This document shows positions 1 through 64,000 of a stretch of DNA of 64,000 nucleotides, piece after piece; within the stretch, counting starts at the first letter, position 1; the number at the start of each line of letters is the position of its first letter. The DNA is taken from the NCBI RefSeq assembly GCF_025244665.1, contig NZ_CP104205.1:310001-374000 (forward strand), in the 5' to 3' direction. Source of the DNA: Maribacter litopenaei (GTDB lineage Bacteria; Bacteroidota; Bacteroidia; Flavobacteriales; Flavobacteriaceae). A program made the position numbers and the translations under genes. The notes beneath the pieces are model-generated. The model saw only the letters and a program-made list of their open reading frames with translations, was not told the origin of the DNA and ran no database searches.

Positions 1-1
1 C

Positions 2-658
2 GGCGCCCTCAGGATTGTTCCGAAGGTCTTTTTGGACTATGAAATCACTATAAATGGAAATGGTTTAAATATTACCGATAACTTCACCAATAGTTTTAAC
101 CTGACGGATTTAGGTGCAGGAACCTATAATATTTGTATAACGGGTTCAGATGGTACCATTAATTACCAGCCTTTCTGTTTGGAAGTGGTCATAACCGAAC
201 CGGCACCCTTAAATGTCACCTCTAAAGTTTCCTTACAGGCTTCCCAATTAGTTCTGGATTTGGAAGGTGCAAATGGATACTTTGTGGAATTGAACGGTTA
301 TAGTACGTATACAATAGATAAGCAGGTTTCATTGGAGCTGGCCAAGGGCATTAACTTTTTAAAGGTGTATACTGATATTCCTTGCCAAGGAATCTACGAA
401 GAGGAGATTATAGTTTCGGATGGCCCTTTAGTCTTTCCGAACCCGTTCCATGATAGTGTTCAAATCTATTTTGATGTTCCTACACAGCGAGCCTCTATCA
501 TGTTGTTCAGTTCGGATGGTAGGCTGCTACGTAACGACAAATTGAAGGATGGTATATCTTCTAAAGAATATGATTTAGGCATATTGCCCGTAGGGATGTA
601 TTATTTGCAATATGATAATCGAGGAATTAAAAAAACAACTAAAATTTTAAAAAGATGA
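2..658 (+). CDS. C-terminal part of a T9SS-exported surface protein (partial, runs off left edge)
   Basis: The reading frame is open to the left edge of the window, so the N-terminus is missing. The visible part is beta-rich and ends in a type IX secretion sorting domain: a VFPNPF motif near the start of the last ~75 residues, then a segment like LLRNDKLKDG and a typical closing stretch (LPVGMYYLQY, then a basic KKTTKILKR tail). By family knowledge this domain directs export across the outer membrane by the Por/T9SS system and is then cleaved. The catalytic or binding part lies upstream, so the substrate cannot be named. Its stop overlaps the start of the following lipoprotein by 4 bases, suggesting the two are co-expressed. 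Confidence 0.8.
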   Translation, partial: GALRIVPKVFLDYEITINGNGLNITDNFTNSFNLTDLGAGTYNICITGSDGTINYQPFCLEVVITEPAPLNVTSKVSLQASQLVLDLEGANGYFVELNGYSTYTIDKQVSLELAKGINFLKVYTDIPCQGIYEEEIIVSDGPLVFPNPFHDSVQIYFDVPTQRASIMLFSSDGRLLRNDKLKDGISSKEYDLGILPVGMYYLQYDNRGIKKTTKILKR

Positions 659-1336
659 TTAGGAGGATAGTACTTCTTATGTGCCTTTTTGCAGTATTTG
701 GTTGTAAAAAGAAAGATAATCCAAACCCCCCTGAGCAGGTTCTCTTGTTGTTCCCTGAAAAAAATTCGGAGTGCACAACGGGCATTGATCAGGATGCAAC
801 AACCAGCAGTGTAACTTTTAGATGGCAAAGATCAGACTACACGGACAGCTATGAGTTACGGGTAACCAATATTAACACCAATACGGTCCGGACTATTTCT
901 ACCCAAAACACAACCGCCAGTCTTCCTTTGGTCAAGGGACAACCTTATTCTTGGTTGATCCGTTCCGAAACAATCAGGTAGAAAATACAATATCTAGTGA
1001 GGTTTGGAATTTTTATAATGCTGGATCTAGAACCACATTTGCACCTTTCCCAGCAGAAATATTGGCGCCGAATATGTCCGAAAGGGTCTTTAAGGATATA
1101 AACAATGAAGTGACCCTTTCTTGGTCGGCATCTGATTTGGATAACGATATTGAGAATATTCGGTGTATTTCTCCGAGCAGAATCCGCCAATAAATTTAGA
1201 AGCTACTCTGTCCGCTACGGCCTCTTCATTAAAAGTATCCGTAATTTCAGGAACCACCTATTATTGGAGTGTGGTTACTAGGGATTCTGAGGGAAATGCA
1301 ACCAATTCGGGAGTGTATAGCTTTAGTGTCCTTTAA
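655..1336 (+). pseudogene. Lipoprotein with fibronectin-III-like repeats, two frameshifts
   Basis: The start overlaps the previous gene (ATGA). The N-terminus is a lipoprotein signal with lipobox AVFGC followed by KKKDNPNPPEQ. Two repeats resembling fibronectin type III or SusE/SusF-type domains follow, each with a phrase such as VTFRWQRSD.TDSYELRV and VTLSWSASDLDND. The frame is lost near 960 and again near 1170; all three pieces keep coherent protein sequence (the last ends GTTYYWSVVTRDSEGN...YSFSVL), so one gene of about 225 codons is inferred. Such proteins sit on the cell surface and often help hold glycans or build the envelope; the ligand is unknown. Its end overlaps the convergent pth gene by 4 bases. 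Confidence 0.6.
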
Positions 1337-1962
1337 GCCCCATTAAACTGATTCATAGTTCCGGCTACACCGGATAGAACAAAGGATTCGATTAATGAGA
1401 CGGACTTTTCCAATCGTTCTTTCATTCTGGTACTTTCCTCTTCGCTCCATTGCCCCAGTACATATTCCACTTGTCTCCCCTTTCCGAAATCTGCACCTAC
1501 TCCAAATCTAAATCGATTGTAATTAGTGGTCTGAAGCACTTGTTGAATATCCTTTAAGCCATTATGTCCGCCATCACTTCCCTTGGTTTTTAATCTTAGT
1601 GTGCCGAAAGGAAGGTTGATGTCATCCGTTATTATGAGCAGATTTTCCAAGGGTACTTTTTCCTTATCCATCCAATAACGAACGGCTTTGCCACTTAAGT
1701 TCATATAAGTGGATGGTTTTAGGCAAATGATGCTTCTGCCTTTCAGTTTATATAAGGCTACATCGCCTAACTTCCGGGTCTCGAAATTCAGTTCTTTTTG
1801 ATCCCCGAGGGCGTCCAATATCTTAAAACCTATATTATGTCGGGTTTCGGCATATTCATCACCTATATTTCCTAGTCCGACAATTAAAAACTTTTTCATG
1901 GGGTCTTCCTCCTCTAAAAATGGGCCTTTAAAGCCTAAAAATTCCTTAAGATATTTCAACAT
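1333..1962 (-). CDS. pth: Peptidyl-tRNA hydrolase
   Basis: Cytosolic enzyme that cleaves the ester bond of peptidyl-tRNAs dropped from ribosomes, recycling tRNA. The family signature is clear: GLGNIGDEYAETRHNIGF holds the catalytic His and the conserved Asn, followed by KPSTYMNLSG, DDINLPFGTLRLK and GSDGGHNGLKDI. At 209 codons it is slightly longer than the usual ~190 because about 21 residues (MLKYLKEFLG...EEEDP) precede the standard MKKFLIVGLGNIG start; such an extension is familiar in flavobacteria, but the inner Met is an alternative start. It lies downstream of rplY on the same strand, separated by a hairpin. The pth/rplY/prs order is common in Bacteroidota. Confidence 0.95.
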   Translation of the reverse strand: MLKYLKEFLGFKGPFLEEEDPMKKFLIVGLGNIGDEYAETRHNIGFKILDALGDQKELNFETRKLGDVALYKLKGRSIICLKPSTYMNLSGKAVRYWMDKEKVPLENLLIITDDINLPFGTLRLKTKGSDGGHNGLKDIQQVLQTTNYNRFRFGVGADFGKGRQVEYVLGQWSEEESTRMKERLEKSVSLIESFVLSGVAGTMNQFNGA

Positions 1963-1994
1963 AGAATATCTTTTTACCGTTGGCTAAAAATACA

Positions 1995-2035
1995 AAAGCA
2001 CCCCAATAATAGTACTGGGGTGCCTTTTGTTTTTT
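1995..2035 (-). terminator. Hairpin between rplY and pth
   Basis: Perfect 8-bp stem (GCACCCCA at 1998-2005 with TGGGGTGC at 2016-2023) flanked by T-rich tracts on both strands. It is placed directly after the rplY stop on the minus strand and can act as a Rho-independent terminator or attenuator before pth. Confidence 0.7.
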
Positions 2036-2046
2036 GTAAATCAATT

Positions 2047-2703
2047 TTATTCTTGAGCAGCTTCTTCAGCTGGAGCCTCAGCCCCTTCTGCACTTGCTTC
2101 TGCTCCTTCTGCTCCTTCCTCATCTGTTTCTTCATCCTCATCATCGGTCATCACCGCGGTACGTGCAGTCTTAACCTGAACCACCGTTGTGGAATCCGGG
2201 TGAAGAATCGTGAAATCGTCACTTAACAAAGATGAAACGGCAATGTTCTGTCCAATTCTAAGTTTGGAAATATCTACATCAAAGAAATCCGGTAATTTGT
2301 CAGGTAATGCCTTAATGGCCAATTTTCTTTTTCTGAAAAGTAAACGACCACCGTTTCTAACCCCTGGTGAGTTACCTTGTAACCTAACAGGTATGTTCAT
2401 GGTTACAGGTTTGTCCTCGAACAACTGATAGAAATCAATATGCATGATGCTATCGGTCACTGGGTGGAACTGTATGTCCTGCATTACGGCGTTTACTTTG
2501 GTTCCATTATCCAATTCAATTGCAACTGTGTGCGCATTGGCGGTGTAAACCAAATCTCTGAACGCTAGTTCATCTGCTGAAAAGTGCAATGGCTTATCCC
2601 CTCCGTATACTACGCAAGGAACCTTTCCAGCATTACGTAGGGCCTTTGTTGACTTCTTGCCCACGCTTTCTCTTTCTGATCCTTTAATTGTAATTGACTT
2701 CAT
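2047..2703 (-). CDS. rplY: 50S ribosomal protein L25/general stress protein Ctc
   Basis: Ribosomal protein that binds 5S rRNA. The 218-residue length is that of the long CTC form: an N-terminal L25 domain ([12 protein letters not shown], then [15 protein letters not shown] and the HFSADELAF region), a C-terminal TL5-type beta domain ([24 protein letters not shown]), and an acidic low-complexity tail rich in Glu and Ala ([20 protein letters not shown]). The tail accounts for the repetitive DNA at about 2,050-2,130. It is 50 bp downstream of prs on the same strand, a pairing widely seen in Bacteroidota. Confidence 0.95.
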
Positions 2704-2753
2704 TATATGTATTAAAAATTAATAATTTAAATATTGGCCATTTCGAATTTCTG

Positions 2754-3725
2754 CTACATCAGAAATTTGGACGAAATGGAATTATTATTATGTACTTTGT
2801 GCATTACATCAGCAAACAAATCTGCACAGCTCAGTACCTTTACTTTATTGCTTTTTATTTCCAACGGAATAGAATCAGTGATGATTAGTTCCGTTAGTTT
2901 TGACTTTTCTATTTTCTCGTAAGCGTTGCCCGATAATAAACCATGAGTAGCAATGGCCCTAACACTAACGGCACCTCTTTCCATCATCAAATCGGCCGCT
3001 TTTGTTAAAGTTCCGGCAGTATCTACCATATCGTCTACCAATACCACATTCTTGCCTTGTACGTCTCCAATAAGTTCCATGTGGGAGATTACATTGGCCT
3101 TGGCCCTTTGCTTATAACATACAACTACGTCACTGTCCAAGGCCTTGGAATAGGCATAGGCCCTTTTTGAACCACCCATATCAGGAGAGGCAATGGTCAG
3201 GTTATCCAATCCTAGATTTTGTAAATAAGGCAGGAACAACGTAGAGGCAAACAAATGATCCACTGGTTTTTCAAAGAACCCTTGAATTTGATCTGCATGC
3301 AGATCCATGGTTATGATTCTTGTAGCTCCAGCAGTCTCCAACATTTTAGCTACAAGCTTGGCCGCTATTGGCACCCTAGGTTTATCCTTTCGGTCTTGTC
3401 TCGCCCAACCAAAATACGGCATTACAGCAGTGATATGACGAGCAGAGGCCCTTTTGGCGCCATCTATCATCAGCAACATTTCCATAAGGTTTTCCGGCCC
3501 TGGGTGGGTAGAGCCAATAATAAAAATTCTAGCGCCCCTTATGGACTCCTCAAAGGAAGGTTGAAATTCTCCATCGCTGTAACGGGAAAATATAACGTTC
3601 CCCAATTCCACGCCATAGGCCTTGGCAATTTTTTCTCCTAAAACGGTACTCCGGGTACAAGCGAAGAATTTAGGTTCGGAACGCTGTATGGCATGTCTTA
3701 TTTTCTTGATTCTCCCTAGGGTCAA
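2754..3725 (-). CDS. prs: Ribose-phosphate pyrophosphokinase (PRPP synthetase)
   Basis: Makes PRPP from ribose 5-phosphate and ATP for nucleotide, His and Trp synthesis. Conserved blocks include SDGEFQPSFEESIRG, the catalytic flexible loop FGWARQDRKDKPR, the MDLHADQIQGFF segment and the PRPP-binding loop VVLVDDMVDTAGT. The start is uncertain. The continuous frame opens only with a TTG at 3725, giving an unusual leader (MTLGRIKKIRHAIQR). A much more typical start, ATG at 3694 reading MPYS, sits in another frame immediately before SEPKFFACTRS, the normal beginning of the protein. A single-base error near 3,680-3,690 would join them and give the usual ~312 residues. prs should be essential, so real disruption is unlikely. 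Confidence 0.93.
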   Translation of the reverse strand: MTLGRIKKIRHAIQRSEPKFFACTRSTVLGEKIAKAYGVELGNVIFSRYSDGEFQPSFEESIRGARIFIIGSTHPGPENLMEMLLMIDGAKRASARHITAVMPYFGWARQDRKDKPRVPIAAKLVAKMLETAGATRIITMDLHADQIQGFFEKPVDHLFASTLFLPYLQNLGLDNLTIASPDMGGSKRAYAYSKALDSDVVVCYKQRAKANVISHMELIGDVQGKNVVLVDDMVDTAGTLTKAADLMMERGAVSVRAIATHGLLSGNAYEKIEKSKLTELIITDSIPLEIKSNKVKVLSCADLFADVMHKVHNNNSISSKFLM

Positions 3726-3807
3726 AAGGAACTCGAAAGTCCCTGTTTTCTAAGGAGGTGCAAATTTAGAAATTAATTTGTCTTGATAAAGTATAATTGT
3801 TGAATTT

Positions 3808-3841
3808 TTTGGTGTAGAAATAAAAATATTTTTTAGTTTTG
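3808..3841 (+). promoter_or_regulatory. Bacteroidota-type promoter for tRNA-Leu
   Basis: A TTTG element (3808-3811) and a TAGTTTTG element (3834-3841) match the -33 TTTG and -7 TAnnTTTG consensus of Bacteroidota sigma factor, with a 22-bp spacer. The mature tRNA begins 17 bp further on. Confidence 0.55.
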
Positions 3842-3857
3842 CAGTCCAATTTTATAG

Positions 3858-3939
3858 GCTCGAGTGGCGGAATTGGTAGACGCGCTGGATTCAAAATCCA
3901 GTTCTTTCGGGAGTGTGGGTTCGATTCCCACCTCGAGTA
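3858..3939 (+). tRNA. tRNA-Leu (anticodon CAA)
   Basis: An 82-nt class II tRNA. The acceptor stem GCTCGAG pairs with CTCGAGT (one G-T pair), with discriminator A at 3939; no CCA is encoded. The anticodon arm is CTGGA-TTCAAAA-TCCAG, giving anticodon CAA. A long variable arm (GTTCTTTCGGGAGT region) and a T arm with GGTTCGATTCC are present. It reads UUG codons. Confidence 0.95.
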
Positions 3940-3945
3940 CAAGGA

Positions 3946-3978
3946 AAATCCCCAGCTGTTGTTGGGGATTTTTGTTTT
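3946..3978 (+). terminator. Rho-independent terminator after tRNA-Leu
   Basis: Stem AAATCCCC/GGGGATTT (3946-3953 and 3964-3971) around AGCTGTTGTT, followed by a T-rich tract. It lies 7 bases after the tRNA. Confidence 0.85.
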
Positions 3979-3994
3979 CACCTCTAACCTAGAA

Positions 3995-5347
3995 TCAGTT
4001 GACTGAATAACTAACAAAGGCCAACTTTTTACTGTCAGGGCTCCAAGAAGGCACATTGATGGTTCCTTGACCCCCAAAGAAAACTGGGGTGATATCACGA
4101 ATTTCCTTGGTTTCCACGTCCATAAGTCTGAGTTTGACCTGTTTTCCAAACAGGTGACTTTGTTTTTGGTCAGAGGTATATGCAATATAAACAATCCATT
4201 TTCCATCAGGTGAGGGGTGTGGGAACCAATTGGAGTTTTCGTCAAAAGTCAGCTGTTCAGGTCTTTTACCATTTGCATTCATCCTCCAAATTTGCATATG
4301 CCCCGTTCTGTAGGAATTGAAATAAATGTACTTTCCGTCCGGTGAATAATCGGGACCGTCATCCAATCCTTTGGCACTAGTTAGTCTTTTTTCCTTGCCA
4401 CCGTTTGCGCCAATAGTGTATATGTCGTAATTCCCATTTCGTTCGGCACAATAGGCTAGGGTTTTACCATTGGGTGACCAGCCATGCCAATATGAAGGTA
4501 CGTTTGTAGTTATACGTTTTGGTATCCCCCCATTTATAGGCATAATAAAGATGGCTGATTTATAGGATTTGGGGGAAGGATTATTTTTATCATTATGGCT
4601 TATGGCCAACCATTGATTATGCTGGGAAATGCCATGATCATTGTTGCACTGATTTGCAAAACCGGTATCAAGCGGGTTCAATTTTTGCGTACCAAGGTCC
4701 AGAGTATATAGTTTCCCCTTGCTGTTTATAATCAAATAACCTTCCGGATGCCAGTTGGGTGCTTCAAAATGTTCATTAATACGTATTGCTGTCTCAATTC
4801 GGCCAGTTTCTATATCAACAGTTTGGATGTAACTGGTGGTGTCTATCTTATTTTCAGGTGGATGGTTGTAAAAATGCATGGACTGGCCAACAAGCTTCCA
4901 ATCATTATCGAATTTTTCCAAAAAACGTACCTCATAGGAAAGTGTCTCCTTACCTTGTGTGTCAACCGAAACCTCGTCATGGCCAACCCATGCCGTATGT
5001 TCACCAATATTCATCTTATGGTTGTAATGAAAGGCGAAACCTCCGTTGCCGATAATGTTGGATGGCGGGTCGATGGACATACTTACTGGGATTTCAATGA
5101 AATTTCCGTTCGCTCGTGACATCACATTGATGGCATTTGGAGTGGCCTTCCAGCATTCGGCATGCTTTTCTTTATCTCCAAGACGCCAAGTGAGTCCCTC
5201 TTTTTCCAAGAGCCTGATAATTTCTATAGAATCTTTTTCTCTTTGGGAATATAATGTGTTACAAACAAGGATAGCAAAAAGGGGTATCCAATTTCTATGA
5301 AATGGACTTAATTTAAAATTTGCCCAAAGATTCAGGTTTTCTTTCAT
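3995..5347 (-). CDS. Secreted TolB-like PD40 repeat protein with N-terminal SnoaL/NTF2-like domain
   Basis: The chosen start is the Met at 5347 ([14 protein letters not shown]), giving a hydrophobic leader with a signal-peptide-like [13 protein letters not shown] end. Residues ~40-145 resemble an NTF2/SnoaL-type small domain ([12 protein letters not shown]...[11 protein letters not shown]). The rest contains repeated PD40/TolB strands: [55 protein letters not shown] and [13 protein letters not shown], which would form a beta-propeller. It is probably periplasmic or exported. Related proteins bind ligands or have peptidase-like roles, but no catalytic domain is attached here, so the job is unknown. 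It is monocistronic and convergent with tRNA-Leu. Confidence 0.75.
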
Positions 5348-5445
5348 GGTAATCTCTATTATGTACTTGTTATAAAAGTACATTTTAATTACACTAAACC
5401 TTACTTATTTTATTTATAAAGGCGAATAAACCGTGTAAGTTCCCT

Positions 5446-6358
5446 TTACTTATTTACACTGATCATAACGGCTTCACAACTCTGAAGGTCCGAGTTCAAG
5501 ATTAGGTTTTCAGACTTCGTCCCATCCGAAATTTCAACTGAAACCGTATTTGGTGGAGCGTCTCCCAGGTTATGCGCATATAGAAATAGGTCATTGGATT
5601 TGTTTGGGTTCAGCTTTACCTTGAATTCACGCTTGTAATAGGTCAAATAATGTTTTGAAACGACGGGAGATCCATTTAGGTATATGGAGACAATGTCCCC
5701 ATCCTGTCTACCATAGTCCCAGATCTTGATTGTAATGTTTTCGCTGTCAAAGGTGAGTTCTTCTGTATAAGAAATCTTTCTTCCATCAAACTGCTCTCGT
5801 ATAGTGGGTTCCTGTTTTGGGCTTTCCCGAGTGGTATTGGTAGATACTGCCTGTACTTGCTCTTTCTTTTCCCGTTGTTCTTTTCGTTTTTCACGCTTTT
5901 CCTTTCGCGTTAATTCTCTCTTTGCTTCCTCTGCCTGCTCATGCTTTCTTTTTCGTTCGTCCGAAGCTTTATTGGCAATAGAAAAAAAAGGGGTTACGAA
6001 CTTGGCTATGTTGTATTTGTCATCCGGGAATAGTTCAATGCCCACTACTTGATATTGATTTCCCGAACCTATATTTTTCGCAAGCTCTATTCCGGTGGCC
6101 GTACCCGTATTTGAAAACGAACCCAATTCCTGTACCACCATTTCGTTCCGTACCGAGAAAAAAACGTATGGATTTATCAGCTCCAATATTTTGGGTGGTG
6201 CATTCCAAGGAAACCTGTTGAGGAATTGACCAAACCGTACTTTGGTCGGGGTTTATAATCTGTATACTGGATTTGCCTTCCTGCGAAAATCCAATGGCGC
6301 CAATAAGGCAAAAAAGAAATGTAATTAGGGGGTACTTCAAGTATAGTTTGAAAATCAA
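5446..6358 (-). pseudogene. Secreted protein of unknown function, one frameshift
   Basis: The N-terminal piece starts at 6358 with a signal peptide (ITFLFCLIGAIGFSQ) and then IQIINPDQSTVWSIPQQ. The frame changes near 6190, after which the protein continues without a break in character: a stretch about phases of a biological value (GSFSNTGTATGIELAKNIG), a strongly charged linker of ~45 residues (KRKHEQAEEAKRELTRKEKR and onward), then a C-terminal beta-domain with IKIWDYGRQDGDIVSIYLNG and LNSDLQSCEAVMISVNK. I recognise no catalytic motif. The charged linker may span the cell wall space or bind a partner. The lesion is a single-base indel and may be a sequencing error. Confidence 0.55.
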
Positions 6359-6563
6359 AATAGATGCACTTTTATTATTTTATATAAAGCTATAAAAAGA
6401 ACTGATTTTAATTACAACGCTAATTCCCTAAAAATGTTGGGTCAATTATATTTAATACAACCCATAGAATTAAATAATGATGAAGGAAATATTGGTGAGG
6501 GGATAGTAGCCAATTGTTATTTTAAGTACTATTTTAGGGGTAGTAGTTAAAACCACCCTTAAT

Positions 6564-7677
6564 ATGAGTTCAAGAAGAAAATTTATAGAGAATATTGCTG
6601 TTTCGTCCATTGGTGTTTCCATACTCGGAAATCCAACAAGACTTTTTGCATCACCGATAAAGGAATATGATGGATCCATGCTGCGGGTAGCCATTATGGG
6701 ACTGGGAAGTTATGGGAATAGGGTGGCGGAAGCCATGTTGGATTGTAAAAAGGCCAAATTGGTGGGTGTAATTAGTGGTACCCCATCGAAAATTACCGAT
6801 TGGCAGGCGAAATACGGTATACCTAAAAAGAATTGCTACAACTACGATAATTTCGATGCCATTAAGAGCAATGATGATATAGATGCGGTATATGTCATTA
6901 CTCCGAACGGATTGCATTGCGAACAAACCATTCGGGTTGCAAAGGCAGGTAAACATGTCATTTGTGAAAAACCGATGGGGATAAATGCAGAGGAAGGACA
7001 AAGGATGGTAGATGCCTGTAAGGCTGCCAATGTAAAACTATTGATAGGGTACCGCATGCATTTTGAACCCAAAACGGTTCATGTCATCCAAATGCGCAAG
7101 GACGGGGAATTTGGGCAGCCTAAATTTTTTCAGGGGCAATCTGGATTTGTAATTGGCGACCCCACACAATGGCGCTTGAATAAGGAGCTTGCCGGCGGCG
7201 GTGCCATGATGGATATCGGAATTTACTCCATTAACGGGGCGCGATATGTTCGGGTGAAGACCCTATTTGGGTAACGGCTCAAGAAACTAAAACGGACCCG
7301 ATTAAATTCAAAGGAGGGGAGTGGACGAAACCATTCAGTTTCAAATGGGTTTTCCGAGCGGTGCCGTTGCCAATTGTCTTTCTACTTATAATATGAACAA
7401 TCTGGACCGTTTTTTCATGACGGGCTCAAAAGGATGGATGGAGATGAAGCCATCAACCGGGTATGGACCTATCGAGGGGCGTACACACAAAGGGGAACTT
7501 GATCAACCTCATGTAACGCACCAAACACTCCAAATGGACGGGATGGCCGAACTTATTTTTGAAGGTAAACAGCCTATCGTACCAGTAGATGGCGAGGAAG
7601 GGGTAAAGGATATGAAAATTATCGACGCCATTTTCAAAGCCGCGAAAACAGGGGATAAGGTCGAAATTAATTTATAA
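6564..7677 (+). pseudogene. Gfo/Idh/MocA-family oxidoreductase, exported by Tat, two frameshifts
   Basis: A sugar dehydrogenase of the glucose-fructose oxidoreductase type. A twin-arginine-like leader (SSRRKFIENIAVSSIGVSILG) implies periplasmic export with its cofactor bound. The Rossmann fold shows IMGLGSYGNRVAEAM, and the family motif EKPMG follows VAKAGKHVIC. The frame shifts near 7,250 (after MMDIGIYSINGARYV) and again near 7,315 (before VDETIQFQMGFPSG); the pieces join into one ~370-residue protein ending DAIFKAAKTGDKVEINL. It faces the DUF1080 gene with only 11 bp between stops. Periplasmic Gfo/Idh enzymes that make 3-keto sugars are known partners of 3-keto-disaccharide hydrolases, so the two probably act on one sugar; the substrate is not readable. 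Confidence 0.75.
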
Positions 7678-7688
7678 TTTCTTTTTGA

Positions 7689-8508
7689 CTATCTATATTC
7701 CAATAATTCTATTTTTCTAAAATCTATGGGATGGCTGTTGGATTGCAGCGAAATATACCCACTTTTCACGGTTGAATCCCCTTCTTTTATAAAAGCTCGG
7801 GCGAATTCATTTTCGGGGTCATATACGGGGTTGGCATAGTTCATAATTTCTTCCCCGTTAACAAAATGTTTCATTTTGCCATCCTTTACATCAATCTCTA
7901 TAGTGACCCATTGGTCACCATGAAAGGTTTTAGACACTTTGGCGGGATTGCAAAACAGGTCACTCCGTTCCCCATTAATTTCTACCTTCATACCTATACC
8001 GCAAATAGCGCCTAGCGGCCTCTCTTCGGTTCCATTACCACCATGTAGATTATATTCCAAACAAATAGGAAAGCTCCGGTTCAATTGGACGGTACCGGGA
8101 GGCTGGGTATGTATCTGTACCCCACTATCCCTAAAGCCCCATTCCGGGGCACCAGGGGCGGTTTCTCCTACGAATCGATATTCAACTTTCAATCGATAAT
8201 CGGATAATTCCTTGTCATAGAAGAGTGCTCCAAAACGTTCCCCGAATTCAGGTCCATATGCGTCATAGCGTATTTTTAGGATACTGTCCTCTACCCTAAA
8301 GGTATTTCCAAAGTTTTCGGCTAAAGGATACCCATTTATCTTCATGATTCAACCATTAAGGTTTTCACCATTAAAAACAGATATCCATTGGCTTTGAACA
8401 CCCTCAGGTTGCATGATACCCTTTTCCTCTTTTTTATCCTTACAGCTTATGAGAAAAACCGAGACCTGTGAATAAGGAAGTTTTAATAAGGGTAACTATA
8501 TGCTTCAT
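7689..8508 (-). pseudogene. DUF1080 / 3-keto-disaccharide hydrolase lipoprotein, in-frame TGA and frameshift
   Basis: The main open part (7689-8345) is a laminin-G-like DUF1080 domain: FGERFGALFYDKELSDYRLK, the RDSGVQIHTQPPG segment, GERSDLFCNPAK and the closing SGYISLQSNSHPIDFRKIEL. The N-terminus lies upstream in the same frame beyond a TGA at 8349-8351: WISVFNGENLNG-stop-IMKINGYPL, where the family has Trp, so TGG has become TGA. Further upstream a lipobox (VFLISC KDKKEE) is found, joined by one more frameshift to an ATG at 8508 (MKHIVTLIKTSLF). By family knowledge these enzymes cleave 3-keto-glycosides in the periplasm. It is convergent with the oxidoreductase that would make such substrates. 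Confidence 0.7.
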
Positions 8509-8572
8509 CGTGTTTCGGTATATGATTTTAAATGTAATAATAATAATCCATCGCTAATTATATAAAATATAT

Positions 8573-8608
8573 TATGGATTATTTCCAATAATATGGAATT
8601 ATTCCATA
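8573..8608 (+). promoter_or_regulatory. Two tandem palindromic operator candidates upstream of dinB
   Basis: A perfect 17-bp palindrome (TATGGAAT-T-ATTCCATA, 8592-8608) ends 25 bp before the dinB start. An imperfect copy with the same TATGGA-N5-TCCA(a)TA plan lies directly upstream (8573-8590). Placement fits repressor binding over the promoter, for example by a LexA- or S24-type SOS repressor; the regulator itself is not in the window. Confidence 0.55.
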
Positions 8609-8633
8609 ATTTAGTCTTCCTCTTTTATTATTA

Positions 8634-9848
8634 ATGGACAAGACTATTTTACATTTGGATTTGGACACGTTTTTTGTATCCGTAGAGCGCAGGCTGGACA
8701 GCAAGCTACTTAAAAAGCCGATTCTTGTTGGTGGGTTGAGTGACCGTGGCGTGGTGGCTGCTTGTAGTTATGAGACACGTGGATACGGAGTACATTCCGG
8801 TATGCCCATGAAAATGGCAAAGGAACTTTGTCCTGAGGCCATACAGATAAAGGGGAATGCAGGTACCTATAGTCAATACTCGGACGTGGTCACCGATATT
8901 ATCAAAGAGAGCGTTCCGCTTTTTGAAAAGTCCAGTATCGATGAATTTTATGCGGATCTTACGGGTATGGATCGTTTTTTTGGAGCTTATAAATATGCCT
9001 CTGAACTACGCCATAGGATTATTAGGGAAACCGGACTCCCTATTTCCTTTGGACTTTCAGTGAACAAAGTGGTCTCTAAAGTGGCTACCAATGAGGCGAA
9101 GCCCAACAACCAATTGAAGATAGATTATGGACTGGAAAAGCCTTTTTTGGCCCCGCTTTCCATAAAAAAGATTCCTATGGTTGGTGATAAGACGTATCAG
9201 ACCCTTAGAAATTTGGGACTCCGACAGATACGTACCATACAGGAAATGCCTATGGATGTAATGCAGCGGGTACTTGGAAAAAATGGTACGGTTATTTGGA
9301 ACCGTGCCAATGGTATAGACCATACCCCCGTGATTCCGTTTTGTGAACGCAAATCCATATCAACGGAACGCACTTTTGATCGTGATACCATAGATGTGGT
9401 AAAGTTAAAGGGTATCCTTATCGCCATGACGGAGAACCTTGCCTACCAACTTCGCAGGGGAGAAAAGTTGACGGCTTGTGTTACTGTGAAAATCCGGTAT
9501 TCCGATTTTAATACCTATTCCAAACAATTGCGGATTCCCTATACGAGTGCGGATCATATCCTTATTCCTAAAATTTTGGAACTGTTCAGGGTATTGTATA
9601 ACCGAAGGTTATTGGTACGGTTGATAGGTATCCGGTTTAGTCATTTGGTATCGGGCAATTATCAGATCAATCTTTTTGATGATACAGAAGAACGATTAAA
9701 TCTTTACCATGCCATGGACTATATTAGGAATCGCTTTGGGGAAAAGAGCGTCATTCGGGCATCGGCCATGGGAAAGAATACTATAGGGCGTATGCATAAT
9801 CCTTTTGATGGTAGACCGCCCATCGTGCTAGCACATCGGAAACAGTAA
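8634..9848 (+). CDS. dinB: DNA polymerase IV-like Y-family polymerase
   Basis: A Y-family translesion polymerase of 404 residues. The palm carries ILHLDLDTFFVSVE (metal-binding Asp residues) and the catalytic pair in SSIDEFYADLTG (~D102, E103). The fingers (ACSYETRGYGVHSGMPM), the thumb with helix-hairpin-helix (IKKIPMVGDKTYQTLRNLG) and the little-finger region follow. The C-terminus has NYQINLFDD, similar to a short beta-clamp-binding peptide. It is followed 100 bp later by a DnaE-type polymerase, and this pairing is the Bacteroidota version of the damage-inducible mutasome arrangement (inference from context). The upstream palindromes are the likely control point. Confidence 0.9.
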   Translation: MDKTILHLDLDTFFVSVERRLDSKLLKKPILVGGLSDRGVVAACSYETRGYGVHSGMPMKMAKELCPEAIQIKGNAGTYSQYSDVVTDIIKESVPLFEKSSIDEFYADLTGMDRFFGAYKYASELRHRIIRETGLPISFGLSVNKVVSKVATNEAKPNNQLKIDYGLEKPFLAPLSIKKIPMVGDKTYQTLRNLGLRQIRTIQEMPMDVMQRVLGKNGTVIWNRANGIDHTPVIPFCERKSISTERTFDRDTIDVVKLKGILIAMTENLAYQLRRGEKLTACVTVKIRYSDFNTYSKQLRIPYTSADHILIPKILELFRVLYNRRLLVRLIGIRFSHLVSGNYQINLFDDTEERLNLYHAMDYIRNRFGEKSVIRASAMGKNTIGRMHNPFDGRPPIVLAHRKQ

Positions 9849-9950
9849 AAATTAGTTACTGGTTGTTAGTTTTTAGAAATAGATATTATTGATTACCAAC
9901 AACCAGTAGCTTTTGAATTTGAATTTGAACTTGACACTTGAATTTGTCCC

Positions 9951-12900
9951 TTGTACTTGAATTGCCACACATATTACAGTTTGCGCTACGGAACCTTTTC
10001 CGAGGAAGAGCTTTTGGGTTTGGCCCAAAAAAATGGTGTTACACGGTTAGTACTTACGGATATCAACAATACATCTGCATGTCTCAATTTTGTTCGAAAA
10101 GCTTCCGAATACGATGTCACACCACTATTGGGGATTGATTTTAGAAATGGCGTGGAATCTTGTTTCATAGGTATAGCCAAAAACAACGATGGGTATTTGG
10201 AACTGAACAATTTTCTTTCTGAGCATTTGCATAAGGAAAGACCATTGCCCATAGTTGCGCCAAAGTTTAAGAATGTCTATGTCATTTATCCCTTTGAGCA
10301 GGTACTTCGTAACGAGATACAAACCTTTGCAGATTATGAATTCATAGGTATCTCCATTGCCGATTTGCGACGTTTGCCGTTTTCAAGACTATTGTGCTTA
10401 AAGGATAGGTTGGTGGTACAACAACCGGTTACTTTTCGCAATAAAGGCGATTTCAATGCCCATAGATTGTTGAGAGCCATTGATAAGAATGTATTGTTGA
10501 GCAAGTTGGAAAAAACAGAGGAAGGCAATGAGGATGAAAAAATGTATCCTATTGAAAATTTGGCCGCTGCTTTTTCTGAATATCCCTTTATTCTTGAAAA
10601 CACAGACCGTTTGTTGAAATCCTGCTCTATCCAATTTGATTTTTCACAGGATAGGAAACCTCAAAATCTGCAAAACTATACGGACTCTAGGGAGGAGGAT
10701 GAACGGATGATCGAGCGGTTATGTCTTGAAGGCTTGCCGTATCGTTATCCCGATGGTGGGGAGGGTATTATGGAACGTTTACAAAAAGAGTTGGGGCTTA
10801 TTAAGGAAAAGGGGTTCGTTTCTTATTTTTTGATCAATTGGGATATTGTTTCCTACGCACGTAAGCAAGGGTTTTTCTATGTGGGCAGGGGCAGCGGTGC
10901 CAATAGTATTGTAGCTTATTTATTGCGAATTACGGATGTGAATCCCATGGAACTCGACCTATATTTTGAGCGCTTCATAAACCTCTATCGTACCAATCCC
11001 CCTGATTTTGATATTGATTTTTCACATCACGATCGACCAGTAATGACCCAATATATTTTTGATCGTTTTCAGCATGTGGCCCTTTTGGGAACCTATGTTA
11101 CTTTTAAGGAAAGAGGGGTCATTCGGGAGTTGGGAAAGGTATTTGGGCTTCCTAAAGATGAAATCGATTTCCTTTCTGAGGGAAGATTCGATTCGGGAAA
11201 GCTTGATGAGGTGGCACGGTTGGTCCTAAAATACGGTCGGTTGATCATGGGAATGCCCAATTACCTGAGCATTCACGCCGGAGGTATTTTAATAAGCGAA
11301 AGACCGTTGCATTGGTTTTCCGCTACGCACCTGCCGCCAAAGGGCTATCCTACTACCCAATTTGATATGGTCATTGCAGAGGATGTAGGATTGTACAAGT
11401 TCGATATTCTTGGTCAAAGGGGGTTGGCAAAAATCAAGGAATCCTTGGAGATTATTGCCTATAACCGCATAGATAATCCTGATGAAATCGATATCCACGA
11501 TGTCAAAAAATTCAAAAAGGATTCCAGGATCAATGACCTGATTAAGACCGCACAATGCATGGGATGTTTTTATGTAGAATCCCCTGCCATGCGGATGTTG
11601 TTGAAAAAACTGGAGGTCGACAATTACCTTGGCCTTGTGGCTGCCAGCTCTATCATTAGACCAGGGGTGGCCAAAAGTGGTATGATGCGTGAATATATAC
11701 TCAGGCACCGGGAAAAGGGGAGAACAGAAGAAAGAGCACATCCAGTAATGTTGGATATTATGCCTGATACCTATGGGGTCATGGTATATCAGGAAGATGT
11801 GATTAAAGTGGCCCATTATTTTGCGACTGTGATCCGGGAGAAGCCGATGTTTTAAGAAGGGGGATGAGCGGAAAGTTTCGTTCACGGGAAGAGTTTGAAA
11901 AGGTGCGTTTAAAATTTATCGAAAATTGTCGCAAAAAGGGAGAACCGGATAGTGTCATTTTTGAGGTATGGGAGCAGATTGCCAGTTTTGCCGGTTATGC
12001 TTTTGCAAAGGGTCATTCCGCCTCCTATGCGGTAGAAAGCTACCAAACCTTGTTTTTAAGGGCGTATTATCCGTTGGAGTATATGGTGGCCGTCCTTAAT
12101 AATGGGGGCGGTTTCTACCGAACGGAATTTTATATCCATGAAGCTCGAATGCTGGGGGCCACGATACACCCTCCATGCATTAATAGGAGCAATCATAATA
12201 ATGTAATCTATGGAAAGGCTATTTTCTTGGGACTGGGCTATTTACGGGATTTGGAAAGTAGGGTTGCGGAACGCATCCTAAGAGAAAGGAGTCGGAAAGG
12301 TACCTTTACCTCCTTGGAGGATTTTTTGGACCGTGTCGTAATATCCATAGAACAAGTCAGTATTCTGATACGAATCGATGCATTTAGGTTCACAGGGGTC
12401 AATAAACATCAACTATTATGGAAGGCCCATTTGTTTTTGAACAAGGGTGTAAAATTGGAACATCCTAAACTTTTTCCGGCAGTACATCAAAATTTTAAGA
12501 TGCCCCCTTTGCATACCAGTGATCAAGAGGATGCCTTTACGCAATTGGAGTTGTTGGGATTTTGTCTTTGCAGTCCTTTCCAGCTATTGGCAGCACCTCC
12601 AAAAAATACGAACGGCAGTAAGGATTTAAAGCAATACCTAAATGGCTACATAGACATTTATGGATATTTGGTTACGGTAAAAAATACCAGTACCCATACA
12701 GGAAAACGTATGCATTTCGCCACCTTGGTGGATCAACAGGGAATGGTTTTCGATACGGTGTTGTTCCCACCCGTAGCGGCCAAGTACGCTTTTAGGGGCA
12801 GGGGCATTTATCGATTTTATGGAAAAGTGGTGAGCGAGTTCGATTTTTTGAGCATAGAAGTAATCAAAATGCGAAAAGAGGATTATATACCGAGACCCGC

Positions 12901-12991
12901 GTTATGCCGATATGAAGACCAGTACCAAAATCTTTGCCGAAAAGGATGTTTTATCATTATCATCCAATTCAAAAAAAATATAAAGGTTTAA
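9951..12991 (+). pseudogene. dnaE2: DnaE2-like error-prone DNA polymerase III alpha subunit, one frameshift
   Basis: About 1,010 codons, shorter than replicative DnaE (~1,150-1,450), which with the neighbouring dinB points to the damage-induced type. The PHP domain is at the start (LNCHTYYSLRYGTFSEEEL; start codon TTG). The catalytic Asp triad is in PPDFDIDFS at ~350-357, followed by TYVTFKERGVIRELGKVF, the ADVGLYKFDILGQRGL-like segment and SSIIRPGVAKSGMM. The frame breaks near 11,830 inside the conserved VMVYQEDVIKVAHYFA / GEADVLRRGMSGKFRS block. The second half carries the FAKGHSASYA helix-hairpin region and an OB-fold-like DIYGYLVTVKNT segment. The last ~25 residues look atypical and may hide another error. 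Confidence 0.85.
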
Positions 12992-13098
12992 TAACTACAT
13001 GGTTATTATGTTTATGTGCTATAATTAGATAGTGGTTTTACAAATTTAGATTTCCCAAATTTTGTTACTTTCATGAGGATAATGCTAAAAGAAGAATC

Positions 13099-14813
13099 AT
13101 GCGAGATATAATTACTTTGATACTTTCACTTGCTTTTGGGATTACTGTTTCCTTTGCTCAACCAGCCACTTATTGTAATCCTATAAACATAGATTATACC
13201 TATATGATTTATAACGCCCACGAAGATTTGTCGTATAGATCTGGTGCGGATCCGGCCGTAGTCAGGTTTAAGGATGACTATTACATGTTCGTTACCAGAT
13301 TCATGGGATACTGGTACTCAAAGGACATGCACCATTGGGAATTCATAAAACCTAAACAATGGTATTTTCAAGGATCAAATGCCCCGGCCGCATTCAATTA
13401 CAGGGATTCTGTTTTGTATATGGCCGGTAATCCATCAGGTTCCATGAGTGTATTGTTCAGTGATTCTCCGGAAAATGGAGAGTGGGAAGCTACCCCATCC
13501 ATACTGCATAACTTACAAGATCCTGCATTGTTTATAGATGATGACGGTCAGGCCTACATGTATTGGGGGTCTTCCAATACATTTCCAGTACGTGCCAGGA
13601 AGTTGGATAAGAAGAAACGGTTCCGTCCGTCTGATGAAATCCATGAATTTTTTAACCTAGAGCGAGAAAAACATGGCTGGGAACGGTTTGGTGAAAACCA
13701 CTCAGATAGCATTAACGGTGGATATATTGAAGGACCATGGATGAATAAAATAAATGGGAAATATTATTTGCAATATGCAGCTCCCGGACCGAATTCAATG
13801 TCTATGGGGATGGGGTTTACATATCGGATACTCCCTTAGGGCCGTTTAACTATGCTCCCAATAATCCATTTTCTTATAAACCCGGAGGGTTTATTAATGG
13901 AGCTGGACATGGCAGTACCGTGTTGGGACCTGGAAATCAATATTGGCATTTTTCATCCATGTCCGTTGGGGTCAGTGTTGGTTGGGAAAGAAGAATAGGT
14001 ATGTTTCCTACCTTTATTGATACAGATGGACTTCTGTATGCCAATACACGATTTGGTGACTATCCTCATTATGCACCATCGGAAACAGATAGGCATGGGA
14101 CATTTACGGGATGGATGCTACTATCCTATAAAAAGCCGGTAAAGGTTTCATCAGCCCTTGAGGATTATAACGCTGAAAATTTGGTCGATGAAAATGTAAA
14201 AACTTTTTGGGTTGCCCAAGAAAATGGAGAAAACCAGTGGATTGAAATTGATTTGGAACAACCGGCAGTGGTAAAGGCCCTTCAGATTAATTATAATGAT
14301 TATAAGTCTGACTTATATGGAAAAATTCCTGGTCTTTATCATCAATATAGTATAGAAGCTTCATTGGATGGAATCCATTGGGAAACGGTAATCGATAGGA
14401 GTGAAAATAGCAAGGATGTACCCAACGATTATGTGGTACTTCAAAACCCTATAAAGACTAAACACATTCGATATCGTAACGTACATGTGCCAACCTCTTA
14501 TTTATCTATTTCAGATATTCGAATTTTTGGGAACGGTTTTGGTAAGGCACCTAAGCCATTAAAGAAATTTACTTTGGAACGGAAGGATATGCGTCGGGGA
14601 GCCAACTTATCTTGGAATGCGGTTAAAGATGCACAAGGATACAATGTTCTTTGGGGTATTGCCCCAAACAAATTATATAGTTCTTGGATGGTTTATGAGG
14701 ATACAAGTTTGGATATAAAATCCTTGAATTCGGATCAAACGTACTATTTTTCTATAGAAGTCTTCAATGAGAATGGTGTGTCTGAAAAATCTCCTATCCT
14801 AAAACTGGAGTAA
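13099..14813 (+). pseudogene. Secreted GH43-like glycosidase with F5/8 type C and fibronectin III domains, one frameshift
   Basis: Signal peptide MRDIITLILSLAFGITVSFAQ, then a five-bladed propeller glycosidase fold: SGADPAVVRFKDDYYMFVTR with the GH43-type first catalytic Asp, WYSKDMHHWEFIKP, NLQDPALFIDDDGQAYMYWG, and GGYIEGPWMNKINGKYYLQY where Glu matches the usual acid position. The frame shifts near 13,830 but continues without loss (GPFNYAPNNPFSYKPGG, GHGSTVLGP). The C-terminal half has an F5/8 type C (CBM32-like) sandwich (~residues 360-480; FWVAQENGENQWIEIDLEQP) and a fibronectin III domain (ANLSWNAVKDAQGYNVLWG). It would cut a plant or algal polysaccharide side chain. No SusC/SusD pair is nearby, so the glycan cannot be deduced. 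Confidence 0.72.
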
Positions 14814-14819
14814 AACCCT

Positions 14820-15403
14820 TCTAATAAAATAGAAGTAATAAGGTGTAAATGGCAAGCAGTATAATACACTTTTTCATAATGTATTGTATTTGGTGTTAGT
14901 TTATTTATACTACTAAAGTAACTACAAGAGGGTCTCTATCGGCAAACTCTTCGAACACCTGAGGGAAAATATCGGTAAAAACCACTTCTCTTTCTTTAAG
15001 CCCCAAAAAAGTGAAGACAAATGATCATCCATTTGAGAGTGTTTAAATGATCATATCAGAATTTGAACTAAAATAGTTGCTGTTTACGAAGGTGTTTTCG
15101 TTACTCAGTAACTCCAACTTAATTAAGGATAACTATATGAAATCTGTTAAGTTATAAATCAGATTATACTAGATTTAGTCACATATATCTAAATTCGTGG
15201 AGATGATAGTACCTGTAATGATTCGCTGAGTCTGAATTATAGTTGCGTATACCCTAGGAACCAAACTCCTTACAACAAACTGCAAAATTAATTTTGGCGT
15301 AGGTTGATTGGAAAGAATTAAAAAAAAATAATATACGCAATTGGCTGTCCATGGTATTTTAATGGCTGATTAGGTAGTTCCTTAATAATGGGAGCGATTA
15401 AAC
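14820..15403. other. 584-bp intergenic stretch with a possible coding remnant on the minus strand
   Basis: No intact gene is visible. On the minus strand around 14,900-15,015 a short open frame reads VFTFLGLKEREVVFTDIFPQ then VFEEFADRDPLVVTLV, which has protein-like composition but no start and no recognised family. It may be the scrap of a deleted gene. Confidence 0.35.
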
Positions 15404-17195
15404 ATGTTGGAAATGAAAATTAATAGTTTAAAAAAATATCTGTTAACACTTTGGATTCTAGTCTGTGCATACCAATTTACCTATGGACAGGGAACTTATA
15501 AGGTACATTCCCACAATGATTATCATCAAGACTTTCCCTTTATTAAAGCTTATATCAACAACGCTTCTTCCATAGAGGTAGATTTATTTCTAAAGAATAA
15601 TACCTTGTATGTTACCCATAATGAATCTGAAATTATAGAAGGGCGAACTTTGTCATCTCTTTATTTAGAACCTTTGCTTGAACTGGAGAAAGCGGGAAAG
15701 TTAAGAGAAATACAACTTTTACTGGATATTAAATCGTCTTCTGAGACGACCCTGAACGCGATACAAGATGTATTAAAGAAATCTCCTTGCCTTATTCAAG
15801 GAAATAAGGTGTCCTTTGTGATTTCAGGTAACCGTCCTAAACCAAGAGATTATAATAATTATCCCGAATACATTTCCTTTGATCATCAAAATTTGGATGA
15901 TTTGGATTCCGTACCTCCGGACAAAGTGGCAATGATTAGCCTTAGCTTTCAAAAGTTCTCTGTCCGGAACGGATACGGACGCATGGTCGAAGAAGAATTA
16001 AAGCGGATTAAAGAGGCTATAGCCATAGCGCATGCCTTTGATAAGCCCTTTAGGTTTTGGGCGACCCCGGATACTAAAACTGCTTGGGCCCGGATGGCCA
16101 AATTAGGAGTTGATTTTATCAACACGGATCAACCGGCATTGGTATATGACTATTTGGAGTCCTTGGATGAAAATATATATAAAGGGGAGGTTAAAACAAC
16201 ATATAATCCCGAATACAATTTCGACCCTAACTCTAAACCTACAAATATCATTCTTATGATTGGTGACGGTAACGGGTTGGCACAAATTTCCGCCGCTATG
16301 ATTGCGAATAAAGGTCGATTGAGCATGACAAATATTAGGGATATTGGGTTGATCAAAACTTCCTCGTTTGATGATTTAATAACAGATTCGGCCGCAGGGG
16401 CAACGGCGATGGCCACGGGACAAAAAACGAATAATAGGGCGATAGGGTTAGGCCCAAACGGTGAGGAGCTAAAAAACTTGGTGGATGTGGCATCCGACAT
16501 GGGATACAAAACTGGAATCATTACCACCGATGCCATTTACGGTGCAACTCCATCGTCATTCTATGCCCATGTAAAGGATAGGGATAATACGGAAGGGATA
16601 CTTAACGGTTTGATAGCAAGCGAACTTGATTTTTTCATTGCTGGGGGAGAACGTTATGTTGCTGAATTGGACACAGTTTTTAATCGAACCACACTTACAG
16701 CATTTAACGATTTACATAGAAAGACTGCGGTTTTTTTGGGGGACAATAAGATGCCCACCATGGAAAAGGGTAGGCAGGATATGTTGCCAAAATCAGTAAA
16801 AAAATCTATGGAAGTTCTTTCAAAGGGTAACGAGCCCTTCTTTATGGTCTTAGAAGGAGCCCAAATTGATAATGGAGGTCACTCAAATAATACGGCCACC
16901 ATAATAGATGAAATGTTGGACTTTGATGCGGCGGTTACCGAGGTATTAAAATTTGCCGATAAAACGAAAAATACATTGGTATTGATTACGGCCGATCACG
17001 AAACGTCTCGGCTTTGGAATCGTTGGTGGAAATTTGGAAAATGGAGAGGTTCAAGGAGATTTTTTGACCATCGATCACACAGCTATCATGGTACCTTTAT
17101 TCGCGTATGAATCAAAAGCACAACATTTTCAAGGGGTGTATGAAAACTCTGAGATATTCTCAAAGCTTAAGAAAATTATGGAGGCCAGGAACTGA
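15404..17195 (+). CDS. Alkaline phosphatase with N-terminal phosphodiesterase-like domain (frameshift near the 3' end)
   Basis: Signal peptide (LLTLWILVCAYQFTYGQ), then residues ~28-260 resembling a GDPD/PI-PLC-like TIM barrel (YKVHSHNDYHQDFPFIKAYI, SIEVDLFLKNNTLYVTH, LLLDIKSS, VDFINTDQPALVYDYL). The second domain is a PhoA-type alkaline phosphatase: ILMIGDGNG (~284), TDSAAGATAMATG with the nucleophile Ser (~328), EGAQIDNGGHSN (~485) and LITADHETS (~528). The continuous frame ends falsely at 17110. After a one-base shift near 17,005 the normal ending appears (GGNLENGEVQGDF, IDHTAIMVPLFAY, VYENSEIF) and stops at 17195. Together the domains could strip phosphate from glycerophosphodiesters and other organic phosphates in the periplasm (inference). 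Start Met at 15413 is an alternative. Confidence 0.85.
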
Positions 17196-17215
17196 CCATT
17201 CTTGGAAAAAATAAA

Positions 17216-17241
17216 AAAAGCCTCCCAATTGGGAGGCTTTT
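17216..17241. terminator. Bidirectional terminator between the phosphatase and the efflux operon
   Basis: Stem AAAAGCCTCCC / GGGAGGCTTTT around AATT, with A-tract before and T-tract after, so it can serve both convergent genes. Confidence 0.9.
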
Positions 17242-17264
17242 AAATATAGGTTTCGGGAGAATGA

Positions 17265-18716
17265 TCAATTCCATCCGCCACCAAGGGCTCTGTAGATGTC
17301 CACACGGGCAATCAATTGATCTCTTTTGGTTTCGACCAGTTCCATTTTAGATTCCAAAGCCTCACGTTGTGTTAGAAGCACCTCAATATATTCGACCCTT
17401 GCTGATTGAAACAATTGGGTGGAAAGATTAATGGATTCGGTTAAGGTCTTGACTTGGTCCGCCTTTAATTCATAGGTATTTTTGAGATTTTCAAGCTTTG
17501 ATAACTGATTGGCAACTTCAATATAGCCTCCCAATATCGATTTCTCATACTCAAATACCGCTTGTATTTGTCTTGCATTTGCCGTATTGTACGCTGCTTT
17601 TAGTGCATTTCTGTTGATTAATGGGGCAACAAGGTCACCTACTGTGGAATACAACAAGGACTGCGGGGTCTCGGTGAGATATTTGGGCTTAAATGCCTCT
17701 AACCCGATACCGGCCTTGATGCCAATGGAGGGGTAAAAATTGGCCCTTGCAACCTTGACATCAAGTTTAGAAGCCTGCAATTCAAATTCAGCGCGACGGA
17801 TATCCGGTCGGTTTTGAAGCAATTGAGCAGGTATACGCGAATAAATGGTGTCAATTTCACTTTCAATAAAACCTTCCGAATTTCTTTCAATCCGTTGAGG
17901 TGACCTACCAATGAGGAAATTGAGCTTGTTTTCCGTTTCTACTACCTGCTGCTGTACTTCAAATTTGTGACTCTTATTTTTTAGGACCTCCGCTTCAAAC
18001 CGTTTTACGGCCAACTCCGTGGCTCGAGCGGCTTGTTTTTGCAAACGGACCATCTTCATGGCATTTCCTTGTATTTCCAAGTTTTGTTCGATAATGGACA
18101 ATTGATTGTCCAAAGCGATCAATTCGTAATAAGAATCGGCGATTTCGGCAATTAAGCTCGTTATCATAAAATTTTTACCTTCCACAGTAGCCAAATATTC
18201 CAAAACTGCCGACTTTTTGGAATTCCTGAGCTTTTTCCAAACATCCAATTCCCAAGAGGCAAAAATACCAGCAGAATAATCTGTTAATGGTTCAGGAAAT
18301 TCTTCATCTTCCCGAATATTCAGGTTTTTTTCCACTGCACCGTTTCGGGTGTATTCTCCCACTTTTTCGACTTCGGCTCCTGCCTTAACATCAACAAAAG
18401 GGAGGTATTCCCCTTTTCCGGCCTTTACCTCGTTTTGCGCTACATCTATTTGGCGTAGCATGATATTCAACTCCTGGTTATTGACCAAGGCCGTATCTAT
18501 GAGACTTATCAAATAGGCATCAGAGAAAAATTCCCTCCATTGAATCGTGGCTGAATTTAAGGTGTCCGTTGTTTTTCCCTGATAATTCTCCGGAATGGCT
18601 GTGTTCTCCTCCCGTATAGATTTAGAAGGGATGCAAGAGTAGATTGTCCCCAACAATAACAGGCAGACGACGACCGGTTTAAGACCAAGTGTTATATTCA
18701 ATTTAAAATTATTCAT
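17265..18716 (-). CDS. Outer-membrane efflux channel lipoprotein (OprM/NodT family)
   Basis: TolC-type channel of the NodT/OprM class: lipoprotein leader with lipobox TIYSC, then two internally repeated long helical/beta segments typical of OEP domains. Recognisable lines are WREFFSDAYLISLIDTALVNN in the first repeat, AGIFASWELDVWKKLRNSK, the RRAEFELQASKLDVKVARANFYPS block that marks the second, and a closing ALESKMELVETKRDQLIARV coiled stretch followed by YRALGGGWN. At 483 residues it has the normal size. It is the last gene of a three-gene operon (adaptor, pump, channel), overlapping the pump gene by 8 bp, and would let the complex expel compounds directly to the outside. Confidence 0.9.
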   Translation of the reverse strand: MNNFKLNITLGLKPVVVCLLLLGTIYSCIPSKSIREENTAIPENYQGKTTDTLNSATIQWREFFSDAYLISLIDTALVNNQELNIMLRQIDVAQNEVKAGKGEYLPFVDVKAGAEVEKVGEYTRNGAVEKNLNIREDEEFPEPLTDYSAGIFASWELDVWKKLRNSKKSAVLEYLATVEGKNFMITSLIAEIADSYYELIALDNQLSIIEQNLEIQGNAMKMVRLQKQAARATELAVKRFEAEVLKNKSHKFEVQQQVVETENKLNFLIGRSPQRIERNSEGFIESEIDTIYSRIPAQLLQNRPDIRRAEFELQASKLDVKVARANFYPSIGIKAGIGLEAFKPKYLTETPQSLLYSTVGDLVAPLINRNALKAAYNTANARQIQAVFEYEKSILGGYIEVANQLSKLENLKNTYELKADQVKTLTESINLSTQLFQSARVEYIEVLLTQREALESKMELVETKRDQLIARVDIYRALGGGWN

Positions 18717-21700
18717 CGTCTTTTCTTTTGGTTAATTTTTTTAAAAGTTTTTTCATTTCCGTTAGGGCAGTTTTTGTCCTGCTTTCTTCCTCTGAAATTC
18801 TCATGAACTCTTCTGAAACAGGTTCGCTGGACTCATCTTTAATAAGGCTTCTTCCTTCTGCTATTTTTGCAAAAATGTAGTACAGACCTGGTATCACAAG
18901 TACGCCCCCGATGGTTCCAATTAGCATACCTCCCAAGGCGGAGCCCCCAATGGTTCTATTTCCAATAGCTCCGGCTCCCGTAGCTATTACCAAAGGAATA
19001 AGCCCGGCTATGAAGGCAAAAGAGGTCATTAGGATAGGTCTGAAACGTGCTCTAGAACCTTCAATGGCGGCTTCTATAACAGTGGCTCCCTGTCTATGCT
19101 TTTGTACCGCAAATTCTACGATCAAAACCGCATTTTTTCCCAATAATCCCACTAACATGATTACCCCAATTTGGGCATACACATCATTTGCCAGCCCCAT
19201 CAGCTTTAATAAGGCGAAGGATCCAAATACCCCAACTGGGAGGGAAAGAATTACCGCAAAAGGAAGTAGAAAACTCTCGTACTGGGCGGCCAAAACAAAG
19301 TATACGAATATGAGTACCACTATGAAAATATACAGGGACTCATTTCCCCTGTTGGCCTCATCGAAGGATAGACCCTCCCACGCAATATCGTAACCTCTAG
19401 GAAGTGATTCCGCTGCTACTTCCCTTATAGCATTGATAGCGTCTCCGGTAGTGTAACCCGGCGCTGGAAGACCGTTTATAGTAGCAGAGTTATAAAGATT
19501 ATAACGTGTTATTTCGTTAGATCCTAACCTTTTCTCCAAGGTCATAAATGCTGAGTAGGGCACCATTTCGCCTTCTTCGTTTTTAACGAACAACTTTTCC
19601 AAATCAGACGGTAATGCCCTATATTACGGAGCTGCCTGGGTATAGACCTTAAAGAACCTTCCATAAAGAATAAAACCTTGCTCATAGGTACTACCAATAA
19701 GAATGTTGAGGTTTTCCATGGCCTTTCCAATGGAAACCCCTTTTTGCATGGCAATTTTATTATTTATTTTAAGCTCGTATTGCGGATAGTTTGCCGAAAA
19801 GAACGAGAATAAGCCGGTAAGCTCTTCGCGTTTGCCCAAAGCTTCCATGAAATCATCGTTTATCTTACCAAATTCATGATAATCCGTTGAATTGGTCTTA
19901 TCGAGTAAACGCATGGAAAAACCTCCCGAAGAACCAAATCCTGGAACAGCTGGCGGCTCAAAATACTCGATCCTTGCACCAAGATTCTTTGTTTCCTCTT
20001 CCAACTCCTCCATGATCTCATGGATCGAATGATGTCGTTCTGACCATGGTTTTAAGTTGATTAGACAGGTACCCGCATTGGAACCACGTCCCTCTGTCAT
20101 GATCTCATAACCTGCCAAGGATGAAACGGACTCAACCCCTTCCGTTTCCTCACAAATCTGTTGAAGTTTACGGGCAACATCATTGGTCCTTTCCAAAGTA
20201 GACCCTGGAGGAGTCCGGATAATCGCATAGATCATACCTTGGTCCTCGTTGGGAATAAATCCTGCCGGAAGCGATTCGTTGGTAAAGAAGATACCGGCAC
20301 AGAAAGCAATAAGGATTCCAAAGGTCACAACCCTACGGGCAACAATTTTGTTCAACAGTCCAACATATCCACTGGTAAGCCGTTCAAACCCTCTATTGAA
20401 CCAGTCGATAAATTTATCTATGGGGGATTTCTTTCTATGCTTACCATGGTTGTTTTTCAACATAATGGCACATAGAACTGGTGTCAAGGTCAAGGCCACA
20501 ACAGCCGAGATTACAATAGATCCTGCCATGGTTATGGAGAATTGCCGGTAGAATACGCCAACGGGCCCGGTCATGAACGAAATTGGAATGAATACAGAAA
20601 CCATTACCAGGGTGATAGCAATGATGGCCCCACCAATTTCGCCAAGTACTTCTTTGGATGCCTTGAATGGGTCCAATTTTTCCTCTTCCATTTTAACGTG
20701 TACCGCCTCTACGACCACAATGGCATTATCCACAACAATACCAATGGCCAATACCAAGGCAAATAGGGTAATTAGATTAATGGAAAGTCCAAATAGCTGC
20801 ATCACGAAAAAGGCACCGATGAGGGAAACCGGTACTGCGATAATGGGTATCAAGGTAGATCTCCAATCCCCTAAAAAGAGGAACACAACGATAGCAACTA
20901 GAATAAATGCATCTCTAAGGGTGTGTAATACCTGTTCTATGGAGGCATCCAAAAAGTTGGCGACATCATAGTTGATACTATAATCCACTCCAGGAGGAAG
21001 TTCTTCCTTTAATTCCGTTAATTTGGCCTTAACCTGATCAATTACATCCTTACCGTTACTGCCGAGTGTCTGTTTTAAAACAATGGAAGCCGATGGATGT
21101 CCATCCAAGTTGGAATAGATATCAAAGAATTCGCTTCCAAGTTCTACATCGGCCAAATCCCCCAGGGTAATTGTCTCACCTTCGGCGTTGGCACGAACAA
21201 TAATTTCTTTGTACTGATCGGCTTCATTATACCTTCCTATATAGGTAAGTACATATTCCAGCGATTGAGATTTAATGCCCGAGCTTTGCCCCAATCTACC
21301 GGGACGTGCAATGATGCTTTGCTCCTGCATGGCCTCCATAATCTCCTCGGCAGAAACGTTATATGCACGCATACGGTCAGGCTTTAGCCAAACTCTCATC
21401 GCATATTTTCGGCTGCCTAAAATCCGGGCACTGGCTATACCGTTTATACGTTGAATTTCCGGTATGATCTTGGTGTAAGCGTAGTTATAGAGGAACTTTT
21501 CATCATTGTGCCCGTCCTCGTCGAAAAGGTTAACATACATCAACATACTGGGCTGAACAGGTGTAATAACAATCCCTTCGCGCTGTACCAATTCCGGTAA
21601 GTTCGGCATAACCTGGTCTACTCTTGTCTTCACCATAACAACTGCCCGGTTTGGATCTGTGCCAGGTTCAAAAATGACCCTAAGGGTTCCCTCACCCGCA

Positions 21701-21950
21701 CTGGTGGCATCGGATGCTAAATAGCGCATTCCTTGGACCCCGTTAATAGCCGTTTCCAAGGGGATAAGCGTAGAGTTTACCAATACGTCCGCACTAGCAC
21801 CGGGGTAGGCAATAAATATGTTGACCGTGGTAGGTGCAATTTCGGGAAATTGCGAAATGGGCAATTGTTTTATGGCCGAAGGCCCGTAAAAACTATCATA
21901 ACCGATATGACAATGGCCAACACCGGTCTTTTTATAAACTTTTTAAACAT
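18709..21950 (-). pseudogene. RND multidrug efflux pump, HAE1 family (AcrB/MexF-like), one frameshift and one in-frame TAA
   Basis: Inner-membrane proton-driven drug pump. The true start is the ATG at 21950 (MFKKFIKRPVLAIVISVMIV). A frameshift near 21,872 separates it from QLPISQFPEIAPTTVNI in the main frame. The pump then shows the proton-relay helix VLAIGIVVDNAIVVVEA with its Asp pair, GAFFVMQLFGLSINLITL, and the FIPNEDQGMIYAII region. At 19624-19626 an in-frame TAA interrupts YTQAAP-stop-YRALPSDLEKL where homologs have Glu; the remaining ~300 residues continue in the same frame, including GKNAVLIVEFAV and IGGSALGGMLIGT. Full length is about 1,080 codons, normal for the family. It is co-operonic with the adaptor and channel. 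Confidence 0.88.
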
Positions 21951-21972
21951 TTTTTAGGAATTTGTGGGTTAC

Positions 21973-23055
21973 CTATTCGGCGTATAGGGACAGATTACCG
22001 ATTACGGAATTCGGTTCTACGAACTCCGTTTCGATTGTATCACCGTCCTTCACCATTCGTATGCCATCCAATATGATCCTTTCCTTTTCGGATAGGCCTT
22101 TGTCCACCAAGAACAAATCAGGTAATTCCCCTACAACGGAGATTTCCCTTTGATTTACCTTACCTTGGTTATCGACCACAAATACAAATTTTTTGTCCAA
22201 GACCTCAAAAGTGGCCTTTTGAGGTATGATCAGGGCATTTTGAAAAGGTATGGTCATCAAAATACTGCCTGTTTCACCATGTCTTAATATTTTGTCCGGA
22301 TTTGGGAAAGTGGCCCTGAAAGCAATGTTCCCTGTTTCGTTATTGAACTCACCTTCTATGGTCTGTACAATTCCAATTTGGTTAAACTGCCTATTATTGG
22401 CCAATAAAAGACCGACGGATTTTTTTTCATCTTTGTCCTTGCTCATGATATAATCCGGATATTCGGCTTCGGGAACATTGAAATACACCCACATCTCTGA
22501 GTTATCGGATAAGGTTGTCAATAACTCTCCTTCATCGAGTAAGCTACCTTCCCTTACGTGAAGGTGATTCATGATACCATCAAAGGGAGCCCTAACATCT
22601 GTAAAACCTAAATGCGTCCGGGCAAGGGCAACTTCCGCCTTTGCTTTTTCCAACGTAGCTTTGGCCATAGAAAGTTCATTTTCTGATACGACGTTTCCGT
22701 CTGCCAAGAGCTGGGTATTTTTGAGTTCTATTTCCGCAATTTTTGCTTCTGCCTCCGCTTTTTGTAAATCTGCCTGATATACATTGGGCATGATATTGAA
22801 CATTTTTTGCCCTTTTTTTACAAATTGACCTTCATCAACATGTATTTCCTTGAGGTATCCTTTTTCAAGGGCCCGTAGCTCTATATGTCTAATGGAATGT
22901 ATTTGCGCCACATAATCCTTGGTTATGGATGTATCCTTTACAATGGGGCTGGTGACCAAAAATTGGGTCTCCTCTTTATGTGATTCTTTTTTGTGGTTAC
23001 AATTAGTTAGGCCTGTAATAACGAAAAGGCCTACAATCATGGGGATTCTCCTCAT
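21973..23055 (-). CDS. RND efflux periplasmic adaptor (membrane fusion protein)
   Basis: Adaptor that links the RND pump to the outer-membrane channel. It is a lipoprotein: MRRIPMIVGLFVITGLTNC gives a lipobox with Cys19. The barrel-sandwich/lipoyl halves are ALEKGYLKEIHVDEGQFVKKG and VRAPFDGIMNHLHVREGSLL, with a short alpha-hairpin between (QKAEAEAKIAEIELKNTQLL and ATLEKAKAEVALARTHL). The beta-barrel and membrane-proximal parts follow (NALIIPQKATFEVLDKKFVF). At 360 residues it is full length and undamaged. First gene of the adaptor-pump-channel operon; 22 bp separate it from the pump start. No dedicated regulator is adjacent. Confidence 0.92.
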   Translation of the reverse strand: MRRIPMIVGLFVITGLTNCNHKKESHKEETQFLVTSPIVKDTSITKDYVAQIHSIRHIELRALEKGYLKEIHVDEGQFVKKGQKMFNIMPNVYQADLQKAEAEAKIAEIELKNTQLLADGNVVSENELSMAKATLEKAKAEVALARTHLGFTDVRAPFDGIMNHLHVREGSLLDEGELLTTLSDNSEMWVYFNVPEAEYPDYIMSKDKDEKKSVGLLLANNRQFNQIGIVQTIEGEFNNETGNIAFRATFPNPDKILRHGETGSILMTIPFQNALIIPQKATFEVLDKKFVFVVDNQGKVNQREISVVGELPDLFLVDKGLSEKERIILDGIRMVKDGDTIETEFVEPNSVIGNLSLYAE

Positions 23056-23187
23056 AATTAATTATTTAGAAAATTATTTAAACTTAGAATTGAGATAACA
23101 CCAAACAACCTAACATAGCTCTAAGTGTCTTGCGCTGTTGTAAGGATTTTGCTGAAGGTCAACGGCTTATATGTTGACCGTTATATT

Positions 23188-23601
23188 CTATAGCCTAAAT
23201 ACCTGATACTGGATGTATCTTCTAAACGGGAAAGTTGTATCCGATGCACTAAGGGCGGCAAAGGATTTTTTTGTATCAAAAAGGGAATGCCATAGGAATT
23301 GGGCACTCAATAAAGTAGCTGAAACGGCACCCAAATGTTTGCTGTTCTGAGAAGGCGTGGTATGGCGTACCTCCTCTTCTTGCTCTTCACTTTCGGCAAC
23401 CTCAATAGCAAGTTTCTTATCACTGGATAAGGGATTGATACCAATACTGGCATGTTGGTTAACGTCTTTTAGTTCAAATAAAGATTCCTTGTTATCTGAA
23501 CTTACGGTATCCTCAACCTTTAAGTTGGAATGAACAAAGTAAAGCCCACACAATAAGGTGAGCACTAATGGCAATGCATATCTAAAAAATCTTTGTTTCA
23601 T
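23188..23601 (-). CDS. Small membrane-anchored protein of unknown function
   Basis: A 137-residue protein with one N-terminal hydrophobic segment (FFRYALPLVLTLLCGLYFV), then an acidic middle part (EVAESEEQEEEV) and a C-terminal stretch HLGAVSATLLSAQFLWHSLF that looks like a second amphipathic or membrane-touching helix. I do not recognise the family. It is on the same strand as the efflux operon and 132 bp upstream, so it could share its transcript, but the gap is long enough for a separate promoter. Confidence 0.5.
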   Translation of the reverse strand: MKQRFFRYALPLVLTLLCGLYFVHSNLKVEDTVSSDNKESLFELKDVNQHASIGINPLSSDKKLAIEVAESEEQEEEVRHTTPSQNSKHLGAVSATLLSAQFLWHSLFDTKKSFAALSASDTTFPFRRYIQYQVFRL

Positions 23602-23904
23602 TTCGAAGGCGAAATTATATCAAGAAAATACTGTTAACAAAAAGTGGTTGTTAAAAAAATGTAAAAATCGATAGAAAAGTGATTATTGAAGCCTAGTGGA
23701 GCTTTTTTTATATAATTAGTAATTAATGGATTACTAAATGTCAATCTTGGCAATGCACTAAACCCTTTCTTTTCAAATAAAAGACATTATTCAGGATTTG
23801 ACGCATTTACCCCTTTTATTGTCGGGTTTGCCAAATTTCGAAAGGATATCGTAGAGTATATTTGAAGTAATAGATTAAAAACAAGTCAGTTAAAATAAAT
23901 AGAT

Positions 23905-24315
23905 ATGAAGACAATAGAAATTTCTACAGTTGTAGATAGTAGTATAGAAAAGGCTTGGACATATTGGACAAAGCCGGAACATATTCAAAATTGGAATTTT
24001 GCTTCTCCTGATTGGCATTGCCCAAAAGCGGAAAGTGAATTAAAAGAAGGTGGTAGATTTTCAAGCAGAATGGAAGCCAAGGATGGTAGTATGGGATTTG
24101 ATTTTGGAGGTCATTATACCAAAATAGTCCCAAATAGCACTTTGGAATATACCTTGGATGATGGACGGGAAGTATCGATTAAATTTTCGGAAAATAATGG
24201 CAAAACTAAAATAGTGGAGACCTTTGAGCCCGAAAACCAAAATCCATTGGATTTACAACGCCAAGGGTGGCATGCCATTTTAAATAATTTCAAGAACTAT
24301 GTAGAATCCAATTAA
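23905..24315 (+). CDS. SRPBCC-family (AHSA1-like) protein
   Basis: A 136-residue START/SRPBCC fold protein: ISTVVDSSIEKAWTYWTKPE at the start with the usual Trp-x-Pro-hairpin, ELKEGGRFSSRMEAKDGS, and a final helix GWHAILNNFKNYVES. The conserved hydrophobic pocket suggests binding of a small hydrophobic ligand; family members range from stress-induced chaperone cofactors to toxin-binding proteins. No operon partner is obvious, though a small VOC protein follows 147 bp later on the same strand. Confidence 0.8.
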   Translation: MKTIEISTVVDSSIEKAWTYWTKPEHIQNWNFASPDWHCPKAESELKEGGRFSSRMEAKDGSMGFDFGGHYTKIVPNSTLEYTLDDGREVSIKFSENNGKTKIVETFEPENQNPLDLQRQGWHAILNNFKNYVESN

Positions 24316-24462
24316 ATAAGATTAACCAATTAGTCATATATATTTTAAAATCGTAAGCTTAAAATGATTTTTTGGATACTACTGATTTTCGATTCTTTGT
24401 TGCTTGAATTTCTTTCTTATAAAGTTGGTTATATTTGATTAATCCACCTAATCGTAAAAAAT

Positions 24463-24873
24463 ATGAAATCAATTTGGCTAAATCTGCCAGTAAAGGATAT
24501 CGAAGCTTCCAAGGTATTTTTTAAGCAAATTGGGTTTAGGGAAAATCCAATGCACGCCCATGCCACTCATATGGCAAGTTTTTTAATAGGTGAAAATGAT
24601 TTTGTGTTAATGCTCTTTCCGGAGTATGCATTTCAACATTTTACTCAATCTGAGATTTCCGACACCAGTATAGGTTCAGAAATGTTGATTAACCTAGACG
24701 CACAAACAAGAACAGAGGTAGACGAAATGACAACTAGCGTAAAAAAGGCAGGGGGAAAGATTTTTGCAGAACCAGCCGAGGTGGATGGCTGGATGTATGC
24801 AATGGGTTTTATGGATCTAGACGGTCATAGATGGAGCATGTTGTATATGGAAATGGATAAAATGCCCAAGTAA
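24463..24873 (+). CDS. VOC-family (glyoxalase/bleomycin resistance-like) protein
   Basis: A 136-residue vicinal oxygen chelate fold: WLNLPVKDIEASKVFFKQIG in the first beta-alpha-beta-beta-beta module and KKAGGKIFAEPAEVDGWMYA..DLDGHRWSMLYM in the second. The closing DLDGH motif is typical of the Lys/Glu-poor PhnB-like or lactoylglutathione-lyase-related branch. It may detoxify or bind a small metabolite; substrate unknown. It is the last backbone gene before the tRNA-Asp attachment site and is followed by a strong terminator. Confidence 0.8.
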   Translation: MKSIWLNLPVKDIEASKVFFKQIGFRENPMHAHATHMASFLIGENDFVLMLFPEYAFQHFTQSEISDTSIGSEMLINLDAQTRTEVDEMTTSVKKAGGKIFAEPAEVDGWMYAMGFMDLDGHRWSMLYMEMDKMPK

Positions 24874-24912
24874 TTTCAGTGGATTTAAAAGTTTAGAAAA
24901 CCAACGGAAAAC

Positions 24913-24943
24913 AAAAAAGCCTTCAAGAAATTGAAGGCTTTTT
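24913..24943 (+). terminator. Rho-independent terminator at the island border
   Basis: Long perfect stem AAAAAGCCTTCAA / TTGAAGGCTTTTT around GAAA. It ends one base before the tRNA-Asp-derived att repeat and insulates the backbone from the island. Confidence 0.9.
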
Positions 24944-24986
24944 GCGGTCTGGACGGGACTCGAACCCGCGACCCCCTGCGTGACAG
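24944..24986 (-). repeat. attL: 3' part of tRNA-Asp (GTC), left border of island 1
   Basis: Read on the minus strand this is the 3' half of tRNA-Asp: the anticodon loop with GTC (CTGTCACG), variable region, T arm (GGGTTCGAGTCCC) and acceptor ending CCAGACCG. The 5' half is absent; the sequence after 24,987 turns AT-rich. It matches 53683-53725 at 42 of 43 positions (T at 24950 against C at 53689). It is the classic footprint of tyrosine-recombinase integration into a tRNA 3' end. Confidence 0.92.
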
Positions 24987-25092
24987 GCAGATTTTATTTA
25001 AATTCATATGAATTAAAAAGTCAATAAATACGGGGATTTTCAGGGGTTAGTTGTATCTTTAAGTATATTTAAGACCATAAAAAACCACTTTT

Positions 25093-25113
25093 TGCGTGCA
25101 AACTGCGTGCAAA
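25093..25113 (+). repeat. Left pair of arm-type repeats for the island 1 integrase
   Basis: TGCGTGCAAA occurs twice with 11-bp spacing (25093-25102 and 25104-25113). The same paired motif (TGCGTGCAAT and TACGTGCAAT, 11-bp spacing) lies at the other end of the island at 53614-53634. This matches the arm sites bound by the N-terminal domain of tyrosine integrases. Confidence 0.65.
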
Positions 25114-25139
25114 TTTGCGCGCAGACTTTAACATTTAAT

Positions 25140-26363
25140 ATGGCTACATACATAAAGCTCTCATTGGATAAACGAAGGAAAGATATCAAAATCTTCCCAT
25201 TAATTTTTCGATTGACCCATAATCGAAAATCCACAAGTATAGGTACAGGATACAAATTATCAGCTTCCGAATGGGATGATAAAAGGCAAAAAATTAGGTC
25301 ATCCTTCAAAGGCACAGAATCGCCTTCCCGTCTGAACAACCTTTTGCAAAAGAAAATCGCCCGTATGGTCGATATCCTTGCTAAATTGGAGGAGGGTGAC
25401 AAATTGAAGTATATGAGCGTGTCCGAGGTAAGGAGCCATATTACCCGTACCACAAAAAAGGTGACTTTTTACCAGTTTGCCGAAAAGCAGATAGCAGACC
25501 TAATAAAAGCGAACCGTATTGGAAATGCAAGGGCTTACAAACATGCCTTAAAAGCGGTAAAGAATTTCAGAAACAACAAGGATTTCACATTTGATGAATT
25601 GAATCTCGAATTCCTAAACCGATTTGAAAAGCACCATTTGGCCAAGGGCAATAAACTGGGCGGCCTTAGTGTCTATTTAAGAACCATTCGGGCCATTAAC
25701 CGTAAAGCTATAAAGGCGGGGGTTGCGGACAAGGAAGGATACGCCTTTGACGATTACGTAATACGTAGCGGAAAACCTGAAAAGCGGGCCTTGACCTTCG
25801 ATGCCATTCGCAAAATTGCTTCGCTTGATCTTGAAGAAGGCACGGCTATTTTTAGGGACAGGAATATTTTTATGATGAGCTTCCTGCTCAACGGCATGTC
25901 CTATGTCGATATGGCTCATTTAAAGTTGTCCAACATTGTTGACGGTCGTATCAAATACTCCCGTAAAAAAACAGATGAACCTTACAATATTAAAATCCAT
26001 GACCAACTTAATCCATTGTTATCATATTTTACTGAGGGAAAGAAAAAAACTGAGTATCTATTGGATGTAGTCAAAAGTGAAAATCCAATTGAAAGCTACA
26101 ATCAAATAGTTTGGGCAAGAAAAAGGTTTAACGATAATTTGAAAAAGCTTGCTGAACTTGCAGGAATAGAAGAAAATATAACAAGTTACGCCGCACGCCA
26201 TTCATTTGCTTCGAGTGCCAATGACATGGGAATTCCGCTGACGGCCATTTCCCAAATGTTGGGGCACAAACGCATCAGTACCACACAGGCATACTTAGCA
26301 GGGCTTAGGAAATCCAAAATTGATGAATACCAGGACGAAATTATGGACAAGCTCTCGGGATAG
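25140..26363 (+). CDS. Tyrosine recombinase/integrase of island 1
   Basis: Integrase of the Bacteroidota site-specific type, 407 codons from the chosen ATG (MATYIKLSLDKRR); an upstream in-frame start would overlap the arm repeats. It has an N-terminal arm-binding region, a SAM-like core-binding domain (~95-200; TTKKVTFYQFAEKQIADLI and GGLSVYLRTIRAINRKAI) and the catalytic domain. Catalytic box II is YAARHSFAS, then MLGHKRISTTQAYL with the His and the Tyr nucleophile. Box I reads FLLNGMSYVDMAHL, with Asn where the paralogous island 2 enzyme has the catalytic Arg (YLRGMNWMDMALL). IntDOT of Bacteroides also lacks this Arg, so activity is still plausible. It abuts the tRNA-Asp att site. Confidence 0.9.
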   Translation: MATYIKLSLDKRRKDIKIFPLIFRLTHNRKSTSIGTGYKLSASEWDDKRQKIRSSFKGTESPSRLNNLLQKKIARMVDILAKLEEGDKLKYMSVSEVRSHITRTTKKVTFYQFAEKQIADLIKANRIGNARAYKHALKAVKNFRNNKDFTFDELNLEFLNRFEKHHLAKGNKLGGLSVYLRTIRAINRKAIKAGVADKEGYAFDDYVIRSGKPEKRALTFDAIRKIASLDLEEGTAIFRDRNIFMMSFLLNGMSYVDMAHLKLSNIVDGRIKYSRKKTDEPYNIKIHDQLNPLLSYFTEGKKKTEYLLDVVKSENPIESYNQIVWARKRFNDNLKKLAELAGIEENITSYAARHSFASSANDMGIPLTAISQMLGHKRISTTQAYLAGLRKSKIDEYQDEIMDKLSG

Positions 26364-26789
26364 TCCTTTCCCTAGTCGGCTTATCCATAATTGGACTTTC
26401 ACTTCTTTTTCCCTAGCAACAAAAATCCAAAAAACAGTTTTGAATACGGAATTAGAAATTGAATTTATTCATCGTATTCTAAAAAGTGAATATCCAACAA
26501 TACACAAAGAAGAAACTTTCCTTGGCGAACTTCGACGTTGTGATTACCCTTATTATTATCAGTGCTTGTATTTGCCAACGGAAGAAATCACCATAAAGTG
26601 TTAAACATGTCCAATAGGAACTGGAGCATCTTTCTGAACGAGTTTTTGATGATTTATGAAAAAAGGGCAGCTTGCTGCTTAAGTCAAAATCCTGCTATAT
26701 ACAAAATATTAACGAAGTGGTTAGGTTTACTTTTAATTTGAGATATATTGTAACCAATTTTTTCTTATGTTTTTAAGGACGACTCATCT
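26364..26789 (+). other. Intergenic stretch inside island 1 with a small coding remnant
   Basis: No intact gene. Around 26,440-26,604 an open frame reads NTELEIEFIHRILKSEYPTI then CDYPYYYQCLYLPTEEITIK, which has protein-like character but no start codon and no recognised family. The rest is AT-rich and without clear signals. Confidence 0.35.
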
Positions 26790-27911
26790 TTAGGTGGTTT
26801 TTTTATAACTCCAAACGGCCAAACCATTCATTACAATTGCATAAGCCAATGTTTTTATGGCCAATGGAAAAATATCGGTAAAGCCGGAACCTTTGAGCAT
26901 TACCATTCGTATAATCTCTACAAAATATTTAATGGGATTGAATTCTGTCAGTATCTGCGCCCATTTGGGCATACTTTCTATGGGTGTAAACAAACCACTC
27001 ATCAAAATAAATATCACGATAAAGAACCAAGCAATAAACATGGCTTGCTGTTGGGTATCGGTAAAGTTTGAAATAAACAAACCCATTCCTAAAATCACCA
27101 GTATATACACCGAAGTATAGCCATAAAGAAGCAGTAGGTTTCCGAGTATGGGCACGTTAAAAATAAATTTGGCGAGAATTAACCCAACGGTCAAGAGTCC
27201 CATACCCAACACCCAAAACGGAAAGAGTTTGCCAATGATAAATTGATATTTTTTTATGGGCGTTACATTAATTTGCTCCAATGTGCCTATTTCTTTTTCC
27301 CTTACAATGTTCATTCCTGATAAAAACAGCGTAATCATAGTAACGAGTAGCACCAAAATACCTGGTACCATAAAAGTTTTGTAGTTGAGGGTTTCGTTAT
27401 ACCAAAACAACGGAATACTCTCTATACTACTGGGTTGCTGAACGGAATCTGAAACCTGTATCAAGTCTGTTGCAATATGTTTGTTATAGTTTCGTATAAT
27501 TTGGTTTGCATACACATTAATGACTCCTGCCGCCGAACCGTCAATGGCATCAATAAATACACCTATTTCGTTGTGCTGGTTTTCCTGTAAATCACGTTCA
27601 AAATTTGTTGGAATGCTGATATACACATCCACACTGCCATCTTGCATTGCAGTATAGGCATCTTTTTGAGAAGAAAATTTTTCTGATACGTTAAAATACA
27701 TTGAAGACTCAAATCGTTCGATTAATCCTCCGGAGGTGCTGCTGTTATCGGCATCCACATAACCAAAAGTTATGTTTTTTATTTCGTAGGTAGCTGCATT
27801 TGACAGAATGACCAATTGTAGGACTGGTAAAATAAAAATGATGGGCAGCATTCCTTTATTTCTAAAGATTTGCTTGAATTCCTTTCTTATGATATACAGG
27901 ATAATTTTCAT
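26790..27911 (-). CDS. ABC-2 type transporter permease (YbhR/YhhJ-like)
   Basis: Inner-membrane subunit of an ABC exporter, 373 residues: an N-terminal helix preceded by IIRKEFKQIFRNKGML, a large periplasmic domain (~45-180), then five or more hydrophobic helices, with the conserved NIVREKEIGTLEQINVTPIKK cytoplasmic loop before helix 3 and LMSGLFTPIESMPKWAQ near the end. It is the last gene of the seven-gene minus-strand operon tetR-tolC-hlyD-cupin-ABC-ABC/permease-permease. By family knowledge YbhFSR-G type systems export drugs and cations; the cargo here is unknown. All genes of this operon are undamaged, in contrast to the nos genes next door. Confidence 0.88.
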   Translation of the reverse strand: MKIILYIIRKEFKQIFRNKGMLPIIFILPVLQLVILSNAATYEIKNITFGYVDADNSSTSGGLIERFESSMYFNVSEKFSSQKDAYTAMQDGSVDVYISIPTNFERDLQENQHNEIGVFIDAIDGSAAGVINVYANQIIRNYNKHIATDLIQVSDSVQQPSSIESIPLFWYNETLNYKTFMVPGILVLLVTMITLFLSGMNIVREKEIGTLEQINVTPIKKYQFIIGKLFPFWVLGMGLLTVGLILAKFIFNVPILGNLLLLYGYTSVYILVILGMGLFISNFTDTQQQAMFIAWFFIVIFILMSGLFTPIESMPKWAQILTEFNPIKYFVEIIRMVMLKGSGFTDIFPLAIKTLAYAIVMNGLAVWSYKKTT

Positions 27912-28003
27912 CGATATAAAAACTAGCTAGACTTTTTGGTTAGGTCTTATTCATGTTGATCAGCAACAAATTTTTTTAAAAATACCCTTTATAGGTTTTC
28001 ATT

Positions 28004-29839
28004 TCATTCGAGCCTAATCTTATATTTTTTAACGCTGATACCCATAAATACTAAAGTCATAGCAAATAAAATCAATGTTTCCTTTAATAGAAAGCCAATA
28101 CCAACCCCTTTGAGCATATTACCTTTAACAATAATGATAAACCACTTGGCGGGAATAATGTTGCTAATACCTTGTAATGGCAAGGGCATACTGCTGACAG
28201 GGAAAATAAATCCGGATAGCAATATGGTGGGCAGCATTAAACCCATAAGGGAAATCATCATCGCGGTTTGTTGGGTTGCCGAAATGGTTGAAATTAAAAT
28301 ACCCAACGCCAATGATGTAATTATAAACAAGATGCTTTCAAACCCTAACAAAAACAAACTGCCCTTTACGGGAACATTAAAAATAAATATACTCAACAGC
28401 ACTATGACAATGGCATTGATAACCGATAAAAAAATGTAAGGAAACACTTTGCCAATAATCACCTGAAAGGGTTTTAAGGGTGACACTAATAAAATTTCCA
28501 TGGTGCCTTGCTCCTTTTCGCGGGTGATGGATATAGAGGTCATCATTGCGGACACCAACATCAAAATAACCGTCATTACACCGGGAACAAACATATACAC
28601 ACTTTTAAGTTCTGCGTTATACACCATACGGATCTGCGGTACAATCTGGTAATCAATAGTCACTTCGTTGTTTAACTCCTGTTGGTAATTTTTAAGGATG
28701 GACGAGATGTAATTACTGATGGTATTTGCCATATTGGGGTCGGTGGCATCGGTCAATATTTGTACGGTTGCTTGCTTTTCTTTAATGAGGTGACGCCCAA
28801 AATTATTTTCAAACTGAAGTACGGCTTTTACCTTTCCTTTTTTGAATATGGATTCTATGGACGACTCTTGTTGAATGATATCTACAATACTAAAATGCCT
28901 TGAAGCAGCAATTTTATTGATGATTTCTTTGGAAGTAACATCATTGGACTGGTCTAAAAGAGCGATATCCACATTGTTGATTTCATTGGTAATTGCAAAA
29001 CCGAACAAAAGGATTTGGGCAATAGGCATCCCGAACAAAATAAACAGTGAACGCCTATCACGGAAAATATGATAAAATTCTTTCCTTACAAAACCTACAA
29101 ATCGTTTCATCCTCTCGGCAAGTTTTAAAAACACATCGTTCATTGTATCTGTTTCATAATGTTCTTTTAACTTTTTGGGTGTGTCCAGGGCTTCGATTTT
29201 TCCATTTACCATTATAGATACACGGTCGCAATATTCCGCTTCGTCCATATAATGGGTAGTTACGAATATGGTAGTGCCATTGTGGGCAGCTTTGTAAATG
29301 AGTTCCCAAAATTGTCGTCTCGTAATGGGGTCAACGCCACCGGTAGGTTCATCTAAAAACACAATTTTGGGTTCGTGCAATAAGGACACCGAAAATGCCA
29401 GCTTCTGTTTCCAGCCCAAAGGCAAGGAGGCCACCAAACTATTGGTTACTTCTTGAAGTCCTAATTCTTCAACCATTTCGCAACGTTTTTGGTCTATTTG
29501 TTTTTTGGACAAGCCGTAAATACCACCAAAAAATGTAATGTTTTCTTTTACCGTGAGGTCATCGTACAAGGCGAATTTTTGACTCATATAGCCAATGTTT
29601 TTTTTGATGGATTCGGTTTGTTTGTAAACATCAAATCCAGCTACTGTGGCTTTGCCCGAAGAAGGGTACGAAATTCCAATAAGCATTTTCATTGCAGTAG
29701 TTTTTCCGGCACCATTGGCACCGAGAAATCCAAAAATCTCCCCAGCTTTTACGTGGAAACTTATTTGGTTTACCGCTGCAAAATCACCAAATAGTTTGGA
29801 TAGATTATCGACTTCTATAACGTTTTGTGCTTTCATCAT
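28004..29839 (-). CDS. ABC transporter: ATPase fused to ABC-2 permease
   Basis: One 611-residue frame holds two usually separate subunits. Residues ~1-245 are an ATPase: Walker A GANGAGKTTAMKML, signature-like LPLGWKQKLAFSVSLL (weakly matching LSGGQ), Walker B KIVFLDEPTGGVDP and the switch His in TTHYMD. From ~246 (MKRFVGFVRKEFYHIFRDRR) a permease follows, with periplasmic domain and helices, loop SITREKEQGTMEILLVSPLK and LLSGFIFPVSSMPLPLQGI. The joint AER-MKRF looks like a former stop/start overlap, so fusion could be genuine or produced by a lost base; the frame is otherwise clean. It overlaps the preceding ATPase gene by 4 bases and pairs with the other permease downstream. Confidence 0.85.
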   Translation of the reverse strand: MMKAQNVIEVDNLSKLFGDFAAVNQISFHVKAGEIFGFLGANGAGKTTAMKMLIGISYPSSGKATVAGFDVYKQTESIKKNIGYMSQKFALYDDLTVKENITFFGGIYGLSKKQIDQKRCEMVEELGLQEVTNSLVASLPLGWKQKLAFSVSLLHEPKIVFLDEPTGGVDPITRRQFWELIYKAAHNGTTIFVTTHYMDEAEYCDRVSIMVNGKIEALDTPKKLKEHYETDTMNDVFLKLAERMKRFVGFVRKEFYHIFRDRRSLFILFGMPIAQILLFGFAITNEINNVDIALLDQSNDVTSKEIINKIAASRHFSIVDIIQQESSIESIFKKGKVKAVLQFENNFGRHLIKEKQATVQILTDATDPNMANTISNYISSILKNYQQELNNEVTIDYQIVPQIRMVYNAELKSVYMFVPGVMTVILMLVSAMMTSISITREKEQGTMEILLVSPLKPFQVIIGKVFPYIFLSVINAIVIVLLSIFIFNVPVKGSLFLLGFESILFIITSLALGILISTISATQQTAMMISLMGLMLPTILLSGFIFPVSSMPLPLQGISNIIPAKWFIIIVKGNMLKGVGIGFLLKETLILFAMTLVFMGISVKKYKIRLE

Positions 29840-30738
29840 TTGGCTAATTCCATAAAGGTATCTTCTATGGTGGGTTGGGTACGTTCAATGTGAATATTGG
29901 TAAGTCCTTGTTGTACTAAATAGGATTTTATTTCCTCAACATTCATTGCTTCTCTCTTATCGGTATAATGCACAAATTCCCCGAAAGGGAAAACACTATA
30001 GGTATGCTCATAATGGGTTAAACTCGTAATTAAGCTGTACATATTAGAAGCACTGATATTATACAGTGGTTTTGGAAAGTGGCCAACTATAGCTTTTGGG
30101 ATATCTATTTCAAGGATTTTACCGCCTTGAATTAATGCGATGCGGTCGCATAAAGCGGCTTCGTCCATATAGGGTGTGGATACCAAAATGGTGATACCTT
30201 TTTGCCGCAAGCGTTTCAGCATTTCCCAAAATTCTTTTCTTGAAACCGGGTCAACGCCAGTTGTGGGTTCGTCTAAAAACAAGACTTTGGGTTTGTGAAT
30301 CAAGGCACAGCTCAAGGCGAGTTTTTGTTTCATTCCGCCCGAAAGTTTGCCCGCTCTTCTATTTTTAAAAGGTTCTATTTGCACATAGATGTCTTTAATT
30401 AAATCGTAGTTTTCCGCTATGGTAGTGCCAAAAATGGTGGCGAAAAAATTTAGGTTTTCCTCAACGGTTAAATCTTGATACAACGAAAAACGTCCCGGCA
30501 TATAGCCTACACTGTTTCTAATGGATTTATAATCGCTCAACACATCAAAACCTGCAACAGTTGCTTGTCCTTTATCAGCAATCAACAGTGTGGTTAAAAT
30601 CCTGAACAAGGTGGTTTTGCCGGCGCCATCGGGACCGATTAAGCCAAAGAGTTCGCCCGGTTTTACATCTAATGAAATATTGGACAAAGCCGTTACCTTA
30701 TCATAGGATTTTGATATATTCTTTACAAGGATTCCCAT
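29836..30738 (-). CDS. ABC transporter ATP-binding protein
   Basis: A 300-residue ATPase: Walker A GPDGAGKTTLFRIL, signature KLSGGMKQKLALSCAL, Walker B KVLFLDEPTTGVDP and H-loop-like STPYMDEAAL, where the usual His is replaced by Pro. The C-terminal tail (~215-300) is the regulatory extension seen in drug-export ATPases. With the downstream ATPase-permease fusion it supplies the two nucleotide sites of a heteromeric exporter like YbhF, which in enterobacteria is a single protein carrying both ATPase domains. The order in the operon is adaptor, cupin protein, then this gene. Confidence 0.88.
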   Translation of the reverse strand: MGILVKNISKSYDKVTALSNISLDVKPGELFGLIGPDGAGKTTLFRILTTLLIADKGQATVAGFDVLSDYKSIRNSVGYMPGRFSLYQDLTVEENLNFFATIFGTTIAENYDLIKDIYVQIEPFKNRRAGKLSGGMKQKLALSCALIHKPKVLFLDEPTTGVDPVSRKEFWEMLKRLRQKGITILVSTPYMDEAALCDRIALIQGGKILEIDIPKAIVGHFPKPLYNISASNMYSLITSLTHYEHTYSVFPFGEFVHYTDKREAMNVEEIKSYLVQQGLTNIHIERTQPTIEDTFMELAK

Positions 30739-31101
30739 TTATTTTATCAATAAAAAATGACTCTTTTTTAGCGCATCAACTTGGTGTTTTACATTGGCTT
30801 CAATAAAGACATAATCGCCTGCTTGTAAAGTTTCTTTAGTGCCATTTTCATCAGAATAAACGGCTTTACCGCTCACGCATACCAAGAATGCCGGTACTTT
30901 GGAAACGTGTTCTTTTAGGCTTTTGTTTTTTTCAATTTGAAGCGAGATTACTTTCTCGTCCGTAGGTTCAAACAAAAGTTGGGTTTGTACGTCTTTTTCT
31001 TGGGTGTGCAAGGTCTTCAAGTTCATCGTAGGGCTATTTTTTACGGTACCGCAACTCCATAAAGTGGCGATTGTTAATGTTATTAATGCTAGTTTTTTCA
31101 T
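30739..31101 (-). CDS. Cupin-domain lipoprotein
   Basis: Start chosen at MKKLALITLTIATLWSC, a lipoprotein leader with lipobox TLWSC; the longer frame to 31134 adds an unlikely charged leader. The mature part is a single small cupin barrel: ISLQIEKNKSLKEHVSKVPA holds the first His, and VSGKAVYSDENG, ETLQAGDYVFIEANVKHQV the second. The metal set is incomplete-looking (HVS rather than HxH), so it may bind a ligand without catalysis. It sits inside the export operon directly before the ATPase gene and after the HlyD gene, on the periplasmic face. Confidence 0.75.
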   Translation of the reverse strand: MKKLALITLTIATLWSCGTVKNSPTMNLKTLHTQEKDVQTQLLFEPTDEKVISLQIEKNKSLKEHVSKVPAFLVCVSGKAVYSDENGTKETLQAGDYVFIEANVKHQVDALKKSHFLLIK

Positions 31102-31112
31102 GGATTCTATAT

Positions 31113-32009
31113 TTAGTTTTTTGAGTTTAACCACATTTCTGCAGGCATTCCTATTTTTAGGCTACCGTCATTTTTTACCTGTATTTTTACGGCATAGACA
31201 AGGGCAACGCGTTCTTCTTTGGTTTGAATGATTTTTGGTGTGAATTCAGCTTGCGAAGCTATCCAGCTAATAATGCCGTCGTACGATTTCACCCCCTCTT
31301 GATCATCGATTTTTACGGTTACGGTTTGGCCAATGGCAATAGATGCCAATTGGGTTTCGCTTACATAGACCCGCAAATCCATTGTTGATAAATCTGCAAT
31401 TTTATAGAGCGGTTTGCCAAAACTTACAATTTCGTTAGGTTCGGCATATTTGGTCAACACTGTTCCGTTTACAGGGTTTACGATCTTGCTTTTTTGAATT
31501 TGGTCGTCTATTTGTAGCAGTTGTATATCAATACCTTTAAGCTCGTTTACCACCGGAGCGTTTTGAATTTCAACACTACGGATGCTGTTTTTTAAAACGG
31601 CGATTTCGCCATTAACATCATCCAATTGTTTTTGCGTTCCGGCGTTGTCTTTAATGAGATTTTCAGTTCTTACCTTATTAGTGTTGGCGGTTCTTAATTT
31701 TGCTTGTAACACATTAATCTGCGACAATACACCTTTAGATTTTGAGGTAATGACCTCTTTTTGTACCAAAAGCTGTTCTTTTTTTAAGTGAAGCGGAATG
31801 GTATCTATAGTACCTATTCGTTTATATTGTTCAATGACCGTACCTTCATCAATGTTAAAAGCTATGAGTTTTCCAGTGTTTTCGGCAGAAATGGTTATTT
31901 CGGTAGCTTCGAAGTTTCCGTAACCATCTGCTTTGTCTCCATTGTCGTTACACGCGATCAGTAGTGTTACAGCGGTGGGTATAAGTAGTATTATTGGTAT
32001 ATTTTTCAT
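31113..32009 (-). CDS. HlyD-type periplasmic adaptor lipoprotein
   Basis: A 298-residue membrane fusion protein: lipobox TLLIAC, lipoyl half-motifs ENTGKLIAFNIDEGTVIEQY and IVNPVNGTVLTKYAEPNEIV, a coiled hairpin (LRTANTNKVRTENLIKDNAG to VVNELKGIDIQLLQIDDQI) and a beta-barrel (VYVSETQLASIAIGQTVTVK). It resembles YbhG-type adaptors that couple ABC-2 exporters to a TolC channel. Gene order (TolC directly before it, ATPases after) supports assembly into one export complex. Confidence 0.88.
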   Translation of the reverse strand: MKNIPIILLIPTAVTLLIACNDNGDKADGYGNFEATEITISAENTGKLIAFNIDEGTVIEQYKRIGTIDTIPLHLKKEQLLVQKEVITSKSKGVLSQINVLQAKLRTANTNKVRTENLIKDNAGTQKQLDDVNGEIAVLKNSIRSVEIQNAPVVNELKGIDIQLLQIDDQIQKSKIVNPVNGTVLTKYAEPNEIVSFGKPLYKIADLSTMDLRVYVSETQLASIAIGQTVTVKIDDQEGVKSYDGIISWIASQAEFTPKIIQTKEERVALVYAVKIQVKNDGSLKIGMPAEMWLNSKN

Positions 32010-32016
32010 GGTTTTT

Positions 32017-33270
32017 CTAGTTTAAATCGCCCTTTAAGGTGTTGTAATTGGCTTTAGCCAGTTCCAGTTGGGTTTTATGTTGGTTAAATTGATTTTCAGC
32101 TTCGAAAAGCTTGGTAAGTTCAATAATGTATTGAGATGTGGTAATGACACCATTTTTTAATTGTGCATCAAAAGTGCGGACAACTTCTTGCTGAAGGGAT
32201 ATTAGTTGTTGGTCGATTGCCATATTACTTTCAAGAGTTTCTATTTCTTTTTGTTGTTCATGTAAGGAGGTATTGGTGTTCAGTCTAAAAACATCTTCCT
32301 GATTGCTGATGAGTTCTTTTGAAAAGTTGAGTGCTTGCCGTTGTTTTTTATTGCCGTTCCAGTCAAACACATTCCAGTTGAGCTTCAACCCAACAATGTA
32401 GTAGGCAGAAAAATCGTTTTCTAAAAAGTTGAGTCCTGGATTGCCCAAACCGCCTGTTGCAAAGGCATTTACTGCGGGTGCTATGGCTTTGGACAAAAGA
32501 TTTTGTTGTTGTTCAATTTCTTGTTTTTTTAGGTTGAACAAGGATAATTCGGGTCGGTTTAAATCCTTAGTTTCTACAATAGAAAGAAACGGTTTTTGAA
32601 AACTGGTTTCTGTATTTAGTGTTACACCGATTAAAGTGGATAAGGATGTGATTAATTTGGATTTAGTATTGGTGGCTTCCTTGTATTGCTGTGTAATTTT
32701 TAATAATTCGGCTTCAATGACTTTATCTGATGTAGGCAGGAGAACCCCATTTTTTACACCCGATTTCACCTCGTTCAACGTGCTGTTCAATTGTTCTTTT
32801 TCGGCGTTTAACAAGAGTAGTTGGTCGTCGATTAAAAGAATAGAGAAATAGAGTTGGTTGACCCGTTGTTTCAATTGGTACAAATTGACCTCGACTTCTT
32901 GTTGTTTTCTTTGGGTACTGCTATTTTGCAACTGTTGGCTCGCCTTAATTCTTCCGCCATTGTATAGCAACTGATTGGCAGTAAGCGTTGTGCGATATTG
33001 GTCGTTGTTCAACGAGTTGATGTCCCCATTGGGGATAGGCACTTCGGTAACCTCACTTTGATAGGTCGCTTGCGCATCGAGGTTGAACTGAGGCAATGTT
33101 TTTGAGGTGATTGCCGAAAGTTCAGCAGTGTTTTGTTGTTCTAAAATTGCGCCTTGCTTTGCCAACGGATAATTGGCTTTTAAACCCTCGTAACAGGCAT
33201 CTAAACTGATGCTGTTTTGGGTATGGCCAACAATTGTTGAAAAGAAAAATACTATCAATAAAAATCTCAT
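32017..33270 (-). CDS. TolC-family outer-membrane channel
   Basis: A 417-residue TolC-like protein with signal peptide (FLLIVFFFSTIVGHTQ). Two OEP repeats are visible: LDACYEGLKANYPLAKQGAI with LNLDAQATYQSE-like first-repeat strands and GTKLNWNVFDWNGNKKQR in the second, joined by long helices (QLKQRVNQLYFSILLIDDQL, EIEQQQNLLSKAIAPAVNAF). It ends LELAKANYNTLKGDLN. It is second in the operon, 4 bp after tetR, and gives the ABC system its exit across the outer membrane. Confidence 0.88.
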   Translation of the reverse strand: MRFLLIVFFFSTIVGHTQNSISLDACYEGLKANYPLAKQGAILEQQNTAELSAITSKTLPQFNLDAQATYQSEVTEVPIPNGDINSLNNDQYRTTLTANQLLYNGGRIKASQQLQNSSTQRKQQEVEVNLYQLKQRVNQLYFSILLIDDQLLLLNAEKEQLNSTLNEVKSGVKNGVLLPTSDKVIEAELLKITQQYKEATNTKSKLITSLSTLIGVTLNTETSFQKPFLSIVETKDLNRPELSLFNLKKQEIEQQQNLLSKAIAPAVNAFATGGLGNPGLNFLENDFSAYYIVGLKLNWNVFDWNGNKKQRQALNFSKELISNQEDVFRLNTNTSLHEQQKEIETLESNMAIDQQLISLQQEVVRTFDAQLKNGVITTSQYIIELTKLFEAENQFNQHKTQLELAKANYNTLKGDLN

Positions 33271-33274
33271 TTGC

Positions 33275-33886
33275 TTATTTTTTTATAGCATTGATAATAA
33301 AATCTGAAACTGCCGTTTTTCGGTCTTCCAACATCGCTTTGTAAGCATTGTCATCTACATTTGTAAAAGCTTTGATTAATGGAGAAGCCACAAACGGAAA
33401 GACGTTTAAGGACAAAATATTGATAAACAACTGCTCTGCATTCACCGAAACAATAGTTCCCTTTTCAACTTCCTGTTCCACTTGCATTTTAAATTTTGAA
33501 ATGTTTGGAAATGCCACGTTGTTTTTAATACTTTCAATAAACTTTGGGTTTCTGTTGAGCTCTTGAATGATGAAGTTGGGCAAATACGGATGCTTCATCA
33601 TAAAACTGATATAATTTTGTGTAAAGCTTCTTATTTTATCTTCTAAAGCAGAATCGTCATTCAAAATAGCATTGAGTTGAGGCGCCAATAAGGCAAAGGC
33701 TTTATTAAACACCGCTTCAAAAAGCAACTGTTTGCTTCTGTAGTAATAATGTAACATTGCCTTGTTTATCCTTGCCTCATCAGCAATTTCCTGCATACGG
33801 GCGCCATCCATTCCTTTAGCCTGAAAAACCTGTTGTGCCGCGATCAATATCTTCTCCTCGGTTTGATTGTCCTTATGCTTTGTCAT
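33275..33886 (-). CDS. TetR-family repressor of the export operon
   Basis: A 203-residue TetR protein: HTH at the N-terminus (EKILIAAQQVFQAKGMDGAR MQEIADEA, followed by the recognition-helix line INKAMLHYYYRSKQLLFEAV). The C-terminal ligand domain ends PLIKAFTNVDDNAYKAML. It is the first gene of the operon and a perfect inverted repeat lies upstream, so autoregulated repression relieved by a toxic ligand is the likely mode (inference from family and layout). Confidence 0.9.
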   Translation of the reverse strand: MTKHKDNQTEEKILIAAQQVFQAKGMDGARMQEIADEARINKAMLHYYYRSKQLLFEAVFNKAFALLAPQLNAILNDDSALEDKIRSFTQNYISFMMKHPYLPNFIIQELNRNPKFIESIKNNVAFPNISKFKMQVEQEVEKGTIVSVNAEQLFINILSLNVFPFVASPLIKAFTNVDDNAYKAMLEDRKTAVSDFIINAIKK

Positions 33887-33912
33887 CTTAGATTATTTAT
33901 CAACCAATTAGT

Positions 33913-33928
33913 TTAACCATTCGGTTAA
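33913..33928 (-). promoter_or_regulatory. TetR operator candidate
   Basis: Inverted repeat TTAACC-ATTC-GGTTAA centred about 34 bp upstream of the tetR start, of the size and placement usual for TetR-family operators. Confidence 0.65.
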
Positions 33929-34150
33929 CAAATGTACAAAAATAATTTTATTGATAGAATCTCATTGAAAAAGTTTTGCTGAATACAATACATGGGGCCA
34001 TGAAACATAAAAATATAACAATTCGTATGTACGCTTTCATTCCACATTTTAATCTTTCAGAGGTTCTATTAAGAAGGGCTGTATGTAACTTAGCTTGTAT
34101 TTACCATAAACATAAATTGCTCCCCAAGTGTTGAGAAGTAATAAAAGATA

Positions 34151-34179
34151 TTTTTATCCTTTATTTCTGATATTTGTCA
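34151..34179 (+). promoter_or_regulatory. CRP/FNR-like site upstream of the copper-uptake genes
   Basis: TTTTTATCC (34151-34159) followed eight bases later by TGA-N6-TCA (34168-34179). The same two-part motif is found at 38313-38339 before the cytochrome/nosZ operon, so both nos transcription units seem to share a regulator. TGA-N6-TCA is the CRP/FNR-family plan. Confidence 0.45.
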
Positions 34180-34278
34180 TATTCTTTAGGGAGACGCCTT
34201 CATAGATTTGTACTTATTAAACGGTAATCTCCATTTTTTATGGGATATACCGGCTACTTTTGCAAATCGAATTAGATA

Positions 34279-34656
34279 ATGAAACAAGTCGCTATACTTT
34301 GTGTCTCCCTGGCCATGTTGGTCAAGCCCCTATGTCCCATAGTGGAGTACATTGTTAATTACGACTATATCGTAAACGTTCTGTGCGAAAACAAAGATCG
34401 TCCAGAGTTACAGTGCGACGGAAAGTGTTACTTAGCCAAACAGTTGGCCAAGGAGACCAAGAATAGCGAGGATAATCCCTTTGGGGAAAAGCGCTCCAAG
34501 TTGGAGAGTATACACTTGGTCTTTTTTGAAGTCTTGGCCCCAATAGATTTGACTTTTACGGTTTTTGATAAAAAACGGAACAACTTCCCAAGGGTTACTG
34601 GGTTAATTTCTTCACTTCTTTTTTCCGATTTCGGGAAACCCCCGGAACTGTCCTAA
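34279..34656 (+). CDS. Small secreted Cys-containing protein upstream of the copper receptor
   Basis: A 125-residue protein with an N-terminal hydrophobic segment (AILCVSLAMLVKPLCPIVEY) that acts as signal or anchor, then VNVLCENKDRPELQCDGKCY with three Cys residues (C..QCDGKC). This CDGKC-YL pattern recurs in flavobacterial small proteins next to copper-type TonB receptors (established only as an association I recall, not a tested role). The closely spaced Cys residues could bind copper. It is 66 bp upstream of the receptor gene on the same strand, so the two are probably co-transcribed from the site at 34,151-34,179. Confidence 0.6.
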   Translation: MKQVAILCVSLAMLVKPLCPIVEYIVNYDYIVNVLCENKDRPELQCDGKCYLAKQLAKETKNSEDNPFGEKRSKLESIHLVFFEVLAPIDLTFTVFDKKRNNFPRVTGLISSLLFSDFGKPPELS

Positions 34657-34722
34657 ATACAGTATCCATTTGATTTTTGTGTTTGCGTCCACGGTCATGT
34701 GAAGACGTAAAGCACCCCCTGT

Positions 34723-36816
34723 ATGGGTAAACTTAAAAACATTACTATGTATTATTTCTTTAAAATGTTGGTGTTTTGGGTATTAAAAGGCCCAAAAAAA
34801 ACTATAAACATGGCCTTATTGGCACTTTGTTGTCTAAGTTTTCATGGGAAAGGTATTGGACAGGAAGTCCCCGTTCCTATAGATCAGGATTCCATCTTAC
34901 CGATCAACCTCGCGGAGGTTATTGTAATCGCACCCATTTATAAGGATATGGAACATCGTACATACCAAAAATCTCTTGCTACCCTAGATGGATATTTGGA
35001 GTCTTCCCAAAAAGTTTCCATGATAAAAAGAGGGGCCTATGCCTGGGAACCCATGATCAATGATATGGCTTCGGAACGTTTGTCTGTCACCATAGACGGT
35101 ATGCGAATTTTTGGGGCCTGTACCGATCGTATGGATCCCGTTACCTCGTATGTGGATGTTTCAAACCTATCAAATGTACATATTGCCAGTGGCCAACAAG
35201 GTGCCAAGATGGGCAACGCCATTGGTGGGGCACTGGATATGCGCCTGGAAAAAAGTGGATTTGTTCAAACGGATTGGAAAAGTGCCGTTGAGACCGGTTT
35301 TGAAAGCAATAATAATGCAAGTATCTATGGATACGAGCTTAATTATGCTTCGGATAGTTTCTATATTGATTCGGATATCATTTATAGGGATGCAAACAAT
35401 TACATTTCGGGCGACGGGCAAGAGGTGGCATATTCCCAGTTTACCAAATACAATGTCTCCGTGAACACTGGGGTAAAATTCTCCGAGAGCCAAAAACTCC
35501 TCGCAAGTTTTATTTTTGATGAGGCGAAGGACGTAGGATACCCCGCCTTACCCATGGATGTCTCCTTGGCTAGGGCCTTTATTAGTTCCCTAAGTTGGGT
35601 GCAGGATACGTTTTTAGGCAATCTTTATGAGTGGGAAACAAAAATATACGCCAATTCAATTTCCCATGTTATGGATGACAGCCAACGACCAAATGTTCCC
35701 ATCCGTATGGATATGCCTGGATGGAGCGACACCTATGGTTTTTATTCGCAGGCAAGATTACAGAGCCGTGGGCACAAATGGCTTTTTAAGTGGGACGGAT
35801 TTTACAACAAGTCCTTGGCCGAAATGACGATGTATCCCAATAATCCCAACGAGGCCTCCATGTTCATGCTTACATGGCCCGATGTTCGAACGCTCAACAC
35901 CGGACTATTTGCAGAAAACACCATGGCCTTTGAAAATAGTGTATTAACGATTGCCGGTAGAATTTCCGCACAGGGTACCAATGTCGCCAATGAGTTTGGT
36001 CGAAACAGCTTACGCATTTTTTATCCCTCTATGGAACAAATACAGGCCCGTTTTCTAAAAAGTCTGTCCACTGAATATCGGTATAATTTTAAGAATGTTG
36101 AACTTGTGAATGGCGTTTCCTATGGCGATAGGGCACCTTCGGTCTCGGAGGCATTTGGTTTCTATCTGTTCAACAGTTTTGACAACCACGATTATATTGG
36201 CGACCCTAACCTTAAAAACGAAGGCGCTTTGGAGTTGACTTCCAAAATCTCACTTCCTTTCAAAAGTGGAAAAATTGGCGCAGAGGGCAACTTTTTTCAT
36301 ACACTAAACTATATTCTTGGGGAAATAGACCCCACCCTCAGCACTATGACTATAGGGGCTGACGGGGTAAAAATCTATAGGAACCTGGAGTACGCTAACT
36401 TGTACAACGTAAGCCTAAATGGAGTCCGGGATATGAGCAAAAACCTTAAATATAATGGCTTGGTAAGTTACCACCGGGGTGTTGACCAAGACAGTAGGAA
36501 CCTACCTTTTATAAGTCCGCTAACCTACTCCACCAGCTTTCGATATTCCTTGCCCAAGTTCTCTGCTTCACTAAGTTTACGAGGTGCGGCGGATCAAGTG
36601 AATTTTAATTCAGAATTTGGCGAAGATCGTACTTCCGCCTACAACGTGGTATCCCTTTCCGTGGCCAAAACCTTTTTTATCAGTGATGACCGATTAGATG
36701 CACAGGTAGGCGTAGAAAATTTATTTGACACCTATTATTCCACCTATACGGACTGGAACAATATTCCAAGAATGGGCCGCAATATCTATCTGACCCTTTC
36801 ATATGCCATTAATTAA
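34723..36816 (+). CDS. TonB-dependent copper receptor, OprC/NosA-like
   Basis: A 697-residue outer-membrane receptor: signal region (MALLALCCLSFHGKGIGQ), a plug domain whose start looks TonB-box-like (NLAEVIVIAP), and a 22-strand barrel ending with a terminal aromatic-rich strand (NIYLTLSYAIN). The plug contains IFGACTDRMDPVTSYVD, a C-x3-M copper-binding element like that of Pseudomonas OprC and NosA, which load copper for nitrous oxide reductase. The extracellular loops are Met-rich (NVPIRMDMPGW, MTMYPNNPNEASMFML), which also suits Cu(I). It sits between a small Cys-rich protein and a Met/His-rich lipoprotein in the nos island, so copper delivery to NosZ is the natural role. The frame is intact. 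Confidence 0.88.
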   Translation: MGKLKNITMYYFFKMLVFWVLKGPKKTINMALLALCCLSFHGKGIGQEVPVPIDQDSILPINLAEVIVIAPIYKDMEHRTYQKSLATLDGYLESSQKVSMIKRGAYAWEPMINDMASERLSVTIDGMRIFGACTDRMDPVTSYVDVSNLSNVHIASGQQGAKMGNAIGGALDMRLEKSGFVQTDWKSAVETGFESNNNASIYGYELNYASDSFYIDSDIIYRDANNYISGDGQEVAYSQFTKYNVSVNTGVKFSESQKLLASFIFDEAKDVGYPALPMDVSLARAFISSLSWVQDTFLGNLYEWETKIYANSISHVMDDSQRPNVPIRMDMPGWSDTYGFYSQARLQSRGHKWLFKWDGFYNKSLAEMTMYPNNPNEASMFMLTWPDVRTLNTGLFAENTMAFENSVLTIAGRISAQGTNVANEFGRNSLRIFYPSMEQIQARFLKSLSTEYRYNFKNVELVNGVSYGDRAPSVSEAFGFYLFNSFDNHDYIGDPNLKNEGALELTSKISLPFKSGKIGAEGNFFHTLNYILGEIDPTLSTMTIGADGVKIYRNLEYANLYNVSLNGVRDMSKNLKYNGLVSYHRGVDQDSRNLPFISPLTYSTSFRYSLPKFSASLSLRGAADQVNFNSEFGEDRTSAYNVVSLSVAKTFFISDDRLDAQVGVENLFDTYYSTYTDWNNIPRMGRNIYLTLSYAIN

Positions 36817-36861
36817 ATAATTGTATACTTTTTTTAAATCACATTTTAAATATCAAATACT

Positions 36862-37715
36862 ATGAAAACCATAAAATTTCTTTTTGTAACCTTGGCTGTG
36901 GCCATCTTATTCAATTCCTGTTCAGATGATAATGACGACCCCGTTATCGTGCAAGAAAACCCACTATCTGAAATGAACCGACTTACGACCCTCTCCGCCA
37001 ATAACCATACAATCGAGTTGTATTCGGAGAATACTGATTTTACTGTGGGTTATAACATGTTCTATTATAGGATAAAGGACGAAAGTACCGATACCTATCT
37101 CTCCAATGCCCAAATTACTGTTAATCCTTTGATGCACATGACCTCTATGACCCATTCCTGTCCAAAATCCGCCATTTCCAAAATGGAAGACGATACGGTA
37201 TATATGGGATATGCCGTGTTTCAAATGCCAGGTAATGCTGATGAGTATTGGGAACTGAATATGGAATACACCTTGGATGGGGAAACCTATGCTATTTCAG
37301 AACGGATAGATGTAGGAATGCCTGAAGATGGTTTTAAACGTGTTCATAGCTTCATTGGGGCCGATGATAAAAGATATATTGTAGCCATGATGCCCTTTGA
37401 ACCTGAAGTGAAGGTTAACGCGTTTTCCGCCATGGTCTTTCAAATGGAGAATATGATGAATTTTCCAATAGTGGAAGGTTATACCTTGGGCATAGATCCC
37501 GAATGCCAAGTATGGGCAACCATAGTTCCCCAAACAATGAAAATCTGACTTTTGATTCTTCCACAGGAAAATATAAAGGAAAACTTTCACTTACCATGAC
37601 CGGTTACTGGAAGATAAACCTACAACTATTCAATAAGCAAGGCGATGTACTAAAGGGTGAACCGGTAACCGACGAAAACGAAGCCAGTTCCCTATATTTT
37701 GAGCTAGAGTTTTAA
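36862..37715 (+). pseudogene. Met/His-rich copper-binding-type lipoprotein, one frameshift
   Basis: Lipoprotein leader (FLFVTLAVAILFNSC, then SDDNDDPV). The mature part has metal-rich motifs: NPLMHMTSMTHSCPKSAI and MGYAVFQMPGN in the first half and FSAMVFQMENMMNFP before the break. The frame shifts near 37,500; the other frame continues RMPSMGNHSSPNN, a FixH/YtkA-like signature, and closes with TGYWKINLQLFNKQGDVL. The two halves look like two related small domains. Met and His clusters of this type bind Cu(I)/Cu(II) in the periplasm or at the cell surface. It follows the copper receptor by 46 bp and ends in a strong hairpin, so receptor and lipoprotein form one unit. Confidence 0.75.
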
Positions 37716-37738
37716 TTAATATTGAATCATTTGTAGGT

Positions 37739-37780
37739 AGGGCGGATTTCTATTTTAGCATAGGAATCCGCCCTATTTTA
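37739..37780 (+). terminator. Terminator after the copper-uptake unit
   Basis: Long stem AGGGCGGATT / AATCCGCCCT (37739-37748 and 37765-37774) followed by a T-rich tract. It separates the uptake genes from the convergent Rrf2 gene. Confidence 0.85.
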
Positions 37781-37842
37781 TACCTTATAAGAGAGATGTA
37801 TTTCTAGGATCGTTGCAGTGTCCATTCAAAAAAAGATATTAA

Positions 37843-38274
37843 TCAAATGCCTAAAAAACTTTTCCCCATTTTTATATCCGCCACCAAATCCTGTACGGTA
37901 GTTTTTTTAAGATTTTCAACAAATTTTGTCTTGGTATCCCCAACCAAATGATGAACCGGGCAGGGATGATCGCTATCACAGGAGTGTAAACCTAGCATGC
38001 AGGAGGTTAACCTATTATCGCCATCAATAATATTCACTATTTCCGAAGGGAGACCCCCCTGTTTTCTTCGTTTAAATAAAATCCGCCGTTAGATCCCCGT
38101 ACCGAGGAAATTAAATTGTGTCTCGTAAGTTCCTGCATCAACTTTGAAAGATACGCTTGTGGTATTTGGGTTTCCTTACTGATATCCTTGGCCAGGATTT
38201 TATGTTCAAAAGAAGAATTTACAGCCGAGATAAAGTACTGCGGTCAAAGCGTATTTGGCAGAGTTGGAAAGCAT
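37843..38274 (-). pseudogene. Rrf2-family transcription factor (NsrR/IscR-like), two frameshifts
   Basis: The start is the ATG at 38274 (MLSNSAKYALTAVLYL). The winged-helix continues in a second frame: HKILAKDISKETQIPQAYLS, LMQELTRHNLISSVRGSNGG, then back in a third frame IVNIIDGDNRLTSC. The three Cys residues of a Fe-S cluster site are in the last part (SCMLGLHSC then DHPC), spaced C-x6-C-x5-C, close to the NsrR/IscR plan. Such proteins sense NO or iron-sulfur status. It is divergent from the cytochrome/nosZ operon across a 216-bp region holding a TGA-N6-TCA palindrome, so it probably regulates nos genes. Single-base lesions near 38,055 and 38,225 are assumed sequencing errors. Confidence 0.72.
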
Positions 38275-38312
38275 ATTTATTCGTTTTTTACAAATATAAA
38301 GATTAAAAGACT

Positions 38313-38339
38313 TTTTTATCCTCTTTATGATAAATATCA
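38313..38339 (+). promoter_or_regulatory. CRP/FNR-like palindrome between the Rrf2 gene and the nosZ operon
   Basis: TTTTTATCC (38313-38321) and, six bases later, TGA-TAAATA-TCA inside the perfect palindrome ATGATA-AA-TATCAT (38327-38340). It is shared with 34151-34179. The position suits control of both divergent genes. Confidence 0.5.
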
Positions 38340-38490
38340 TGTTTAATGGCTTGTCTTACCACTAATTTTGAGTCATAAAACAATAATAAAGTACCTGAAA
38401 CGGAAATTAAATGGGTAAACAAATACAATCTTTTTCGCCATTAAAGACACCTAACGGGAACTTTCAAGACAACAACCTAAATTTTGAAAT

Positions 38491-38996
38491 ATGAACACAA
38501 AGACTTTTTCAATCGGATTGGTATTTTCCCTTCTTCTTTTTGCCTGTGGAGGCAAGGAAGAAAAGAAAGAAGGTTTTAGCGTAGATCGTAAAAAAACCAC
38601 TGAGAAAACCGTGGAATCTACGGAGCCCGCAAGCGAGGTTCCTGCCTCGCAACGAATTACCCTTGACAATAAAGGAGTTGGTCCTATCAAGGACCTTCCT
38701 TTAGACCCAAATATAGACCAGGCCATGGTAGATCGAGGAGCGGCTCTTTTCAAGACCAATTGCAATGCCTGCCATAAGGTGGACAAACGCTTCATTGGAC
38801 CTTCGCCAAAAGGAATCATGGAACGTAGAAGCCCGAATGGATTATGAACATGATTTTAGATCCACAGTTGATGGTCGAAGAAGATCGATGTGCAAAAGAT
38901 CTTCCGGTAGAATTCAATGGTGCTGCCATGGCAAACCAAAATATGACAGAGGACCAGGCCAGGGATATTTTGGAATTTTTCAGAACATTGAATTAA
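38491..38996 (+). pseudogene. Cytochrome c lipoprotein of the nos cluster, one frameshift
   Basis: Lipoprotein with lipobox FSLLLFAC, a Lys/Glu-rich linker, and a haem c site CNACHK at residue ~88 with IGPSPKGIMERR after it. The frame is lost near 38,830; in the next frame the protein continues IMNMILDPQLMVEEDRCAKD, whose Met is the likely sixth haem ligand, and closes with MTEDQARDILEFFRTLN. It has the size and form of the cytochromes that feed electrons to clade II NosZ in Bacteroidota nos operons. First gene of the operon cyt-fasciclin-nosZ. Confidence 0.8.
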
Positions 38997-39064
38997 TGAA
39001 CCAGGATCATGTTACAATTACTTTCACTTTATATACTATGAGACAACTTTAAATACTATAACCA

Positions 39065-39640
39065 ATGAAAACATCCAATTTAAAATCAATGTTGGGTCCC
39101 TTTTTAATCGGCCTCCTTTTGTTAGGCTGCAATGAGGCACCTAAGGAAACGAACTCAGGGGATCCCAGTGGTTCAATAGCAACCAGTAAAGAGCAAGGAC
39201 AGGCATTTATTGAAAACGATGAATCCACCCCAACAGTTCTGAGTATCGCCATCAATTCTCCGGACCATACTACCTTGGTCGCAGCGGTACAGGCGGCGGA
39301 TTTGGAGAATGCTTTGGTCAATGCGGGTCCCTTAATGGTGTTCGCGCCTACGAATGAAGCTTTCGATGCCCTTCCGGCAGGTACCGTTGAAAACCTATTG
39401 AAACCAGAAAACAAGGATGCGCTTGCCAATATTCTGAAACACCATGTTACCCCTGGGAAATATGATAAAGCATTTTTGAAAAATTTCAAGAAACTTGGTC
39501 AAGCGAACGACCAAAATACTACGGTAGAGGTCAAAGGTGACGATGTGTATGTTGGTGGAGCCAAAATATTGGCCAGCGTACCCGCAGGGAATGGTATTGT
39601 ACACGTAGTGGATAAGGTAATACTACCCCCCAATCAATAA
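39065..39640 (+). CDS. Fasciclin-domain lipoprotein
   Basis: A 191-residue lipoprotein (leader LGPFLIGLLLLGC) with one FAS1/beta-Ig-H3 domain: DHTTLVAAVQAADLENALVN, GPLMVFAPTNEAFDALPAGT, VENLLKPENKDALANILKHH and a last strand GNGIVHVVDKVILPP. FAS1 domains bind proteins or glycans and help hold partners at a surface. The gene is undamaged and lies between the cytochrome and nosZ, a place where fasciclin proteins are recurrently found in flavobacterial nos operons (recalled association); its biochemical role in N2O reduction is not known. Confidence 0.88.
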   Translation: MKTSNLKSMLGPFLIGLLLLGCNEAPKETNSGDPSGSIATSKEQGQAFIENDESTPTVLSIAINSPDHTTLVAAVQAADLENALVNAGPLMVFAPTNEAFDALPAGTVENLLKPENKDALANILKHHVTPGKYDKAFLKNFKKLGQANDQNTTVEVKGDDVYVGGAKILASVPAGNGIVHVVDKVILPPNQ

Positions 39641-39672
39641 TATTTATAAATAACCCTTTATAATAACTACAA

Positions 39673-41630
39673 ATGAAAAAGTATAATTTTATTTTAACCA
39701 TTCCGGCCGCTACCGCATTGATTAGTAGCTGTGGCAACCAAGGGAACAATAACTCGAACGGTGCCTTGGCCTCAAGTGCCGCTGAAAAAGCCTACGTGGC
39801 TCCTGGCGAACATGACGAGTTTTATGCCTTCATGTCGGGCGGATATAGTGGAAATATTACTGTATATGGCCTTCCATCTCGGCCGCCTATTTAAAGAGAT
39901 ACCTGTATTCTCTCAGTTCCCCACCTCAGGTTATGGGTATTCTGAAGAGACCAAGCCAATGCTCAATACTTCCTTTGGCTTTGTACCTTGGGACGATGCC
40001 CACCACCCTGACATTTCCCGGACCAACGGTGAGTTGGACGGAAGATGGATTTTCATCAACGGTAACAACACACCAAGAATAGCCAGGGTAAGCCTTTCGA
40101 CCTTTGAGACCGAGGAAATTATAGAATTGCCCAATAGTGCAGGGAACCATAGTTCTTCTTTCATTACGGAGAATACGGAGTATGTGGTTGCTGGAACACG
40201 TTTTTCGGTTCCCGTTCCCCAGCGCGATATGCCCATTAACGAGTACAAGGGCAACTTCAAGGGTGCACTTTCCTTTATAAGTATAGCACCTGATACAGGT
40301 AGGCTGAATTTAGATTTTCAAATGATGATGCCAGGGTTCAACTATGACCTTTCCCACCCAGGACGGGGCAAATCGCACGGTTGGTTCTTTTTTACTACCT
40401 ATAATACAGAGGAGGCCAATTCACTTATGGAGGTAAACTCATCCCAAAACGATAAGGATTTCATCGCTGCGGTCAATTGGAAGATGATAGCGGAATACGT
40501 TAAGAATGGTGGAGGAACCAAAATGGCCACCGAATATGCCCACAACGTATACGATGAACATACACACAGTGCCACTTCCACAATGAAGAAGGAAGTAATT
40601 ACCGTAGACCCTACAAAAGTACCCGGGGCCGTCTTCTTCCTGCCCACCCCCAAGTCTCCCCATGGTTGTGACGTAGATCCATCCGGACAGTACATTATTG
40701 GAAACGGAAAATTGTCCGCAGACCTTACAATTCATTCCTTTGACAAGATGATTGCTGCCATTGAGGGTAAAAAATTCGATGGTGAAGCTTATGGGATACC
40801 GATTTTAAGATTTGAGGATGTGCTGGCTGGAACTGTAAAAAGTGGTGGTCTTGGACCCCTTCATACTGAATTTGACGACAAGGGAAATGCCTATACCACT
40901 TTCTTTATTTCATCCGAAGTAGTTAAATGGAAATTAGGCACATGGGAAGTATTGGATAGGCAGCCTACATTCTATTCAGTTGGTCATTTAATGATTCCTG
41001 GCGGAAACTCAAGAAAGCCTTTTGGCAAATACGTAGTGGCTATGAACAAAATTACAAAGGACAGATACTTGCCTACAGGTCCGGAAATGGAGCATTCCGC
41101 ACAAATTTATGATATATCCGGTGATAAGATGGAGCTCATATATGATTTTCCAACCCATGGGGAGCCGCACTATGCCGCAGGCTGTCCTGCAGATTTATTG
41201 GCACCTAAGTCCAAGAAAATCTATAGGTTGGATGACAACAAGCATCCATATGCGGTGACCAGTCCGGATCAGGCAAAAGTGGTTCGCGAGGGAAATGAGG
41301 TACATGTGTATATGTCTACCATAAGAAGCCATTTTACCCCGGACAATATAGAGGGAATAAAAGTGGGTGACAAGGTATACTTCCATATTACCAACCACGA
41401 ACAGGACTTCGATGTACCCCATGGCTTTGCAATGATAGGGCAAAATACATCGGAACTATTAATCATGCCAGGACAGACAAAAACATCTGTTTGGGAACCA
41501 AAAAAGGTGGGGGTCTCGGCCGTTCTATTGTACGGATTTTTGTTCAGCGCTACACCAAGAAATGCAAGGTTATGTGAGGGTCTCCCCGGCAGATTCAAAT
41601 GTTCCCTTAACTTATTCCTTAGGAGAATAG
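39673..41630 (+). pseudogene. nosZ: Nitrous oxide reductase NosZ, clade II-type, two frameshifts
   Basis: Periplasmic copper enzyme reducing N2O to N2. The leader ends in a lipobox-like ALISSC rather than a Tat signal, which marks the clade II (Sec-exported) form. The seven-bladed propeller with the CuZ His ligands shows DAHHPDISRTNG, NSAGNHSSS, GRGKSHGWFF, SPHGCDVDPSGQ, GLGPLHTEFDDKG, EMEHSAQIYD and HGEPHYAAGCP. The cupredoxin domain has SHFTPDNIEGIKVGD and DVPHGFAMIG. The frame shifts near 39,880 (after ITVYGLPS) and near 41,520 (after EPKKVGV). In the restored frame the CuA site reads YCTDFCSALHQEM and the protein ends PLTYSLGE at 41630. All copper ligands expected are present, so the gene product would be complete if the indels are errors. 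Confidence 0.93.
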
Positions 41631-41741
41631 TCTATAAAATTTAGTTGGTTGATTGATATAGCGGACGTGAGTATTAACGTACCCGTCCGCTATTCTTTAT
41701 GCCAATTTTAAGGCACTGTTTTAACTAAAAAATAAAGTACG

Positions 41742-42387
41742 ATGAAAAAAGCAAGCATACTGATGATTATAGGACCATTGTTCCTATTGGGCCTTTATTT
41801 TTTTCCCTTATGGAACATAATGTTGGGCGCCCCCCAATATCCAGAGCCTTTAGGTATGGACATCTATATTGACGGAATTAAAGGAACAAATGAATTTGAC
41901 ATTCAGAACATAGACGGTCTCAATCATTACATAGGCATGCGCAAACTTCCAAAACCGAGAGGAAATGTGGGAGTTTAGTACGTTCCCCATTGTAATCGGG
42001 GTCATGGTAGCCTTAGGGGTACTTATTGGAGTTTTTGGTTTTTTCAATATACTTACCCACAAATGGTTTATAGGCTGGTTCCTGTTCATGAGCATTTTAG
42101 GTGTTCTAGGAATGTACGACTTTAACGCCTGGATGATAGATTATGGTACGAACCTAGACCCAAATGCCATCATGAAATTGGCCAATCCTGATGGTACACC
42201 CATGAGCTATAAACCGCCTCTTTTTGGCCACGCCAAAATGCTCAACTTCGATGTCACCTCTCTGCCCGCAACAGGGGCTTGGATGATGTTTATTGGTATG
42301 ACACTCACTCTGGTGGCGTTTTACCTAGGCTGGAAGAAGGAATCAAAAAACAAAGAAAGCGAAATTAAAAACTATGCTACAACATGA
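41742..42387 (+). pseudogene. Conserved membrane protein of Bacteroidota nos operons, one frameshift
   Basis: The N-terminus has a transmembrane helix (ILMIIGPLFLLGLYFFPLW) and a periplasmic loop NIMLGAPQYPEPLGMDIYID, then NEFDIQNIDGLNHYIGM. After a shift near 41,965 the frame carries two further helices (IVIGVMVALGVLIGVFGFF, WFIGWFLFMSILGVLGMY) and a final helix (WMMFIGMTLTLVAFYLG). Length is about 215 residues. A protein of this kind sits between nosZ and nosL in many Bacteroidota clusters (recalled); Met- and His-bearing loops suggest help in copper handling or electron supply. It overlaps the nosL start by 4 bases. Confidence 0.75.
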
Positions 42388-42817
42388 AAATTAACATTAT
42401 ACTCCTACTTACTTTGACATATCTAATCTGGGATGCTCTGGTACTCCCAAAGTATTGGAATATGGAACCGAAGGTTGTCATTATTGTAAAATGACCATAG
42501 TGGACAAACAACATGCCGCCCAGTATGTGACCAAAAAAGGTAGAACCTATAGCTTTGATGCTACCGAATGTATGCTGAACCAATTGAAGGAAATAAATGA
42601 GGAAACAGTGAACCTTTTCCTGGTGAACGATTATAATGACCCAGGTAGTATGCTAGATGCTTGCAAAGCCACCTATTTAATAAGTAAGAATATACCTAGT
42701 CCTATGGGGGAATATCTAAGTGCCTTTGGCACGATCGAGGCTGCACGGGAGATACAGACCGAACAGGGGGGAGAACTATTTACTTGGACAGAAATTAAAA
42801 ACCGTTTTGATCTTTGA
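42384..42817 (+). pseudogene. nosL: NosL copper chaperone lipoprotein, one frameshift
   Basis: The leader (MKINIILLLTLT) begins at 42384 and, after a single-base shift near 42,418, reads ISNLGC SGTPKVLEYG, giving a lipobox. The copper site EGCHYCKMTIVDKQHAAQYV has the C-x2-C and Met that bind Cu(I). Then comes TKKGRTYSFDATECMLNQLK and SKNIPSPMGEYLSAFG, which are typical NosL lines. The protein is about 145 residues, as usual. NosL donates Cu(I) for the CuZ site of NosZ. It overlaps the gene before and the gene after by 4 bases each, so translational coupling is likely. Confidence 0.88.
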
Positions 42818-43287
42818 TTATGGGCAGCCTTGTAAATTTAAAAGTAATTGATTGTAAGGGGGTTTTAGAAGACAATTATATTGGACGTATTGCCTACATT
42901 GCTGACAATGTACCACATGTAGTTCCTTCAACCTATTTTTTTGACAGATATAAGGAACGTATCCTTTGTTTCGCAACTAACGGGCATAGAATCAATGCAC
43001 TTAGAATGTACAACAAGGTATCCTTTCAAGTGAATCACATTGAATCTTTTAAAAATTGGAAATCAGTACAGGTACACGGTATTTTTGAGGAACTTACAGG
43101 TAACGAGGCAAAAGATAGCTTAAAACGTTTTGTTGACGGCGTGCAGGGAACCATAGAAAAGAAAAACGCCGAACGGCCGTCTTTTCTAAGCCATTTTTCA
43201 ACCAAGTTGCAGGAAGCGGAAATGCCCGTAGTATATTCAATCGTCTTGAACGAGATAACTGGAAAATCCATAACGGACAATTCTTAA
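42814..43287 (+). CDS. Pyridoxamine 5'-phosphate oxidase-like flavin-binding protein
   Basis: A 157-residue split-barrel FMN/F420-type protein: the N-terminal CKGVLEDNYIGRIAYIADN VPHVVP line, FDRYKERILCFATNGHRINA for phosphate binding, VSFQVNHIESFKNWKSVQVH, and the terminal strand PVVYSIVLNEITGKS. It resembles the NimA/flavin-nucleotide-binding subgroup. In nos operons such a protein might act as a redox or haem-binding helper, but its reaction is unknown. Frame is intact; it overlaps nosL by 4 bases. Confidence 0.8.
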   Translation: MIMGSLVNLKVIDCKGVLEDNYIGRIAYIADNVPHVVPSTYFFDRYKERILCFATNGHRINALRMYNKVSFQVNHIESFKNWKSVQVHGIFEELTGNEAKDSLKRFVDGVQGTIEKKNAERPSFLSHFSTKLQEAEMPVVYSIVLNEITGKSITDNS

Positions 43288-43301
43288 ATAAAATCAGAAA
43301 A

Positions 43302-43610
43302 ATGGAAGAATATTTTCTCATTGATAGAACCATTAAAAACCAACCTTTTTCGAAACTTCAAATACATCGGTTAGTAGCTACGGAAGCTATCGAAATTTTG
43401 AGTATTTCTTTAGAAAAGGGCGTTGTTTTCCCGTAACATGTTTCCCCTACCGATGCTCAATTGATTGTACTTGAAGGATGTATAGCCTTTCATATCAAAG
43501 GCAAGGAATTTATTATAGGTGAACAGGAGACTATAAGGTTCAAAAAAGAAGAAAAGCACTGGGTAAAGGCCACGAAAAATTCCAAATTTCTGATTATTAG
43601 ACCTCATTGA
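43302..43610 (+). pseudogene. Small cupin protein with in-frame TAA
   Basis: A 102-codon frame with an in-frame TAA at 43434-43436: SLEKGVVFP-stop-HVSPTDAQLIVLEG, where relatives have a charged or Pro residue. After the stop the same frame continues ITFHIKGKEFIIGEQE-like cupin strands and ends EEKHWVKATKNSKFLIIRP. HVS and HWVKA are the likely metal or ligand edges. It is 14 bp after the PPOX-like gene on the same strand. A one-base substitution (for example GAA or AAA to TAA) explains the lesion; it is one of three such in-frame stops in the window. Confidence 0.6.
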
Positions 43611-43709
43611 TTGGGTCTTAACACCAAAGATTGCAGCAAATATTCAACTGTTTATATCCTGAATCATTAAATAACCATAAAACGTCCTACAGCAGTAATA
43701 ATACAAATT

Positions 43710-44962
43710 ATGAGTGCATATACTAATATCCTATTCATAGTGTTCTGCCTCGTGCTTACCGTACAACGCTCCTTCGCAAATACGATTCCCATTTGCGCCG
43801 ACTGCGAAATAACTACCATTACAGAAGGTGTCTCGGTAGCAATGGAGTATGATACGTTATTAATAAATAAGGGAGTTTACAAGGAATTCAATATTCTTAT
43901 AGACAAACCATTGACATTATTGGGCCAAGACTATCCAATTATTGATGGAGAGGACAAGGGAGAGATAATCCGTATAATTTCCGATCATGTTACATTGGAT
44001 GGTCTTTTCATTATCAATGTTGGCACAAGCTACACGTCAGATTATGCTGCCATACGAGTTGTAAAGAGTGAACATTTCTTGATTCAAAATGTTGTCTTGG
44101 AAAAATTGTTCTTCGGTATTTATTTGGAAAAGAGCAGTCAAGGCAGAATCTTCCATAACAAAATCATTGGTGATGCCATAGACGAGTATAATTCGGAAAT
44201 GGCATTCAACTTTGGCATTCACACAATGTGGAAGTGGACAGAAATATTGTACGGGGCGTTCGAGATGGTATTTATCCGGAATTCTCGGATAACATAACAA
44301 TCAACAATAATACCAGTACGGACAATTTGAGATATGGTCTTCATTTTATGTTCTCAAACGATGATGTATATACCAACAATACTTTTGAAAACAACGGTGC
44401 GGGCGTGGCCGTGATGTTCTCCAAGCGCATAAAAATGTACAAAAACACCTTCCGAAAGAACTGGGGCACGGCATCCTATGGGATGCTATTGAAAGAGATA
44501 AACGATGCCGAAATCAAGGATAATATTTTTGAGGAAAATACCATTGGGATTAATATTGAAGGATCTAACCGTATTACTTATACAAAGAATGATTTCGTTT
44601 CCAACGGATGGGCCGTAAAAGTATTGGGTGCCTGTTATGCCAACACGTTTTCCCAAAACAATTTTCTGTACAACTCGTTCGACATCTCATACAACAGCAA
44701 ATTGAACGACAACACCTTTGACCAAAATTATTGGAGCGATTATACGGGCTATGATCTGAATAAAGATGGTATTGGTGATGTGCCCTACCGCCCAGTAAAA
44801 TTATTCTCCTATATCGTGAATAGAACGCCGGAGACCATTGTACTGCTCCGTAGCCTTTTCATGGACATTATCGATTTTTCTGAAAAGGTATCGCCTATAT
44901 TCACCCCGGACAATCTTATGGATGCCAACCCATTAATGAAAAGACAATATGATAGAAATTAA
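43710..44962 (+). pseudogene. nosD: NosD periplasmic copper-maturation protein, frameshifted
   Basis: Right-handed beta-helix protein that works with NosFY in assembling the copper centre of NosZ. The leader is FIVFCLVLTVQRSFA, then the entry domain (NKGVYKEFNILIDKPLTLLG, YPIIDGEDKGEIIRII) and the repeats with the CASH/NosD pattern: HLLIQNVVLEKLFFGIYLEK, NIVRGVRDGIYPEFSDNIT, GYGLHFMFSNDDVYTN-like lines, GVAVMFSKRIKMYKNTF and ENTIGINIEGSNRITYTKN. The frame changes near 44,230 around a poor stretch (NFGIHTMWKW versus GIHTMEVDRNI). It ends near KRQYDRN; its last bases overlap the nosF start by 14. Confidence 0.85.
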
Positions 44963-45660
44963 GGATTTACATAAGAAATTTGGCAAAAACCAAGTACTTT
45001 CAGGTATTGACCTTGAAATCAAGGATGGTGGCATCTTTGCAATACTGGGCCCAAACGGTTCTCGTAAGACGACCTTGATCAAAAGTATATTGGGTATGGT
45101 CATTCCAAATAAAGGAAACATTATAGTTGCTGGAAATTCGATTAAAAAGACCTGGAAATATCGAGAAGGCATCGACTACCTTCCCCAAATTGCAAATTTT
45201 CCGGGAAACCTTAGGGTTCGAGAGCTTATTCGAATGATAAAGGATTTAAGACGCTCGATCCGCAAACGAGGATGGACTGGTAAAAATGTTCAAACTTGAA
45301 CCCTTTTTGGATAAAAAACTCTCAACGCTTTCAGGGGGTACCAAACAAAAAGTGAACATTGTTTTGACCTTTATGTTCGATAGTCCGCTCATTATTTTGG
45401 ACGAACCCACCACGGGGCTCGACCCGGCATCCTTGATACATCTCAAGAGACTGATACAAGAAGAAAAGATAAAGGGAAAGACCATTTTAATCACTTCACA
45501 CATCATGCAGTTCGTTGCCGAAATAGCCGACACCATTGTGTATATTTTGGAAGGCAAAATTTACTTCAAAGGAAGTGTTGAAGAATTAAAGGCCAAGACC
45601 AAACAAACCGATTTAGAACACGCCATTGCGGCCATAACAACTACAACGGACCATGCTTAA
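44949..45660 (+). pseudogene. nosF: NosF copper-type ABC ATPase, one frameshift and altered Walker A
   Basis: ATPase of the NosDFY complex. MIEIKDLHKKFGKNQVLSGI precedes Walker A, which here reads ILGPNGSRKTTLIK: the second invariant Gly (GSGKT) is Arg (GGT/GGA to CGT at ~45,061-45,063). The signature LSGGTKQKVNIVLTF and Walker B LIILDEPTTGLDP are normal. The frame is lost near 45,290 (before NVQT / MFKLEPFLDKKL). About 235 residues in all, a normal size. The Arg would be expected to stop nucleotide binding unless it is a read error; being in the damaged stretch, the latter is likely. Confidence 0.85.
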
Positions 45661-46436
45661 AATATTGAAATATAGCTTTTTTGACCTAATTCGTAGTCGA
45701 TGGAGCTACGTCTATTTTTTATTTTATCTTTTATTGGGATTTGTACTCTTGTTCCTTAACAACGATGTGTCAAAGGCGGTGATCACATTGATGAATATCA
45801 TCATCGTTTTAGTACCCTTGATAGGCACTATTTTTGGGGTCATGTACTATTATAATTCCAAAGAGTTTACAGAGCTTTTACTGGCCCAACCTATAAAACG
45901 ATCCTCTATTTTTTTAGGGCAATATCTTGGTGTAGCGGGTTCTTTGGCCCTCAGCCTGATTATGGGTCTTGGAATACCCTTTATCCTATATGGACTCTTT
46001 CAAAGTGATGCCATCTTTGATTTTACATTGCTACTGGTTACAGGAGCATTTTTGACCCTTATATTTACAGCACTTTCCTTTAACATAGCCCTTTCAAATG
46101 AAAATAAAATCAAGGGCTTCGGCTATGCAGTACTCCTATGGTTGTTCTTGGCAGTGATATACGATGGGCTGTTTTTAATGTCCCTCATTATCTTTAAAGA
46201 ATATCCCTTGGATACATTTTCTCTCGGCCGCCACCATGATCAACCCGATCGACCTTTCAAGAATTTTAATTTTATTGGAACTTGATATTTCTGCGTTATT
46301 AGGATATACGGGAGCAGTGTTCAAAAAATTCTTTGGTACACAAACGGGTTTGATAATTTCTATTGTAATGTTGGTGATTTGGACGGCTATCCCTTTATGG
46401 TGGTTAACTTACAAAGCAAAGAGAAAGGATTTTTAA
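45653..46436 (+). pseudogene. nosY: NosY membrane permease subunit, one frameshift
   Basis: ABC-2 type permease: YSFFDLIRSRWSYVYFLFYL at the start, then six hydrophobic helices (MNIIIVLVPLIGTIFGVMYY, SLALSLIMGLGIPFILYG, GYAVLLWLFLAVIYDGLFL). The loop NSKEFTELLLAQPIKRSS is the NosY-type cytoplasmic motif. The frame changes near 46,225 (after KEYPLDTFSL); the other frame ends ATMINPIDLSRILILLELD and a final helix IISIVMLVIWTAIPLWWL. It overlaps nosF by 8 bp. Confidence 0.85.
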
Positions 46437-46463
46437 TACGATAGACTGGTCTGTACCCTACAT

Positions 46464-47687
46464 TTGAAACATCTCCAAAAACATATCCGGATAGCTTTGA
46501 CCTATTTTTTGGCGGCAGCGATGCTTGGTGTACTTTTACGATTCTTTTCTTTGGCAAGTTTTGAATTCGATTATAGGTATGTTGTACATGCCCACTCGCA
46601 TATTGCCTTATTGGGATGGGTTTATATTGCCTTGACCACAATTATTTATAAACTATTTTTGGAAAAGGGGCAAATAACTAAGAAATATAGGCGGCTTTTC
46701 GGGTTTACCCAAGTGACAATTATGGGGATGTTACTTACTTTTCCTTTTCAGGGATATGCCCTTTTCTCCATATTGTTTTCCACCCTTTTTCTATTCGCCT
46801 CTTATCGATTTCTATTTCTTTTTGAAAAATACGCCAAAATTGATAATGAACACGGACTATCCTTTAAATGTTTAAGGTGGGCACTTTGGTACATGGCCCT
46901 TTCAAGCTTGGGACCTTGGGCCTTGGGCGGAATTATGACCAATCTTGGCGTCCAATCCATATGGTATCGCCTAGCCATTTATTTCTATTTGCATTTTCAG
47001 TATAATGGATGGATGGTTTTATCCTTGATTGGACTTTTTGTATACGTGCTAGAGCAAAATAAACTGATAATTCCTAAAAGGAAAATCGGATTCTTTTTCC
47101 GGGGCCTCAATGCAGGAATTGTACTTACTTATTTTCTTTCCGTTTTGTGGATAATGCCCCCCACTTTTTTTTACATACTGGGAGGTTTAGGAGCATTACT
47201 TCAGATAGGTGGCATTTTGGTATTGGTCGATATCAATATGAGCCATTTCATCCAAAAATTTCTATCCCCGTTTCAATGGCTACTACTTAGGATAGTCCTT
47301 TTGCTTTTTTCAATAAAAATGTTGCTTCAACTCGTGACGGCGTTTCCTTACTTTGCAAATTTAGCGGCAACGTATCTCGACTTTACGATTGGTTATCTAC
47401 ATTGGACTTTTTTAGGCGTAATTACCGTAGCTATATTTTTTCTTTTGGATTATTTCCGATTGTTGAAAATTGATAAAAGTACTTTCATTGCCTTCTTTAC
47501 AGGATTTTTTACAATGGAGGTATTGATTTTCTATAAGGGTATTTCAGGATGGTTAGGTCTTCCCGGCTTTGATCTTCATATCTTGTTCTTAGCGGTGGCA
47601 AGTTTGGTCATCGCGTTAAGTATTATGATAATGCTCGGAAATTTAGAAGCGCAAAGGTCGATAAGAATCCATAATGTCAATTATTAA
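46464..47687 (+). CDS. Polytopic membrane protein with three His motifs (NnrS/haem-copper oxidase-like), last nos gene
   Basis: A 407-residue protein with about twelve hydrophobic helices; start codon TTG at 46464. Conserved-looking His clusters occur in HAHSHIALLGWVYIALTTII, YFYLHFQYNGWM and FTIGYLHWTFLGVITV. These recall the haem-binding lines of haem-copper oxidase/NorB subunits and NnrS, but no full binuclear motif set can be identified, so NO reductase activity cannot be claimed. The gene lies 27 bp after nosY on the same strand and closes the cluster. A role in NO tolerance or electron supply is a fair guess. The frame is intact. Confidence 0.6.
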   Translation: MKHLQKHIRIALTYFLAAAMLGVLLRFFSLASFEFDYRYVVHAHSHIALLGWVYIALTTIIYKLFLEKGQITKKYRRLFGFTQVTIMGMLLTFPFQGYALFSILFSTLFLFASYRFLFLFEKYAKIDNEHGLSFKCLRWALWYMALSSLGPWALGGIMTNLGVQSIWYRLAIYFYLHFQYNGWMVLSLIGLFVYVLEQNKLIIPKRKIGFFFRGLNAGIVLTYFLSVLWIMPPTFFYILGGLGALLQIGGILVLVDINMSHFIQKFLSPFQWLLLRIVLLLFSIKMLLQLVTAFPYFANLAATYLDFTIGYLHWTFLGVITVAIFFLLDYFRLLKIDKSTFIAFFTGFFTMEVLIFYKGISGWLGLPGFDLHILFLAVASLVIALSIMIMLGNLEAQRSIRIHNVNY

Positions 47688-47785
47688 TCAAAAGATAGGG
47701 CCGATTGCGCATAGACTCTTTCTTTTAGCTAAAATATATTTAATTATTAAAAAACTTATTTCTCTTTGAAACATTTTGTTTAAAT

Positions 47786-50092
47786 CTATATGAATAGCCT
47801 TACACATTGAACCTTGTATTTTGACCAATTCGTAAATTCATCCTTGAACCCGTTGTAGACTTCTTCGGTTTTCTTGCCCCTACCGCCCAATAGCGAATTA
47901 ATGGCGTAAACACCCTGCTTAAGCAAACGGTTTTGTTGCATACTGGTTTTTCGTTCGATTACCTGGTTCATATACTTTCGAAGGCCGTTGTCCATATGAT
48001 GTTGAACCACTTCACGGTGCAAGTTGGGATGGACATTCTCAATTGTCAGCATATATGCGAACTTATCGTATAGCCCCCTTTCCATTAAATTACCTGCCCA
48101 TAGGTTTTCGAGCTTGTTTCTGCCTTCTTCTACAAGCTTTTTGATTAATGGCCGTTGCCCTTGTAATGTTGTCGCCAAATCGGGAATCGAACCCGGATAC
48201 TGGCTCGTCCGTTTCGGCAGGATACAACTTGTTTTGTTGTCGGTATAAATCGATTTTACCTCGAACCCTTTTTCTCCCCTTACGAAATAGAACCCTTTGG
48301 CATTGAACAGGGCGATATAATCTTTCGCCGATTTCTCGAAAGGTGCGTGCATACGCTCGGCATTTTTTATATACGAACCCAGGGCGACACTCTCGTATTG
48401 CTTTTTATAATCGGGATTCATTCTATCATACAGTTTAGGAAAAATCATCGGCAGGAAAATGGCCGATGCCGTCAACTTGGAACTGTTCTCGGAAGACTGT
48501 TCCGATAGCATTTCGAGCATCAGATGGTTTTGGCGGACAAAACCTGAAGACACATATTTTTCCATTTCCTTGGGAAAAGTTAGATTGCCCAAATTAACGG
48601 GTACGATATACTTGTCCGATTGGGTAAAGGACAATTGGTTGTCATGGTACTTTACGCCCAAAGCTTGGAACAATAGACGGATACTTCCCTTTTCCGTGCC
48701 GACATTGAAAATACCTTTCTCCAATACCTTGCCTATAAGTTTGAACTTTTTCTCCAAGGTTTCCTTTTCCTTTTTGGTCTCCTGTTCGTACATCTTTTTT
48801 CTGACCATTGGGAATTCATTTTCCATGGCTTTTCTGAACTCCACCCTTTGGTTCCGTGGAATAAAACGCTCCAAGAATTGATACCTTTCCGAGGCCAACA
48901 AGTTCGGAACGATATCCTTGAACTGCATATTCCCGATATGTTCCGATAGCAACCCGCTCTGCTTCGGGGATTTCAGATAAGATGTCGTCAATGCCTCTTT
49001 TATTGTTTTTTGGACTTCCAATCCGAACTGTTTGCTTTCGATATTGATTTGAGTCGGTTCATTGCCCTGCCCGAAAATTTCCATGCGGTTCTGCATCCGA
49101 ATATTTTTGCCAAGTTCCCTTGCCTTGAACACATATCGTGATTTGTCATAGATGGTATATCCCTCCATAACATCTTCCTTTATGTCCAGTTTGATGTCGA
49201 TGTCCTGATATTCCTTTAGCACGGCTTCCAGATCATGCGGACGGATGATTTGGAAAAGGTCGTAAGTGGTCTCTATTTGTTTCAATAGTCGTTTTCGGTA
49301 CATCGGCAAAAGCTTCGATTTTGAATGTACATCGAATACTTTTTGAAGTTTTGGGCCGCTCAATCCTCTATGCACCTCGGAGCCATTGATGAATCGTGTT
49401 TTATACCCATTTTGGTTATTCAGCCCATATGCGACCCCAATCCTTCCCGTTTCACTTTTGGTCTGTCTTACTTCAATATGATACCGTTTTACCAATCGTG
49501 CAAGTTCATCAAAACTGCGCACCTTGTACTTTTGGTTAATGCTGTTCAGGACATCCTGTAGATAGTACTTAGTTCCCTTTTCCGCTTCCGTTCCGAACTG
49601 TTCTTCCGGTAGTCGGTATATCGGTAACTGGCTTGTCTGTTTTTTGGTCGGTGCAGGTGTAAGTCCGTACTTTTTTTCGAGATGTTGCCGTATCGCCATA
49701 CTCCTTTTATGGCTATTGAAGATTTCCAACACCTTTCCATCTTCTTTTACAGTAGTGGTTACAATATGTACATGCTCGTGCTTGGTATCGTTGTGACGTA
49801 CCACTACATAGGGTTGATTCCCAAAGCCCATATTTTTCATATACTCCTCGGAGATTTTATAGAAGGTCCTATCGTCCACATGTTCGCCACGGGGAAGGTT
49901 CAAACTGATATGGGCATACCGGTTCTTCGTAGAGTTTCGCTGTCCTTGAAAATACAGCACGCTCGCGAAGAATTTTGGGGATATGCTTTGGGAAAACGTA
50001 TTTCCATAGCCAAGAATTTGCATACCTTCCTTTCCGAAGACATAGTTCAATGTTCCGGTACAGGTTTGGCCGTAAATAATCTTTGCTATCAT
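47786..50092 (-). CDS. Relaxase/mobilization nuclease
   Basis: About 768 residues from the chosen Met (MIAKIIYGQTCTGTLNYVFG); the longer frame to 50131 is unlikely because the Met at 50092 overlaps the mobC stop (ATGA). It has the MobP/VirD2-type fold: an N-terminal Tyr-bearing region (YVFGKEGMQILGYG), YAHISLNLPRGEHVDD, and the three-His metal site HNDTKHEHVHIVTTTV (~residues 98-113). It nicks oriT and pilots the DNA strand. The long C-terminal part (~200-768) is charged and of unknown fold. Together with MobC it makes island 1 mobilizable. Confidence 0.88.
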   Translation of the reverse strand: MIAKIIYGQTCTGTLNYVFGKEGMQILGYGNTFSQSISPKFFASVLYFQGQRNSTKNRYAHISLNLPRGEHVDDRTFYKISEEYMKNMGFGNQPYVVVRHNDTKHEHVHIVTTTVKEDGKVLEIFNSHKRSMAIRQHLEKKYGLTPAPTKKQTSQLPIYRLPEEQFGTEAEKGTKYYLQDVLNSINQKYKVRSFDELARLVKRYHIEVRQTKSETGRIGVAYGLNNQNGYKTRFINGSEVHRGLSGPKLQKVFDVHSKSKLLPMYRKRLLKQIETTYDLFQIIRPHDLEAVLKEYQDIDIKLDIKEDVMEGYTIYDKSRYVFKARELGKNIRMQNRMEIFGQGNEPTQINIESKQFGLEVQKTIKEALTTSYLKSPKQSGLLSEHIGNMQFKDIVPNLLASERYQFLERFIPRNQRVEFRKAMENEFPMVRKKMYEQETKKEKETLEKKFKLIGKVLEKGIFNVGTEKGSIRLLFQALGVKYHDNQLSFTQSDKYIVPVNLGNLTFPKEMEKYVSSGFVRQNHLMLEMLSEQSSENSSKLTASAIFLPMIFPKLYDRMNPDYKKQYESVALGSYIKNAERMHAPFEKSAKDYIALFNAKGFYFVRGEKGFEVKSIYTDNKTSCILPKRTSQYPGSIPDLATTLQGQRPLIKKLVEEGRNKLENLWAGNLMERGLYDKFAYMLTIENVHPNLHREVVQHHMDNGLRKYMNQVIERKTSMQQNRLLKQGVYAINSLLGGRGKKTEEVYNGFKDEFTNWSKYKVQCVRLFI

Positions 50093-50475
50093 GCTGGTTT
50101 TTCTACCATCGTAATTTTCAATAGTGTGCAAAGCAATTCGTTCGTTTTTTGTATCTCGTTCTGCAAACTACTGTTCGGACTTCTCAGGTTCTTGTGGTGT
50201 GCTATCTTGACCAATTGGTTGATGTTGTTTCCGATTTTGTTGATTTGATAGGCAAGGTTAGAGGTGTCCGGAAGCCTGTCCTTTTCTTCGGATATGCTTT
50301 GCAAAACCAATCTTCTCAAAAGTGGACTTACAACGCCCCTTTTAGAAATATCCAGATGATATGATTCGCAAATCAACCTCAATTTATCATATTCCGTATC
50401 GTTGAACCGCAGCATTACATTATGGAATCGCTTCTTGTTTCCCAGTCGTTTCCTGCCTCTTTTATTTTGTTCCAT
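50089..50475 (-). CDS. MobC-like relaxosome protein
   Basis: A 128-residue basic protein: N-terminal RGRKRLGNKKRFHNVMLRFN (ribbon-helix-helix-like start), then LRRLVLQSISE and NLAYQINKIGNNINQLVKIA, which is the conserved MobC/relaxosome motif. It helps the relaxase open the oriT strand. It overlaps the relaxase gene by 4 bases. Upstream (50476-50700) lie inverted repeats typical of oriT. Confidence 0.88.
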   Translation of the reverse strand: MEQNKRGRKRLGNKKRFHNVMLRFNDTEYDKLRLICESYHLDISKRGVVSPLLRRLVLQSISEEKDRLPDTSNLAYQINKIGNNINQLVKIAHHKNLRSPNSSLQNEIQKTNELLCTLLKITMVEKPA

Positions 50476-50498
50476 TTTAGTTGCGTTTTAAGCAAAAC

Positions 50499-50561
50499 AC
50501 TTCGCAAGAAGTAGACAATTCTAAGTTACTTAGAATGTACCTCGCTATCCGTTTCACGGAT
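50499..50561 (-). other. Candidate oriT: three adjacent inverted repeats
   Basis: Three hairpins in 63 bp immediately upstream of mobC: ACTTC-GCAA-GAAGT (50499-50512), ATTCTAAG-TTA-CTTAGAAT (50518-50536) and ATCCG-TTTCA-CGGAT (50547-50561). Clustered inverted repeats next to mobC/relaxase genes are usual at transfer origins; the nic site cannot be fixed by reading. Confidence 0.5.
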
Positions 50562-50689
50562 AAATATATATAATCATATTCGATTTCAACTAGTTTATAA
50601 TCAGTTATTTAACTCCTAAAAACATATGAAACCATATCAATATAAATGGGTACAGGCATGAAATTAAAATGGTCTAATATGGTGTTTAA

Positions 50690-50930
50690 AAAATGGGAAG
50701 AAATACGGAAGTGTTCAAGTTTTTGTGGGTAGGGAGAAAAAAGGTAAAGCGGCTTTTTCGCCGCTTTTGCTTTTACGCATTCCGAGGATGTCGTGCAAAA
50801 CTGGAACGGAAAGAATTCACGGGCGGACCGGCGAAGCGTGTCCGAACGGAAGGATGGGAGTGGAAGGTTTGTGCGACTTCCGTAGGGCGGAAGTATAAGA
50901 AGACTAACTTGATAACATAGAAACTTTGAT
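50690..50930 (+). other. GC-rich structured intergenic segment
   Basis: Between mobC and the small mob-associated gene this stretch is markedly richer in GC than its flanks. It has a hairpin AAAGCGGC-TTTTTC-GCCGCTTT (50746-50767) and a second ACTTCCG-TAGGG-CGGAAGT (~50,877-50,895). An open frame of 75 codons runs through but looks random. Possibilities are a small RNA, part of oriT, or a replication/regulatory site. Confidence 0.35.
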
Positions 50931-51078
50931 TATTCTACTATAGCTTTATAGCTATATTCCTATAATCATATGCTCATTTCATCATTTGTCCATATGAAGA
51001 TTTAAAATTGGGAAAGTTGGCTTCTTTTTTAGTAACTAATTGTTACAGAAGCAAGGTCTATTAAATTGGTTTGTAGAT

Positions 51079-51324
51079 TCAAAGTCCTAAACCTTTGCCC
51101 TTTCTACCTTTTTCATTTTTTTCTACCGATTTTTCCTGCCTTTTGTTCTTTGAATGTTTGGCCTCTTCAATAAACTGTTGCATACCCAAATGCATAGGGT
51201 TTTCGGGTATTATTTTTTCTTGGTTGTGAAGCAAGGGAACTTTGAGATTTAGTTCCGCTGCAACTCGGTAGCCCAAGTTAAAGGATTTTTTAAACGCTTC
51301 ATCTACTTTAATATCTTCTTCCAT
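51079..51324 (-). CDS. Small mobilization-associated protein of unknown function
   Basis: Start taken at the second Met (MEEDIKVDEAFKKSF), 81 residues. It is hydrophilic, with LGYRVAAELNLKVPLL and a basic tail (KHSKNKRQEKSVEKNEKGRK). I do not know a function; similar small proteins stand beside the Xis-like gene in Bacteroidota mobile elements. It follows the Xis-like gene with a 4-base overlap of the long-start version, so translation is probably coupled. Confidence 0.6.
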   Translation of the reverse strand: MEEDIKVDEAFKKSFNLGYRVAAELNLKVPLLHNQEKIIPENPMHLGMQQFIEEAKHSKNKRQEKSVEKNEKGRKGKGLGL

Positions 51325-51326
51325 AG

Positions 51327-51596
51327 TCAAAAAGTTTCTCGGGCGTGTTTTTCGATATATTCCATAATTGATTCCCTATCGTAAAGTATGATTTTCTTTT
51401 GGGGCTGGGAGAACCTAATCTTCCCCTCGTCCCTCAGCTTTTGGAGTGTCGTAGTCGACTTGATACGTAAAATGGACATGGCCTCTTCACCATCGATCCA
51501 TCTGTCGAGCGTATCCTGTCTTTTCGATTCTACATGTTCGATAACCTTAGTGAACAGGGCATAAAAGGCTTCTTCTTGTAGACAGACGACTTGCAT
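51327..51596 (-). CDS. Helix-turn-helix excisionase-like DNA-binding protein
   Basis: An 89-residue protein with a MerR/Xis-type winged HTH in the second half: RWIDGEEAMSILRIKSTTTL QKLRDEGKIRFSQ, then YDRESIMEYIEKHARE. Proteins of this type in Bacteroidota elements act as excision factors or as activators of mobilization genes. Its place at the right end of the island, away from the integrase at the left, fits the layout of many tRNA-integrated elements. Confidence 0.8.
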   Translation of the reverse strand: MQVVCLQEEAFYALFTKVIEHVESKRQDTLDRWIDGEEAMSILRIKSTTTLQKLRDEGKIRFSQPQKKIILYDRESIMEYIEKHARETF

Positions 51597-51622
51597 AGGT
51601 TCTTGAAAAGAAAATTGAATAT

Positions 51623-51880
51623 TTAAGTTACCGTATTTCTTGTTTTAGGAACTTGCAATTCGACCAGTCGTTCAATAATTCGTTGTGAAGCTCGTTTATC
51701 AATTGTTTGATGTATTCCAAGGTCTGAAATGGTTTGTTTAACCACCTCTTTTTCAAAACTATGAATGGCCAAATAATTATTGTCTTGATTCTTTAGGTGG
51801 AGATTTTTATCAGAAATAGGGAACCTAAAATTTATCTTGCAATTTATACCGCAATTTAATCCGCAGGTTATCCCGCAACT
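51623..51880 (-). other. In-frame extension or remnant after the AlbA_2 gene
   Basis: Directly after the TAA at 51881-51883 the same frame stays open for 85 codons with no start Met: a 4-residue repeat (CGITCGLNCGINCKI), then NQDNNYLAIHSFEKEVVKQT and KRASQRIIERLVELQVPK. It could be the lost C-terminus of the upstream gene or a remnant of another small gene. No family was recognised. Confidence 0.4.
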
Positions 51881-51885
51881 TTATT
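51838..51885. repeat. Four-copy 12-bp tandem repeat after the AlbA_2 gene
   Basis: Units TGCAATTTATAC, CGCAATTTAATC, CGCAGGTTATCC and CGCAACTTTATT follow each other with an exact 12-bp period, spanning the stop codon of the adjoining gene. Twelve-base units add or remove four residues without changing frame. Confidence 0.7.
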
Positions 51886-53359
51886 CAGTATTCGTACTGT
51901 CCAAGATTTGTTTAATAGTATCCTTTAGAAAATACCCTCCTGTCTTTTTACTGCCCCTGTATTCAATAAAATCTCCGAGCCTATTAATATCAGATGTTAT
52001 CGTTCTTTCGGATACATTAAGTACTTCTTGTAGCTCAGTCGATTTAATGCCGGGGTTACTATAGGTTTTGGCAACAAGCGTAATCAAACGGTTTTTTACT
52101 CCCCCAGTTAATCCCTCAATTGCTCCCTCAATTGCTCCCTCAATTGCTCCTTCATTAGCTCCACTAGTTCCTCCATTATCTACTCTTCGAACAGGAATAG
52201 GAATTATAGTTTTAAAAGTAGCTCCCTCAATAAATTGAGGGTTATCCTTTCCCGAATAGGCTTTAATATACTTGTTCACATTGAGGATTCCCGAACCTAG
52301 TTCATCAAAGCGGCCCAATTGCATAAAAAACTTGGCGATGGACGGGTTTTTGGGAAAAGGTGAAAAATCAATCGGTGAGATAACCCCTTCTCCATGCGGA
52401 TTGTTCGCATTCTCGGTTTCGACCCTATCCCTATAAATAATGAAAGTGGCCGGCTGAGCATTGGTATATTCGCGATGCACAATCATATTCACGATAATTT
52501 CCCTGAAAATAATTCCTCGTAAACTTCTTCGTTGTGTGCCTTCTAAAAAGAAAGGATCCGAAAGATGTTTTTCAACGAAATCCATCAATTCGTCGTACGC
52601 ATCAATTAGATTGGTAGTACAGTACAAACGGTCGTCATAACGCTCAACATTATCTTTGCGTACCAAAGCATCGATTTTATAGTGTGGTAAAATTTGCTGT
52701 ATGGTTTCGTCTTTACCAAATAGCAAAATGGCTGCCAATGTGTATCCTTCTTTACCAGTGGCATAGTCCTTTTTCCAAAGCCCGGCTTTTTGCAACAAAT
52801 GTTCGTCCGAGAGTGATAACCACGGATGGTTTTGATTATTCCCCCGAATCAATTTCCTTGCTCGCATGAACAATTCCGAATTAAAATCAGAAAGCTGTAC
52901 AAATGGATAAATCGTACCCTCAGAATAATGGTTGCGTTTTCTATTATAAATATCCGCTATTAATTGTGGCTCGGGAATCTTAAAATCCCCATCACTACTT
53001 CTGTCAAAAATATAGCCTGCGCTTTTGTGCATTTGGGAACTTGCTGGCACCTGGATATGAATTACCGTTTCATCCCCAATTTCATATTCTTGGGGGAATA
53101 GTATAAAAGGAGGTTCCAATTTATTGGCATTGTTAGAGAGCGTGATCAAATTACTTTTGAGTTCTTCGACCTTCATTTTATCTACTCCAGTAACAACACC
53201 GCTATCATTTACGCCCAAAACAATATCCCCGCCGTCTCTATTGAGCATGGCGCAAATGGACTCAAATAGGTTTTTGGGCAGCTTTGACCGAGATTCCTTG
53301 AATTCGGTTCTAGTACCCTCGCCCTGCTCGATAATATGTTTTAGCCGTTCTAGAAGCAC
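51881..53359 (-). CDS. AlbA_2-domain putative DNA/RNA-binding protein (RecG-like annotation family)
   Basis: A 492-residue protein with an N-terminal AlbA_2/Schlafen-type domain (EFKESRSKLPKNLFESICAM and GDIVLGVNDSGVVTGVD). A middle HATPase-like/transducer region follows (RRSLRGIIFREIIVNMIVHR, HGEGVISPIDFSPFPKNPSI, FMQLGRFDELGSGILNVNKY), then a short GAIE tetrapeptide repeat linker (~410-428), and a winged HTH (SNPGIKSTELQEVLNVSERT). These proteins are often labelled RecG-like but have no helicase motor. Many stand in mobile elements and defence islands as regulators. Here it is the last gene before the right border. Confidence 0.8.
   Translation of the reverse strand: MLLERLKHIIEQGEGTRTEFKESRSKLPKNLFESICAMLNRDGGDIVLGVNDSGVVTGVDKMKVEELKSNLITLSNNANKLEPPFILFPQEYEIGDETVIHIQVPASSQMHKSAGYIFDRSSDGDFKIPEPQLIADIYNRKRNHYSEGTIYPFVQLSDFNSELFMRARKLIRGNNQNHPWLSLSDEHLLQKAGLWKKDYATGKEGYTLAAILLFGKDETIQQILPHYKIDALVRKDNVERYDDRLYCTTNLIDAYDELMDFVEKHLSDPFFLEGTQRRSLRGIIFREIIVNMIVHREYTNAQPATFIIYRDRVETENANNPHGEGVISPIDFSPFPKNPSIAKFFMQLGRFDELGSGILNVNKYIKAYSGKDNPQFIEGATFKTIIPIPVRRVDNGGTSGANEGAIEGAIEGAIEGLTGGVKNRLITLVAKTYSNPGIKSTELQEVLNVSERTITSDINRLGDFIEYRGSKKTGGYFLKDTIKQILDSTNTE
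52113..52160. repeat. 12-bp tandem repeat encoding GAIE units
   Basis: CCCTCAATTGCT occurs three times in a row, followed by a diverged copy CCTTCATTAGCT. On the minus strand it encodes the linker (GAIE)n before the winged HTH of the AlbA_2 protein. Slippage would change linker length but not frame. Confidence 0.85.
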
Positions 53360-53613
53360 TTTGTATTTCAGTTTTGATAGTACAAAACTAGCTATAATTT
53401 ATTGTTGTGTCTATAGCCGCAGAAGTTAGTGTAGCTGAAATGTAAGGCTGTTTGTGATAAAAATATGCACCTCAGGTGAATTTTTTGATAATTAAAGAAT
53501 TTCAGTAACCACTAATAGATTACTTAAGCTTAGTTGAGATGCAATTGTCTCTCCATCAATTGATTATTACTAATTTACCAAATTAGATAGATGGAAAAAA
53601 TATACCCTCTACA

Positions 53614-53634
53614 TGCGTGCAATCTACGTGCAAT
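53614..53634 (+). repeat. Right pair of arm-type repeats for the island 1 integrase
   Basis: TGCGTGCAAT (53614-53623) and TACGTGCAAT (53625-53634) with 11-bp spacing repeat the motif at 25093-25113 next to the left border. They lie 49 bp from the right att core. Confidence 0.62.
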
Positions 53635-53682
53635 AGGGTGAAACAAAAAAGCCTCCACATCTGTGAAGGCCTTATTTTACTG

Positions 53683-53725
53683 GCGGTCCGGACGGGACTC
53701 GAACCCGCGACCCCCTGCGTGACAG
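53683..53725 (-). repeat. attR of island 1 / attL of island 2: 3' part of tRNA-Asp
   Basis: Second 43-bp tRNA-Asp 3' end, 42 of 43 identical to 24944-24986. The 5' half of the tRNA is missing here too. A hairpin-like AAAAAAGCCT sequence precedes both copies. Beyond it lies a second integrase gene, so this repeat marks the junction of two tandem islands. Confidence 0.9.
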
Positions 53726-53862
53726 ACACGTCATTTATGGTTTTAATTGATTTTAAAAATAATTAAATGGCTGTTTTTCAGTAAATTAAAAATTATATAA
53801 AACCATATAGAACCAAATAACACCTATATTTGTTTATAAATAGTTTATAAATTTACAAACGT

Positions 53863-55086
53863 ATGCTAACCACAAAAGTCCTTCTAAACAAAGTACGCCA
53901 AAAACAGGACGGAACCTTTCCGCTGGTGATACGCATCACCTATAATCGTAAATCTATATATCTGCCCTTGGGCTACAACTTGGCTGAAAAAGACTTCGAT
54001 GCCAAGAATCAACGTATAAGGCCTTCAAGTAAAATAGCTTCGAATATTACGCGGCTGAACAACGGAATACAAGAAAAGCTGAAGAAGATTTACGACACTG
54101 TTTCCCGCTTGAAGGAAGATGGTAAAATTGAAAGTTTGTCGATGTCCTCAATCAAAAAAGAAATAGAGGGTAAGTCCGTTGGCAACATGGACTTTTTTCA
54201 ATTCATCGATTCTCTAATACTAGATTTCAAAAAGGCCGGAAAATATGGTAATGCAGAAATCTATAGGACCCTGAGAAATAGAATAGAAAAATTCCATGGA
54301 AAGCGTTCCCTTCCTTTCCGTCAAATCAACTACGCTTTTGTAAAGAAGTTGGAGACGAATCATTACGCTTCCGGAAATACGGCCGGTGGTTTAAGTGTGT
54401 ATCTCAGAACTCTGAGATCGGTTTACAAAAAAGCTATTAAGCACGGGATAGCCAAGGAAAATCACAATCCCTTTAACGATTATTCGATAAAGAACGGAAC
54501 TCCTAAAAGACAATTTTTAAACAGGGAGCAATTACAAACTTTAAAGGAAGTATCAATTGAAGAGCCTCACTTGGCCAAGGCGCGAGACCTGTACATGGCT
54601 TCTTTCTACTTGCGAGGTATGAATTGGATGGATATGGCCTTGTTGAGAGGGGATAATGTACAAGGCGATTTTGAGCGGATAACATACATAAGGGCCAAAA
54701 CAAAGAACAAATTGTTCTCCATCAAAATAACCCCTGCCTTAAAGCAAATGCTCCTTGACTATAATAAGGGCAAAATTCAAAAGGATGATTACATTTTTCC
54801 TATACTTACCAAGGATGTATCCCAAAATCAAACCCATGAAACCATAAAAAACAAACGAAAAAGGCAGAATATTTATCTAAAGCGTTTGGCGGAAAGACTT
54901 GAACTTCCAAAATTCACAATTTATACTGCCCGACACACCTATGCCAACATACTAAAGAGAAGCGGCGCGCCTAGCAATGTGATTCAAGATAGTTTGGGCC
55001 ATACAACCGAGGCCATGACCCAAAGCTATCTAAGTTCATTTGAAACCAATGTTATTGATGATTATGATGCTAAAATCATGTCTTAA
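53863..55086 (+). CDS. Tyrosine recombinase/integrase of island 2
   Basis: A 407-residue enzyme of the same family as the island 1 integrase: N-terminal arm-binding domain (QDGTFPLVIRITYNRKSIYL), SAM-like domain (GNMDFFQFIDSLILDFKKAG and GGLSVYLRTLRSVYKKAI). Its catalytic residues are complete: YLRGMNWMDMALL with Arg I, YTARHTYANILKRSG with the His-x-x-Arg pattern, LGHTTEAMTQSYL with the Tyr nucleophile. It starts 137 bp after the tRNA-Asp repeat and reads away from it, the same geometry as in island 1. The intervening DNA is AT-rich and has an inverted repeat TATGGTTTTA / TAAAACCATA (53736-53745 and 53798-53807) that might be its arm sites. Confidence 0.9.
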   Translation: MLTTKVLLNKVRQKQDGTFPLVIRITYNRKSIYLPLGYNLAEKDFDAKNQRIRPSSKIASNITRLNNGIQEKLKKIYDTVSRLKEDGKIESLSMSSIKKEIEGKSVGNMDFFQFIDSLILDFKKAGKYGNAEIYRTLRNRIEKFHGKRSLPFRQINYAFVKKLETNHYASGNTAGGLSVYLRTLRSVYKKAIKHGIAKENHNPFNDYSIKNGTPKRQFLNREQLQTLKEVSIEEPHLAKARDLYMASFYLRGMNWMDMALLRGDNVQGDFERITYIRAKTKNKLFSIKITPALKQMLLDYNKGKIQKDDYIFPILTKDVSQNQTHETIKNKRKRQNIYLKRLAERLELPKFTIYTARHTYANILKRSGAPSNVIQDSLGHTTEAMTQSYLSSFETNVIDDYDAKIMS

Positions 55087-55158
55087 GTTTCATTTTGAAT
55101 GAAGCTTTTTTTCTCGGTTTGATTAAAATCCCGCTTTTTCTTCTTCTCCCTAACCACA

Positions 55159-55182
55159 AAAAGTGCCCGATAGGGCACTAAA
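55159..55182 (-). terminator. Terminator candidate downstream of the P-type ATPase gene
   Basis: Stem GTGCCC-GATA-GGGCAC (55163-55178). On the minus strand it is followed by a T-run (CACTTTTTG), so it would end transcripts of the metal-resistance genes. The 280-bp gap around it holds no gene. Confidence 0.6.
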
Positions 55183-55365
55183 TCCCAAGTCGGAAATTCC
55201 ATTTTTTTTTAAGATTTCAGTCTCATAATAAGGTGCATTAACTTTGCCAATACAAAGGACCGAGAATAGGACATCTTGACGAAAAAAGGTTTGCTTTCCC
55301 GGTATTGTCTTATATAACTGACGTTTTATAGAAGAACCAAGCTAAAAATATTATGAAACGTTATT

Positions 55366-57333
55366 CTACCCCCACTTCATCTTCTGCAACCGCACCGCAT
55401 TAAAAATTGCCAATAATGCTACCCCAACATCGGCAAAGACCGCTTCCCACATTGTGGCAAGTCCACCTGCGCCCGGAATAAGCACGATAATTTTTACCCC
55501 GAATGCCAAACCGATATTCTGCCAAACAATTTTTCGGGTAGAACGACCGATTTTAACCGCCGTGGCAATCTTGCTTGGTTGGTCGGTCTGTATGATGACA
55601 TCTGCGGTTTCGATGGCCACATCGCTTCCCAAACCGCCCATTGCGATACCCACATTGCTTGCAGCGAGTACGGGCGCATCATTGATGCCATCACCCATAA
55701 AGGCAACTGTGGTGTCAGGTTTTTTTTTCAGTTCTTCAACCTCGGTCAGTTTATCTTCCGGTAGTAGACCTCCTTTTGCCCAATCGATATTCAATTCTTT
55801 GGAAACCTTTTGGGTAATGGAATCCTTGTCGCCCGAGAGCATTATGATTTTAGAGATACCCGCCTCTCGTATCTGTTTGATGGCTTGGTGGGCATCTTCC
55901 TTCAGTTCATCGGCAATCGTCACGTATCCGGCAAATTTTTTATCGATGGCTACCATTACTATGGATTCGACTATGGTATCGGTTTCAGAGGGAACTTCGA
56001 TGCCGTTGGAAACCATCAAAGCCTTATTGCCGACCAATACTTGCTTTCCGTTGACCGTACCTTTCAGTCCTTTTCCTGCCACTTCGGAAACTTCGGTCGC
56101 TTCAAAATCGGCACCATCGGCCTTATATTCCGTAATTGCCTTTGCAATGGGATGGGTGGATTGTTCTTCCATCGCCATCAGATATTGCATAAATTCCGCT
56201 TCTGCAAAAGCGGATTTGTTGACCACTTCCTTAATCTTGAAGACCCCTTTGGTAACTGTACCCGTTTTGTCCATTACCACGGTATTTACCTTGGTAATCG
56301 CATCGAGAAAGGACGCACCTTTGAACAAAATCCCGTTGCGGGATGCCGCACCTAATCCGCCAAAATAGCCCAAGGGAATGGATATGACCAAGGCACAGGG
56401 ACAGGAAATTACCAAGAAAATCAGAGCGCGGTAGAGCCAATCCCTAAACACATAATCGTCCACGAAGAAATAGGGCAAAAACGTCAGTCCGATGGCAAGG
56501 AAAACCACGATGGGTGTATAAATTCCGGCGAATTTTCTAATGAACAGCTCCGTTTTAGATTTTCGGGCGGTAGCGTTCTGAACCATATCCAAGATTCGGG
56601 CGATGGAACTGTCCTTAAATTCTTTGGTAGTCTTTACTTCAATGACCCCATCCAAGTTGATGCTTCCTGCATAGATTTTTTCGCTCTTGGCAATGGTATC
56701 GGGTTTGCTTTCACCGGTAATGGCAGCCGTGTTCAGCGATGCTTTTTCTGAAAGTAAAATGCCGTCCAAAGGAATTTTTTCGCCTACGCGAACCTGAATT
56801 CTTTCACCAATCTCGACCGTTTCGGGATTGACCGAAACAAAATCCCCATTTCTATAAACCAATGCTTCATCGGGTCGCGCATCCAAAAGTGCCTTTATAT
56901 TTCCCTTCGCCCTATTTACCGCAGCGTTCTGGAAGAGTTCGCCCACGGCATAAAATAGCATTACGGCCACACCCTCGGGATATTCGCCTATGGCAAATGC
57001 CCCCAAGGTGGCAATGGACATCAAGAAAAATTCCGTAAAGAAATCACCGTTCCTGATACTGTTCCAGCCTTCTTTAATTACAGGAAACCCAACGGGAATG
57101 TAAGCTACAGTGTACCAAATAATCCGCACCCAGCCCCTGAAGAATGGGAACGTATCGAAATAATCTATGGCAATGCCCGTAATCAGCATTAAAAAGCTGA
57201 AAATGGCGGGCAAGTAGGTCTTAAAATTGGATACCTCTGCGGCACTGCTATGGTTATGTCCGTCATCGTGACTGTGCTCACCTTGATGTTCTTTCGGGTC
57301 TAAATCCCGTAAGTTTACTTTTTTCTTTTTCAT
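55366..57333 (-). CDS. Zn/Cd/Pb-type P1B ATPase (CadA/ZntA-like)
   Basis: A 655-residue heavy-metal ATPase. The N-terminus is His-rich (HQGEHSHDDGHNHS) in place of a CxxC metal domain. Markers: TGES phosphatase loop (ITGESKPDTIAKSE), transmembrane metal site ISCPCALVIS (~311), phosphorylation site DKTGTVTKG (~354), the P1B SEHP-like THPIAKAI, MLSGDKDSITQKV, GDGINDAPVL (~548) and a last helix AVFADVGVALLAIFNAVRLQ with the conserved Asp of P1B-2 type pumps. It exports Zn, Cd or Pb from the cytosol. It overlaps the upstream DUF3703 gene by 4 bases and follows the Fur-type regulator on the same strand. Confidence 0.93.
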   Translation of the reverse strand: MKKKKVNLRDLDPKEHQGEHSHDDGHNHSSAAEVSNFKTYLPAIFSFLMLITGIAIDYFDTFPFFRGWVRIIWYTVAYIPVGFPVIKEGWNSIRNGDFFTEFFLMSIATLGAFAIGEYPEGVAVMLFYAVGELFQNAAVNRAKGNIKALLDARPDEALVYRNGDFVSVNPETVEIGERIQVRVGEKIPLDGILLSEKASLNTAAITGESKPDTIAKSEKIYAGSINLDGVIEVKTTKEFKDSSIARILDMVQNATARKSKTELFIRKFAGIYTPIVVFLAIGLTFLPYFFVDDYVFRDWLYRALIFLVISCPCALVISIPLGYFGGLGAASRNGILFKGASFLDAITKVNTVVMDKTGTVTKGVFKIKEVVNKSAFAEAEFMQYLMAMEEQSTHPIAKAITEYKADGADFEATEVSEVAGKGLKGTVNGKQVLVGNKALMVSNGIEVPSETDTIVESIVMVAIDKKFAGYVTIADELKEDAHQAIKQIREAGISKIIMLSGDKDSITQKVSKELNIDWAKGGLLPEDKLTEVEELKKKPDTTVAFMGDGINDAPVLAASNVGIAMGGLGSDVAIETADVIIQTDQPSKIATAVKIGRSTRKIVWQNIGLAFGVKIIVLIPGAGGLATMWEAVFADVGVALLAIFNAVRLQKMKWG

Positions 57334-57703
57334 TGCGTTTTTCGGTATTTATTTAAAATTTTGGCTATGTCTTCGGGCATTTCCATTCTTTTCAATGGTG
57401 GCACATCGCTTCCACCGGTATTTCCAATGGGTACGTGGTCGATAAATGATTTCCAACCACCAACCAAAAGTCGCAACACCTGACCCGAACTTCTTTTGTG
57501 TTTCGCTGGCGTAACCCGAATTTTAACATTGACCAATGGGTATAGGTATGTTCCAACGGGTAGGATTGACCGAGAATATGGGAACGTTCAAGGTGATGCC
57601 AAGCTTGGGATGAATTTCCACTATGTAATGAAGAACGATATAGGTTCAGTTCATCTAAATAAAATGCTCTAAGGCCTATTGGTATGGTGGTATTAAATTT
57701 CAT
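57330..57703 (-). pseudogene. DUF3703 protein, one frameshift
   Basis: The N-terminal frame from 57703 reads MKFNTTIPIGLRAFYLDELN, then SQAWHHLERSHILGQSYPLE and HTYTHWSMLKFGLRQRNTKE. The frame is lost near 57,480, and the next frame continues RSSGQVLRLLVGGWKSFIDH, VPIGNTGGSDVPPLKRMEMP and ends at 57330. The joined ~120 residues match DUF3703, a small family found mostly with metal-resistance genes. The His-rich HxxERSHILGQ and HTYTHW lines suggest metal contact. It overlaps the ATPase gene by 4 bases. Confidence 0.8.
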
Positions 57704-57762
57704 TATTTATTATTCATTTTTAAAGTGCAAGGTATGTATCTGACCTATGCAACGGAAGTGCA

Positions 57763-58179
57763 TTATTGTCCGCTGCATTTGTCACAAATACCCTTCAGTA
57801 CCAAATTGGCATCCTCTGCCACAAAGCCTTCTGGCAGATTGATATGTGGAATCTTATGTTCGGTCAGGCAAACGGTCTCATCGCAATTGTTACAATGGAA
57901 ATGCAGGTGCAAATCTTGTTCAAGGTTACAATCGCAACCAGGCTCACAAAGTGCATATTTTTGTATGCCTGTACCATCATCTATTTGGTGCACAATTTTC
58001 TTTTCTTCAAAGGTGCGCAACGTTCTATATAAAGTCGTACGCTCTGCTTTCGCGAAAGCGGCTTCAATATCTGTCAATGATATGGCTACTTCCTTTTCTG
58101 CCAAATATTTATAAATCAATAACCGCATCGCCGTCGGGCGAACGCCATTTTCAGTGAGTCTTTGTTCTATTTTTTTCAT
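57763..58179 (-). CDS. Fur-family metal-responsive regulator
   Basis: A 138-residue Fur protein: winged HTH (LTENGVRPTAMRLLIYKYLA, ERTTLYRTLRTFEEKKIVHQ), then the metal domain HLHFHCNNCDETVC with the C-x2-C Zn site and GICDKCSGQ at the end with the other C-x2-C. The regulatory His cluster (DLHLHFHCNN) is typical. Given its place between metal-efflux genes it is probably a Zn- or multi-metal sensor rather than an iron regulator. One 14-bp palindrome (GCTTTCGCGAAAGC, 58046-58059) is inside it. Confidence 0.9.
   Translation of the reverse strand: MKKIEQRLTENGVRPTAMRLLIYKYLAEKEVAISLTDIEAAFAKAERTTLYRTLRTFEEKKIVHQIDDGTGIQKYALCEPGCDCNLEQDLHLHFHCNNCDETVCLTEHKIPHINLPEGFVAEDANLVLKGICDKCSGQ
58046..58059. 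repeat. Iterated palindrome GCTTTCGCGAAAGC, copy 1
   Basis: Perfect 14-bp palindrome inside the Fur-family gene, encoding AFAKA on the minus strand. See copies at 59880-59893 and 60563-60576. Confidence 0.85.
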
Positions 58180-58195
58180 TTTATAATTGTCTGTA

Positions 58196-59398
58196 TTAAT
58201 GTCCGTGTTCTTCCGCTTCGCCCTTTTTTAGTTCCGCCATTAGGTAGTAGGCGTTGTTATAGGCGTATTGTGTGTTCGGTTCTTGTTCGCTCAAAAAATC
58301 AATGGCAATCCAATCGCCATCGTGGGTGCCTTTGGTGATTTCAATGGGTTTGAATGACCAATCGTCACCTTCCTTTTCTGCCGAGAATACAAAGAATCTC
58401 TCGCCATCGGCTGCTATGGCAGCTTCGGGCATCGCCTTAGTTTGTGTATTTTCCGTTTGGATGCGCCCCTGAATGTACATCCCGGGAATCAGGTTGCCTT
58501 CCTTGTTCTCGATTTCAGCGTGTACGTGAATAGCCTTCGGATTTTGTTCAAAGGTCTTTCCTACGGAATAGATTTCGGCAGTCAGTTCCTTTCCGGGAAT
58601 GGACTGTACATTGAAAACCACTTTTTGCCCTTCTTTCACCTTATGGACATCCTTTTCGAAAACCATCAAATCTGCGTGTACGTGATGGGTGTCCACAATT
58701 TCCATAAGGTCGGTCTGTGGTTCTACGTACTGCCCAGTCTTAATTTCTACTTTTTGGACGAATCCTTCAATGGGGCTTCTAAGAGATACACGCTGATAAA
58801 TTGTACCGTTTCTTACGCCTGGTGCGCTGATACTCAACTGTTGCAGTTGCGCCTCAAGACCTTTTACCATACTTCGGGATGCCTGGTATTCGGCTTCTGC
58901 CTTTTGAAAATTGGCACCGCTGCCGACACCTGCATCGTACAGGGTTTTTTGCCGCTCATATTCCTTTTTAAGAAATTGACTATTACTGAAAGCATTGAGG
59001 TAATCCGTTTGTTTCTCGATGATATTGGGGTGGGACAGATAGGCGACCGTTTGCCCCTTATTAACCTTATCACCCTCGATAACTTCGATGGATACCACGT
59101 TGGCACCTACTACCGTTGTGATGGTGGCCTCGTTCTGAGGTGGGACTTCCAACTGCCCGTTGGCTTGCACATAACCGCTCATATTCCGCATTTGCAGGGT
59201 GTCGATTTCCATTTGTAGTGCATCGAACTGTTTAGCTGTGAGCATTACTTCCTCGGCTTCACCCTCGGAATGTTCTTTTTCCATTTCCGGATTGGCATTT
59301 TTATTCCCTGCGGTTTCTTTGTTGGAATCGCCACAAGCGGTCAACGCCAAAAGCATCGCCAACAAACCAATAGCTGTGTATTTTGATAGATTCTTCAT
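58196..59398 (-). CDS. Metal-efflux RND periplasmic adaptor (CusB/CzcB-like)
   Basis: A lipoprotein from the chosen Met at 59398 (MKNLSKYTAIGLLAMLLALTAC), 400 residues. The mature start is acidic (EMEKEHSEGEAEEV). Lipoyl and barrel segments are TVVGANVVSIEVIEGDKVNKG and RSPIEGFVQKVEIKTGQYVE, with the long hairpin EYERQKTLYDAGVGSGANFQ and AEAEYQASRSMVKGLEAQL. The C-terminal lines (ELTAEIYSVGKTFEQNPKAI and IPGMYIQGRIQTENTQTKAM) are normal. It couples to the CzcA-TolC fusion next upstream (5 bp apart) and passes metal ions to it. Confidence 0.92.
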   Translation of the reverse strand: MKNLSKYTAIGLLAMLLALTACGDSNKETAGNKNANPEMEKEHSEGEAEEVMLTAKQFDALQMEIDTLQMRNMSGYVQANGQLEVPPQNEATITTVVGANVVSIEVIEGDKVNKGQTVAYLSHPNIIEKQTDYLNAFSNSQFLKKEYERQKTLYDAGVGSGANFQKAEAEYQASRSMVKGLEAQLQQLSISAPGVRNGTIYQRVSLRSPIEGFVQKVEIKTGQYVEPQTDLMEIVDTHHVHADLMVFEKDVHKVKEGQKVVFNVQSIPGKELTAEIYSVGKTFEQNPKAIHVHAEIENKEGNLIPGMYIQGRIQTENTQTKAMPEAAIAADGERFFVFSAEKEGDDWSFKPIEITKGTHDGDWIAIDFLSEQEPNTQYAYNNAYYLMAELKKGEAEEHGH

Positions 59399-59402
59399 TT
59401 TA

Positions 59403-62400
59403 TTATTTGAAATATTGTAGTGCAAAAACTGATTTTAGATAATTGTCGAGCGCGTCCAGCGCATCCATTTCCGTCTGTATGGCATCCCTAATAATTTGGG
59501 TGAATGCGGCATAATCCACGGCACCTTCCTTATAGGCTAATAACGCACCCTGTCGCTGTTCCTCGGCAAGCGGTAAGGCCTTGTCCTTATAGAATCGCCA
59601 GGATGCTTCCCATTTTTGATACGCTTGTACAGCTTGTCGATATTCCGATTGCAGTTGGCGTTTGGTAAAGTCCGCATTGGCTTTTGCAATTTCACTTTGG
59701 ATTTTGGCTGCCTTGGCCTGACTGCGTTCTGTACCGAGAAAACAATGGAAGGGATATTCCTGCCTGATAAGTGTAGAATCCGTTACTGCCATTCACCCGT
59801 TGCAATCCGCCCTGAAGGTTGAGATTGGGCAACAAATCGGAACGTTCAGCTTGGTAGCTGGATTGGGCTTCCTCAATCCGCTTTCGCGAAAGTTCCAGTT
59901 CTGGATGGGTTTCTATGGTTGATGGAATTCCCAGTACTGCCATTTCATTTTCATCAAGGGTGTCGGGAACAGTATAGAACGTGTCGGAAACCAACCAAAG
60001 ATTAAGCTTCTGTAGGGCAATGGCATAGTCACTTTCGGCCTGTTGAAGTTTATTGTTGATTTGTAATGCCTGATTGGTTGCCGATGAATATTCCAAACGT
60101 GAAATGGCCTCTACCTCGTAATTCAGTTCAATCGCCTTTTCAAATTGCGAGTAGATGGAATCCAGTTCACGATACAGTTCAAATTTCTGCCGTTGCTGAT
60201 AGGCCTGTGACCAAGCTTTTTTGACTTCCTGTTCCACTTGCAATGCGGTAAAGTCAAGTGCGGTTTCCGCCAAGGCGATACGCTGTTTTTGCAACCGCTT
60301 CTTCGCACCGATACCGAACAGGTTGATATTCTGTTGAACCACGCCAACAAGGGTATAAATGCCCTGACCATCAGAAACTTCCTCACCACCGGTAAACACT
60401 TGGGTATTCCCTAAATCATAGGCCGTACCTTTTAGGGCGTTCTGCTTTTGAATTTCCAGTTGTTTTGTTTTCAATAGCGGATAGTTTTCTTTGGATATTT
60501 CTACCGCTTGTTCCAATGAAACAACAGGTAATGTATCGTTCTGCCGAACTTGTTGCGCTTCCGCTTTCGCGAAAGCAAAAAAGAAACAGACCACCGCAGA
60601 AGCGGTTACGATTTTCGGATTGACCTTTATCTTGCGTTCCGAACGTCTTTCTACCCATTGATAGAAAATGGGAAGAATGAATAGAGTCAACAAGGTGGAT
60701 GTAATCAATCCACCGATAACGACCGTTGCCAACGGTCGCTGAACTTCTGCCCCTGCCGATGCGGAAATTGCCATTGGCAGAAACCCAAGGATATCGGTAA
60801 AGGCCGTGAGCATAATGGGGCGTACCCTTCTTTTTGTTCCTTCAACGATTCGCTCTTTTAGGTTTATAACGCCTTCCTCTTTCAGTTCGTTGAATCCGCT
60901 AATCATTACCAATCCGTTCAGTACGGCAACCCCAAAAAGCACGATAAAGCCAACCCCTGCGGAAATACTAAAGGGCATATCCCTAAGCCGGAGAGCGAAC
61001 ACGCCACCAATAGTCGCCATCGGTATGGCCGGATAAATCATCAACGTCTGCGGAAAGGATTTTAATGCAAAATATATCAGGATGAATATGAGTAATAGCG
61101 CAATAGGAACCACGGTCTGCAATCGGTCGCTGGCCCTTTCCAGATTTTCAAAGGCACCACCATAGCGGATAAAATAACCTGGGGGTAAATCGAGGTTTGC
61201 ATCCAGCTTGTCCCTTATCTCATTGACCAGCGATTCCACATCGCGACCACGTACATTAACGCCTACATAGGTTCTGCGATTGGTATTGTCCCTGCTTATC
61301 TGCATCGGTCCCGGTGTGTATTCGATGGCCGCCAGTTCGTGAAGTGGAATTTGTGAACCGTTCGGTAGATTGATATAGAGATTACGGATATCGTTGATAT
61401 CGCTTCGGTTCTGCTCATCGAGCCTTACCACCAAATCAAAACGCTTTTCACCTTCAAAAATGACCCCTGCGTACCCACCTGCAAAAGCGGATTGCACCAT
61501 CATATTGAGTTGGTCGATGCTTACGCCGTATTGGGCCAGTTTGTTTCGATTGTACTTTATCGTCATCTGCGGTAAGCCCGATGTGGCTTCTGCCCGCATA
61601 TCGCCTATACCTTCAGTACCTGCGATGATTTTGGTAATCTCGTCCGCTTTGGACGCAAGTACATCGATATCCTCACCGTATATCTTAATGGCAATATCCT
61701 CACGGATGCCTTCCAATAGTTCATTGAACCGCATTTCGATGGGTTGCGTAAATTCATAATTGACACCAGGGATAATGCTCACCGCATCCTTCATCTTGTC
61801 AATAAGTTCATCCTTGGATTCGGCAGAAACCCATTCGTCCTGCGGTTTCAGGATTACGAATACATCGGCAAAGTCCATAGGCATTGGGTCGGTAGGCACT
61901 TCCGCAACACCGATACGGCTAACTATTTTTTCCACTTCGGGAAATTCGGCCTTTACGATGCGTTCTATTTTTGTGGTGGTCTCGATGGTCTCGCTCAATG
62001 AGCTTCCGGGTTTCAAAATAGCGTGGAAAGCAATATCGCCCTCGTCCAATTGCGGTATGAACTCACCGCCCATTTTAGTGAACGTGAAGATAGCCACGGC
62101 AAAGATGGCCACCGCAATACTAACGACCCATTTTCCTTTTTCCAAGGCATTTAACAATAGGGGCTCATACTTGCGTTGTACCCAATGTACAAAACGGTCG
62201 CCCCACGATTTCTTTTCCTTTTTTGGCGGTTTCAGGAATAATGCGGACATCATCGGCACATAGGTCAGACATAAAACCATTGCACCAATCATCGCAAAGA
62301 TGAACGTAAGTGCCATAGGCTGGAACATCTTGCCCTCGACACCTTCCAATGCCAAGATGGGTAGGAAAACGATAAGGATTATCAGCTGTCCGAAGAAGGC

Positions 62401-63744
62401 TGCGTTCATCATTTTTTTGGATGCATCGGCTGCAATTTCGTCACGGTCTTTCTTATCCAAAGATTTCTTTTTAAGCACATAACTGGCCATAAGAAATACA
62501 CTCGCTTCCACGATAATGACCGCCCCATCTACGATAATACCAAAGTCGATTGCACCCAAGCTCATCAGGTTCGCCCATACGTCAAAAACATTCATTAGGA
62601 TAAAGGCAAACAATAGGGATAGGGGAATGGTCGATGCCACAATCAGTCCGCCACGCCAGTTCCCCAAAAGAAAGACGAGTACAAAAATCACGATGAGCGC
62701 GCCTTCCGGAAGATTGTTGCGTACCGTGCCCGTTGTCTCACTTATGAGTTTACTTCTATCCAACAAGGGTTCGATGACCACGCCTTCGGGAAGTGATTTC
62801 CGGATTTCCGCCATCCTATCCTTAACGCGGACAATGACCTCGTTTGAGTTTACGCCTTTGAGCATCATCACCAGTCCACCGACGACCTCGCCTTCGCCAT
62901 CCTGCGTTAATGCCCCATAGCGAACGGCGGAACTGAAGCGTACATCGGCCACATCGTTTACGGTGATGGGCACACCATTTTCATTTTTAATAACGATTTT
63001 CTTGATGTCATTGAGGTTGCGTACCAAACCTTCACCCCGAATGAAGTTGGCCTGGTGGTTCTTTTCGATGTAGGCACCACCCGTATTCCTATTGTTTGCT
63101 TCCAAAGCTTTAAATACATCGGTAATGGTAAGCCCGATAGCCTTCAATTCGTTGGGGTCAACGGCCACTTCATATTGTTTAATCTTTCCACCTATCGCAT
63201 TGATTTCAACGACGCCAGGCACCATCGCCATTTGTCGTTGTACAATCCAATCCTGCATCGTGCGCAAGTCGGCAAGGGAATACTCGTCCTGAAACTCAGG
63301 CTTGACCTTTAAGGTGTATTGGTACACTTCGCCCAAACCAGTTGTAATAGGTCCCATCGATGGCTGGCCCAATTCCTCCGGAATTTGCTCGCGTACCTCA
63401 GTCAGTTTTTCGGAAACGAGCTGGCGTGGCAAAAAGGTTCCCATATCATCGTCAAAAACTACCGTTACCACCGATAGCCCGAATCGGGAAATCGAACGGA
63501 TTTCCTTGACATCGGGAAGGTTGCTCATCGCCACTTCCACGGGATAGGTTACGAACTGTTCGATATCCTCTGTACCCGGATTGGGCGATTGCGTGATGAC
63601 CTGTACCTGGTTGTTGGTTATATCCGGCACAGCATCTATGGGAACTTGGGTCATACTGTAGATACCGGCACCGATGAGTGCCAGTGTAAGCAGACCGATA
63701 ATAAATTTGTTATTGATTGAAAAATCAATGATTCTGTTAATCAT
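59403..63744 (-). CDS. czcA: CzcA-type heavy-metal RND pump fused to a TolC-like channel domain (frameshift near the 3' end)
   Basis: From the Met at 63744 (MINRIIDFSINNKFIIGLLT) this is a very long protein of about 1,445 residues. Residues ~1-1035 are an RND pump of the HME1 class: VPDITNNQVQVITQSP at the periplasmic start, proton-relay helix GAIDFGIIVDGAVIIVEA with the DFG-x3-DGA-x3-E signature for Co/Zn/Cd/Ni, GVGFIVLFGVAVLNGLVMIS in the second half, and ITSTLLTLFILPIFYQWVER. A linker and hydrophobic stretch (VTASAVVCFFFAFAKAEA) lead to a TolC-like domain (VSLEQAVEISKENYPLLKTK, ELELSRKRIEEAQSSYQAER). The frame shifts near 59,790 (ISLPLFSR); the other frame completes TERSQAKAAKIQSEIAKANA to SVFALQYFK at 59403. 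CzcA-TolC fusions are known in Bacteroidota. Confidence 0.9.
59880..59893. repeat. Iterated palindrome GCTTTCGCGAAAGT, copy 2
   Basis: Shares the 12-bp core CTTTCGCGAAAG; lies in the TolC-like domain of the pump gene in a different reading phase (encodes LSRKR). Confidence 0.8.
60563..60576. repeat. Iterated palindrome GCTTTCGCGAAAGC, copy 3
   Basis: Identical to copy 1; lies at the junction of pump and TolC-like domain (encodes AFAKA on the minus strand). Confidence 0.85.
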
Positions 63745-63889
63745 AGATTTAGGTGTTAATTCAGTTAAAAATGAAATTGTGCTTTCCCTTCGACTGCGCT
63801 TTGGACAGGCGCGCAAGGCAAATACACCATTTGAAGTTTCCTAAAGCTGAAAACTTCAAAACTGGATATAGTAATCCTGTAAAACTGAA

Positions 63890-64000
63890 TTAAACCTGCG
63901 GGGGCTGAAAGAGAGAGAAAGTAATATCCTTACCGATACTGTCGAAGTGGGAAAAGTTATCCTGTGGAATGGTCGCTTGAAGCGGTTCGAAGTTAGCAAT
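63890..64000 (-). CDS. C-terminal end of a small conserved protein of metal-resistance loci (partial, runs off right edge)
   Basis: An open frame of 36 codons plus stop enters from the right edge on the minus strand: NFEPLQATIPQDNFSHFDSI then a closing FSLFQPPQV. Proteins ending in a similar FQPPQV/WQPPKV phrase are typically found just upstream of czcA-like pumps in flavobacteria (recalled association); their function is not established. The N-terminus and size cannot be seen. It is 146 bp upstream of the pump start and probably in the same operon. Confidence 0.55.
   Translation of the reverse strand: MANFEPLQATIPQDNFSHFDSIGKDITFSLFQPPQV

Follow-up and report, generated by a model that had tools for sequence, protein, structure and literature searches.

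Whether nitrous oxide respiration in Maribacter litopenaei is encoded by a mobile element is the question raised by a 64,000-nucleotide stretch of contig NZ_CP104205.1 (positions 310,001 to 374,000), referred to here as the window. The original prediction, made from the sequence, placed a complete clade II-type nos module inside a 28.8 kb unit with tRNA-Asp 3'-end repeats at both borders and proposed that N2O respiration is transferable by the IME route. We confirmed the bounded nos unit, which proved larger in extent than first described, and the proposed interpretation was supported. We are confident that positions 24944-53725 form an IME, predicted to excise and transfer, that carries clade II nos cargo in the 3' end of tRNA-Asp, beside a second IME.

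The element, IME-A, spans 28.7 kb. Its left border, att1 (24944..24986, minus strand), is a displaced tRNA-Asp 3'-end fragment, and att2 (53683..53725, minus strand) marks the junction with the second element, IME-B. Alignment of the sequences at 24944 and 53683 covers 86 nt at 78% identity, with 1 mismatch in the 43 nt on the tRNA side and exact identity over 36 bp (24951-24986 and 53690-53725, spacing 28,739). When up to 3 mismatches were allowed, the repeat occurred in 2 copies only in the window and in 0 of 100 shuffles. The bordering repeats therefore stood as predicted, but neither is a tRNA gene; the single tRNA in the window is a tRNA-Leu (ARAGORN), and a simple 28.8 kb unit with its own tRNA at 53683 was rejected since no tRNA is located there. 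A third genomic copy (C1:395396-395431) lies within an intact tRNA-Asp(gtc) (C1:395387-395463, equivalent to L005:13487-13563), beyond the window and 31.7 kb farther right, giving the genome 3 tRNA-Asp repeats and 1 intact tRNA. Because the third copy and its intact tRNA fall beyond the right edge of the window, two elements stand in tandem here, with IME-A as the outer one, where a single unit was first envisaged. att1 carries the T allele common to 29 relatives, while the intact tRNA has a matched pair change, which is expected if the elements supplied their own tRNA 3' end. The 5' side of the tRNA agrees in all 29 relatives' loci, the 28 comparable 3' sides split into 17 groups, and the left flank of this strain's array had no match in any relative among the Maribacter tRNA-Asp loci compared. 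IME-A thus combines an integrase with flanking att direct repeats, and insertion in a tRNA 3' end that preserves an intact tRNA, a common but non-obligatory trait of IMEs, is seen after the second tandem element.

IME-A holds nos and an efflux set, and IME-B holds metal efflux genes and AbiE, with one tyrosine integrase in each. The integrase of IME-B, intB, lies at 53863..55086 on the plus strand, and the element leaves the window to end at the intact tRNA-Asp. The prediction looked to att polymorphism among relatives, and by the test as set, copy number of the tRNA-Asp motif does vary across 36 Maribacter genomes (one copy in 30, two in G308, three in this strain and G305, and none found in 3). 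The two elements could move as a single 60 kb composite from att1 to the intact tRNA, which is compatible with the IME reading: att1 and the third copy (att3) are exactly identical over 40 bp, and the mob modules of the two elements are related, with relaxases that are 81% identical. On the other hand, each element has a separate integrase next to a left att of its own, and G305 has an IME-B relative at tRNA-Asp, between two repeats and without IME-A (ends matching at 84-94%, approximately 24 kb of cargo without match). We consider movement as one composite unlikely.

Within the att repeats of IME-A, the predicted nos module was recovered. nosZ (39731..41644, plus strand, both ends out of frame) encodes a clade II, Sec-dependent nitrous oxide reductase that scores 788 bits against TIGR04246 (cut-off 625) but 269 bits against the TAT-type model TIGR04244 (cut-off 625). 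It is preceded by a c-type cytochrome gene with a broken frame and a fasciclin-domain protein (38491..39640, plus strand), and is followed by a membrane protein, nosL, and a pyridoxamine-phosphate-oxidase-like protein (41965..43287, plus strand), and then by nosD, nosF, and nosY (43710..46285, plus strand; nosD and nosF split by one indel each). The membrane protein has no family match and is presumably nosB-like, as we call it. In addition to the Sec-type NosZ, the nosL, nosD, nosF, and nosY expected of clade II are present: NosL and NosD were identified by models (NosD exceeding its cut-off in the relative G307), and the nosF and nosY positions are occupied by an ABC ATPase and an ABC-2 permease. 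A receptor region (34279..37548, plus strand) comprises a small ORF, a TonB-dependent receptor, and a lipoprotein-like ORF, which have relatives in 17, 19, and 17 of 80 named nos loci, respectively; the best model for the receptor is TonB-copper, at 117 bits and under the cut-off of 472. A multi-membrane protein (46464..47687, plus strand) without a Pfam or NCBIfam match has relatives in 37 of the 80. The remaining cargo includes an efflux set (26790..33886, minus strand) with a TetR regulator, an outer membrane efflux protein, HlyD, ABC ATPases, and ABC-2 permeases, in which we take one small ORF to be cupin-like (the Pfam scan of this set excluded 29836-31134), and a Schlafen/AlbA_2 domain protein (51881..53359, minus strand). 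With models for the nitrite reductases NirK and NirS, neither was recognized in this strain: NirK gave a weak match only, to the multicopper oxidase encoded on IME-B, and exceeded its cut-off in 2 of the 36 genomes; the nirS domain model had no match here or in G307 and one in G320, which scores 18.9 bits by itself and 38.3 when its neighbours are included, above the cut-off of 25.5.

The original prediction had missed frame breaks in the cytochrome c, nosZ (both ends), nosB-like, nosL, nosD, and nosF genes. Alignment of 38300-46200 to G307 revealed 10 indels not divisible by three, 2 of which lie solely at the ends, and for 6 of the 8 internal indels a stretch of 3 or more identical bases lies no farther than 6 nt away, which is a weak criterion. 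The frame breaks are likely due to sequencing error, since the essential dnaE nearby is likewise in four ORFs, which is stronger evidence than the homopolymer context, and genome completeness is 81.7%. Gene decay as the first explanation of the breaks was rejected, dnaE being equally broken. A related reading, partly compatible with the IME one, is that IME-A is a decayed former IME that integrated once and can no longer move, its nos genes being either maintained or in decay like any other chromosomal genes. The breaks in nosZ, nosD, nosF, and the cytochrome gene would fit this, as would a review whose relevant passages describe tandem partners of IMEs as generally decayed elements (PMC5704250). 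We nevertheless judge it improbable, given the dnaE breaks of the same type, the near-identical integrase in another species (G320), frames of the integrase, relaxase, MobC, and HTH_17 protein that are open in the current assembly, and, weakly, the homopolymer context.

Domain searches bore out the predicted integrase, MobC, and relaxase. intA (25092..26363, plus strand) encodes a tyrosine integrase with Arm-DNA-bind_5, SAM_5, and Phage_integrase domains and is 99% identical in G320. The HTH_17 protein (51327..51596, minus strand), 100% identical in G320, is likely an excisionase. IME-A has its own relaxase, a MobA/VirD2 (MobP-like) protein with PF03432 whose nearest NCBIfam model is Bacteroid_MobB, below its cut-off (47786..50092, minus strand), together with the relaxosome accessory protein MobC (50089..50475, minus strand). 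Upstream of mobC, a noncoding block with stem-loops (50486..50571, minus strand) is the candidate for the predicted oriT; these 86 nt are conserved across 14 related elements, with a mean majority of 0.93 and 59 invariant columns. A second conserved noncoding block (50700..50900, minus strand) has a mean majority of 0.81, and 59 of its 201 columns are invariant. Between att1 and att2, no conjugation or T4SS genes were found in the part of the ORFs that was scanned, including the mating pore and coupling protein of an ICE, and an ICE was rejected as the identity of IME-A. The sole TraG homologue of the genome is at C1:2850657, approximately 2.5 Mb away, with one stop inside. We propose that IntA and the HTH_17 protein would excise a circle, that the oriT candidate would be nicked by the relaxase together with MobC, and that transfer would rely on a T4SS from a conjugative element in the same cell, with the TraG homologue as a possible helper. 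After entry, IntA would insert the circle at tRNA-Asp, with the element providing the tRNA 3' end.

Relatives within the genus suggest that the cargo has been exchanged. G320, a second Maribacter species, has a collinear nos element, divided between two contigs that both lack the att ends. In G307, a third species, nos lies inside a different att-bounded IME, at tRNA-Asn, and its core DNA is 97-99.6% identical to that of IME-A over most of the core, compared to 83-86% for two core markers. By sequence comparison, IME-A is a mosaic of G320-like and G307-like elements; most of its nos core was probably replaced by recombination with DNA like that of the tRNA-Asn nos IME, or the reverse. Since the nos island occupies a tRNA gene and related species have very similar nos genes on other islands, N2O respiration is probably transferable between bacteria, as predicted. 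IME carriage is not universal, however: 3 of 15 genus nosZ copies were shown on IMEs (this strain, G307, and G320), while 8 without a match to the IME queries lie in two shared neighbourhoods, one in G302, G310, G316, G322, and G330 (both sides) and one in G304, G317, and G329 (mainly the left side). Flanks are unique in G319, G315, and G303 (cut by a contig end), and the G323 contig is 3.6 kb. The prediction would have been at odds with nos at the tRNA-Asp locus without repeats or integrase, of which we saw none; 6 of the 14 other nosZ copies have the tRNA-Asp motif on their own contig, at least 117 kb away, and 8 are on motif-free contigs that give no distance. The nosZ tree includes all 15 copies, and the species tree the 19 of 36 genomes in which both markers were long enough. 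nosZ is scattered on the species tree, where its label needs 7 changes, similar to shuffled labels (mean 6.6); the nearest relatives (G300 and G313, support 94/98) lack it, and the core is far closer to G307 than the markers are. That nos is ancestral in Maribacter, with mobile genes inserted alongside by chance, would suit the two shared neighbourhoods but is hardly credible given the att repeats around this strain's nos set, its closeness to a G307 copy in another att-bounded element, and the near-shuffled number of changes. Tentatively, and with slightly more doubt than conviction, we suggest that nos in Maribacter is a floating cassette carried by two or more unrelated IME chassis, including one at tRNA-Asp and one at tRNA-Asn, and shuffled between them by homologous recombination, such that N2O removal by a strain would follow mobile elements more than species.

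Outside the genus, 144 of 299 family genomes had a nosZ match, some of them distant or partial (e.g., G128, G208, and G234 at 36-37%). Among the listed matches, with up to 3 relaxase candidates scored per genome, relaxases of >40% identity on the same contig as nosZ were at least 180 kb from it (G191, G258, G201, and G080); the remainder either lie on a different contig from nosZ or come from genomes for which no nosZ is listed, so that no distance can be given. The premise that plasmids carry nos genes holds, as 144 plasmid records match nosZ, 58 of them typed as conjugative or mobilizable. Like IME-A, these place nosZ on mobile DNA, but the closest plasmid NosZ, compared by this protein alone, is 63% identical (Tunicatimonas and Hymenobacter), and on this ground a plasmid resembling the known ones was rejected as the carrier.

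Our best reading is one of canonical Bacteroidota IMEs whose cargo for N2O respiration is exchangeable. According to the relevant passages of PMC5704250, NBU1, NBU2, Tn4555, cLV25, and Tn4399 all have a MobP relaxase and no T4SS of their own, as does IME-A (scanned ORFs); cLV25 and Tn4399 share its single accessory protein, and NBU1, Tn4555, and cLV25 its tyrosine integrase. Four of these five are mobilized by ICEs with VirD4 and a Bacteroidetes mating pore, and most IMEs are 5-15 kb, with a maximum of approximately 50 kb, compared to 28.7 kb here (same passages of PMC5704250). Unlike the five, IME-A has a respiratory-pathway cargo, a marine Maribacter host, and a tandem arrangement with a metal-efflux IME. 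Consistent with the prediction, which knew of no described Bacteroidota IME with nos, we found no nos-carrying IME among the matches listed in open-licence PMC literature. In the excerpted text of a Castellaniella study (PMC11046850), nos similarly adjoins a tRNA gene at an island-exchange site, the incoming island has copper genes, and a genomic island predicted in one MAG contains nos; however, the host is a proteobacterium, the island replaced nos, and this text describes no nos-carrying IME with mobilization genes. Thermus thermophilus likewise has nitrate-respiration genes on a plasmid-borne conjugative element, but nosZ is in 0 of 23 Thermus genomes studied (PMC10989939, in the parts concerned). 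Excerpts of a Rhodanobacter study mention no nos island (PMC8809349), and those of a Maribacter dokdonensis study merely mention nitrous oxide detoxification genes (PMC8072126). If IMEs carry nos from host to host, a community's N2O sink could change by transfer, beyond growth alone, and species identity would be an unsafe guide to N2O reduction. The portion of PMC6440730 on this point reports marine Flavobacteriia that carry clade II nosZ as one of the main groups reducing N2O in eelgrass sediment. Nitrous oxide is a strong greenhouse gas, and the Maribacter host is marine.

We found that the tRNA-Asp 3'-end repeats which the original prediction placed at the borders of the nos-carrying element IME-A (att1, 24944; att2, 53683) are real and beyond chance. 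A tRNA gene is present at neither repeat, and a third genomic copy lies inside an intact tRNA-Asp gene (L005:13487-13563), 31.7 kb further right. The array thus comprises two tandem elements: IME-A, 28.7 kb, which contains nos, and IME-B, 31.7 kb, running from 53683 to C1:395431 (window 53683-64000, then loci L004/L005) in a genome assembled as one contig of 3.86 Mb at 81.7% completeness, in which the window covers C1:310001-374000. Among the ORFs scanned, IME-B carries P-type ATPase, RND pump, CusB/HlyD-type and multicopper-oxidase genes and an AbiEi/AbiEii pair; its mobility genes are the tyrosine integrase gene intB, mobC and a relaxase gene whose product shares 81% identity with the IME-A relaxase.

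The loci of 29 relatives share one allele of the tRNA-Asp acceptor stem, while both members of one base pair of this stem are changed in the intact tRNA-Asp of the M. litopenaei genome. In att2 the 3' member of the pair is the changed base, and the outermost copy, att1, has the relatives' base, as expected if the chromosomal 3' end present before insertion survived as att1 and the elements came with their own; we infer this history from the repeat sequences. The change on the other side of the stem looks compensatory. Terminator-like hairpins at 24909-24941 and 53641-53673 precede att1 and att2, respectively, and since each att copy in the window has one, the elements seem to supply the restored tRNA with a terminator.

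Across 36 Maribacter genomes, the tRNA-Asp motif was found once in 30, three times in both M. litopenaei and G305 (where one copy, with a mismatch, is on the opposite strand), twice in G308 and not at all in 3. The 5' side of tRNA-Asp matches that of M. litopenaei in 29 of 29 relatives' loci, and the 3' side is hypervariable: 30 left sides form 19 groups, which leaves 28 relatives in 17 groups once M. litopenaei's own side and one too short to compare are set aside. In the 22 compared genomes that have prs and tRNA-Asp on one contig, the two lie 21.6 to 165.2 kb apart. Since retained matches in G299 and G303 reach no further than about 12.9 kb in the window, and G300, G307 and G319 have no match to it within 20 kb on the left of tRNA-Asp, the window's 13-25 kb stretch is itself variable. 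The G305 element at tRNA-Asp has ends like those of IME-B (1.5 kb at 84%; 5.6 kb at 86% plus 0.7 kb at 94%), and about 24 kb of IME-B cargo has no match within it, consistent with the same chassis bearing other cargo. G314 has, next to an apparently different tRNA 3' end, an integrase with 89% identity to IntA, the integrase of IME-A (L320:12567-14150); this suggests a change of target site inside this integrase family.

Two other Maribacter species carry nos elements. Two contigs of G320 match the window: C78 at 25069-38989 (92.7%) and 39194-44011 (78.0%), and C246 at 43885-51795 (87.7%). They overlap by about 127 bp in window coordinates, and both stop short of the att sites. With an integrase 99%, HTH_17 protein 100%, MobC 91% and relaxase 86% identical to those of IME-A, G320 appears to have a further nos element of the IME-A type; the G320 tRNA-Asp, on a separate contig, has 49 bp identical to the att1 region. 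In G307, the nos set is on another IME: its genes lie inside a 31.6 kb unit between 47-bp tRNA-Asn 3'-end repeats. The unit also encodes an integrase (32% identity to IntA), a DUF6730 protein, an HTH_17 protein and a relaxase that differs from IME-A's, yet also belongs to PF03432. The tRNA-Asn motif was found once in 24 of the 36 genomes, in two or three copies in 9, and not in 3, including M. litopenaei.

The NosZ of IME-A is of the Sec-dependent type, and the set also includes nosL, nosD, cytochrome c and fasciclin protein genes, ABC genes at the nosF and nosY positions, and a TonB receptor that comes closest to the copper receptors. Sequencing errors probably account for the broken reading frames in this cargo: in G307, nosZ, nosD, nosF and nosY are all open, and dnaE of M. 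litopenaei (L005:16884-19858) is equally broken; its split over four ORFs is a sign of assembly errors in the genome. Two alternatives, a decayed IME and movement as one composite, overlap with the reading we prefer, IMEs with exchangeable nos cargo, so that the odds do not sum to one.

A sliding comparison (500-nt steps) of IME-A with G320 and G307 shows a mosaic. Up to about 38.3 kb, G320 is closest (82-99%); G307 matches 38.4-39.8 kb at 98.4-98.8%; at 39.9-40.9 kb, G320 is closer (93-96%) than G307 (85-88%); and over 40.9-45.9 kb the identity to G307 is 97.8-99.6% (97.4-99.6% by alignment). Since identity over two core markers is only 83-86% to G307 (80-86% to G320), the nos core was exchanged recently, in either direction, and homologous recombination between nos regions is the presumed route. 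Misassembly in the draft G320 genome may have produced the mosaic pattern, but M. litopenaei and G307 are both on long contigs across the nos region.

IME carriage is not universal among the nos loci of the genus. Of 299 family genomes, 144 have a nosZ match, a few of these distant or partial; within Maribacter the count is 15 of 36. On a species tree of 19 genomes built from two markers, the distribution of nosZ requires 7 changes, compared to 6.6 on average for shuffled labels, and is thus as scattered as random labels. G300 and G313, which group closest to M. litopenaei on this tree (support 94/98), both lack nosZ. Among 13 compared nos neighbourhoods, five lie at one common location, matching on both sides, and three further loci at another, matching mainly on the left; these eight have no match to the integrase, relaxase, MobC or HTH_17 queries in about 40 kb, which counts against a general IME story. 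The nos loci of G319, G315 and G303 each have their own flanks, and those of G319 adjoin a broken relaxase gene and a mobC remnant (L113:16245-17006), perhaps as a former IME passenger. In 80 of the 587 named nos loci found (up to 10 kb per side), a collection that may omit genomes very near M. litopenaei, the IME-A relaxase and MobC had no match and the integrase matched in 4.

Bacteroidota IMEs with a tyrosine integrase and a MobP relaxase are already described (PMC5704250), nos on plasmids is known from plasmid records, and PMC11046850 places one nos operon of a Castellaniella MAG within a predicted genomic island. Among the matches listed in open-licence PMC texts, none was a nos-carrying IME.

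The IME-A relaxase has a MobA/VirD2 domain, its nearest NCBIfam model being Bacteroid_MobB, under cut-off. An 86-nt block upstream of mobC is shared with related elements, with identities of 80-98%. Compared over 14 elements, 59 of its 86 columns are invariant and the majority frequency averages 0.93; the corresponding means are 0.85 in the first 300 nt of mobC and 0.56 farther upstream. Single-stranded DNA folding of the block is better than that of all 200 shuffled versions (z -3.9), and we take it as a candidate oriT. A second conserved noncoding block lies upstream of it at 50700-50900 (mean majority 0.81, 14 elements). TraG-type homologues (TIGR03783) over cut-off occur in 16 of 36 genomes; the single one in M. 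litopenaei (C1:2850657), which has one internal stop, would mobilize IME-A. Elsewhere in this genome, at L143/L144 (C1:3615000-3654800), a third relative of this mob module is present, with a relaxase at 63% identity and, at a distance of about 0.3 kb from a tRNA-Met, an HTH_17 homologue at 91%.
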